39,815 nucleotides of DNA, taken from NCBI RefSeq assembly GCF_014202695.1, contig NZ_JACHHH010000016.1:1-39815 (forward strand). Reading direction: 5' to 3'. The position numbers and the translations under genes are program-made. The notes below the pieces were generated by a model. The model saw only the letters and a program-made list of their open reading frames with translations. It did no database searches and was not told where the DNA came from. The stretch comes from Oribacterium sinus. Lineage in GTDB: Bacteria > Bacillota > Clostridia > Lachnospirales > Lachnospiraceae. Below are positions 1 through 39,815 of this stretch, piece after piece (within the stretch, counting starts at the first letter, position 1; the number at the start of each line of letters is the position of its first letter).

Positions 1-27
1 AGGCAGAAATGAAATTTCAAACTGCCT
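1..27. other. Short hairpin at left edge
   Basis: AGGCAG and CTGCCT form a perfect 6-bp stem around a loop that itself contains GAAATTTC. A T-rich stretch follows on the plus strand, so this could be the terminator of a plus-strand gene beyond the left edge. The window cuts it off, so the assignment is weak. Confidence 0.3.
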
Positions 28-47
28 GATTTTAGGGATTTTTTAAA

Positions 48-90
48 GCTAGGTAGAATTTACCTCTGCACTGGAATTTACTTTTTCAAT
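48..90 (+). repeat. Dispersed short repeat, left copy
   Basis: The stretch GGTAGAATTTACCTCTGCAC matches the right end of the window (GGTAGATTTTACTTCTGCAC at 39762-39781) with two differences, and weaker similarity continues for about 20 nt. Both copies read in the same direction. Nothing shows what it is. Confidence 0.4.
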
Positions 91-106
91 TTAGCGAAAA
101 TAAAAA

Positions 107-299
107 AGAAATGCACCAAATTTTTCTCCTTATAAAGTATAGGGTTGAAATAGGGCACGCTTTCGCTAACTTCGCCTCGTAGCGGACACTAAGCGAAAAA
201 CAACAGTTCCTGTGTTTTTCGCAAGTGCCGACGGGCTCAGATTGCCCTTATTTCAACCCTATACTCTATGTCGGAGAAATGTATATCTGGTACATTTCT
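107..299. repeat. Structured intergenic element, copy A
   Basis: This is a large imperfect palindrome with a conserved core. The outer arms AGAAATGCACCA (107-118) and TGGTACATTTCT (288-299) pair with one G-T wobble. The inner arms AGTATAGGGTTGAAATA and TATTTCAACCCTATACT pair fully. The core runs from GGGCACGC to GATTGCCC and contains a hairpin AAGCGAAAAAC / GTTTTTCGC. It shares core and architecture with copies at 5655-5873 and 35568-35782. It lies just beyond the 3' end of ftsH and has no coding frame of note. Confidence 0.85.
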
Positions 300-325
300 A
301 TTTTATGTAATATGTGAAAACTGGC

Positions 326-2269
326 TTAGTTTTCCTCTCTGGCCACTACGGAGGGGTCCACTTCCTTTCGATTTAAAATCTCCAGGAACTCTTCTCCGGT
401 TATGGTTTCTCTTTCGTAGAGGAACTTGGTAATTTCGTGAAGCTTGGTAATATTGTCTTCCAAGAGCTTATAGGCTTTGTCGTGTTGTTTCTTTACCAAG
501 GCTACAACCATCTCATCAATCTTGGTTTGGGTTTCCGGAGAAACGGTTAGGCTGGAATCTCCCCCAAGATACTGGTTATGAAGCTGTTCCATAGCAACCA
601 TTCCCACCTCCGGATTCATACCGTAGCGGGTAATCATGGCTCTTGCAGACTTGGTTGCCCGCTCAATATCATTGGAAGCTCCTGTAGTACAGGTATGGAA
701 AATCAGTTCCTCCGCACAACGTCCGCCGGTGAGGGTGGCAATTTCATTTTCCAGCTCTTCCTTAGAATAGAGATAATGGTTTCCCTCTTCCTCCACCTGC
801 ATGGTATAACCCAAAGCACCTGAAGTTCTGGGGATAATAGTGATTTTATGAACCGGAGCAGAGTCCTTCTGTAAGGCAGCAACCAAGGCATGTCCCACCT
901 CATGGTATGCCACAATCAGCTTTTCCTTCTCCGTCATCACCTTATTTTTCTTCTGATAACCGGCAATAACCACCTCAATGGACTCTTCCAAGTCGGACTG
1001 TATAACTCTTTCTCTGCCGGCACGAACCGCCCTTAAAGCCGCCTCATTGATAATGTTGGCAAGTTCCGCACCGGATGCGCCGGGAGCCGCCTTGGCAATG
1101 GCCTCCAGGCTTACGTTATCGGACATTTTAATCTTGGCACTATGTACCTTTAAAATATCAATTCTTCCCTGATAATCCGGAAGCTCCACCGGCACTCTTC
1201 TATCAAATCTTCCCGGACGAAGAAGGGCAGGATCTAACTGATCCGGTTGGTTGGTGGCTGCCAGAAGAATAATGGCTTTATTGCTGTCAAAACCGTCCAT
1301 CTCCGTAAGAAGCTGATTTAAAGTCTGTTCTCTTTCATCATTTCCTCCCAATCCTCCGGCACCGCGCTTTTTACCGATGGCATCAATCTCATCAATAAAG
1401 ATAATACAGGGGGACTTTTTCTTTGCCTGATCAAAAAGATCACGAACCTTAGCAGCTCCCATACCAACATACATCTCTACAAATTCCGATCCGGAAATGG
1501 AAAAGAAGGGAACACCTGCTTCGCCGGCTACAGCCTTGGCCAGCATGGTTTTACCGGTTCCCGGAGGTCCCACAAGCAAAGCACCCTTGGGAATCTTTGC
1601 ACCGATTCTGGAATACTTGTCCGGATGATTTAAATAGTCTACCATCTCCGTGAGAAGCTCCTTTGCCTCATCTTCCCCGGCCACATCCTTAAAGCGAATG
1701 CTGTCATCCTTCTTCTCATACTCTCTGGCATTGGATCTTCCTAAACCGCCTAATCCAAAACCGCCCCCCATGCCGCCTATGGCGGATCCCATTCGCTTGG
1801 AAAGCCAGTTTCCTAAAGCCATAAAGAGCAGTAAGGGCACAACCCAGGAAAGAATGAAGTTTAAGAAGAAATTACTCTCTACAGGAATGGTTTCATTGTA
1901 CTCCACTCCCTGGGCATTTAACTCCTGCATAATCTGTGCTTCGTTAAATTCGTTGTTCACTCTTGTGGTACTGTAAGTTTGGGTCTTACCGTCTTTTTTC
2001 ACGTCATAGACAATGGTATTTTGATTAAATTCCACCTTACTGACGGTCTTATCCGTAATAGCCTTTTGAAATTCCGAATAAGCGGCAGGCTCAATTCTTG
2101 CCTGTTTCATTGCCGGAAATACAAAGGTATTCAGCAATAAAGTAATAATCATGGCAATAAAGACGTAGAACAGGAAGGATCTGGGTCTGTTTCCCCCTCC
2201 ATTGTCATCCTTTTTGTTGCCAGGAAAGAAATCGTCCCAGCCGGGCATAGAATTGTTCTTATTATCCAT
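326..2269 (-). CDS. ftsH: ATP-dependent zinc metalloprotease FtsH
   Basis: FtsH is a membrane-anchored AAA+ protease that degrades misfolded membrane proteins and short-lived regulators as a hexamer. The N-terminus has two membrane segments (about residues 31-52 and 134-156) flanking a small extracytoplasmic domain. The AAA module follows, with Walker A GPPGTGKT near 233, Walker [10 protein letters not shown] and an SRH ending in RPGRFDRR. The protease domain has the zinc motif HEVGH near 456. The length (647 aa) is usual for the family. I chose the second Met because AGGAG sits six bases before it and overlaps the upstream ATG at 2275. The gene is monocistronic, with the csoR terminator behind it and a structured repeat after it. 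Confidence 0.97.
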
Positions 2270-2371
2270 AAGCATCTCCTTTCTTTTGTTCTCTATACGG
2301 TATTCCTAAAATTTCTTTATATTGTTTCAACCATTGCCCTGTTAAAAGCAGAATGCAAGGTGAAACTTTAA

Positions 2372-2414
2372 AGTAGCTTCGTTTAAACGAGATATACTCT
2401 CTTCGGACGCTACT
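2372..2414. promoter_or_regulatory. Palindromic region upstream of ftsH
   Basis: AGTAGC (2372-2377) pairs with GCTACT (2409-2414). Between them lies a perfect 12-bp palindrome TCGTTTAAACGA (2379-2390). The position, between the csoR terminator and the ftsH start, suits an operator or leader structure of ftsH. No known heat-shock operator such as CIRCE is recognisable, so the role is a guess. Confidence 0.35.
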
Positions 2415-2423
2415 CCTGAAGAA

Positions 2424-2457
2424 TAAAAAAGAACTCTATGGAGTATAGAGTTCTTTT
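2424..2457 (-). terminator. Rho-independent terminator of csoR
   Basis: AAGAACTCTAT and ATAGAGTTCTT form an 11-bp perfect stem with a 5-nt loop. T runs occur on both sides, so it could work in both directions. It lies about 40 nt after the csoR stop codon. Confidence 0.85.
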
Positions 2458-2493
2458 GTGTTTAAAGTATGAAAAGCGTAAGAAAATTTTTCG

Positions 2494-2829
2494 TTACATG
2501 ATTTTCTTAATCAAGCCGCACAGCTCCTCTACCGCCTCGGTTTTACCCTCCTGAATATCGGAAACAACACAGCTTTCTATATGGCTTTGCAACAGCTCCT
2601 TGCTAAAGGCCTTTAGGGCAGAGGAAACAGAACTAACCTGGGTAAGGATATCCACACAATATCGCTCTTCTAAAAGCATATTGCGAATTCCTCGAATCTG
2701 TCCCTCCATACGGTTCAATCGAGAAATCAAATCTCTTCTTTCCCTCTCATCCCTGGCCTGTTTTTTCTTTCTTCCTCCACAGCACCCTCCCATTTCCATG
2801 GAAGCTTCTTGCTTTTGCTCCTCCTGCAT
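2494..2829 (-). CDS. csoR: Copper-sensing repressor CsoR
   Basis: CsoR is an all-helical tetrameric repressor that leaves DNA when it binds Cu(I). With a 111-aa product the ligand triad is Cys58, His83 and Cys87, which is the C-x24-H-x3-C pattern of copper-type members of the CsoR/RcnR family. An N-terminal CCGGRKKK stretch adds two cysteines and positive charge before the core. I prefer the ATG at 2829, with AAGGGAG nine bases upstream, over a GTG at 2865 that has no ribosome site. It lies 106 bp after copA in the same direction, and an operator of its type sits in the copA promoter, so repressor and pump are probably co-regulated. Confidence 0.9.
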   Translation of the reverse strand: MQEEQKQEASMEMGGCCGGRKKKQARDERERRDLISRLNRMEGQIRGIRNMLLEERYCVDILTQVSSVSSALKAFSKELLQSHIESCVVSDIQEGKTEAVEELCGLIKKIM

Positions 2830-2935
2830 AAATGCAATCTCCCTTATAGACATTCTTGTTTTCACATCGTTTTATAAAAATCAGAGCCTTACTTGATTAT
2901 GTACACTGATTACGAAAAATGATGATGAAAATTAA

Positions 2936-3145
2936 TTATGAAATGGATTTTACCGTATATTCCTGATCTTCTACAGCCTTCTTCAAGACTTCATCCGCCA
3001 CGGCTTCTTTCAAAGTAACAACGGCCTTACCGGTTTCATGACTAACCTCAGCCTTTTCCACCTGTGGCAAAGCCTCTAAAGCCTTCTTTACAGTTCCGGA
3101 ACAATGTCCGCACATCATACCTTCAATGTCCAAATGCTTCTCCAT
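2936..3145 (-). CDS. Possible internal start giving a free CopZ-like copper chaperone
   Basis: Codon 790 of copA is an in-frame ATG preceded by AAAAGGAGA with a 5-nt gap, an almost ideal ribosome site inside a coding region. Starting there gives exactly the last 69 residues: an isolated HMA domain with MMCGHC at Cys12 and Cys15. That is the typical size of the stand-alone chaperone CopZ. No separate copZ is seen beside copA and csoR. The ribosome site is seen directly; that it is used is inference. The AAAGGAGA could also arise by chance from the Lys-Glu codons of the linker. Confidence 0.5.
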
Positions 3146-5512
3146 AACAATCTCCTTTTCTTTTTGTGCATGACTCTCTTTCTTTGCAGAGTCAAAATCC
3201 AACAGTAACTTTTCTTTCTTTTCTTCCGCCAAGCCTTTCCTATGGTCTTTAGCGGAATTGTTTATGTTAAATAAGTTTAACCTGAGTGCATTTAAGCACA
3301 CGGAAAAGCTGGAAAGGCTCATCGCCGCCGCCCCCACCATAGGACTCATGGCAAAATTCCAATGGAAGATGGCGGAATAAAATCCTGCAGCAAGGGGGAT
3401 ACAAATCACATTATAGAAGAAGGCCCAGAACAGGTTCTCATGAATGTTTCGAATCGTAGCTCTGGAAAGTCGAATACTCTTCGGAATATCCCTTACTTTT
3501 GATTTCATCAGTACTAAATCCGCCGCATCAATAGCCACATCCGTACCTGCCCCTATGGCAATCCCCAGATCCGCTCTTGTCAGGGCAACCGCATCATTGA
3601 TACCGTCTCCTACCATGGCTACCTTACCATAGTTTTGGAGTTTTCGAATAACCTCTTCTTTTCCGTCAGGAAGCACTTCGGCAATGACCATATCCACTCC
3701 GGCTTCCTTACCGATGGCATTTGCTGTCCTTCTCTGATCGCCGGTAAGCATAACCGTGAATATTCCCTGCTTTTTCAGCTCTTCAATTCCCGTCTTTGCA
3801 TCCTCCTTTAAGGTATCCGCTACGGCGATACAGCCTAAAAGCTTCTCTCCTTTTGCAAAGAATAATGGGGTTTTTCCCTCTTCGGAAAAGCTGTTACAAT
3901 GCTCTTCAAAACTCTTTTCCAAAGAAAAATGCTCTTTCATATAGGATAAGGAAGCTGCCACAGCTTTTTCTCCCTCTATGGTTCCGGAAACACCATGTCC
4001 CACCATAGCCTGAAAATTATCCACGGGCAGTGTAGAAATCTTCTTCTCTTCCCCATAATTTAAAATAGCTTTTGCTAAAGGGTGTTCCGAATTCTTTTCC
4101 AGGGAAACTGCCAGAGTCAAAAGCTCTTCTTCGGAAACTCCCTGCATAGGAAGAAGATCCGTAAGCACCGGGCTTCCATTGGTAATGGTACCGGTCTTAT
4201 CCAGGGCAATAATTTCTACCTTTCCGGCTGCCTCCAAAGAAGCGGCAGTTTTAAATAAAAGCCCGTTTTTTGCGCCAACACCATTTCCCACCATAATGGC
4301 TACCGGTGTGGCCAGTCCCAAAGCACAGGGACAGCTGATAACCAGTACGGCTACAGCTCTGGAAAGAGCATCGGAAAATGTTCCTCCACTCAAAAGAATT
4401 ACAACAAAGGTCAGTATGGCAATACCAATAACCGCCGGTACAAAAACACCGGAGATTTGGTCTGCTATTCTGGCAATAGGAGCCTTGGTTGCTGCCGCAT
4501 CGGATACCATTTGAATGATTTGAGATAAGGTGGTATCCTTTCCTACTCTGCTGGCTTTAGCCTTGATAAAGCCGGACTGATTCAAAGTACCGGCAGAGAC
4601 CTTGTCCCCTTCTCCCTTATCTACAGGAAGGGATTCTCCCGTTAATGCCGACTCATCCACAGCAGTAACACCGCTTATAATAACACCGTCAACCGGTATC
4701 TGTTCTCCCGGATATACCGTGAAGAAGTCTCCCTCCTTCACTTCCTCTACGGAAACTTCTGTTTCCTGCTCCCCTGTAAGAAGGTGTGCCTTTTTAGGAC
4801 TTAAATTCATTAAGCTCTTTAAAGCATCTGTAGTCCTTCCCTTTGAAATTGCTTCCAAAAGCTTTCCCAAAGTAATCAGGGTAGGAATCATAGCGGCAGT
4901 TTCAAAGTAAAGATGATGCCCCAGCGTTTTTACCTGCTCCAGGTTTCCCTCTCCAAAGGCATAGAGAATACCGTAAAGGATTCCCAGGGAGTACAAAAAG
5001 GATGCGGCGGAGCCCAAGGCCACCAAAGTATCCATATTGGGGGCTAAAGCAAAGGCACTCTTAAAACCGGAAATGAAAAACTTTCTGTTGATGTAAAGAA
5101 CAATTAAACTAAGTAAGAGTTCCGTTAATGCCAATATTCCGGGATTGGAAAAGGCCTTTGGAAGCGGAGCATGGAATAACATTGGCCCCATGGAAAAATA
5201 CAAAAGAATTGCTAAGAAAAATAAGGATTGAAGCAGTCTCTTTTTTAGCTTTGGACTTTCGGTATCCTTTAGAGCATCCCCCTTATCTTTCTTCTCCGAT
5301 AGGGTATTGCTCTCTTCCGGATTCTCAAAACCGTAACCGGCAGCTTCTACTGCTTTTTGGATTTCATCTGCCCCTACTTCTCCTTCCACTCCCAGGGAGT
5401 TGGTTAAAAGAGAAACGGAGCAGGACTTTACGCCGGGGACTTTAGACACGGCTTTTTCTACTCTACTTTGACAGGAAGCACAGGTCATCCCTGTAACTCT
5501 ATATTGTTTCAT
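2936..5512 (-). CDS. copA: Copper-exporting P1B-type ATPase CopA with C-terminal HMA domain
   Basis: This pump exports Cu(I) across the membrane using ATP. An N-terminal HMA domain has MTCASC (Cys11, Cys14). The P1B membrane core has the CPC motif near 393-395. The phosphorylation motif DKTGT is near 437, SEHP marks the nucleotide site, and GDGIND is near 633. A charged linker after the last membrane helix leads to a second HMA domain with MMCGHC (Cys801, Cys804). A C-terminal HMA is less common than a tandem pair at the N-terminus. The start has AGGAGGAAGAT in front. The gene is driven by a promoter with a CsoR operator and is followed by csoR. Confidence 0.96.
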
Positions 5513-5538
5513 ATCTTCCTCCTTTCTTTTTCGACATC

Positions 5539-5567
5539 ATGATATACCCCCATAGGGTATATGTCAA
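5539..5567 (-). promoter_or_regulatory. copA promoter with CsoR-type operator
   Basis: On the minus strand, TTGACA (5562-5567) and TATCAT (5539-5544) are 17 bp apart. The spacer is filled by an inverted repeat at 5542-5562, ATATACCC with GGGTATAT across a short centre. This matches the usual form of CsoR operators (TACCC...GGGTA). Bound CsoR would cover both promoter elements, and copper would release it. Confidence 0.85.
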
Positions 5568-5581
5568 GGAGGGAAATATAA

Positions 5582-5985
5582 AAAATTGAAGAACTTGAAA
5601 TATGATACCCTTGAATACAATATGGGTCTGAAAATGGGGCACTCTCTCGCTTCAAAATTAAAGAACTTGATAAAATTATCTCCTTCAATGTAGCAATAGG
5701 TCTGGAATTCGGGCACGCTCTCGCTAACTTCGCCTCGCAGCGGATACTAAGCGAAAAACTTCAGTTCCTTCGTTTTTCGCAAGTACCGGCGGGCTTAGAT
5801 TGCCCTTATTCCAGACCTATTCTACATTGCATGTAAATTGGAATTCCTGATTTTCAAGTCATTCAATTTTTCAGCTTTCCAGAAGCACTGACGGGCTCAG
5901 ATTAGCTCAAATTTCAGACCTATATGGTATTGCATGAATTTCGAATTTCAGACCCATATTGTATTGCATAAGTTTCGAATTAGTA
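5582..5985. repeat. Broken structured element (copy D) interrupted by copy B
   Basis: A left part (5582-5653) reads through AATACAATATGGGTCTGAAA and GGGGCACTCTCTCGC, then stops. Its pairing partners reappear at 5886-5985: CGGGCTCAGATT, then two successive right arms, TTTCAGACCTATATGGTATT and TTTCAGACCCATATTGTATT. Complete copy B lies between the halves. The right arm is therefore duplicated and the core is missing. The arrangement suggests insertion of one element into another, or recombination between copies. Confidence 0.65.
5655..5873. repeat. Structured intergenic element, copy B
   Basis: Outer arms AAAATTAAAGAACTTGA and TCAAGTCATTCAATTTT pair imperfectly. Inner arms AATAGGTCTGGAAT and ATTCCAGACCTATT pair fully. 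The core runs from GGGCACGCTCTCGCTAAC to CGGGCTTAGATTGCCC and contains the AAGCGAAAAAC / GTTTTTCGC hairpin. It sits between the copA promoter and the 3' end of the phosphoesterase gene, inside copy D. Confidence 0.85.
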
Positions 5986-6015
5986 GTTTCGAAATTCTAA
6001 ATTTTCATTTCTTTT

Positions 6016-6573
6016 TTAGAACTCTATCTTTTTATATGCTTCTCCTTTTTCTACATCGTATAGGGTGAAGCTGTTGTCTTCCAAAATGCCGTAGCTGTGG
6101 GGGCTGTCTTCTTTAGGATGGCTGATGGAGCCGGGGTTTAGGTGATAAAAATACTTCTCTCCTCTGGTCTTCTTCATTGCCACGGGAACATGGGTATGCC
6201 CCTGGAGGAAGATATCTCCATCTTTTTGAAGCGGAAAACTTTCCGCGTTATAGACATGGCCATGGGAAAGGAACACTCTGTGCTTTCCCCACTCCAGGAT
6301 GGCATAGTCCGCCATAACGGGAAAGTCCAAAACCATCTGATCCACCTCTGCCTCACAGTTTCCCCGAACCGCAAGAATTTCTTCCTTCAGCGGATTTAAG
6401 AGAGCTATGACCTCTTTGGGGGCATAGTCTCTTGGCAGAGAATTTCTGGGGCCATGATACAAAACATCTCCCAAAAGCAGGATTCTCTCACAGCCGCTTT
6501 TTTGATAGGCCTCTATCCCAAGCTTTGCATAATACGCAGAGCCATGAATATCACTAAGTACAAAATACCGCAT
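6016..6573 (-). CDS. YfcE/MJ0936-type metallophosphoesterase
   Basis: This small calcineurin-like phosphoesterase acts on phosphodiester bonds through two metal ions; the physiological substrate is unknown. The metal-site motifs are in the usual order: DIH (Asp8, His10), GDVLYHGPRN (Asp36), GNCE (Asn72), SHGH (His104, His106) and GHTH (His126, His128). The length (185 aa) is typical. The start at 6573 is set by AAAGGATG upstream, and the ATG follows the argS stop codon by one base, so it is probably translationally coupled to argS. It resembles E. coli YfcE more than larger 3',5'-cyclic phosphodiesterases. Confidence 0.88.
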   Translation of the reverse strand: MRYFVLSDIHGSAYYAKLGIEAYQKSGCERILLLGDVLYHGPRNSLPRDYAPKEVIALLNPLKEEILAVRGNCEAEVDQMVLDFPVMADYAILEWGKHRVFLSHGHVYNAESFPLQKDGDIFLQGHTHVPVAMKKTRGEKYFYHLNPGSISHPKEDSPHSYGILEDNSFTLYDVEKGEAYKKIEF

Positions 6574-6574
6574 C

Positions 6575-8377
6575 TTACATCCTTTCCGGAGCAGAGAAGC
6601 CCAGCACATGAATACAATCCATAAGCACCTTCCAGCTTAGGCAAAGAAGACCAATATATTCCTTCTTCTTTTGCTCGTCCTCCTCTGTCAAGATCTTTAC
6701 ATTGTGATAGAAAGAATTGAACTGATTGGCCAAAGAATAGATATAGGTACAAATCTTATGGGGAGCACATTCTCTCCATGCATCCCGCATCTCATCCTGG
6801 AAGGCTGCCAGAATTTTTGCAAGTGCCATTACATTTTCATCCCCGGAACTTCCAATGGGATAGTTCTTTGCATTTTCCGATATCCAGCTTAGGCTATCCT
6901 TCCAAGCCTCTCCCTTACTTTCCGCATACTTCCGTAAAATGGAGGAGATACGGACAATGGTATAAAGAATATAGGGGCCGGTATTTCCTTCAAAGGCAGT
7001 AAATTTCTCCAAGTCGAAGATATAATCCTTGGTGGCTTGGTTGGAAAGGTCACCGTACTTTAAAGCAGCTAAGGCTACGATTCCGGCGGTTTCCTCTTTT
7101 TCCTCTTGGCTCAAGCCATTATCCTTGGATTCCTCCATACGCTTTAAAACGGAATCTCTGGTCTCGGAAATCAGGCGCTCCAGTCTTAAGACTCCCCCCT
7201 CTCTGGTTTTAAAGGGCTTTCCGTCCTTTCCGTTCATGGTACCGAAGCCGATATAGCTTAATTCTGTTTCTTTAGGAAGAAGCTCTGCCCGTCTTGCCAC
7301 ACGGAAAAACTGTGTATAGTGAAGGGCCTGACGACTATCTGCTATATAAAGATATAAATCCTTCGGATAATGCTCTTCTCTATCCATAATGGTTCCAAGG
7401 TCAGATGTGGCATAGAGGCTTGCTCCGTCGGATTTCTGAATCATACAGGGAGGATATTCCTTACTGTCCCCCTCCTCCGTAATATCCACCACTAATGCTC
7501 CCTGAGAACGATAGGCTAATTTCTTCTCTTCCAGTAAAGAAATCAGCTTTGGAATATAGGGGTCCGCATCTGACTCCCCCTTCCACAGATCAAAGTGCAC
7601 ATCCAGAGCTTCATAGTTCTTCTTTAAATCCGCAACGGAAACTTCCATAATTCTTTCCCAAACCTTATGAAATACAGGATCTCCCTGCTGTAGCTTTAAG
7701 GTATTTTCCTTGGCACGGTTAGCATATTCCTCATTAAGCAGATTTCCGGCTTCATCCTTTTCCTTGGCTTTCTTGGAAGCAAAGGGGTAAATCTCTTCCA
7801 GCTCGGAAATCGTAAAGGGCTTTTCCAGCTCTCCTCTGTCCTCTAATTCTGTGATAATGAGTCCCATTTGCAGACCCCAGTCTCCAAGATGCACATCTCC
7901 TACCACATTATTTCCAAGTCTTTTTCCCATTCTTTTCAGGGCTTCTCCGATTACAGCAGAACGAAGGTGTCCTACATGAAGAGGCTTTGCCACATTGGCT
8001 CCGCCGTAGTCCAGTAAAATCTTTCTACCTTCCTTTTCATGAAGGCCATTCTGCTCTTCCGTCTGCATCCCCTGAAGATAAGCTCCTAAAAATTGTGGGG
8101 AAAGCTTCACATTTAAAAATCCCGGCTTTACCGCTTCAACAGAAGAAAATAAAGGAGTATCTTTATAGCTTTTCTTTTCCAAAAACCCCTTTACCTTCTC
8201 GGCCAAAGCAATGGGATTCTCCTGATATTTTTTTGCTCCCATCAAAGCCCCGTTACTTTGATAGTCGCAAAGGTCAGGACGGTTGGAAACACTGACCTTA
8301 GCTAAGTCCTTATCATACCCCGCCTCCACAAAGGCAGATTCCATAGCTTCCTGTAGTATTGCTTTTAAAGCCTGCAT
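6575..8377 (-). CDS. argS: Arginyl-tRNA synthetase
   Basis: ArgS is a class I aminoacyl-tRNA synthetase that charges tRNA-Arg. The product is 600 aa with an N-terminal Arg-tRNA-binding (Add1) domain. The HIGH box is HVGH near 130. A degenerate KMSKS region (GKDGKPFKTR) is near 380-388, as is common for this enzyme. A helical anticodon-binding domain ends in APERM. The start at 8377 has AAAGGATCGCT in front. A Rho-independent terminator of the upstream gene ends only about 15 bases before the start codon, leaving no room for a promoter between them. The phosphoesterase gene follows immediately. Confidence 0.96.
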   Translation of the reverse strand: MQALKAILQEAMESAFVEAGYDKDLAKVSVSNRPDLCDYQSNGALMGAKKYQENPIALAEKVKGFLEKKSYKDTPLFSSVEAVKPGFLNVKLSPQFLGAYLQGMQTEEQNGLHEKEGRKILLDYGGANVAKPLHVGHLRSAVIGEALKRMGKRLGNNVVGDVHLGDWGLQMGLIITELEDRGELEKPFTISELEEIYPFASKKAKEKDEAGNLLNEEYANRAKENTLKLQQGDPVFHKVWERIMEVSVADLKKNYEALDVHFDLWKGESDADPYIPKLISLLEEKKLAYRSQGALVVDITEEGDSKEYPPCMIQKSDGASLYATSDLGTIMDREEHYPKDLYLYIADSRQALHYTQFFRVARRAELLPKETELSYIGFGTMNGKDGKPFKTREGGVLRLERLISETRDSVLKRMEESKDNGLSQEEKEETAGIVALAALKYGDLSNQATKDYIFDLEKFTAFEGNTGPYILYTIVRISSILRKYAESKGEAWKDSLSWISENAKNYPIGSSGDENVMALAKILAAFQDEMRDAWRECAPHKICTYIYSLANQFNSFYHNVKILTEEDEQKKKEYIGLLCLSWKVLMDCIHVLGFSAPERM

Positions 8378-8392
8378 AGCGATCCTTTCTAC

Positions 8393-8420
8393 AAAAAAAG
8401 GCTTCCTTTTAGGAAGCCTT
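8393..8420 (-). terminator. Terminator between efp and argS
   Basis: On the minus strand AAGGCTTCC pairs with GGAAGCCTT (9 bp, loop TAAAA) and is followed by a run of T. It lies 65 nt after the efp stop. The argS ribosome site begins within a few bases of the T run, so argS must be reached by readthrough or by a regulated terminator. Confidence 0.9.
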
Positions 8421-8484
8421 AGTCTCAATTTTCTTCTAGGAGAAGCATTCTTCCCAGTGCTTATTCTCTACACCAGTCCTGCAC

Positions 8485-9042
8485 TTATGCTCTGGACTCG
8501 TAGTCACCTGTCTGGGTAGAAATAATAATCTTATCTCCGATATTTACAAACAGAGGAACCTGTACTTCAACACCTGTCTCAACAGTAGCAGGCTTTGTTG
8601 CACCGGTGGTGGTATTACCCTTAATTCCCGGCTCTGTATGAGTAACCTCTAAGGTTACCTTCAAAGGAGGCTCTACAGAGAATACATTTCCCTGATAAGA
8701 TACTACCTTAACGGTTTCGTTCTCTTTAACGAACTTCATGGAATCTGCAATCTGCTCATGAGACAAAGCAATCTGCTCAAAGGTCTCATTGTTCATGAAG
8801 TTGTACATCTCTCCGTCATCATAGAGATACTGCATATCTACACGGTCAATACGTGCTGCAGGAAACTTCTCTGTGGGACGGAAGGTCTTATCGGTTACAC
8901 CACCGTTAATAACATTTCTTAACTTGGTACGAACGAAGGCAGCTCCCTTACCGGGCTTAACGTGCTGGAACTCCACGATCTGAACTACCTGTCCATCCAT
9001 CTCAATTGTAACACCATTTCTGAAATCACCTGCAGAAACCAT
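8485..9042 (-). CDS. efp: Translation elongation factor P
   Basis: EF-P relieves ribosome stalling at consecutive prolines by entering between the P and E sites. The 185-aa product has the KOW-like N-domain with the exposed loop KPGKGAAF; Lys32 is the residue modified in many species. Two OB-type domains follow, with the C-terminal signature near [22 protein letters not shown] sits seven bases before the ATG. A promoter is visible at 9117-9145 and a terminator follows the gene, so it can form its own unit. Confidence 0.97.
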
Positions 9043-9116
9043 AAATCCTCCTAAATCACTTTTCTTTGGGAAAAACTCCCCCTTCTCTTAGGCACTTGGC
9101 CATTAACTCGGGAACA

Positions 9117-9145
9117 ATTCTAATATAAAACAAATAAACATGCAA
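9117..9145 (-). promoter_or_regulatory. Probable efp promoter
   Basis: TTGCAT (9140-9145) and TAGAAT (9117-9122) are 17 bp apart on the minus strand, in the 180-bp gap before efp. This gives a leader of roughly 65 nt. Confidence 0.5.
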
Positions 9146-9222
9146 GCTTTCCTTCCGGAAAATCCGGCGAAAAAATCGGAATTTTCATAGAAAATCAACG
9201 GAAATGTCCTATTCTCTTCCTT

Positions 9223-10044
9223 CTAAAAACGATGTCCCCCACCGCCGGAGGAATGGCCTCCTCCACCGCTGAAACCTCCACCGCTAAAGCCGCCACCGCC
9301 ACCGCTACTTCCCCCGGAGCTTCCGGAAGATCTGGGAACATAGAGCTTATTTTGTGAGATCAAATCCTTTCGCCGCTGGGCAATGATAAAGTCCGGAGCC
9401 ATAGCCGCCAGGATAGCCCCCGCCGCAGCCGTTTCATTTCTCTTTCCTGTAATCAGCCAGAGGAAATTCAGAAGTAAGGCCAAAGCGGCAGCAAGAAACA
9501 AATTGCTAATCCATCGCATCGGCGTCTCCACAAAGCGTCCCTCCATCTTGGCATTCATCTGCCGGAAGGCCATAGTGGCAGTTTTTCCGAAATCCCCATT
9601 GGAGGCATAGCGATAAATGTTATCCGTAATGCTGTCTGCCACATGATTATTGATAGTTTTATACAAGGTTCCCGAACTTTGAATTCTGATTTCCCTATTA
9701 TACATATCAATCAATAAGAGGCTGGCACTGCCGTTGGGAAAGGAATCCTCCAACAAATCCTTGGCAGTGGACGCCGCAGAGTAGCCGCCCTCTCCGGAAA
9801 CAAAGGCAATATTCCCGTATTTTGTTAATGGGATCATCGCCTCCTTAACCTGCGTCTCCTCGGAAGAACTAAGTAGGTCACTTTCATCCAAAAGGTAGGC
9901 TTTATAACCGGAACTACTATTCGTATATACAGAAGCTTGTAACAGCTCATCGCTGCTTAAGGCAAAGCTCTGAAAAGAAAGTGTCAGCAAAAAACTGAAA
10001 AATAGAAAAACAGCAGAATACTTTTTCAGGAAACTTCTATTCAT
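9223..10044 (-). CDS. TPM-domain membrane protein with Gly-rich tail
   Basis: The signal-peptide-like N-terminus (KKYSAVFLFFSFLLTLSFQSFA) is followed by a TPM domain (about 45-165; family of YgcG, Psb32 and MOLO-1), one or two membrane segments (about 178-200) and a tail of GGG and SGG repeats ending in GGHRF. Such proteins are thought to act at the membrane in stress or repair, but the function is not settled. The ATG at 10044 overlaps the TGA of the preceding zinc-ribbon gene (TGATG), and GGGGGTG is in front; a GTG at 10047 is the alternative. The overlap suggests translational coupling and a joint role with that gene. Confidence 0.75.
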   Translation of the reverse strand: MNRSFLKKYSAVFLFFSFLLTLSFQSFALSSDELLQASVYTNSSSGYKAYLLDESDLLSSSEETQVKEAMIPLTKYGNIAFVSGEGGYSAASTAKDLLEDSFPNGSASLLLIDMYNREIRIQSSGTLYKTINNHVADSITDNIYRYASNGDFGKTATMAFRQMNAKMEGRFVETPMRWISNLFLAAALALLLNFLWLITGKRNETAAAGAILAAMAPDFIIAQRRKDLISQNKLYVPRSSGSSGGSSGGGGGFSGGGFSGGGGHSSGGGGHRF

Positions 10045-11408
10045 CACTTCACCCCCTTCTTGTCAAAAAATTCCGGTATGGAACGGGTGGATAAAATATT
10101 GAACTTCTTAATCATCAAACGCAGGGAAAGAATCGACATAATCCCGCTTACCGCACTGGCCAGATAATAATATTCATCCTGTACCGGATGCCAAAGCATA
10201 ATGCCTAAGGAAAAGAAAACGGAAACAAGAGCATATCCTGTTCCATTATGCCGAAGAAGCTTCGCCTTCTCTTCCTTGGACTTGTTTTTGTTTCCTGTAA
10301 GACTGTCTTCTCTCTTTTTAATTTTTGAAATCTGTCCCTGGGCCAGAACAATCAAGAGGGTGGACAAAGCCATGGTGTACCAGGGAAGATTCTCCGCCTT
10401 GATTTGAAAAAATAAATTCAAAATCAGGAATATGGGAATGGCAATCATCATAGATGCGTTATGAAAACGGCTTTCGCTAATGGGAATATCACAGTAAACC
10501 TTACCGGTCTCTCCATTTACCACCGCATAGGCGATTCGATTGTCCTTTTTATAGCTCAAAAACCAAACCGGAAACATACCCCGCTCCACAGTTACGGATT
10601 TGGCACCGATTTTCGTCAAGGAGCGAATGCTTTCATTGTTTAACTGCATGTCGCTTTCCTGAAAGCCCTGCCTTCCCAAGACGGAGGACCAAAGCTGTTG
10701 TTCCACCATATGAAGGGCTTTGGGCTCATATTGCTTGGCATCCGCATCCGCCACATCACTGTAAAAGCCTAAAAGGAAGTTCGGACTGAATTCCTTTAAA
10801 TTCTTCTCTGTAAAGGGCGCAATACAACCGGCAATCGTATCATCAAATCGAGTGGAGGCATCATAGGGGATGTTGTTAAACTTTCCCTGCAGCTGTCCGG
10901 AAAGGGCATAACGTTCCTGATATTGATAGCTTCCGCTTCGATATTCCTTTAGTCCCTCCAATGCCAAGGGTTCATCCACTTCAAAACTATAAAGCCAGTA
11001 GGGAAGGTAATAGCCCACAAATCTCTCCAGATACTCCGGATTTTCCAGCTCCTTATCATGATAGATGGCAGAACGAACCTTGTCCTGATAACGCTTTTTA
11101 CAATCCTCCTTGGTAAGCTGGAAGGGAATGATTTTCTGAGGCATCTCCGCCTGCTTCATTCGACTGGTGAACACCACAGAGGAACCGCAGTAGGCACAAA
11201 AGCCCGTACCGGAGAAATCCGTACTCTCTATCTCCGCTCCGCATTGGGGGCAGGTAAATACCTGGGTATCGTAGTACTCCTGTACCACTCCTTCAACGGT
11301 CTTATCCTTATCGTAGGGATTAAAAACCGAGTCGCATTGTTGACATTTCAGGCTTTGGGTTTTGATATCAAAGAGTAATTCTCCTGCACAATTCGGGCAA
11401 CGGGCCAT
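10044..11408 (-). CDS. Double zinc-ribbon membrane protein
   Basis: Two zinc ribbons open the protein: Cys4/Cys7 with Cys22/Cys25, and Cys53/Cys56 with Cys71/Cys74. A long globular part follows (about 90-310) with several aromatic-rich strands, then hydrophobic helices in the last third. Such proteins are common beside TPM-domain genes in Clostridia; database names such as primosomal helicase probably reflect only the zinc ribbons. The start has GGAGGAAGA in front. It lies 57 bp after purA without a terminator, so it may ride on the purA transcript. No catalytic motif is seen. Confidence 0.7.
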   Translation of the reverse strand: MARCPNCAGELLFDIKTQSLKCQQCDSVFNPYDKDKTVEGVVQEYYDTQVFTCPQCGAEIESTDFSGTGFCAYCGSSVVFTSRMKQAEMPQKIIPFQLTKEDCKKRYQDKVRSAIYHDKELENPEYLERFVGYYLPYWLYSFEVDEPLALEGLKEYRSGSYQYQERYALSGQLQGKFNNIPYDASTRFDDTIAGCIAPFTEKNLKEFSPNFLLGFYSDVADADAKQYEPKALHMVEQQLWSSVLGRQGFQESDMQLNNESIRSLTKIGAKSVTVERGMFPVWFLSYKKDNRIAYAVVNGETGKVYCDIPISESRFHNASMMIAIPIFLILNLFFQIKAENLPWYTMALSTLLIVLAQGQISKIKKREDSLTGNKNKSKEEKAKLLRHNGTGYALVSVFFSLGIMLWHPVQDEYYYLASAVSGIMSILSLRLMIKKFNILSTRSIPEFFDKKGVK

Positions 11409-11465
11409 TCTTCCTCCTGTCTATTCCAATCTACTGTTTCCTAGGCTTTCGTCAGTTTTTTCTTC

Positions 11466-12752
11466 CTAAATCTTTGGTGTTCTCAGTAGAATTTCTTCTC
11501 TCTTCGGGCCATTGGAAACCATGGTAATGGGAACCTCCAACTCCTTCTCAATAAAGTCGATATAGTCTCTGCACTCCTGCGGGAGATCCTCGTACTTACG
11601 GATTCCGCGGATATCCTGCTTCCAGCCCTTCAATACGGTATATACCGGCTTAGCCTTTCTTAATAAGGGAGTTACCGGAAAATCACGAATTACTTCACCG
11701 TCGATTTCATAGCCGGTACAAATGGGAATTTCATCCAGATATCCCAGAGGATCTAAAACAGTTAAAGCTACCTGGGTTGCTCCCTGTAATGCACAGCCAT
11801 AACGGGAAGCTACCGCATCGTACCAGCCCACACGTCTGGGACGGCCTGTGGTTGCCCCGTACTCTCCCTTATCTCCGCCTCTCTTACGAAGCTCCTCTGC
11901 CGCTTCTCCGAAGAGCTCGCTGACAAACTCACCTGCTCCCACCGCAGAGGAATAGGCCTTGGTGACACAAACCACATCGGTAATGGCATAGGGCGGAATT
12001 CCTGTTCCTACAGCCGCATAGGAAGCCAGGGTATGGCTGGAGGTTACCATTGGGTAAATACCGTGATCAGGATCCTTCATGGTTCCCAGCTGTCCCTCCA
12101 TTAAAATCTTCTTTCCTTCTTTAATGGCAGTTCTCAGGAATAAGGAAGTATCCTTTAAAAATGGCTTAATCTCTTCTCTTTGCTTCTTAAGCTCTGCTAA
12201 AACTGTATTAAAATCCAAAGGCTCCTTGCCATAGAGATTGATAAACATAGCATTTTTGATTTCCAAAATCTTCTTTAGACGTTCCTCTAAAATATCATCA
12301 AAGTACAGCTCATTAAACTGTAAACCGATCTTGGCATATTTATCGGAGAAAAATGGAGCAATACCGGACTTTGTGGAACCGAAGCTATTCTTTCCTAAAC
12401 GCTCCTCCTCATAAGTATCCTGCAACACATGGTGGGGAAGCATTACCTGGGCGCGGTCGGAAATGTAAATCTTGGGCTTAGGAACACCTGCCTCTTCCAA
12501 AGACTTCAGCTCTGCCAGGAATTTTCCGATATCCACGGCAACGCCATTTCCCAAAACGCAGGTTACATTGGGGTTAAACACTCCGCTGGGCAGAAGATGC
12601 AAAGAAAAACGTCCATAAGGATTGATGATGGTATGTCCCGCATTGGCTCCTCCCTGAAAACGAACTACAATGTCCGCAGATTCTGCCAAATAGTCTGTAA
12701 TCTTCCCCTTACCTTCATCTCCCCAGTTTGCACCGACAATTGCTTGAACCAT
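11466..12752 (-). CDS. purA: Adenylosuccinate synthetase
   Basis: PurA makes adenylosuccinate from IMP, aspartate and GTP, the first step from IMP to AMP. The protein has GDEGKG with catalytic Asp12, GGANAGHT with the catalytic His, KAYSSAVGAGEF, and the complete aspartate/GTP loop ATTGRPRRVGWYDAV. The length (428 aa) is standard. It has a promoter at 12780-12808 and AAAGGGGAA as ribosome site. purB, the next enzyme in the pathway, lies just upstream in the same direction. A second, divergent PurA-like protein is encoded at 36512-37711; this copy has all expected residues. Confidence 0.97.
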   Translation of the reverse strand: MVQAIVGANWGDEGKGKITDYLAESADIVVRFQGGANAGHTIINPYGRFSLHLLPSGVFNPNVTCVLGNGVAVDIGKFLAELKSLEEAGVPKPKIYISDRAQVMLPHHVLQDTYEEERLGKNSFGSTKSGIAPFFSDKYAKIGLQFNELYFDDILEERLKKILEIKNAMFINLYGKEPLDFNTVLAELKKQREEIKPFLKDTSLFLRTAIKEGKKILMEGQLGTMKDPDHGIYPMVTSSHTLASYAAVGTGIPPYAITDVVCVTKAYSSAVGAGEFVSELFGEAAEELRKRGGDKGEYGATTGRPRRVGWYDAVASRYGCALQGATQVALTVLDPLGYLDEIPICTGYEIDGEVIRDFPVTPLLRKAKPVYTVLKGWKQDIRGIRKYEDLPQECRDYIDFIEKELEVPITMVSNGPKREEILLRTPKI

Positions 12753-12779
12753 ACTTGTTCCCCTTTCTTACATTTGAAT

Positions 12780-12808
12780 TGTATAATGCAGTGCGATTGC
12801 ACCCTCAA
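12780..12808 (-). promoter_or_regulatory. purA promoter with a palindromic spacer
   Basis: On the minus strand TTGAGG (12803-12808) and TATACA (12780-12785) are 17 bp apart. The spacer holds the inverted repeat GTGC-AATC-GCAC (12791-12802), which could be a regulator site. The sequence does not match a PurR box that I know. Confidence 0.55.
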
Positions 12809-12826
12809 ACAGTTAATATATAAAAT

Positions 12827-13009
12827 CTAATCTTTTTTAATCAATCTTGTAATCCACTGATACACATAAAAAAGACTGGGAAGAATCATGACACAGAACA
12901 ATAAGGCCAGCATATACTCCTTTTTTCCCCCGGTGAAAGCCAGAAACAATAAGGCTATTAGGGCAAGACAAAAAAGTAATAAAGTGAAAATGGCTATTCC
13001 TCTCTTCAT
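12827..13009 (-). CDS. Small two-helix membrane protein
   Basis: The 60-aa product begins MKRGIAIFTLLLFCL. It has two hydrophobic segments (about 4-26 and 33-52) joined by TGGKKEY, and a basic end (RLIKKD). I chose the Met at 13009 because AAGGAAAAG precedes it; a longer frame starts at 13033 without a better site. It lies between purB and purA in the same direction. I recognise no family. Confidence 0.6.
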   Translation of the reverse strand: MKRGIAIFTLLLFCLALIALLFLAFTGGKKEYMLALLFCVMILPSLFYVYQWITRLIKKD

Positions 13010-13070
13010 ATCTTTTCCTTCCTCAGTATACAAAATTTAAAAATATCGCACAAGATGCTTGTTTTAATTC

Positions 13071-14504
13071 TTAAAGCTTGATTTCTACTGAAAGATTCAA
13101 AAGCTCTTTATTCTTTTCCAGCAAAGGCGCGATATCTGTTGCAATGAAATCCTCCACCTGCTCCTTACAACGGCCGATGTATTTTTCCGGGATCAAAAGC
13201 TCCTCCAAGTCCGTTTTTTCCAATGGGAATTCCGGATCTTCCGCAATTCTTTGCAGTAAATCATTGTCCAGACCATCTCTTTTCACTCTTAAACCGGCCT
13301 CCATGGAATAGCTTCTGATTTTTTCATGAAGCTCCTGCCGGTCTCCCCCTCTTTTTACCCCGTCCATCAGGATGTTTTCCGTTGCCATAAAGGGGAGCTC
13401 TTCCCGAAGATGCTTTTCAATCATTTTAGGATAAACCACTAAAGCGGAGGCCACATTGTAATAGAGGTCCAAAAGTCCGTCTGTAGCCAGAAAAGCATGG
13501 GGTACGGAAAGTCTCTTATTAGCCGAATCGTCCAAGGTTCTTTCAAACCACTGGGTTGCGGCGGTAATGGGAGGATTCTGGCTCTCCGCCATTACAAAAT
13601 TGGCAAGGCCGGCAATTCTTTCACAGCGCATGGGGTTTCTCTTATAGGCCATGGCACTGGAACCGATTTGCTTTTTCTCAAAGGGCTCCTCCACTTCCTT
13701 CAAATGCTGTAAAAGCCGAATATCATTGGAAAACTTATGGGCGGATTGAGCAATTCCGGAGAGAATCGCCAGAATCTTGGAATCAATTTTTCTGCTATAG
13801 GTTTGGCCGGATACAGGATAAACTCCCGGGAAATTCATTTTCCTTGCAATCTTTCTGTCCAGCTCTCTACATTTTTCATGGTCTCCTTCGAAAAGCTCCA
13901 GGAAGGAGGCCTGGGTTCCGGTAGTACCCTTAGAACCTAAAAGCTTTAAGGAAGAAATGCATTCCTCTACATCCAGAAAATCCAGATACAAATCATGTAA
14001 CCAAAGACTGGCTCTCTTCCCAAGAGTAACGGTCTGTGCCGCCTGAAAGTGTGTATAGCCAAGCATGGGCAGTCCTCTATACTCCATGGCAAAGTCCGCT
14101 AAGACCTTCATGCAGTTTAAAAGCTTTTTCCGAAGAAGCTTTAAGCCCTCCCGCATGGTAATCAGATCCGTATTGTCTCCCACATAGCAGGAGGTGGCTC
14201 CCAGATGAATGATTCCCTTTGCCTTTTCACACTGTACGCCATAAGCATAGACATGGCTCATCACATCATGGCGAACCTCTTTCTCTCTAGCCATGGCCAC
14301 ATCGTAATTGATATCCTCTGCATGCTCCTTTAATTCCTGAATCTGCTCTTCGGTAATGGGTAGCCCCAGTTCTTTTTCACTTTCCGCCAGAGCAATCCAC
14401 AGCTTTCTCCAGGTTTTAAATTTAAAATCGGAAGAAAAGATTTCCTGCATCTCTTTGGAAGCATAACGACCGGACAATGGGCTTTCGTAGCTTTGATGAC
14501 TCAT
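13071..14504 (-). CDS. purB: Adenylosuccinate lyase
   Basis: PurB cleaves SAICAR to AICAR and adenylosuccinate to AMP. The 477-aa protein belongs to the fumarase/aspartase superfamily: the signature SSAMAYKRNP is present, as are TSCYVGDNTD and the catalytic His region LGYTHFQAAQ. It begins 15 bp after dapB, and its ribosome site is part of a run of eight G (minus strand), AAGGGGGGGGAATC before the ATG. The small membrane protein and purA follow. The enzyme and context are clear; the G run is unusual and is treated separately. Confidence 0.96.
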   Translation of the reverse strand: MSHQSYESPLSGRYASKEMQEIFSSDFKFKTWRKLWIALAESEKELGLPITEEQIQELKEHAEDINYDVAMAREKEVRHDVMSHVYAYGVQCEKAKGIIHLGATSCYVGDNTDLITMREGLKLLRKKLLNCMKVLADFAMEYRGLPMLGYTHFQAAQTVTLGKRASLWLHDLYLDFLDVEECISSLKLLGSKGTTGTQASFLELFEGDHEKCRELDRKIARKMNFPGVYPVSGQTYSRKIDSKILAILSGIAQSAHKFSNDIRLLQHLKEVEEPFEKKQIGSSAMAYKRNPMRCERIAGLANFVMAESQNPPITAATQWFERTLDDSANKRLSVPHAFLATDGLLDLYYNVASALVVYPKMIEKHLREELPFMATENILMDGVKRGGDRQELHEKIRSYSMEAGLRVKRDGLDNDLLQRIAEDPEFPLEKTDLEELLIPEKYIGRCKEQVEDFIATDIAPLLEKNKELLNLSVEIKL

Positions 14505-14519
14505 GATTCCCCCCCCTTA

Positions 14520-15275
14520 TTATTTCAAAACATCCGCCATACTATAGCTTCCCGGCTCCTGCTTTTCCAGGAAAAAGGCAGCGGTAATAGCTCCCTTTGC
14601 AAAGATTTTCCGACTATAGGCGGTATGATTTAAGCTAATGACCTCATCTTCACCGGCAAAAATTACTTCGTGGATTCCGGGAATGGTTCCTCCCCGAAGA
14701 GAAGACATACCGATTTCTCTCTTCTCTCTTGCTGTATCTCTTCCGGAACGGTCATAAACCTTTACCAGTGCTTCTCCGATACCCTCTTCCACAGCCTTTT
14801 CCAGCATCAATGCTGTTCCGCTGGGGGCATCCTTTTTTCTACGATGATGCGCTTCCATAATTTCGATATCAAAGTCATTTTCATAAAGCTTTTTCGCGGC
14901 AATCCGTAAGAGCTCCTGTAAAAGATTAATGCCCAAAGACATATTACCGGAACGAAGAATGGGAATCTGTTTGGAAGCCTCCTGAAGCTTCTTTTCCTGT
15001 GCTTCATTTAAACCTGTGGTGCAAAGCACAAGAGGCTTTTTTTTCTCCACTGCAAAATCCAGAAGAGCATCCACAGCCTCTTTTACGGAGAAATCAATAA
15101 TACAGTCAAAATCTTCTTTCACTTCCGCTCCGCTTCCATAAACCGGAAATCCGGGGTGGCTCAGATCCGTATGAGAATCCAGACCGGCTACAATCTCCAT
15201 TCCCTCCGTCTTCTTTGCTACCTCCTGCACATTTTGTCCCATCACGCCCTTCGCACCATGTAATAATACCCTCAT
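14520..15275 (-). CDS. dapB: 4-hydroxy-tetrahydrodipicolinate reductase
   Basis: DapB reduces 4-hydroxy-tetrahydrodipicolinate with NAD(P)H in lysine and meso-diaminopimelate synthesis, needed for peptidoglycan. The nucleotide-binding motif GAKGVMGQN opens the protein, and the signature EAHHRRKKDAPSGTA holds the catalytic His and Lys. The length (251 aa) is near normal for the family. GAAGGAGGAAAAAG precedes the start. dapA is upstream in the same direction, but a strong terminator lies in the gap. Confidence 0.96.
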   Translation of the reverse strand: MRVLLHGAKGVMGQNVQEVAKKTEGMEIVAGLDSHTDLSHPGFPVYGSGAEVKEDFDCIIDFSVKEAVDALLDFAVEKKKPLVLCTTGLNEAQEKKLQEASKQIPILRSGNMSLGINLLQELLRIAAKKLYENDFDIEIMEAHHRRKKDAPSGTALMLEKAVEEGIGEALVKVYDRSGRDTAREKREIGMSSLRGGTIPGIHEVIFAGEDEVISLNHTAYSRKIFAKGAITAAFFLEKQEPGSYSMADVLK

Positions 15276-15342
15276 CTTTTTCCTCCTTCAGCTCCGGAAA
15301 ACCACTCTACTTTTTCTTGTTTATTCTATTTCATTTTTCCGC

Positions 15343-15422
15343 AGAAAAAAAGAGGGGCGGAAAAGAAGAAAATAAGAAACAGTTTATCCTGCATTTATTT
15401 TCTTTTCTTCACAGCCCCCTCT
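15343..15422 (-). terminator. Long-stem terminator between dapA and dapB
   Basis: On the minus strand AGAGGGGGC and a purine-rich stretch pair with TTATTTTCTTCTTTTCC and GCCCCTCT over more than 20 bp with one small bulge, followed by seven T. It starts seven bases after the dapA stop codon. It would end most dapA transcripts, or act as an attenuator for dapB. Confidence 0.75.
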
Positions 15423-15428
15423 TCTCTA

Positions 15429-16316
15429 TTAGGATAAAATCCCGTAGCGGCGCATTTCTTCCTTTAATACCTCTTGATGTGCTTCTTCCATCTCTGTCAA
15501 CGGAAGACGCATTCCTCCCACAGCCTTCCCCTGTAAATTCATTCCTGCCTTTACCGGAATGGGGTTCACTTCCATAAAGAGGCTATGAATCAAAGGAAGT
15601 GCTCTCTTTTGCTCTTCCCAAGCCCCCTTCACATCTCCGGCAAACCACTTCTTGCAAATATCCGCTGTCTGTCTCGGTGCCACATTGGACAACACGGAAA
15701 TAACGCCGGAACCTCCGATGGAAAGTAAGGGAACAATGATTCCATCCTCTCCTGAATAGAGTAAGAAATCTTCATCCACCAGACGCATTAGATCCGATGT
15801 AGCCCCCACATCTCCGGTAGCTTCCTTTACTCCCACAATATTTTTTACATTATAGTAAAGATCCGCCATGGTCTTCGGCTCAATCTTCATACCGGTTCTT
15901 CCCGGTACATTGTATAGAATACAGGGAATGGAAACCGCATCCGCAATGGCTTTGTAATGGGCATACAGTCCCTTCTGGGTAGCCTTGTTATAGTAGGGAG
16001 TCACCAAAAGCAGTCCGTCAGCCCCGGCCTTCTCTGCTCTTTGAGAAAGGTCAATGGCGGTTGCTGTACAGTTGGAACCTGTTCCTGCAATAACGGGAAT
16101 ACGGTGATTTACCACCTTCACAGTATGAGCAACCACTTCAATATGCTCATCCTCCGTAAGGGTTGCGGCCTCTCCTGTTGTACCAACTGCCACAATGGCA
16201 TCCGTGCCTTCTGCAATTTGCTCCTCCAAAATCTCCGTCAGCTTCTCATAATTTACGCTGCCATCCTCATGAAAGGGGGTAATCAAAGCAACGCCAGCTC
16301 CTTTAAATAATGCCAT
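15429..16316 (-). CDS. dapA: 4-hydroxy-tetrahydrodipicolinate synthase
   Basis: DapA condenses pyruvate with aspartate semialdehyde in the first step committed to lysine and diaminopimelate. It is a TIM-barrel aldolase. The Schiff-base lysine is Lys164 in VGVKEATGD, Tyr135 lies in ILYNVPGRTG, and TTGEA (46-50) binds the substrate. The length with the ATG at 16316 is 295 aa, typical for the family. A TTG at 16328 would add four residues but abuts the ribosome site. It starts about 20 bp after typA and is followed by a terminator. Confidence 0.95.
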   Translation of the reverse strand: MALFKGAGVALITPFHEDGSVNYEKLTEILEEQIAEGTDAIVAVGTTGEAATLTEDEHIEVVAHTVKVVNHRIPVIAGTGSNCTATAIDLSQRAEKAGADGLLLVTPYYNKATQKGLYAHYKAIADAVSIPCILYNVPGRTGMKIEPKTMADLYYNVKNIVGVKEATGDVGATSDLMRLVDEDFLLYSGEDGIIVPLLSIGGSGVISVLSNVAPRQTADICKKWFAGDVKGAWEEQKRALPLIHSLFMEVNPIPVKAGMNLQGKAVGGMRLPLTEMEEAHQEVLKEEMRRYGILS

Positions 16317-16337
16317 AGTCTCACTCAACCTTTCTTA

Positions 16338-18170
16338 TTATTTCCTGTTAAATCCGGCTCTTTTTCTAGCTGTAGGATCCAGAATCTTCTTACGAATACG
16401 AAGATTTTCCGGAGTAACCTCCAAAAGCTCATCCGTGTCGATAAAGTCAATACACTGCTCCAAGGACATAATCTTCTTCGGTACCAGCTTCAATGCCTCA
16501 TCAGAGCTGGAGGTTCTGGTATTGCTTAAATGCTTGGTCTTACAAACATTTAACTCGATATCCTCAGACTTGGGACTCTGTCCGATGACCATTCCGCTGT
16601 AAACCTTCTCTCCCGGACCAATAAAGAGGGTTCCACGGTTCTGTGCCTGGAATAAGCCGTAGGTAACCGCCTCTCCCTGCTCAAAGGCAATAAGGGATCC
16701 CTGATGACGATAGTTTAAGTCTCCCCTATATTCTCCGTATCCTTCAAACTCCGTATTCAAAATACCGTTTCCCTTGGTATCGGTAAGGAACTCTCCTCTG
16801 TAACCGATTAATCCTCTGGAAGGAATCTCAAACTCCAAACGGGTATATCCGGAAGCTAAAGGGCTCATGCCGTTTAAGGTACCCTTTCTTTGAGTAAGCT
16901 TCTGGATTACGGAACCGGTAGCATCCTCCGGCACATCGATATAAGCAATCTCCATAGGCTCCAGCTTTACGCCCTGCTCATTTTCCTTATAAATAACCTC
17001 TGCCTTGGATACCGCAAACTCAAAGCCCTCTCTACGCATGGTCTCCACCAATACGGAAAGGTGCAGCTCTCCACGACCGGAAACCTTAAAGCAATCTGCG
17101 GATTCCGTCTCCTCTACTCTTAAGGAAACGTCCGTATTCAGTTCTCTGAAAAGACGGTCACGGATGTGTCTGGAGGTAACAAACTTTCCTTCCGTTCCTG
17201 CCAATGGAGAATCATTAACCATGAAATCCATGGAAATGGTCGGCTCGGAAATCTTCTGGAATGGCAGTGGCTCCGGATTCTTCTCCGTACAAATGGTGTC
17301 TCCCACATGCAGGTCTTCAATACCGGATACCGCAACGATATCTCCAAAGGAGGCCTCCTCCACATCCACTCTCTTTAAGCCGTCAAAGGCATAGAGCTTG
17401 GTGATACGTACCTTTTTTCTCTTGTCCGGATTATGGTGGTTCACAACCAAAGCTTCCTGATTCACCTTAATCTTACCGTTCTCCACCTTACCGATTCCGA
17501 TTCTTCCCACGAATTCGTTGTAGTCAATGGTAGAAACCAGGAACTGGGTTTCCGCTTCCGGATCTCCCTTAGGTGCCGGAATAAAGTCCACAATAGTCTC
17601 AAAGAGAGGCTTCATATCCACGTCCGGATCTTCCAGCTTCAGCTTTGCATAACCGTTCTTGGAAGAAGCAAAAAGGAAGGGACAATCCAGCTGTTCATCG
17701 GAAGCATTTAGATCCAACATCAATTCCAAAACCTCATCCACCACATCATTGGGGCGGGCCTGAGGCTTATCAATCTTATTCACCACCACAAGAACAGGAA
17801 GACGAAGATCCAAGGCTCTTTGTAAAACGAATCTGGTCTGGGGCATGGGACCTTCAAAGGCATCCACCAATAAAATAGCGCCATCCACCATTTTCAAAAT
17901 ACGCTCTACTTCACCGCCGAAATCTGCGTGTCCCGGAGTATCTACAATATTAATCTTGGTATCTCCATAGCTTACCGCGGTGTTTTTTGCCAGAATCGTA
18001 ATGCCTCGTTCCCGCTCGATGGGGTTGGAATCCATCACTCTTACACCAACCTCCTGATTGTCACGAAAAACACCGGACTGCTTTAAAAGCTCATCCACCA
18101 AAGTCGTCTTACCGTGGTCAACGTGGGCAATAATGGCAACATTACGTACATCTTCTCTATTCTTTAACAT
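16338..18170 (-). CDS. typA: Translational GTPase TypA/BipA
   Basis: TypA is a ribosome-binding GTPase that helps assembly of the large subunit and growth under stress or cold. GTPase motifs are [10 protein letters not shown] (P loop), [10 protein letters not shown] and NKID. Domain II, an EF-G-like pair and the TypA-specific C-terminal domain follow ([18 protein letters not shown]). The length of 610 aa is typical. The ribosome site is weak (AGAGAAG). It is followed closely by dapA in the same direction, without a terminator between them. Confidence 0.97.
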
Positions 18171-18242
18171 TTACTTCTCTTTCCCCTTAAAGAAACTTAA
18201 AAGCCTCTTTAAATGATTCATTTTTATCTACAGTTCATTAAC

Positions 18243-18872
18243 TTAGGAAGTATACCACCGGCTATTTTTGATTGCAAGGAAAACCACCTCTTGTCCATAC
18301 TCCCCAATGTGCTTTTCCAAGGACAGATACTGCTCCTCTTCCATTTGCAGGAAGAGCTCTACTCTATCCGTGTAGCTTTTTTCTAAAATCCGAATCCCCA
18401 TTTCCTGAAAATCATATTCCAATCTTCCCAGTAGTGTGTAGGGTATACTTAGCCGGATTTCTTTTCCTTCTTTCCGCTCCAAAAGCTGCGCTTCCGAAAG
18501 CACCTGTTCTGCCGCATCTCCATAGGCTCTGGATAAGCCCCCTGTTCCCAATAAGGTTCCTCCGAAAATACGGCTTACCACGCAAAGAACATTTTTCAGC
18601 TCTTTACGTTCCAACCTTTGCAGTATTGGAGCTCCTGCGGTTTTTGCCGGCTCTCCGTCATCACTTTGCTTTTTCTGTTCCTGCAAAAAGCCCTCCTGCT
18701 CTTCCAGGAAAATATAAGCATAGCAATGGTGTCTTGCCTCGGGATAAGTCTTTTTACATTCCTGTAAATAAAAACTCACCTCTTCAAGACTTTGAAGCGG
18801 AAATAAAGAAGCATAAAATTTTGATTTTTTCACTTCCAGCATGGAGGTAAAACGATCTTGAATAAATTTCAT
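18243..18872 (-). CDS. IMPACT/YigZ family protein
   Basis: The 209-aa protein has the family signature SDDGEPAKTAGAPIL and the core VSRIFGGTLLGTGGLSRAYGDAA, followed by a smaller ferredoxin-like C-terminal domain. Eukaryotic IMPACT controls the Gcn2 kinase; the role of bacterial YigZ (YvyE in Bacillus) is not established. It starts 21 bp after the penicillin-binding protein gene in the same direction, so the two are probably co-transcribed. Confidence 0.85.
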   Translation of the reverse strand: MKFIQDRFTSMLEVKKSKFYASLFPLQSLEEVSFYLQECKKTYPEARHHCYAYIFLEEQEGFLQEQKKQSDDGEPAKTAGAPILQRLERKELKNVLCVVSRIFGGTLLGTGGLSRAYGDAAEQVLSEAQLLERKEGKEIRLSIPYTLLGRLEYDFQEMGIRILEKSYTDRVELFLQMEEEQYLSLEKHIGEYGQEVVFLAIKNSRWYTS

Positions 18873-18892
18873 GCTTCTTTTCCTTTCTCTTC

Positions 18893-21502
18893 TTAATCTT
18901 CTCGTTTTTGCTTTTCTTCCTTAGGCTTCTCTTCCTTCGTCTTTTTCTTGGAGGAGGGACCCTGTTCGGAAATAATTACCTCATCTCCGGAAGGTTCATC
19001 CTCATCCGAGGATTTTTCCTTTACCTTATAACGGAAATAACGATCATCCGTATCCAAATCCCGTAAATCCTCAGGCACCAGCATAGCGCCCCAGGAGGTA
19101 TGATAGGTACATTTGTCAGTGGGAACAGTACCTTTAGCAAAGAGCTCTGTAATCACTGCACTACCGCGATAATCCGCAAAACAGCCTGAAATGGGAAGCT
19201 TACCGGATTTTCTGCAAACCTGCTCCTCCACAATGTCCTCCGGTCTCTGGAAGCCCGGATCCGTCTTTCCTTCATGAATTCTTGTCATGATTTTCCGCCA
19301 GATATCCTTGTGGAAGCCGGTACCGCCGTTGTATTCTCCGGAATTACTATCCTTTAATACCTGATTGTCATCACAGCCTGCCCAGATTCCGCCTACATAA
19401 TAGGGTGTAAAACCGATAAACCAGATATCTCTGTTGTCACTGGTGGTTCCGGACTTTCCCGCCTGACTCATACCGTCAAAATGGGCTCTGGTGGAAGTGG
19501 AGCTTACCCGGACACTGGAAGAAAAGGCCCGGTTACTTTCCATGGACTCCCGCATGGCATCCGTTAAAAGATACGCTGTGCTGGACTTCATCACCTGCTC
19601 CGGCTCATCCTCTGTGGTATCAATAATCACATTTCCATTTTGGTCTTCAATCTTGGAGAAGAACTTAGCCTTCTGGAACCGTCCCTTATTGGCAATCACA
19701 GAGAAGGCTTGCGTCATTTCCAGATTGGAAACGCCTCTGGTCAGACCACCTAACGCCAAGGCAGGATTGGCATCCTCAGGCACAAGGGAGGTAATGCCCA
19801 GGGATTCCGCATAGCGAAATCCATTTTCCACCTTTACCGTATCCATAAGGCAACGAACCGCCACGATATTCAAGGAATAAACGATACCGTCTCTTATACT
19901 CTGAAAGCCCAGATAGCCTCCGGAATACCAGTTTTTAAAGGTTTTCTTTCCAACGGTATACTCGGAATCGTAGTAGGTAGATGCCAATGTAGCACCGTAT
20001 AGATCGATAGCAGGAGCAAAGGAGGAAAGAATCTTAAAGGTAGAACCGGGCTGTCTAAGTACGTTAGAAGCTCTATTCAGTGTCTTACTCTGCTTCTTCT
20101 CTCCCCGGCCTCCCGTTAAAGCCAAAACCTCTCCGGTGGAGGGATCCATTAAGACAAAGGATGCCTGAGGCTGTAAAACATAGTCAATGCTTTCTCCCAA
20201 AATCTTATCCGAATCCACCACAACCTTATTCTTAAATTCCTCAACCCGCTTGTTGGCCTGATCCTTGGAACTGAACAAACCGTTAAAGTCCAGTCCTCTA
20301 CCTTCTTTTAAGTATTTCTCTAAATCCTTTTCGCCGTAGTTAACAATGCTGCCATCCTCATGCTGGATGGTTAATCGCCAGGTAATGGAATATTTCGCCG
20401 TATCATAGTTGTCCGGATTATTAATTTCCTCATCCACAACAGCCTGTAAATCCGGATCCTGGTTGGCATAAATCCGTAAGCCGCCGGAATAGAGCAGCTT
20501 GGTAGCGTCTTCCTTACTGTAATTGAGACGCTCCATAAGGCTGTCCACCACCTGTTCCGTCAGCTCATCGGTATAATAGGAATAGGGCTTATCGTCTCCT
20601 TGGCTCACGGAATTCACATTCTGGATTCTTTCATAAACCGGATCCTGCAAAGCCTCCTGGTAGCGGGCATCATCAATATAGCCCTGCTTTAACATATTTT
20701 TTAAAACCTGTGCTCTACGGATTGCATTCTTATCAGGATGGGTTATGGGATTCAAGCCGGAAGGATTCTTGGTAATCGCCGCAATAACTGTACATTCCGA
20801 AAGGTTGAGCTCCGTAACTTCTTTATTGAAATATCTTCTTGCAGCGACCTTTACTCCTAAGGTATTGGCGCCCAGATTAATAGTATTCAAATACTCCGTC
20901 AGAATACTCTTCTTCACTTCTTTCTTGCTTAAATTACTCTGATCCTCCAGCTCCAGGGCCAGATACTGCTCCTGAAACTTTCGAACATAACGCTCAAACT
21001 TTCCTTCATGCAAACCGCCACCGAAAACATTGTTTTTCAGAAGCTGCTGGGTAATGGTAGAGCCTCCGCCGGCAGAACTGTCATCGGAAACCACACCCTT
21101 GATGGCACGCATAATGGAGCGAAAATCTATACCGTTATGGCTCCAAAAGCGCTCATCTTCTATGGCTACAAAGGCATTAATCAAATCCTTGGGAAGCTCT
21201 TCATAGCTTACTCTTTCTCTATTGGATCCTTCCGTAACCAAGGTGGACATAAGATTTCCTTTTTTGTCGTAAATCTTGGTAGCATATTCTGTGGGACCCA
21301 CATGAATTTTATGGATATCCGGCGCGGAATCCAGAATCCCCCGGAACAAGCCATAGGAAAAGGAGGCTCCCAGGAAAAGACTTGCCAGCAAGAGAAAGAG
21401 GCATAGACTCTTAATAATCCCCGTGAGTCTATGCCAAATACGAGCTCTTTTGCTCTTCATTTCATCTATGCGATTCTCTATATTGTACCGTGTAAAATTC
21501 AT
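18893..21502 (-). CDS. Class A penicillin-binding protein (PBP1A-like)
   Basis: This bifunctional enzyme polymerises and cross-links peptidoglycan outside the membrane. A cytoplasmic start and one membrane segment (about 30-55) lead to the GT51 glycosyltransferase domain, with catalytic Glu in IEDERFWSH near 114 and GGSTITQQLLKN near 150. The transpeptidase domain has RQPGSTFK (SxxK near 486), SLN near 542 and KSGT near 682. The tail is charged (KEEKPKEEKQKRED). I chose the Met at 21502 because AGGGAAGAAT precedes it; a start at 21553 lacks spacing. An ECF sigma operon for cell-envelope stress lies directly upstream. Confidence 0.95.
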   Translation of the reverse strand: MNFTRYNIENRIDEMKSKRARIWHRLTGIIKSLCLFLLLASLFLGASFSYGLFRGILDSAPDIHKIHVGPTEYATKIYDKKGNLMSTLVTEGSNRERVSYEELPKDLINAFVAIEDERFWSHNGIDFRSIMRAIKGVVSDDSSAGGGSTITQQLLKNNVFGGGLHEGKFERYVRKFQEQYLALELEDQSNLSKKEVKKSILTEYLNTINLGANTLGVKVAARRYFNKEVTELNLSECTVIAAITKNPSGLNPITHPDKNAIRRAQVLKNMLKQGYIDDARYQEALQDPVYERIQNVNSVSQGDDKPYSYYTDELTEQVVDSLMERLNYSKEDATKLLYSGGLRIYANQDPDLQAVVDEEINNPDNYDTAKYSITWRLTIQHEDGSIVNYGEKDLEKYLKEGRGLDFNGLFSSKDQANKRVEEFKNKVVVDSDKILGESIDYVLQPQASFVLMDPSTGEVLALTGGRGEKKQSKTLNRASNVLRQPGSTFKILSSFAPAIDLYGATLASTYYDSEYTVGKKTFKNWYSGGYLGFQSIRDGIVYSLNIVAVRCLMDTVKVENGFRYAESLGITSLVPEDANPALALGGLTRGVSNLEMTQAFSVIANKGRFQKAKFFSKIEDQNGNVIIDTTEDEPEQVMKSSTAYLLTDAMRESMESNRAFSSSVRVSSTSTRAHFDGMSQAGKSGTTSDNRDIWFIGFTPYYVGGIWAGCDDNQVLKDSNSGEYNGGTGFHKDIWRKIMTRIHEGKTDPGFQRPEDIVEEQVCRKSGKLPISGCFADYRGSAVITELFAKGTVPTDKCTYHTSWGAMLVPEDLRDLDTDDRYFRYKVKEKSSDEDEPSGDEVIISEQGPSSKKKTKEEKPKEEKQKRED

Positions 21503-21614
21503 ATTCTTCCCTAAAATCACAAGCTCCGACGGGATGCTCCTTACATTTCCCATCCTAAAATATATACTGCTCTATTTTAGCATAAAGTATAGAAAGAAAA
21601 CACAGTATTTTCCC

Positions 21615-22514
21615 TTAAGCCTTCCAAATTCTGTCCGGCATAACAAATTGCTGTTCTCCCTGAGCCATAGGAGCCACTTCTCCCTGAGGGAAAACCAAAA
21701 CCAGCTTTCCTTCTCCATTAATATAGAAGCTTTGATCCTTCTTTACCTCAGTAAAGCCTTCATCATCCTCTCCGTCTTGGATAAAGTAGGGAAAGTCTCC
21801 CTTCTGATTATGAGCCTTCATCTGGGAAACCACTTCCTCGGACAGAAGCTTCTGATAATCCGTTCCTTCCGGAAACAGATCGGAAAGCTGCAAAAGTTTT
21901 CCGCTATGCTTATCCATAGTATAATAATGGTTCTGGGTAAAGCTGTCTCCCTCCTGTTGCAAAGCGCTCAGAGCCAAGACATAATAATCCTCGGAATCCA
22001 AAATCACTTGAGAGGAAACAGACAGATTCTTATATTCACTGCTTTGAATTTCCTGCTTAAAAGAGGCAATCAGTTCGTCGGTTTTCTTCTCTATATCAAA
22101 ATTAATAGCCTGAGCGGAATTAGCCTTTTCCGATTCCTTGGAAGCAACACTTCCGGCTTCCTTACCCTTAGAATCGTTTGCCTCTCCGCTATTTTTAATC
22201 TCGCTTTCTTCGCTTCCCTGTTCCAGCTTCGGCACTACCACCTCTGCCTTATGATTTCCATCCTCGAAGGAATATTTCCGGAAAGTAATCAGCTGAAAAT
22301 AAGAGCCGATTCCCGGTATGCTTTGCAAAGCATAGGCAGTTTCCTTCGATAGATTAGGCAGTAAGAAAAGCAGACAAAAGCAAGCCGCAATTGCAGAAGA
22401 AAAATATCGAATAGGAAATTTTTTTATTTTTTTCCTTGTTCTCTCATCTTCCGCTTCCTCTATGAAGCGCTCATCGATTTTAGAAAAGGCTTCTACAAAA
22501 TCCCAGTCTTTCAT
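21615..22514 (-). CDS. RsiV-like anti-sigma factor with DUF3298 domain
   Basis: The 299-aa protein has a short cytoplasmic part (1-33), one membrane segment (about 37-53) and a Ser/Glu/Lys-rich linker. The extracellular DUF3298 domain shows the typical YTMDKHSGKLLQLSDLF and FYINGEGKLVLVFPQGEVAP. In Bacillus, RsiV holds SigV inactive until lysozyme binds this domain and proteolysis releases the sigma factor. Its ATG overlaps the sigma stop codon (ATGA), the usual sigma/anti-sigma coupling. The ligand here is unknown; lysozyme is inferred from the family. Confidence 0.85.
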   Translation of the reverse strand: MKDWDFVEAFSKIDERFIEEAEDERTRKKIKKFPIRYFSSAIAACFCLLFLLPNLSKETAYALQSIPGIGSYFQLITFRKYSFEDGNHKAEVVVPKLEQGSEESEIKNSGEANDSKGKEAGSVASKESEKANSAQAINFDIEKKTDELIASFKQEIQSSEYKNLSVSSQVILDSEDYYVLALSALQQEGDSFTQNHYYTMDKHSGKLLQLSDLFPEGTDYQKLLSEEVVSQMKAHNQKGDFPYFIQDGEDDEGFTEVKKDQSFYINGEGKLVLVFPQGEVAPMAQGEQQFVMPDRIWKA

Positions 22515-23071
22515 GCGATTCCCTCGTCTTTTAAATACTTTGCCAAAGCTTGTCTGGTACGGTGCAGGCTGACTTTCACCTTGCTTTCCGTAACTTGAAA
22601 GGCTTTTGCTATTTCCTGTATCTCATCATGATAAAAATATCTTCTTACAAAGAAAACTCTCGTTTCCTTCTTTTGCTTTTCCAAAAACTGATTTAAGGCA
22701 TCCACCAAAGCCTGTTGATTCACATGTTCTTCCACATTGTCCGATGAAAAATGTAAATCTTCTCCAAGCTCTTCCACGCTTTCCGTAAAGCCATCGGAAA
22801 AACGCTTTTTAGCCTTCAACATTTTTAGTTTATTAATAGAAGTATTCTTTACAATTTTTCCCAGATAAGCTCTGAGAAATTGAGGGCGTTCCGGAGGAAT
22901 GGCCTGCCAGGCCTTCAGCCAGGTATCATTGAGACACTCCTCCACATCCTCTCTTTGGGACAGCACCTGAGAAGCAATCTTTCCGCAGTAAGCTTTAAAA
23001 TTCTCCTGCAGGGCTGTCAAGCCCTCTTCCTTTCTTTGCCATAATAAGTCTATAATTTCTTGCTCTTCCAT
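22511..23071 (-). CDS. ECF RNA polymerase sigma factor (SigV-like)
   Basis: The 186-aa protein has region 2 (about 10-85; EDVEECLNDTWLKAWQAIP) and region 4 (about 125-180; FYHDEIQEIAKAFQVTESKVKVSLHR), without other domains. The partner anti-sigma with DUF3298 places it in the SigV-like ECF group. AAGGAGAACT precedes the start. A small lipoprotein gene lies upstream, and the penicillin-binding protein gene lies downstream of the pair, so a cell-wall stress regulon is likely. Confidence 0.9.
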   Translation of the reverse strand: MEEQEIIDLLWQRKEEGLTALQENFKAYCGKIASQVLSQREDVEECLNDTWLKAWQAIPPERPQFLRAYLGKIVKNTSINKLKMLKAKKRFSDGFTESVEELGEDLHFSSDNVEEHVNQQALVDALNQFLEKQKKETRVFFVRRYFYHDEIQEIAKAFQVTESKVKVSLHRTRQALAKYLKDEGIA

Positions 23072-23142
23072 AGTTCTCCTTTAGCTTTTTATGGGACTTA
23101 GAAAGGATAAGGCAAAATATTGATTTCTTTGTGAATTTTCTA

Positions 23143-23508
23143 TTAGGCCTTCTTTACAGATAGGATGGTTCCGGTAAAGGAATCCACTTCGGATAATTCT
23201 CCGGTGTACTCTACGGTAACCTCATCTCCCTCTTTTACCTCACTAAGCCCTTCCGGAGCCTTATCAAAGTTCAGAGCATACTCCTTGCCATCATCGGTTT
23301 TAATGGAGAACATAAAGTCCTTAACTTCCAAAATGCTTCCTTTAATTTCCTTGGCATCCTTTGCTTTCTCTGCTCCTGCCTTCGCACTTTCCTGTGCTGC
23401 GGAAGACTCTGTCTTAACGCCCTCAGACTGCTTTGTCTCTTTTCCTCCACAAGCCATCAGTCCAATACTCATCATTAAAGCTAATACAACAATTCCGGTC
23501 TTTTTCAT
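23143..23508 (-). CDS. Small lipoprotein
   Basis: The signal peptide ends in a lipobox (GLMAC) with the lipidated Cys at 20, so the protein should be anchored outside the membrane. An Ala/Lys/Glu-rich linker (about 24-54) leads to a compact beta-rich domain (about 55-121; SILEVKDFMFSIKTDDGKEY, VEYTGELSEVDSFTG), which resembles a small OB-like fold. I do not recognise a named family. GGAGGAATTACT precedes the start. It lies between rho and the sigma pair, behind a candidate ECF promoter, so it may belong to the sigma operon. Confidence 0.75.
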   Translation of the reverse strand: MKKTGIVVLALMMSIGLMACGGKETKQSEGVKTESSAAQESAKAGAEKAKDAKEIKGSILEVKDFMFSIKTDDGKEYALNFDKAPEGLSEVKEGDEVTVEYTGELSEVDSFTGTILSVKKA

Positions 23509-23530
23509 AGTAATTCCTCCATCTTTATCA

Positions 23531-23560
23531 ATGTTTCGGAAGCGAATTCTTCCGACATTT
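23531..23560. other. Hairpin in the leader of the lipoprotein gene
   Basis: CGGAAG and CTTCCG with flanking AATGT and ACATT form an 11-bp stem with one bulge, centred on CGAATT. It has no T run, so it is not a standard terminator of rho; it could shape the lipoprotein leader. Confidence 0.4.
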
Positions 23561-23565
23561 GGAAA

Positions 23566-23592
23566 GACAGAGGAAATCTCAAAAAGGTTACA
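23566..23592 (-). promoter_or_regulatory. Candidate ECF-type promoter
   Basis: TGTAAC (23587-23592) and TGTC (23566-23569) are 17 bp apart on the minus strand, overlapping the rho stop codon. The AAC-containing -35 and GTC-containing -10 resemble ECF promoters, but with short motifs chance is possible. It would drive the lipoprotein-sigma-anti-sigma genes. Confidence 0.35.
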
Positions 23593-25267
23593 AATTATTT
23601 TTATTTATTTTTATGACTGCTTTTTCCCCGCCGATTCGGCCGCTGCTTTGCAAGGTCTTCCCCCGAACCAGGGTTTCACAAAGACTGATATTATTTACGG
23701 TCCGATCAAAAAGACTCAAGGTCTCCTCCACAACGGTTTTCTTTTCCGAAGCAAGCTCTCTGTGTATAAGATCCGCCGCATCCTTTTCCAAGGGACTAAG
23801 TAGTAAATCATCCCTTCTGGTTCCGGATTTTAAAATGTCTATAGCCGGGAAAATTCTTCTTTCCTGAAGCTCACGATTCAAAACAAGTTCCATATTTCCT
23901 GTGCCTTTAAATTCTTCGTAGATGACATCATCCATGCGGGAGCCGGTATCTACCAATGCGGTGGCTAAAATCGTTAAGCTTCCACCTTCTCGGATATTTC
24001 TGGCAGCACCGAAGAAACGTTTGGGCATATGGAGAGCCGCAGAATCCATACCGCCGGACAAGACCTTTCCGGAGGAGGGCACAATCAGGTTATAGGCTCT
24101 TGCCAGTCTGGTGATACTGTCCAAAAGAATACAAACATCCTGCCCCTGCTCTACCAGACGCTTCCCCCGTTCAATGGTCATCTCCGCCACTCTTTTATGA
24201 TGCTCCGGCAACTCATCAAAGGTGGAGTAAATCACCTGCACCTTATCCCCCACAACCTCTTCCATCATGTCCGTTACTTCCTCGGGACGTTCATCAATCA
24301 GAAGAATCATCAAGGTCATATCCGGCTGATTTTTTAGAATAGACTGGGCGATCTGCTTTAAAAGAGTGGTTTTTCCTGCCTTGGGAGGGGAAACAATCAT
24401 TCCTCTTTGTCCCTTTCCGATAGGAGCCAAAAGATCCAGCACTCTTAAAGAGGTAGGCACTCTCTTCCCTTCTCTTTCCATATGGATTCTTTCATCCGGG
24501 AAAATGGGGGTCAGCTTATCAAAATCCGGTCTTCTAAAAATGGCGGAAACCGGTAAATCATTCACCGTTTCAATATACAAAAGAGCATTGTATCTTTCCT
24601 GGGGATTCCTGGACTTGGCATAACCGTAAATCATATCCCCTGTTTTCAAATGAAAACGACGAATCATCAGAGAATTCACATAGACATCCTGCTCTCCCGG
24701 CATAAAGTTTTCGGAACGAATAAAGCCATAGCCGTCTGACATAACCTCCAGGATTCCATGGGCTTCCTTGGCATCCGTGTCTCTGGGGCCTTCTCTACGA
24801 ACTTCTTCTCTGGGCACATTGTCCCGGGAAGAAGTTTCAAAAGACTCTTCTCCAACCTCAGGGTTTGGGGCGCTTTCTTCAATAGACTCATTGGAGACAG
24901 CATCTTTTACTTTCGTTGCTTCAGTTTTTACAGCTACAGTTTTCGTTGCTTCAGTTTTCTTTGCTTCTGTCTTCTCTTTATTCGCTACAGTCTTCTCTTT
25001 TTTTACTCTCCCCTTTTCCGCCTTCACTGCGGCCTGATCTTCCTTCACTGTCGCCGTCTCTTCTGTGACAGACTCATCCTCCAAAGGGGACTTTTTCCTG
25101 CTTCTTGTTTTTTTCTCAACGGATTGCACCTCCGCCTCCCTATCCACTGATAAGGATGCATCTTTCTTTTTTGCAGAGACTTTGCGCGGTTTTGTGCCGG
25201 CTTTGCTCTCCTCTGTCACAGTCTGCAGCAGTTCTTCTTGAATCTCCGTGGATTTTTTTCTTGGCAT
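23588..25267 (-). CDS. rho: Transcription termination factor Rho with long disordered N-terminus
   Basis: Rho is the hexameric RNA helicase that ends transcription. The first 168 residues are Lys/Glu/Thr/Ala-rich and without predicted fold, in place of the usual N-terminal helix bundle. The cold-shock RNA-binding domain follows ([12 protein letters not shown] near 179), then the ATPase with Walker A PPKAGKTT near 294 and [13 protein letters not shown]. The total is 559 aa against about 420 in E. coli. Within the tail, an 18-bp sequence occurs twice, 30 bp apart. The start follows GGAGTATTT. The gene is downstream of the tmRNA gene, separated from it by a terminator. Confidence 0.96.
24911..24958. 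repeat. In-frame direct repeat inside rho
   Basis: TTTCGTTGCTTCAGTTTT occurs at 24911-24928 and 24941-24958. The offset of 30 bp equals 10 codons, so gain or loss of a unit keeps the frame. It encodes the KTEATK parts of the disordered tail. Confidence 0.85.
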
Positions 25268-25344
25268 AAATACTCCTTTGATGGAAAAAAATGAAATATA
25301 ATATAGAATTACTTTATTAAAATGAATAAGCTAGGAAGTTTGAT

Positions 25345-25360
25345 TCAGGGGAAGCCCTGA
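25345..25360. other. Short perfect hairpin upstream of rho
   Basis: TCAGGG and CCCTGA enclose a 4-nt loop. It lies just after the tmRNA terminator, in the region that would hold the rho leader. Its role is unknown. Confidence 0.4.
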
Positions 25361-25399
25361 TAAGAAAAGAGGGACGGAAATCCGAGAAGATTTCCTCCC
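25359..25399 (-). terminator. Terminator of the tmRNA gene
   Basis: On the minus strand GGGAGGAAATC pairs with GATTTCCGTCCC (11 bp, one bulge, loop TTCTCG), followed by CTCTTTTCTT. It begins 12 nt after the mature tmRNA 3' end. Confidence 0.85.
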
Positions 25400-25410
25400 T
25401 ATGTTTAGGA

Positions 25411-25747
25411 TGGACCTGATGGGAGTCGAACCCATGTCCGAAAACGATTTCCCTCTCCTTCTACTATCATAGTACGCTTCAAGATTCCCCACTAGGATAA
25501 GATGCGCACGTCTTGTCCCAGCCGGTATCCTCTAAATACGCCCGGTTGCGGGAGGAACCGCAACAGTCGTTTCTCACAAAAATGAGGTCAGGATCTTCCC
25601 GTGTGAGTGCAGGAAGGCTGGCCAGCAGCGCTTAGGCTGCTAATGCGTAACTATCGTTAGCGTTTAAATTTAAGTTTGAAGTTTAACGCGACTTCTTTCG
25701 GATAGCTTCTAAAGCTGCATCATCCCCGTCGAAACCGGTACAAGCCC
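25411..25747 (-). ncRNA. ssrA: Transfer-messenger RNA (tmRNA)
   Basis: tmRNA rescues stalled ribosomes and tags the unfinished protein for degradation. The 5' end GGGCTTGTACCGGTTTCGAC and the 3' end with GGGTTCGACTCCCATCAGG have the tRNA-like half structures, and the acceptor arms pair over seven bases (GGGCUUG with CAGGUCC). The tag frame at 25661-25632 reads ANDSYALAA and then TAA; the exact first residue is inferred. After the discriminator A the genome reads TCC, so the CCA end must be added enzymatically. It has its own promoter and terminator. Confidence 0.96.
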
Positions 25748-25759
25748 TAAAACAGTCTT

Positions 25760-25788
25760 ATTGTACGAGGAAAATAGCTATTTGTAAA
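25760..25788 (-). promoter_or_regulatory. Promoter of the tmRNA gene
   Basis: TTTACA (25783-25788) and TACAAT (25760-25765) are 17 bp apart on the minus strand. They end 12 bp before the mature 5' end, which implies a short trimmed leader. Confidence 0.75.
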
Positions 25789-25894
25789 GGATTAGCTTTA
25801 TTTCTTTATCAACTGACAAAATCTTTACTCTATTCTTGATTCTCCATCATTTTGAAAGAAAAGAATACTGTTTAATGAGCGATTTTAGCAGATA

Positions 25895-25918
25895 TTTTTC
25901 TATCCCCTCATAGAAAAA
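25895..25918. other. AT-rich hairpin in the divergent ssrA/gldA region
   Basis: TTTTTCTAT and ATAGAAAAA form a perfect 9-bp stem with loop CCCCTC. The rest of 25789-26116 is AT-rich with no gene that I can support. Confidence 0.4.
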
Positions 25919-25982
25919 AGCAATAACTCTTCTATATTAGACAAATCTACATTTTCTCCTTCTGTTTTTCCTCTTCCGTGCT

Positions 25983-26009
25983 ACAATAAGATTGTTAAAT
26001 AAATAACCA
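25983..26009 (+). promoter_or_regulatory. Possible gldA promoter region with Rex-like site
   Basis: A -10-like TACAAT (25983-25988) is followed by TTGTTAAATAAATAACCA (25992-26009), an imperfect palindrome close to the clostridial Rex operator form TTGTTAA-N4-TTAACAA. Rex senses the NADH/NAD ratio, which would suit an NAD-dependent dehydrogenase. No clear -35 is visible. Confidence 0.3.
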
Positions 26010-26116
26010 TTCCTTTTCAGAACACTTTTCCCTAAAAGCTGTTCAAAAAGCTATGGACCAAGTTGTACAAAGAGTCTAGAAAAGAAATTGCTTGAAAGAT
26101 GCCAAGGAGGTTCAAA

Positions 26117-27214
26117 ATGAAAAAACTTAGAGAAATGAGAAATCCGTTGAAATATGTTCAGGGTAGAGACGCTTTGCTTTCCTTCTGTAAGGAAACAGAG
26201 TATATGGGAAAAAATTACCTCTTTGTCTGCTCCCACAGCGCCTATGAAGCCTGCCATGACAAATTAGAAAAAAGCTTCGAAGGAACGGATAAAGTTCGTC
26301 ATTATGAAATCTTCGGAGGCATTTCCAGTGAATCTGAAATTGCCAGAATGCGGAAAATCGTAGAGGAACAGGGAATTGATACCGTGGTTGGTGTTGGTGG
26401 CGGTTCCGCCGTGGATACAGCGAAGGCAACAGCCTTTTATGAGAAGAAGCACATCGTCATTATCCCTACCGTTGTAGCCACCGATGCCCCCTGTACCGGT
26501 CTTTCCGTGATTTACCACGATGACGGCTCCTTCAAGGAGTACCTCTTCTACCCCACCAATCCGGACTGTGTTCTGGTAGACAGCACCGTAATTGCCAATG
26601 CACCGGTTCGCTTCTTAATTGCCGGTATGGGAGATGCGTTGGGAACCTATTTCGAAGGAAGAGCTTCTCTTCGTACCGAGTCTCCCAGTTTGGAAAATGC
26701 AGGAATTCCCGGAGCAGGGATGGTGCTTGCCAAGTACTGCTACGAGAATCTGAAGAAATATGGGGAGGCCGCTCTTCTTGCCTGTGAAAATCACGTAGTC
26801 ACCAAGGCTTTGGAAAACATCATTGAAGCCTGTGTTTATCTCTCCGGTGTAGGCGCTGACAATGTCAATGTTGCCGCAGCCCATTCCTTCTACAACGGTC
26901 TTACTTCTTTAGGCGGTCACAGCGCTCCCCACGGAAACTGTGTAGCCTTCGGTACTCTGGTACAGCTTTGTCTTGAAGGAGTAAAGAAAGAGGAATTTGA
27001 CGAGGTTCAAGATTTCTGCGTTGCCGTAGGACTTCCCATCACCTTGGCGGAACTTGGTGATTTTTCCGATGCAGATCTCCACACCATCGCCAAAAATGCC
27101 TGTGTTCCCGGAGAAACCATCCATAACCTGGCAGGAGATGTAACGGAAACAGAGCTTTATGATGCTATGATTGCGGCAGATGCCTTAGGTAAGAAGAAAA
27201 AGGGAAGCTGTTAA
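26117..27214 (+). CDS. gldA: Glycerol dehydrogenase family protein
   Basis: This family of iron/zinc alcohol dehydrogenases oxidises glycerol to dihydroxyacetone with NAD+, or acts on related diols. The protein (365 aa) has the NAD-binding GGGSAVDTAK near 94-103. The metal ligands are Asp173 in GMGDALG, His256 in AAAHSFYNGL and a His in GGHSAPHGN (268-272). The start at 26117 is set by a perfect AGGAGG six bases upstream. It is transcribed away from ssrA and ends at a strong terminator. Substrate assignment rests on family similarity; a 1,2-diol or related dehydrogenase is possible. Confidence 0.9.
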   Translation: MKKLREMRNPLKYVQGRDALLSFCKETEYMGKNYLFVCSHSAYEACHDKLEKSFEGTDKVRHYEIFGGISSESEIARMRKIVEEQGIDTVVGVGGGSAVDTAKATAFYEKKHIVIIPTVVATDAPCTGLSVIYHDDGSFKEYLFYPTNPDCVLVDSTVIANAPVRFLIAGMGDALGTYFEGRASLRTESPSLENAGIPGAGMVLAKYCYENLKKYGEAALLACENHVVTKALENIIEACVYLSGVGADNVNVAAAHSFYNGLTSLGGHSAPHGNCVAFGTLVQLCLEGVKKEEFDEVQDFCVAVGLPITLAELGDFSDADLHTIAKNACVPGETIHNLAGDVTETELYDAMIAADALGKKKKGSC

Positions 27215-27260
27215 AAGATATAAAAATAATTTTTTTCAATTCTTTATCATCAAGTCTCCA

Positions 27261-27313
27261 TAAGTACATGGATTATCACCGACATTATCGATAATCCATG
27301 TGCTTATTTTTTT
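27261..27313 (+). terminator. Terminator of gldA
   Basis: TAAGTACATGGATTATC and GATAATCCATGTGCTTA form a 17-bp stem with one mismatch, followed by seven T. Confidence 0.9.
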
Positions 27314-27450
27314 CTAGCTATATCATATTCAACATGCTTTTTTTCACCATTTAAAATAGATTGTATAGCATCATTAATTGAGTTTGAAAATACATAAAAT
27401 GCTCCATTTGGATAAGAAAAATCCTTTTCTATCCCCTTGAATCTCCACAT
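27304..27450 (-). pseudogene. C-terminal remnant of an unidentified gene
   Basis: A minus-strand frame from an ATG at 27450 to a stop at 27304 encodes 48 residues with normal protein character: MWRFKGIEKDF, SYPNGAFYVFSNSINDAI, then NGEKKHVEYDIARKK. The frame is open further upstream to about 27480, where it reads less protein-like and meets a stop. The end overlaps the gldA terminator. There is no ribosome site before the ATG. It looks like the last part of a longer protein whose beginning was lost when the neighbouring LRR gene came to lie here. A genuine small protein is less likely. I cannot name the family. Confidence 0.45.
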
Positions 27451-27501
27451 TAAATATTGTAAATTGATAGAGAAAATTAAAAAATAAAATCAGGAGCTTT
27501 T

Positions 27502-29547
27502 ATGAAACTTACAAAAATCGTATGCCCTAATTGTAACGGCACATTGGATATTCCGGAGGGAATGAAGGAAGGCTTTGTGAGCTGTAAATTTTGTAATACC
27601 AAGATTTACCTGGAGCCTCACAAACCGGATATCACACAAAACATCCATATTGACAAAGTAAACTACAATACTCCCTATACAGCTCCCCCAAAAAAGGAAT
27701 CCCCAAAATATCTATTAGGGATTCTTCTTGCGGTACTATTTTTACCAAGCATCATTATATTTCTTAGCTTAAGTCGAATTTTCTATCAAAGCTCCGGCTC
27801 CTCCACCTCCATTGCAGCAAGTCCAAGCTACTGCACTACGCCGGAGGACAGCACTGTAATCCGCTTCGTGGAACAGGTCTTCGCTAAGCCCGTCTCGGAA
27901 CTGACTCCTGAGGACTATGGTTCCATTCAATATTTGGATATCCGGAAAAAATCGGGAAAAAGTGACAATGCCGCTGAACAATGGGTATTTTCGTATGCTG
28001 ACAGCGTAGATGAAGCAGGAGAAGCTTTAGAAAAAAAGACCATTTTCCTCCCCTCTACAGACTCCATCGACGAATCCAGCCTTCAGCCCTTTACGGGTCT
28101 AGTGAGCCTAAATTTAGATGGAAATATAAGCTTCAGCTATGATAATACGAGCTATAGCCAAGATTTGAAAAATCTAGGCAATTTAAAGTATTATTCCGAT
28201 CAAAATATATATGCAGCGGATTTACAAAGGATTCTTCCCCATCCGGAGGAGATTTTAGGACTTTCAGGAGTTAGGTTTTCCAATGTTTTAAGCTTATATT
28301 TTTCTCAAGAAAACTCTGAGATTAATGTGGAAAAAATCATGAGTGAATTCACTTCCTTGGAATCCCTTGACGTTCGTGTAGAAGAAACATATGAAGGCGG
28401 TCTTCTTTTCCTAAGAAACCTTCCCGCTATAAAAAGCCTCACCCTTAATATTATCGGAGATGACGCTGTTGTTTTCGACCTCTCCCCCCTTTCTTCCCTC
28501 AGTAGCTGTACCGACCTTTCCATTACAGGACCTTATCAAGAGCCTCTGGACAATGTCAGCGTTTTATCCGGTATGCCTCAGGTTGAAAACCTAAAGCTTA
28601 AGGATATAACAAGCCTAAAGGATTTAAGCTTTGTAAAAAACATGCCAAATCTCAAGTCCTTAAGCCTTGAAAACCTGCCCATTCTTTCCATAGACGGGCT
28701 GGCTAATCAGCTTTCCTTAAACAGCCTATATCTGGATTGTAACGATTTGGAAAACGTAAATGCTTTACCTACTCTGACTTCCTTACAAAAACTGTATATC
28801 GACTATCATACCTTTGACGTTCCGGATTTACACGGCTTAACAGCCCTGGAAGAAGCGAATCTCCTGGTTTGGGACTTGGATAAGATTGCCCACATGCCCT
28901 CTTTAAAGAAACTGACGATTCGAAACTATATGTCCGATTACAGTGCCGACATTTTGCGGGGAATGAATTCTCTGACCGACTTAAGCTTTGTGGGATCCGG
29001 AATCACCGGACTGGTAGATACGGACTTGGGAAATGTGTTGCGGGAGCTTCCTGCTTTGGAACGACTGACCATGCTGGGAACTCCTATGGACCGCTATAAG
29101 GATTACACGAAAGCCCTTTCCAATATCGGGGTTAGGGAAATGTACTTTTATCCTGAGGATGACAGTAATGTAGCGGATGGTCCGGTTCTCAGCCTTTCCT
29201 TAAGCCGAATGGAAGACGACAACAGCACGGAAATACTAGCCCTGGAAAAGGCGGAGATTCACAATGTAGATGATGACAGCAAGAATTTTGATCAAAATGC
29301 AAAAGCTTATCTATCTCATTTTAAGGCAGTAAAAAAGCTAATAATTCCCGGCAATAAATTGCAAAGCCTGGATTGTCTGGAAGGATTAAATACTATTGAA
29401 GAGATGGATATCTCCGACAATTACATTTCCGATATCAGTATGCTAAGAAATCTCCCAAATTTAAAGAAGGTAAAGCTGTCCGGAAATTCCATTGCCAACA
29501 TGGAGATCCTACCGGATACGGTAGAGGTGGTTAATTCCTTTGATTAG
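27502..29547 (+). CDS. Zinc-ribbon, single-span, leucine-rich-repeat protein
   Basis: The 681-aa protein starts with a zinc ribbon (Cys8, Cys11, Cys28, Cys31), then one membrane segment (about 69-94), and a long part rich in leucine repeats (about 180-680), such as LKSLSLENLPILSIDGL and IEEMDISDNYISDISMLRNL. The ribbon should be inside the cell and the repeats outside. LRR domains bind proteins; the partner is unknown. AGGAG with a 5-nt gap precedes the ATG. It is followed by a small membrane protein in the same direction. The function is not known; the joining of a ribbon and LRR across a membrane is notable. Confidence 0.75.
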   Translation: MKLTKIVCPNCNGTLDIPEGMKEGFVSCKFCNTKIYLEPHKPDITQNIHIDKVNYNTPYTAPPKKESPKYLLGILLAVLFLPSIIIFLSLSRIFYQSSGSSTSIAASPSYCTTPEDSTVIRFVEQVFAKPVSELTPEDYGSIQYLDIRKKSGKSDNAAEQWVFSYADSVDEAGEALEKKTIFLPSTDSIDESSLQPFTGLVSLNLDGNISFSYDNTSYSQDLKNLGNLKYYSDQNIYAADLQRILPHPEEILGLSGVRFSNVLSLYFSQENSEINVEKIMSEFTSLESLDVRVEETYEGGLLFLRNLPAIKSLTLNIIGDDAVVFDLSPLSSLSSCTDLSITGPYQEPLDNVSVLSGMPQVENLKLKDITSLKDLSFVKNMPNLKSLSLENLPILSIDGLANQLSLNSLYLDCNDLENVNALPTLTSLQKLYIDYHTFDVPDLHGLTALEEANLLVWDLDKIAHMPSLKKLTIRNYMSDYSADILRGMNSLTDLSFVGSGITGLVDTDLGNVLRELPALERLTMLGTPMDRYKDYTKALSNIGVREMYFYPEDDSNVADGPVLSLSLSRMEDDNSTEILALEKAEIHNVDDDSKNFDQNAKAYLSHFKAVKKLIIPGNKLQSLDCLEGLNTIEEMDISDNYISDISMLRNLPNLKKVKLSGNSIANMEILPDTVEVVNSFD

Positions 29548-29667
29548 GAAAATTTGTGTACTGAAAGTTTAGGAATGAAAACGTATCATTCAGGGCTATA
29601 CGATTTCAAAAAAAGGCAAAATTCTGTTTGATATCCATAGAAAATTCAAGGCAGAAAGAGGAGGCAA

Positions 29668-30090
29668 ATGAAATTTTTTTACTATTTTATAGAAGGAAGT
29701 AGAAGTACATATCAATCCCCATTTTTAGTCCAACTTCTTCTCCTTTTCATAGGCCTTATTTGGCTGTTCCGACGTCTAATCATCTTACGAACAGGGGGCA
29801 GTTTTTTTGCCCCCTACCATATCGTGGGAGATACTCTTTATATTCATGCAGGATTAATCTGTATCGGAAAACGGGCCATTCCCTTTTCCGAAATGCGTGC
29901 CGTCCATGTGGATCCTATCCATAGCCCTCATGGAGGAAGATATTATGCTATTCAAATTCTGAGAAAGTCCGGACTGCATAAATTCTTCACCATTACAAAT
30001 AACGAACAGGGCAAGGTGTATCTGGAAGAATTGAAGGAAGCTTTACGAAAGCATGGCGTAGGGGTGAGATATCTTTCCAAAGAGTATTGA
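29668..30090 (+). CDS. Small membrane protein with PH-like domain
   Basis: The 140-aa product has a hydrophobic segment (about 19-40), then a beta-rich part (about 50-110; HIVGDTLYIHAGLICIGKRAIPFSEMRAVHVD) and a short final helix. The pattern is that of bacterial PH domains fused to a membrane anchor. GAGGAGGCAA precedes the start. It lies 120 bp after the LRR gene in the same direction, so the two may act together. No catalytic motif is seen. Confidence 0.55.
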   Translation: MKFFYYFIEGSRSTYQSPFLVQLLLLFIGLIWLFRRLIILRTGGSFFAPYHIVGDTLYIHAGLICIGKRAIPFSEMRAVHVDPIHSPHGGRYYAIQILRKSGLHKFFTITNNEQGKVYLEELKEALRKHGVGVRYLSKEY

Positions 30091-30118
30091 GGGAAGGACT
30101 GTGTTCGTCACTAATATT

Positions 30119-30141
30119 CGCTCTGATGCAGTAGGAGGCTG
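30119..30141 (+). repeat. Lone left arm of the structured element
   Basis: CGCTCTGATGCAGTAGGAGG matches the left arm of copy C (CGCTCTGATGTAGTATAGG at 35597-35615) with only a few differences, and GCTG continues in both. No core or right arm follows. A decayed copy is the simplest reading. Confidence 0.5.
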
Positions 30142-30146
30142 CCGTT

Positions 30147-30345
30147 ACTTACTCAGGCTTTGTCTATATTTCGTAACGCTCTTCCCAGTCCATATTGTAA
30201 ATGCTCTGAGGAAGGAGTTTTGCTCTGCATAGCCCAGCAAGTCAGGGTTGAAACCGAGAAAGCAAAATGACACCCTATGAAGCAATATCATAGAGTGCCA
30301 ATATTTCATCAATTTACGCCATTTGTCATTTTAAGCAAATATCAA
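30147..30345. other. Gene-free stretch with several hairpins
   Basis: CGTTAC and GTAACG pair across about 20 nt near 30144-30178. Further on, CACCCTATGA and TCATAGAGTG pair with one mismatch (near 30269-30296), enclosed by AAAATGACA and TGTCATTTT. The stretch lies between two convergent genes, so it could hold terminators for both. The remainder of 30091-30406 shows nothing I can support. Confidence 0.4.
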
Positions 30346-30406
30346 AAGAAACTCTTCTCTTTCGAATTCTTTCACCAATCGGAACTACAACTGCTATAAA
30401 TTTTCC

Positions 30407-30907
30407 TCAACTATTCTTTTTTTGATTTTGCAAAACTTTATATGGTGCTAAATCTTCAGAAACCAATCTCCTTTCAAACATAGGAATACCATACTCTCGT
30501 TTCATAGCATCAACAGTCACCACCCATTGTTTTCCATATTTACAGGCATCAACACCATTAACCAGCTTTCCATAAGTAATAGCCTTACGAAGGGTACTCT
30601 CATTTAGTCCCCATAGTCTGGTAGCATCAGTAAATGCTATAATATTATCAAATGGAGTTTGCACAGATTTTCCATTTTCAAAAAGTTCATCACAAGATAA
30701 GTCTAATTCATCATTCCAAATGATTCCATACCCTCCCACGTCAACTTCCACAGCAGAGAATAACTTAGGGTTTTCTTGTAGCGCCTTAAAAGCTGCCCAT
30801 TTTGAAAATAAGGGTTTTACGTCATATATTTTCGTAATCCCTTCTACAAATTGAATACTTAAGAAAAAATTTGGAAGTGCACTGATCGCTTTAACTTTAT
30901 GCATCAT
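30407..30907 (-). CDS. DUF2442 protein with C-terminal helix-turn-helix
   Basis: The first about 85 residues match DUF2442 (KVKAISALPNFFLSIQFVEG, KIYDVKPLF, ELDLSCDELFENG). The second half (about 95-155) looks like a helix-turn-helix (TDATRLWGLNESTLRKAITYGKL). DUF2442 genes often lie beside DUF4160 genes, and the pair has been proposed as toxin-antitoxin; the DNA-binding part suits an antitoxin that represses its own operon. AAGGAG precedes the start. It lies 12 bp after the DUF4160 gene. Confidence 0.75.
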   Translation of the reverse strand: MMHKVKAISALPNFFLSIQFVEGITKIYDVKPLFSKWAAFKALQENPKLFSAVEVDVGGYGIIWNDELDLSCDELFENGKSVQTPFDNIIAFTDATRLWGLNESTLRKAITYGKLVNGVDACKYGKQWVVTVDAMKREYGIPMFERRLVSEDLAPYKVLQNQKKNS

Positions 30908-30919
30908 TTAAACAACTCC

Positions 30920-31174
30920 TTACTCTAATGGAGCAAGAGATTTAAACTCCTGCGTATCCCACATTTGCAAAAGATCTATTTTATGTAGCTCAATCCATTC
31001 CTTAACCATAGTTAATGCCTTAGGGGGCAAATACCCCTCCAAAATCTCGCCAGTCTGGATTGTAATAGCTGCCATTTCTTCACCATACAATGCGTGAATA
31101 TGAGGCGGATTATGTTCTGCCTGTTGAAAATACATTCTAATGATAATTCCATAAAATCTGGATAATACCGGCAT
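30920..31174 (-). CDS. DUF4160 protein
   Basis: The 84-aa product matches DUF4160: MPVLSRFYGIIIRMYF, then NPPHIHALYGEEMAAI, and a C-terminal helix with KEWIELHKIDLLQMW. The conserved HIHA pair may be functional. AAAGGAGCTATAGC precedes the start. As first gene of a two-gene unit with the DUF2442-HTH protein it would be the possible toxin. No activity is established. Confidence 0.75.
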   Translation of the reverse strand: MPVLSRFYGIIIRMYFQQAEHNPPHIHALYGEEMAAITIQTGEILEGYLPPKALTMVKEWIELHKIDLLQMWDTQEFKSLAPLE

Positions 31175-31344
31175 GCTATAGCTCCTTTATATTCATAATA
31201 TCCACTCTGAACAAAGTGTATTTTATACTGCTTATTGTATCACGTTTCCGTGATTTTTTGTAAATTAATTTCACAAAAGAAGACAGGGAATTCTCCCTGC
31301 CTTTTTATCTCTTAATTTCCTCTAGAAAGCTTTTCTGACAACTA

Positions 31345-32634
31345 TTATAGCTTTTCCTTACTAAGCTCCTTCTCGAACTCCCACACATACTCCACAAAAT
31401 ACGCCACTCCAAGCTTTAAAACATTTTCATCTATAGCAAAATAGGGGCTATGCTGGGGATAACGAAGCTCTTCCTCCGGGAAGCCGGCACCAAGGAAAAG
31501 AAGGCATTTCGGCGCCTTAAACTTGGCAAAGTCCTCTCCCCCCATCTGAGGCTCCCAATCCAGCACATTTTCTTCTCCAAAAACCTTCGTCGCCGCTCTT
31601 CTTCCCGTATCCACACAGGCTGTATCGTTAATCATGGGAGGCGGCCCAAGGTGGTAGTCAACGCTTATTTCCGTTCTTGTAGCCTCTGCCACACCCTTAG
31701 ACACACGATTTAGAATCTCCGGATACTGCTTACGAATCTCCGGGTTAAAGGTTCTGGCCGTTCCCTTTAAATGAGCCTCTCCGGGAATAACGTTGTAGGC
31801 GTTACCGGAGCTAAAGGAGGTGATACTGATCACTGCCGGCTCTAGGGGGCTGATTTCTCTGGATACGATGCGTTGCAAAGACATTACCAGCTCAGAACCG
31901 GCAACAATGGGATCAACAGTCTGATGGGGCAGAGCGCCATGCCCTCCCTTTCCATTTACGAAAATGTCAAAGGTGTCCGTAGCTGTCATCACCGCACCGT
32001 AACGAATAGAGGCTGTACCTGCAGGCAACTTGCTCCAAATGTGCAAGGCAATCATTCGATCACAGGATAATGCCTCAGTATCCTCCTTCATATAACCGGC
32101 CCCACTATCCTCAATGCACTCCTCTGCCGGTTGAAATAAAAGCTTTACAGTAACCGTAAGCTCCTCTTCCATTTGCTTTAAAAGCTTTGCCGTTCCCAGC
32201 AGGATGGTAATGTGAGTGTCATGACCGCAGGCATGCATCAAGCCCTCCGTCTTGGATTTCCACGGACAATCCGAAAGCTCCGTCACCGGAAGGGCATCAA
32301 TATCCGCCCGAATCCCGATGATCTTTCCTGTAGACTTCTTTCCCTGAATGCTGGCAATAACACCGGTTTTGCAGGACTTTTTATAGGGGATCCCCAGCTC
32401 ATCCATATATTCTATGATTTTTTCCTGAGTATGAAATTCCTGCCAGGACAGCTCCGGATGCTCATGAAAATACCGGCGAAGCTTCACCAGCTCTTCTTGA
32501 AAATCTTCCGGCCTAGCTGCTTGAATATCTTTTTGACTATCTGCTTGAATTTCTGCTTGAATTTCTGCATGTCTTTCTGCGTGGATATTTGCTTGGATAT
32601 CCGCTTCGTTATTTACTTTCTTATGATTATCCAT
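31345..32634 (-). CDS. M20-family amidohydrolase with repetitive N-terminus
   Basis: This metal-dependent amidohydrolase (AmhX/HipO/AbgB type) likely cleaves N-acyl amino acids or aminoacyl conjugates. Metal-site motifs are HACGHDTH, QPAEE and GGEDF, with the dimerisation domain between them (GKGGHGALPHQTVDPI). The core is of normal length. The first about 45 residues are extra and made of AEIQ/ADIQ/NIHA units encoded by 12-nt repeats; they have no counterpart in the usual family. GGAGG with an 8-nt gap precedes the ATG, so the repeats appear to be translated. The substrate is unknown. Confidence 0.88.
   Translation of the reverse strand: MDNHKKVNNEADIQANIHAERHAEIQAEIQADSQKDIQAARPEDFQEELVKLRRYFHEHPELSWQEFHTQEKIIEYMDELGIPYKKSCKTGVIASIQGKKSTGKIIGIRADIDALPVTELSDCPWKSKTEGLMHACGHDTHITILLGTAKLLKQMEEELTVTVKLLFQPAEECIEDSGAGYMKEDTEALSCDRMIALHIWSKLPAGTASIRYGAVMTATDTFDIFVNGKGGHGALPHQTVDPIVAGSELVMSLQRIVSREISPLEPAVISITSFSSGNAYNVIPGEAHLKGTARTFNPEIRKQYPEILNRVSKGVAEATRTEISVDYHLGPPPMINDTACVDTGRRAATKVFGEENVLDWEPQMGGEDFAKFKAPKCLLFLGAGFPEEELRYPQHSPYFAIDENVLKLGVAYFVEYVWEFEKELSKEKL
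32510..32615. repeat. Degenerate 12-nt coding repeats
   Basis: Units of the form TGCTTGAATTTC / TGCTTGGATATC recur in this stretch, each encoding a tetrapeptide such as AEIQ or ANIH (minus strand). Unit number could change without frameshift. Confidence 0.7.
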
Positions 32635-32673
32635 TGTTTTTGCCTCCGTCCTTAATCTTAGCTTGAATACGTT

Positions 32674-32800
32674 TTCCTACTATTCTTTATTACTTTCTCT
32701 CCTACCGTTCTCTCCCACTATTCTATCTTACTATTCTTTATTGCTATTCTTTATTGCTATACTTTCCTACTGACCTTTCTGACTATACTATCCTACTATT
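32674..32800. repeat. Degenerate tandem repeats of CTATTCTTTATT type
   Basis: CTACTATTCTTTATT, TTACTATTCTTTATTG, CTATTCTTTATTG and shorter forms such as CCACTATTCTATC and TACTATCCTACTATT follow one another. The region is almost free of G on the plus strand. It lies upstream of the amidohydrolase start, in its possible promoter region. The rest of the gap to 33062 is AT-rich. Confidence 0.6.
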
Positions 32801-33004
32801 TGTCTTGCCATTTTCCCATTCTATTCGCTTTGAAAAGCCATGACAATACGATTTTTCCCATAAATCCGGGCAAAAACTCATATCATTCAATATAATTATT
32901 TATTTTTTAGCAATTATACACAAAATTTAAGAACTTTTCTCTCTACGATTTTCTGTCCTTTAGTCTCATTTCTCCATAAAATAGCATTGTAAAATAACGA
33001 TATT

Positions 33005-33014
33005 ATGATATCAT
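33005..33014. promoter_or_regulatory. Palindrome before the surface protein gene
   Basis: ATGATATCAT is a perfect 10-bp palindrome about 50 bp before the start codon, near TTGTAA and TATCAT elements (16 bp apart) that may be the promoter. Weak evidence only. Confidence 0.3.
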
Positions 33015-33062
33015 TAATTTATTTAAACAATAAATTTTGCTTATCTTAGGAGGTATTTACAA

Positions 33063-35519
33063 ATGAGGACAATTCCCCAATTCATTATGAAGAGGGTCCA
33101 GGGACGGGTTTTAGCTGTTGTGACATTTTTACTTGCACTTACCCTGTCTCTTGGATTTATGCCATCCAACCTGCAGAGGGTATATGCCCAGGAAGAGAAT
33201 CTCTATCTGGATGGTAAAAACGGTAACGACGAGAACGATGGAACTACACAGGAAACTGCCGTAAAATCCTTCGAAAGAGCAAAAGAACTGGCAACGGAAA
33301 ATCCTTATATCGAGGTTATTTACGTTGTAGACACTGTTCCTGTTACCGGAGAAGTAAGTCTGGACAATACCAATGCCATTCTTATGAGAAACCCGGGATT
33401 TTCAGGATATCTTTTAAGCATTCCGGCCGGAAAAGAAGCTACACTTCGAAATATTACCATAGACGGTGGCGGAGAAAATGACGGAAAAACCAGAGAATCT
33501 CTGATTAAGGTTTCCGGCAATCTAAATATTGAAGAGGATGCCATTTTAGAAAACAATTTTGTAACTGTTACTGAAGGAATCGACGCTAACGGAGGTGCTA
33601 TCTACGCGATCTCCGATACCCAAAAGGTTGTCATTAATATGACCGGCGGAATTATCCGGAACAATAGCGCTTTCTTTGGCGGCGGAGTATTTTTATTAGA
33701 TAATACCACTTTCAATATGTCCGGCGGAGAAATTAGAGAAAACAAGGCTATTTCCCCTAATACCTTTAACGGCAATCCCTTTGTAAGTGGTGGCGGTATC
33801 TGCGCATACCGCAGTTCTACCATTAACCTAAGCGGCGATGCTTTGATTGCTGATAACTACTGTCATGAGTATGGAGGCGGTATTGCACTGGGCTCTATCA
33901 TTGACGTTACCGAAGGGAATACCTTAAATATGACCGGCGGAACCATCAGCGGAAACAAAGCAGGAGCAAGCGGTGGCGGTATCTTTATCCAGTGCGGACT
34001 GTCTACCGGAAATTCCGTTGCCAACATTTCCGAAGGAAAGATTATTAACAATGCCATGACCGGTGAAGGCTATGGAAACAAGCATTTTGGCGGCGGCGGT
34101 ATCTACGTAAACGGTAAGGCGGAAATCCTTCGCGGTAAGCAGGGTGTTTTAAACCTGACCAATGCATTGATTACCGATAATACCGCAGGGACTGAAGGTG
34201 GCGGATATGCTTCCTGCCCCACTTCCAATACAGGAATCAATGTAAAGAACGGTGTTGCTATCTTCGGAAACCATTCTGAAAAGGCACAGGATATTTATAT
34301 CGAGGCGGGTTACCGTTACGGTTATGTAAGTAGCGGTTCTCCCAAGTACGCTATCTCCTCCTTTATGTTGGGTGGAACTCCCTATAACTGGAAAAATGAT
34401 GAAAATGAAGAGCTTCCCATCAACAAGTTAGAGGGTGAGTTAAGCTCTGCTACAGGCGAAATCTTAGGATTACACTCTGATGTGACCGAGGACGCTGAGG
34501 CGGAAGGCTTGGCCAAGGTCATCATTTCCGGAAATACCTCTGCTACCCGTGGCGGCGGAATCGGCTCCAACGGAACCGTAAACACCGGAGAAAAGAAGGT
34601 TATTTCCATCAAGGTCAATAAGACCTGGAAATACGACAATCCGGAAACCCGTCCTACCAGCATTATCGTAGAACTTTATCGCGTAAATAAAGAAGACCCG
34701 GCAAATCCCATTTACATCGGCCAAGAGACTATGACCGAAGCCGATGATTGGAGCATCAGCTTTAAGAACCTTCCAAAGATTGATGAAAATGACGAACTTT
34801 ACCAGTACACCATCAAGGAAAAAGGCGCTGAGGGGTATTCTGTGAAAATGAGCGGAAACCAGACCAGCGGATTTAAGCTTGTAAACGTTCCCGGAATCAT
34901 TCTTACCGTAGAAAAGAAGTGGAACGGCGAAAGTGCAAATCAGGTAGAGATTAAGCTTTTGGCAGATGGCGCAACCAAGGAGAAGGTAACTCTTACCCAA
35001 GCCGATCAGTGGAAGCACAGCTTTGTAAATCTTCCCAAGTTTGATGCCAATGACGGACACGAGATCGTTTACACCGTAGAAGAGACGGCATTAAGCGGAT
35101 ATACATCAGAAATCAGCGGAGATGCGGCTAACGGATATATTGTTACCAATACAAAGACCATTACTCCTCCAAGCCCCACTCCTGAAACACCGCCAACACC
35201 ATCGCCAAGACCGAACAGACCTTCTACCCCTACACCATCCACTCCTACACCTTCTAATCCCACACCATCCACACCTCCTACCCCAACGGTAGCCGGTGAG
35301 TCCAGACCTACACCTACTCCGGACTCCAGTGAAGTGTCGGAAAATGAAGTGAATCCTGAGCTTGTTCCTCAGGTTTTAGGAGAATCCAGACCGGTAGCAG
35401 ACAATAAGCGTGATACCCCAACCGGAGACAGCTCTAAGCTTCTCCTCTGGGCAGGCTTCTTCGGTCTATCCGTATTAGGACTTGCTTACTATGGATTAAA
35501 GAGAACAGTGAAGAGATAA
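33063..35519 (+). CDS. Cell-surface adhesin-like protein: beta-helix, Cna-B domains, wall anchor
   Basis: The 818-aa protein has a signal peptide (to about residue 43, VYA-QE), a right-handed beta-helix region (about 90-500) with repeats like NMTGGTISGNKAGASGGGIF, and two Cna-B-like domains (about 515-610 and 615-690; KVNKTWKYD and VEKKWNGE). A Pro/Thr/Ser-rich stretch (about 700-760) comes next. The end has the form of a sortase signal: DTPTGD, a hydrophobic segment and a basic tail (GLKRTVKR). The motif lacks one residue compared with LPxTG/NPxTG. AGGAGG precedes the ATG. It is monocistronic with a strong terminator. Binding partner unknown. Confidence 0.85.
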   Translation: MRTIPQFIMKRVQGRVLAVVTFLLALTLSLGFMPSNLQRVYAQEENLYLDGKNGNDENDGTTQETAVKSFERAKELATENPYIEVIYVVDTVPVTGEVSLDNTNAILMRNPGFSGYLLSIPAGKEATLRNITIDGGGENDGKTRESLIKVSGNLNIEEDAILENNFVTVTEGIDANGGAIYAISDTQKVVINMTGGIIRNNSAFFGGGVFLLDNTTFNMSGGEIRENKAISPNTFNGNPFVSGGGICAYRSSTINLSGDALIADNYCHEYGGGIALGSIIDVTEGNTLNMTGGTISGNKAGASGGGIFIQCGLSTGNSVANISEGKIINNAMTGEGYGNKHFGGGGIYVNGKAEILRGKQGVLNLTNALITDNTAGTEGGGYASCPTSNTGINVKNGVAIFGNHSEKAQDIYIEAGYRYGYVSSGSPKYAISSFMLGGTPYNWKNDENEELPINKLEGELSSATGEILGLHSDVTEDAEAEGLAKVIISGNTSATRGGGIGSNGTVNTGEKKVISIKVNKTWKYDNPETRPTSIIVELYRVNKEDPANPIYIGQETMTEADDWSISFKNLPKIDENDELYQYTIKEKGAEGYSVKMSGNQTSGFKLVNVPGIILTVEKKWNGESANQVEIKLLADGATKEKVTLTQADQWKHSFVNLPKFDANDGHEIVYTVEETALSGYTSEISGDAANGYIVTNTKTITPPSPTPETPPTPSPRPNRPSTPTPSTPTPSNPTPSTPPTPTVAGESRPTPTPDSSEVSENEVNPELVPQVLGESRPVADNKRDTPTGDSSKLLLWAGFFGLSVLGLAYYGLKRTVKR

Positions 35520-35530
35520 GATTTCAAAAA

Positions 35531-35563
35531 AAGATGTCGTAGATTTTCTACGGCATCTTTTTT
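35531..35563 (+). terminator. Terminator of the surface protein gene
   Basis: AAGATGTCGTAGA and TCTACGGCATCTT form a 13-bp stem with one wobble pair and a 3-nt loop, followed by T6. A run of A on the other side could let it serve both strands. Confidence 0.9.
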
Positions 35564-35567
35564 ATAT

Positions 35568-35782
35568 AAAAAGAGCTGCAAGCTTTATATAGATACGCTC
35601 TGATGTAGTATAGGCTGTAATCGGGGCACGCTCCCGCTAACCCCGCCAACGCATCGGTACTAAGCTTCAAGCATCGCTTTGCTCACTTTCAGCAAGTACC
35701 GGCGGGCTCAGATTGCCCCTCTTACAGCCTATACTACATCAATCGCTTTCAACTATATAATTTAATTTATACAGCTCTTTTT
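35568..35782. repeat. Structured intergenic element, copy C
   Basis: Outer arms AAAAAGAGCTG (35568-35578) and CAGCTCTTTTT (35772-35782) pair perfectly. Inner arms TGATGTAGTATAGGCTGTAA and TTACAGCCTATACTACATCA are complementary over 20 bp. The core runs from GGGGCACGCTCCCGCTAAC to ACCGGCGGGCTCAGATTGCCC. The apical part differs from copies A and B (AAGCTTCAAGC in place of AAGCGAAAAAC), but CGGTACT still pairs with AGTACCG. It lies between two convergent genes. Confidence 0.85.
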
Positions 35783-35816
35783 ATTCTAATGATTGATTTG
35801 AAAAGTCTACGATATC

Positions 35817-36419
35817 TTATTTTGAAATTGCCTCTATGGAGGCTTTAAGCCCCTTAACAATATCTTGAAGGGGCAAGGATGGTTTGTCCTTTTTATCCAA
35901 TGTCTGTTCAGGGATATAGGGAACATGAATAAATCCTGCCTTGATGGGCAAAGCATTTATCTGAATATAATACAGCACTGAATACAGCAAATGGTTACAA
36001 ACATAGGTTCCCGCTGAATTGGATAGTGCAGCGGGGAGTCCTTCTTTTTTGATAGCTTCCACCATGGCTTTTACCGGCAGAGTTGAAAAATAGGCATTTT
36101 CCCCATCGAGATAAATGGGCCTGTCCACCGGCTGATTGCCTTCGTTGTCCGGAATTCTGGCGTCATCTATGTTAATGGCAATTCTTTCCGGAGTAATCTC
36201 CGCCCTTCCTCCTGCCTGTCCTATGGAAAGGACAAAATCCGGCTTTTCTTTTTCTATGGTCTCTAGCACAAGTAGAGCAGACTTTCCAAAAACTGTTGGT
36301 ACTTCTAACTTTAGAACCTCAAGATTTCCTATTTTATCCGGTAGTAACTTCATGGCCTCCAGTGCCGGGTTAATACTCTCCCCATCAAAGGGAGTAAAGG
36401 CTGTCAGTAATATTTTCAA
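35817..36419 (-). CDS. pcp: Pyroglutamyl-peptidase I
   Basis: This cytoplasmic cysteine peptidase removes N-terminal pyroglutamate. The catalytic triad is visible: Glu78 in GGRAEITPERIA, Cys141 in NSAGTYVCNHLLY, His165 in GFIHVPYIPEQ. The length (200 aa) is slightly short of the usual 200-215. The start is TTG with GGAGG seven bases upstream. It lies 92 bp after the divergent PurA-like gene in the same direction, which may be coincidence. Confidence 0.92.
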   Translation of the reverse strand: MKILLTAFTPFDGESINPALEAMKLLPDKIGNLEVLKLEVPTVFGKSALLVLETIEKEKPDFVLSIGQAGGRAEITPERIAINIDDARIPDNEGNQPVDRPIYLDGENAYFSTLPVKAMVEAIKKEGLPAALSNSAGTYVCNHLLYSVLYYIQINALPIKAGFIHVPYIPEQTLDKKDKPSLPLQDIVKGLKASIEAISK

Positions 36420-36511
36420 GGATTAACCTCCGATTCTAATTCTTTTATGAGTTTTTCAAGAGCTTTTTAAGAGCTTTTCCAGAACTTTGCCAGACATATT
36501 CTAATACTTTT

Positions 36512-37711
36512 TTAGAACTGTTCAATATCTTTAATACAAGAAATCCCCTGCTCCTCTCCCGCTTTTTGAAGAGTTTCAAAGGGAATACTCCCCTCATCAA
36601 AGTATAGTTGATTTCCTGTTTCCGATAGTTGGGTAACAAGGATGGAGAGTTTGGGATACTTGGGACGTTTTGTTTCGCCCATAGGCTCTAAGCAATTTAC
36701 GGAATCCCTATCTCTTCGTACCGGTGCAAAAAAGGCTTCCAAGCTTTCGTGCTTTGCATAGCGTAAAGTCCCCTGCCATTCATTAGGCTGATTGGTCAGA
36801 TCCTCTCCCACGCCGGGAAGTTCAGAAGGATCCACTTCGCAGGGTAAAGGGCCATTTCCGTGACGGGTGACATAAGGGCGAGTCACATAGATAGCTTCCT
36901 CTAGGGATAAGCCTCGTTTTTCTAAAAAGGTAGTCGAATTATGGATTCCGGTTTTGGAAGAAGTCAAATGAGGAGCATAGGTTTCATAGTCCTGATCCAA
37001 AAGTAAGCCCTGTCCTGTCTCAAAAATCAAATGATGAAACTCCTCCAGCCATTTTCTATCCGCATCCACTAATTTCAGTAGCTTCACATTCTCCTTTACT
37101 TCCTCTACAAAGTTTTCCAGTACCGTCTCATTATTTAGCATCTCATAGTAGGGATTCGAGGGATATATTCTCAAGATTTTTGCTCTTCTTTCCGTATATT
37201 CTTTTCGAATCTGCTTTAAACGGTCTACTAAATCTTGCTTACTCCATCTAGCAAGCTCTTCCAGGGTAATTCCGTATCCGGCGGCATTTCGCTGCACACA
37301 TTCCTCTATGCCCATACCGCAGGAACCGTGGCGATTCTTGCCTCTGGACACCTCCGCTCCCATATTTAAAAGTACATCCTCTACAGTCGTTACTCGTACA
37401 TTTTTTTCAGAATAAAGGATGGGCCGGAAGCCGAAGAGCTCCGTAAACGCTTTCACTTCCTTACCAAGCTGAAATAAGTCCGGCATAAAGCTATCGGCAA
37501 ATAAAGTAGGCACATGGTACTCCGCTCCGGCGCCAATCTGATGATGGATAAAACGCCATTTTCCTTTAGGATCTTCTACCGTGTGCCCTGCCTGTCCGCC
37601 GCCATTATGTTTAATAATCAACGCATTCTTAAGGGATGAGGCAAGACGGCTACAAGTATAGCCCTTTCCTTCATCCCCAAAATTCTTGCCGATAACTGCA
37701 ATTGTTCTCAT
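36512..37711 (-). CDS. Divergent adenylosuccinate synthetase-like protein
   Basis: The 399-aa protein has the PurA fold signatures GDEGKG (Asp13) and GGGQAGHT (His43), and the middle motif TGQGLLLDQDYETYAPHLTSS. The loop that binds aspartate and the nucleotide in PurA (TTGRxRR) is replaced by NEWQGTLRYAKHE. The region around the usual GIGPAY is HGSCGMGIEECVQR. The same genome has a normal purA at 11466-12752. So it probably forms a different adduct on a purine nucleotide, with a different amino donor or base. It is not the phage PurZ type, which lacks Asp13. The ribosome site is weak. Substrates unknown. Confidence 0.75.
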   Translation of the reverse strand: MRTIAVIGKNFGDEGKGYTCSRLASSLKNALIIKHNGGGQAGHTVEDPKGKWRFIHHQIGAGAEYHVPTLFADSFMPDLFQLGKEVKAFTELFGFRPILYSEKNVRVTTVEDVLLNMGAEVSRGKNRHGSCGMGIEECVQRNAAGYGITLEELARWSKQDLVDRLKQIRKEYTERRAKILRIYPSNPYYEMLNNETVLENFVEEVKENVKLLKLVDADRKWLEEFHHLIFETGQGLLLDQDYETYAPHLTSSKTGIHNSTTFLEKRGLSLEEAIYVTRPYVTRHGNGPLPCEVDPSELPGVGEDLTNQPNEWQGTLRYAKHESLEAFFAPVRRDRDSVNCLEPMGETKRPKYPKLSILVTQLSETGNQLYFDEGSIPFETLQKAGEEQGISCIKDIEQF

Positions 37712-37838
37712 AAATTAATCTTGTTATCCTTTTGCTAATGACTGCTATTTCTTACAAGTATGAGTTCATTCTCTGCCATTAACTGCTATTTTCTCATAGC
37801 TAAATATTCAGTCCCTGTGCCTATGACAGTGATTATGC

Positions 37839-38723
37839 TTATAGGAAAATATCTTCATCCCTTTGCAAAGATAACTGTGCTAATGCTGCGCTAATCACAG
37901 GACGATTGATTTCATCCCAACGCCCAAGAACTTCCTCTAAATCAGCTCCCTTTTGCAGCTGAATGGCACTGATAATAATTTCCGGAAGGCAGGAAATGTC
38001 CTGTCTTGCCAGTACGATACAATGCCCCGGAAGCAGCTTCTCATTTTCCTGGCTGTGTCCGCCAATCATGATATGGAAAACATGGAAGGATTGCTTTACT
38101 TCATTCAATAAATCCTCTTTGGTGACAGTCCTTTCGATTTCATCTCCTATAACCCGGGCAATCGTTGCTCCCACCGAATCACTACGAATCTCCGCCATAT
38201 CTCCGATGGTAAAAAGAAAGCCCTTTTGCTGTCTCTTCTTCACCGCATCAATATTGGTATGGCGGGATAAGAATTCCCAAAGACAGGTGGGTACCACCTG
38301 ACCATTTCCATGGTTTTCAAAGTAAATGTCTAAAAGCTGCTCGGCAATACGAATATCCGACTCAAACTGGGTGACCTGCAAGGGGGATGCATCCTGAAAA
38401 TCCCCATAAGCCGCACACATCAGGGCAGGATCCGCCACGGCACCAGTGGAATACAGTTTGGTAATCAGCTCATTTAAGGCTCCCGTTGCCAGCTCCACCG
38501 CAAGATAGCCCATGGAGCCGGTCACATCCAAACCAACAACAATAGGAGTTGTATTGGGATGCTCCTCCGAGTCGAAACACTCTCTGGTTCCGATAAATTT
38601 CGGATTCATCTTGGGATTACATTCTCTTCTTGTAAATACTTCCTCAACCCTCTGCCCATTGGAGAGCTTTCTACTACTTTTCAATTTCTGCCAATCTGAT
38701 GCTGAATAACTGCCGTAACCCAT
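37839..38723 (-). CDS. VWA-domain protein
   Basis: The 294-aa protein opens with MGYGSYSASDWQKLK, a start conserved in a family found in many bacteria. The VWA domain begins near 60 with a MIDAS motif DVTGSMG (Asp66, Thr68, Ser70) that binds a metal and a partner protein. Later parts read FTIGDMAEI and VFHIMIGGHS. There is no signal peptide, so it is cytoplasmic. GGAGGAAAAT precedes the ATG, and it starts 9 bp after the zinc-ribbon gene, so the two are co-translated. The 127-bp gap before the PurA-like gene shows no terminator. Partner and function unknown. Confidence 0.8.
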   Translation of the reverse strand: MGYGSYSASDWQKLKSSRKLSNGQRVEEVFTRRECNPKMNPKFIGTRECFDSEEHPNTTPIVVGLDVTGSMGYLAVELATGALNELITKLYSTGAVADPALMCAAYGDFQDASPLQVTQFESDIRIAEQLLDIYFENHGNGQVVPTCLWEFLSRHTNIDAVKKRQQKGFLFTIGDMAEIRSDSVGATIARVIGDEIERTVTKEDLLNEVKQSFHVFHIMIGGHSQENEKLLPGHCIVLARQDISCLPEIIISAIQLQKGADLEEVLGRWDEINRPVISAALAQLSLQRDEDIFL

Positions 38724-38732
38724 ATTTTCCTC

Positions 38733-39602
38733 CTATTTCATCTTAACAAAACGATGACCGCCAAAGCCCTCTTCGATCACCTTATCCCATGCGCCGAAGT
38801 CCTGAAAGGCATCCCCTTCCGGCTCTGCCAATAAAAATTCCTCCAAAAGAGCCGGACTATGGATATTTTCCGCCACGGATTTTGCGGTCTTTCGCAAATC
38901 CAGTAAATCCTGATTGCTTCGTTTCCTTTCCATATTTCTCCAATCCCCAAAGAGCATCCCCTCATGAGTAAGAGAATTCACGAAAAGACTGGAAGCCGTA
39001 ATATCCCCGTGCTGAAGCTCCGAATACTCCAGGGCGCAACAGATATTTTCCATGCGGGAAATGACCCAAGCCAAATGCTCCGAGGCAAAGGGGGCAAAAA
39101 CCTCCGCGGGATAAAAATAGGGCTTTCTGGTAAAAATCAGACAGACCTTTCCGGTATCTAAAGCAATCTTAGACTTTAGCATAGGAAAACACCTTGATAA
39201 CTTTACATCCGCCTCCGGAAAGCTAAGACGACTTAAGCCCTGCATAAAAGCATTTGCTCCATCCTCCCGGTCAAAGACATAGACCACCGACTCCCGGCAC
39301 AAATAGCAGACCATCTCCGGATAAGGATAACGATCCATATAGGAGAGGGTTAAATTCTTGCCATTTGCCATAGGGTAGGTGGCAGTTCCCAGCTCTTCCC
39401 ATAAAGTATCGCCGCTATAGTCATTTTCCTTCTCGCTTGCCTTGGCCTTATAATAGGCCAAAAGCTTCTTCCGAAACTCATGATTCCCCTTGAACTCCGC
39501 ATCGGACAGAAAGGCTCTCGCCCCGCAATAGGGACACTGAAATCCGCCGGCACTGCCTAGCTCCAGCTGGGCGCCACATTGCTTACAACGATAGCTAATC
39601 AT
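38733..39602 (-). CDS. Zinc-ribbon protein with kinase-like motifs
   Basis: The 289-aa protein starts with a zinc ribbon (Cys6, Cys9, Cys23, Cys26). The C-terminal half contains LQHGDITASSLFVNS (198-210) and MLFGDWRN (216-223), which look like the catalytic HGD..N loop and the Mg-binding D of protein kinases; the usual Asn is Ser, and no clear Gly-rich loop or lysine is visible, so it may be a pseudokinase. The start at 39602 is set by AAAGGAGG; a longer frame begins at 39641 without a site. It is first in a unit with the VWA protein. The kinase link is my reading and unverified. Confidence 0.6.
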   Translation of the reverse strand: MISYRCKQCGAQLELGSAGGFQCPYCGARAFLSDAEFKGNHEFRKKLLAYYKAKASEKENDYSGDTLWEELGTATYPMANGKNLTLSYMDRYPYPEMVCYLCRESVVYVFDREDGANAFMQGLSRLSFPEADVKLSRCFPMLKSKIALDTGKVCLIFTRKPYFYPAEVFAPFASEHLAWVISRMENICCALEYSELQHGDITASSLFVNSLTHEGMLFGDWRNMERKRSNQDLLDLRKTAKSVAENIHSPALLEEFLLAEPEGDAFQDFGAWDKVIEEGFGGHRFVKMK

Positions 39603-39692
39603 AGACCTCCTTTGATAAGCAAATTCGTTAAGAACTTTCAAAATATAGCAAAGTTTAATTACAGAGAAAGTATAGCATAGATGGAGGGGGAG

Positions 39693-39718
39693 GTCTATTT
39701 GAAGAGATAAAAATAGAC
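39693..39718. other. Hairpin upstream of the zinc-ribbon gene
   Basis: GTCTATTT and AAATAGAC form an 8-bp stem with a 10-nt loop. It lies about 90 bp before the zinc-ribbon start codon. A plus-strand T-rich stretch follows, so it might end a plus-strand transcript, but no such gene is visible. Confidence 0.35.
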
Positions 39719-39758
39719 TCTTTCAAAAATGAAAAACTAAATTCTACTCATTGACCTC

Positions 39759-39801
39759 TCGGTAGATTTTACTTCTGCACAGTTGATATTTTCTCTTTCA
39801 C
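39759..39801 (+). repeat. Dispersed short repeat, right copy
   Basis: CGGTAGATTTTACTTCTGCAC matches position 49 onward at the left edge with few differences, in the same orientation. The copies are the only two I noticed in the window. Confidence 0.4.
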
Positions 39802-39815
39802 ACCATTCATGGTAT

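Follow-up and report, generated by a model that had tools for sequence, protein, structure and literature searches.

Three copies of a folded element in one window

The window analyzed here, a 39,815-nucleotide stretch of an Oribacterium sinus contig, holds three copies of a folded intergenic element, at positions 107-299 (copy A), 5655-5873 (copy B), and 35568-35782 (copy C), all located where the first-pass annotation had placed them. All three are read here on the minus strand, which is probably the conserved one. Copy A is a complete element with its outer arms, matched by the covariance model at 123-277; its core, at 153-247, comprises a closing stem (P1), a side hairpin, and stems P2 and P3, the latter with a variable tip, and its side hairpin (159-166) reads GC-GAAA-GC on the minus strand, a GNRA tetraloop. 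The cores of copies B and C lie at 5711-5805 and 35624-35718, with side hairpins of GC-GAGA-GC (5717-5724) and GC-GGGA-GC (35630-35637) on the same strand. The window contains three mismatch-free occurrences of the left core motif GGGCACGCTNNCGCTAAC, where 0.18 would be expected at up to three mismatches, and the fold z-scores against dinucleotide shuffles are -12.1, -8.9, and -10.2 for A, B, and C.

None of the three copies falls within an open reading frame of 80 or more amino acids as called by a crude ORF caller. Copy B occupies a gap between codirectional genes and copy C one between convergent genes, while copy A, at the contig edge, is left unclassed. The base stem of copy C, AAAAAGAGCTG / CAGCTCTTTTT, resembles a bidirectional terminator when judged by eye. 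Copy B is enclosed by a broken older copy, also on the minus strand, that spans about 5611-5970 and survives as a left remnant at approximately 5617-5652 and a right remnant at approximately 5875-5970; copy B sits within the tip of this older copy, and both the nesting and the loss of the old tip, missed at first reading, can be read directly in the window. Comparison of orthologous sites gave no clean empty site for A, B, or C: the site orthologous to copy A in Oribacterium parvum holds another, different hairpin, and copies B and C are located at synteny breaks.

Core architecture, covariation, and the conserved strand

On the conserved strand the order of parts is the closing stem P1, then P2 running into P3 with its variable tip, and a GNRA side hairpin with a stem of two base pairs just before P1 closes. 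The P3 tip comes in at least three types, and an optional module of about 108 nt, made up of three hairpins, can lie between P2 and P3 in both O. sinus and O. parvum; the best defined subset of elements measures about 205 nt, or about 310 nt when this module is present. Among 93 aligned copies, 95.6% of the cells in paired columns are paired, and 27 of 33 pairs show change on both sides. Double-change cells number 399, compared to 93.9 (sd 7.1) after shuffling (none of 500 shuffles was as high) and 61-86 when the partners were slid, counts that refer to sequences rather than independent events. A cross-species set gives 98 double-change cells versus 23.1 shuffled, with no excess of further pair types (29 versus 27.3, reached in 121 of 500 shuffles). 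Covariation in the larger set thus stands far above both kinds of control and supports the suggestion that selection acts on the three window copies as a folded RNA or a cruciform.

The details of the pairing first proposed fared unevenly. That the arms differ among copies and yet pair within each is confirmed by two-sided changes in 16 of 16 arm pairs over the 93 copies, and the reading of CACT/AGTG to TACT/AGTA as a compensatory change is borne out by columns 75-117, which are UA in 87 copies, CG in 5, and UG in 1. The CCCGC/GCGGG helix, also proposed to covary, must be rejected: the GGG strand never varies, 53 of the 93 copies have a C.A at one of the five pairs, and in the consensus the same bases form the loop and stem of the small side hairpin. 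By parsimony on a FastTree tree, the arms have undergone 172 double changes and the core 41, and the arm pairs have mostly changed on both sides without visible intermediates. Such arm double changes would also be expected from DNA-level correction between the arms of a palindrome, a process that may add to the arm pairing. Across genera the arms are unrelated, yet the core structure and the GNRA loop are conserved.

The conserved strand is probably the reverse complement of the one on which the element was first read. On the reverse strand the side-hairpin loop is GNRA in all 93 Oribacterium copies (44 GGGA, 45 GAGA, and 4 GAAA) and in 26 of 28 copies from three other genera, which add GCAA, GTAA, and GGAA, the two exceptions being GCAT and ACAA; in a looser tally, GNRA loops occur in 65 of 68 cases on the reverse strand and in 0 of 68 on the strand first read. 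The reverse strand also has the more stable fold in 91 of the 93 copies (-75.0 versus -66.7 kcal/mol on average) and in 20 of the 28 copies from other genera (p 0.005). Mismatches in the arms point the same way, since an A.C mismatch on one strand is a G.U on the other: across 85 distinct arms the strand first read carries 55 A.C versus 24 G.U, or 47 versus 23 when counted as tree events (p 0.006), although the excess could come from mutation bias. Mismatches in the core (9 A.C versus 6 G.U) do not differ significantly. On the mismatch, loop, and folding tests together, we drop the strand first read as the functional one. In DNA, too, G.T wobbles and short loops of the GNNA type are stable, so these strand tests alone do not separate an RNA from a folded single DNA strand.

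Family size, nested growth, and dispersal

Further copies are abundant in the window's own genome (G000, a draft of 25 contigs) and in its relative O. parvum ACB1 (G009). A 17-base right-core pattern, allowing up to two mismatches, matches the former 115 times, compared to once for the reversed pattern, and an exact composite pattern run over named genomes matches O. parvum ACB1 only, a search from which records close to the window may have been excluded. The full covariance model, built from the 93 copies, finds at least 137 matches in the O. sinus genome and at least 65 in O. parvum ACB1, counts that are lower bounds as up to 150 candidates were scored per genome. It matches 5 of 17 genomes of the genus; the matches in the remaining three (G001, G005, and G007) are few and weaker, with unrelated arms and another closing stem, and they keep the same layout, including the TxCTAA...AAGxxC stem and the side hairpin. 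A core-only model was built from 41 sequences, of which nine are divergent (eight from these three genomes and one from O. parvum). At E of 0.001 or less it matches 119 of 299 genomes of the Lachnospiraceae, the family to which Oribacterium belongs in the grouping of the genome collection, or 118 of 298 genera, and among these 119 genomes only those of O. sinus and O. parvum ACB1 had supplied sequences to the model. Up to 13 candidates were scored per genome in this survey, a number reached by 17 of the 119, while many have one or two matches; three of the carriers gave 11, 15, and 6 matches when 150 candidates were scored. In a draw across the whole class, 10 of 391 genomes were matched and all ten are Lachnospiraceae, so the model does not fire randomly outside them, and among the genomes searched the element is restricted to this one bacterial family.

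The first-pass annotation knew of no named family with this core, and we find none either, as no Rfam family reaches threshold on any copy tested. With Rfam release 15 at gathering thresholds, the window yields only a tmRNA; a permissive scan gives six matches on copy A and two on copy C, all far below gathering scores, and 20 loci from 18 other genomes give three matches, none of them on the element. A blastn search with copy B gave no match in phage and plasmid records. A scan of IMG/VR with the pattern returned 35 matches, which we take as chance, with 33 lacking the left half and two (L152 and L176) being loose matches at four mismatches only; an early pattern match outside the genus (L031, in genome G028) was likewise read as chance. 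The elements form a large, apparently unnamed family that is new as a family.

Many copies have grown into nested arrays. We read 86 arrays (81 in O. sinus and 5 in O. parvum ACB1) as successions of left (L) and right (R) half-units, and 33 have more than two half-units, up to eight. The order is L...LR...R in 32 of these 33, and the sole LRLR case is two neighboring copies; no opposite-strand unit was recognized inside any of the 86. At least two left and two right halves are present in 22 arrays. In at least nine of these (L005, L042, L043, one of L046, L061, L067, L078, L081, and copy B of the window), the left arms of the first two layers each find their best partner in the right arm of the same layer; in the other 13 the pairing is mixed, tied, or unclear, the layers being too alike or the right halves outnumbering the left. 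The point of entry is indicated by the strands of P3. Innermost copies keep the P3 5' strand in 97 of 102 cases and the 3' strand in 102 of 102, while among outer halves the 3' strand is retained by 30 of 42 right ones and the 5' strand by 1 of 31 left ones, that one (L216) being a spurious left match 345 nt away, hence in none of 30 true ones. New units therefore appear to enter at a single place, the tip of P3, the old tip being lost as they do so. Five arrays (L042, L043, L056, L067, and L077) have a junction in common, which implies that two-layer units have also been copied as such and that independent nesting events are fewer than arrays.

Dispersal is clearest in a subset of 27 similar copies (23 in O. 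parvum ACB1 and 4 in O. sinus), here called type I, which run from AAGGGGCTGTAAAAAATCAAAATAAT to ATTATTTTGATTTTTTACAGCCCCTT over about 205 nt. Their median pairwise identity is 93% within O. parvum ACB1 (83-99.5%) and 86% between the two genomes. Most of the 27 have terminal inverted repeats of the kind that defines MITEs, AAGGGGCTGT and ACAGCCCCTT, and four (L190, L191, L216, and L228) have no recognizable left end. The sequences flanking the copies are unrelated, apart from those of L221, whose left flank also occurs at L218 and whose right flank also occurs at L220; because of the shared flanks these three are not independent insertions, and recombination between type-I copies is likely. 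The type-I subset has thus dispersed in O. parvum. No target-site duplication is visible by eye in the flanks of the 27 copies, and no empty site could be resolved to the base. At the one site where both flanks can be aligned, the element is present in O. sinus (L082) and absent in O. parvum (L097), with the gap too diverged to place the junction. At another (L001), the hairpin found in O. parvum lacks the core and has a base stem like that of the element, a difference that fits gain or loss of the tip. A third candidate pair, L058 and L207, was rejected as a single site, the copies lying on opposite sides of a gene. Twenty further stretches around matches to the type-I ends were also inspected. 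At least nine of them (for example L231, L232, and L237) carry the same end stems without the core, as plain hairpins, and L225, L230, and L241 represent internal deletions of elements. Most ends have a partner at a distance that fits a hairpin or an element, two stretches (L234 and L241) having no visible partner end, and within these 20 stretches, short of a full search, we saw no insertion sequence with type-I ends and no gene between paired ends. Together with the nested arrays, this dispersal strengthens the early suggestion of a mobile element.

Gene-end position and possible mechanisms

The position of the elements among genes lends weight to the other early suggestion, that of a termination module. 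The 81 clusters in O. sinus comprise 36 in convergent, 37 in codirectional, and 3 in divergent gaps, with 4 at a locus edge and 1 inside an 85-amino-acid ORF, whereas control gaps of at least 60 nt at the same loci comprise 8 convergent, 63 codirectional, and 22 divergent. Convergent gaps are enriched (p 1.4e-8) and divergent gaps depleted (p 3e-4) by Fisher tests, with neighbors classed by a crude ORF caller (at least 80 amino acids) and the four edge copies and the in-ORF copy excluded. The 38 copies in O. parvum ACB1 fall into 15 convergent, 19 codirectional, and 1 divergent gaps and 3 edges. Such a distribution is expected of an element that ends transcription or of one excluded from promoters. 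Many copies have at their base an A-run, a GC-rich stem, and a T-run, resembling a two-way Rho-independent terminator, and the flanks of the type-I copies are of the same kind, with at least four T in the six nucleotides after the right end in 21 of 27 and at least four A in the six before the left end in 15 of 27. The orientation of the elements relative to neighboring genes is balanced (19 same and 18 opposite in O. sinus), so a neighbor's transcript alone does not account for the RNA strand.

The most likely reading, in which we have some confidence, is one of non-autonomous mobile elements whose core functions as RNA and which are tolerated between genes as two-way terminators or are useful there as such. 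An enzyme that recognizes the folded core would move them, the core would act as RNA (the main alternative being a folded single DNA strand), intergenic copies would persist as harmless or useful terminators, and growth would proceed by entry of new units into the P3 tip of older ones. We found no mobilizing enzyme among the candidates considered. Y1 transposases (PF01797) are present in 9 of 17 genomes of the genus, including the carriers O. sinus, O. parvum ACB1, and G001, and absent from the carriers G005 and G007; reverse transcriptases (PF00078, RVT_1) are present in 4 of 8 carriers, with none in G001, G005, G106, and G140. Being absent from some carriers, neither is a general resident partner, although old copies need no mobilizing partner today. 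A bolder version, which we put forward only tentatively, is a bacterial class comparable to SINEs, whose branched RNA core with its GNRA loop would be the substrate of mobilization and would target hairpin tips, its own included, and so build nested rods. Beside this reading we note that the element occurs in more than 100 genera of Lachnospiraceae and that some of its carriers have no resident reverse transcriptase or Y1 transposase.

The strongest rival, which we nevertheless think unlikely, is that the elements are host-kept 3'-end modules, long terminators or 3'-UTR stabilizers whose core binds a host RNA-processing protein, with dispersal in the past and selection now keeping the pairing. 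The convergent enrichment and divergent depletion, the T-rich 3' and A-rich 5' flanks of type-I copies, and the long, nearly perfect arms retained by diverged copies elsewhere in the genus all accord with such a role. However, arrays of up to eight half-units and a dispersed type-I set look selfish, and the bare hairpins at nine or more of the 20 end-stem sites imply that such a hairpin does not need the core.

Next, and improbable in our view, comes a DNA-level element, in which a folded single DNA strand would be recognized, as it is in recombination of the IS200/IS605 type or of integron attC sites. The lack of orientation bias relative to genes and the double changes without intermediates speak for it, but all 93 Oribacterium copies and all 28 from other genera have a purine as the third base of the loop, and a purine at this position fits an RNA GNRA loop better than a DNA GNNA loop; the two carriers without a Y1 transposase also count against it. 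Short GC-G..A-GC DNA hairpins are very stable, and the GC-GNRA-GC hairpin of the element would, as DNA, be a very stable mini-hairpin of this sort. Quite implausible are ordinary MITEs of a DDE insertion sequence, with arm identity kept by template-switch correction and the core a remnant of the insertion sequence, since the type-I inverted ends, end-only hairpins, and internal deletions that would suit them are set against paired ends that enclose no gene seen in the 20 stretches, target duplication not seen in 27 copies, and a core and GNRA loop conserved across genera with unrelated arms, which would be unexpected of such remains.

Relation to described elements and significance

Among described elements, SPRITE and BOX of Streptococcus pneumoniae come closest, judged from the parts of their description consulted here (PMC3049150). 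SPRITE has a terminator-like stem, ends of the form AAAA...TTTT, no demonstrable target duplication, and a location near gene 3' ends, and BOX repeats are modular, growing and varying through internal boxB copies (PMC3049150). The present family is like both in being small and dispersed and in inserting into one another, with folded transcripts described for the streptococcal elements, and it is like SPRITE in its 3'-end enrichment, A/T-run ends, terminator-like stem, and lack of a demonstrable target duplication (PMC3049150). Unlike BOX, with its boxB copies inside, it nests left and right halves around one tip, and, going by these descriptions, it is set apart from both, which are found in a few streptococci, by its spread over 118 genera of one bacterial family and its large covariation (PMC3049150). 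REP elements, as presented in the sections consulted, are palindromes that measure 20-40 bp, carry GTAG or CGTC as a tag at one end, and are tied to RAYT transposases; they share with our family an extragenic, high-copy, palindromic nature, a proposed movement in trans, and a possible role in stopping or stabilizing transcripts (PMC3733652). The present elements differ from these in being about 205 nt or longer, in having a branched core, in lacking a GTAG/CGTC tag at the type-I ends, and in occurring in two carriers without a Y1 transposase, the RAYT criterion (PMC3733652). Intrinsic (Rho-independent) terminators share the A-run, GC-rich stem, and T-run found at many bases and the enrichment between convergent genes, but here the stem is tens of base pairs long and has a conserved branched core at its tip.

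We found no published description of the family in openly licensed PMC literature, consulted mostly as titles and the openings of abstracts, and the portions seen of a 2024 review of prokaryotic MITEs describe no such family (PMC10969869). A survey of RNAs in the human microbiome reports, in the part consulted, 250 palindromic candidate RNAs, 230 of them predicted terminators, and the present family may be among its unnamed candidates (PMC8040213). In kind it belongs among the small dispersed terminator-like repeats, as a variant distinguished by its covarying branched core, nested growth, and family-wide spread.

Lachnospiraceae are a dominant family of the human and animal gut, and about 40% of the genomes sampled carry the element, in anything from one or two to more than 100 copies; the carriers include many gut and mouth bacteria, and the element is not named by Rfam. 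If the core is an RNA that drives its own spread, this would be a mobile bacterial RNA element without a known enzyme; in the case of a host module, the element would be a widespread gene-end device to be considered in transcript studies of its carriers. Both readings can be tested directly, given the strand, the structure, and a named laboratory genome, that of O. parvum ACB1. Clostridiales-1 RNA (Rfam RF01699) is another structured RNA of Clostridiales, and its model stays below threshold on the element; at one locus (L248), a copy of this RNA lies about 15 nt from a member of the family.

Gene order at element copies

Copies B and C (within window 5206-6089 and 35185-35904, respectively) lie at breaks in synteny relative to Oribacterium parvum ACB1 (G009), in whose genome the left and right flanks of these copies are found at separate locations. 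Within O. parvum, the copy at locus L221 has its left flank in common with L218 and its right flank in common with L220, a pattern that looks, from the sequences compared, as if recombination had taken place between copies of the element. One copy in another genome of the genus (L246, in G001) lies directly upstream of a reading frame that, judged by its first residues, resembles argB; not every copy is therefore located behind a gene.

Structural variants of the element

Several copies (L005, L086, L087, L211, L212, L214-L221, L223, L228, and L242) carry an optional module of about 108 nt, containing three hairpins and placed between P2 and P3 of the conserved core, whose stems vary among copies with pairing still kept, as judged by eye. 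At O. parvum locus L033, about 1330-1450, a diverged core with the closing stem GTAAAG/CTTTAC, close to the type found in G005 and G007 (two further carriers in the genus), lies next to the remaining right-hand part of a copy of the ordinary type.

Repeats and RNAs beside the element

In the window's genome as well as in O. parvum, a second, shorter palindromic repeat directly adjoins several copies of the element or of its end hairpin without a core (L001 at about 1320-1375, L219, L231, and L235); in L001, it reads AACGAGATATCGCA...TGCGATATCTCGTT, then AAGAATAAAA. In G007, a Clostridiales-1 RNA (RF01699; L248 1668-1826, minus strand; Rfam, 72.3 bits) lies upstream of a member of the element family on the putative RNA strand, with a gap of about 15 nt between them.

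The tmRNA gene and the left edge of the window

The sole Rfam match at gathering level in the window is the tmRNA gene (25408-25747, minus strand; 130 bits). Adjoining it, window 25797-25839 contains 30-43 nt that are found again, at 92-100% identity, at five O. parvum sites (G009:C1:177201, 228262, 686150, 986714, and 2093745), the last of which is near that species' own tmRNA gene; on sequence grounds, this repeat reads like a promoter common to several sites. At the left edge, the non-coding stretch at window 1-95 is 94% identical to G009:C1:370757-370851, a location non-syntenic with the gene adjoining that stretch, and this conservation is unusually high for intergenic DNA.
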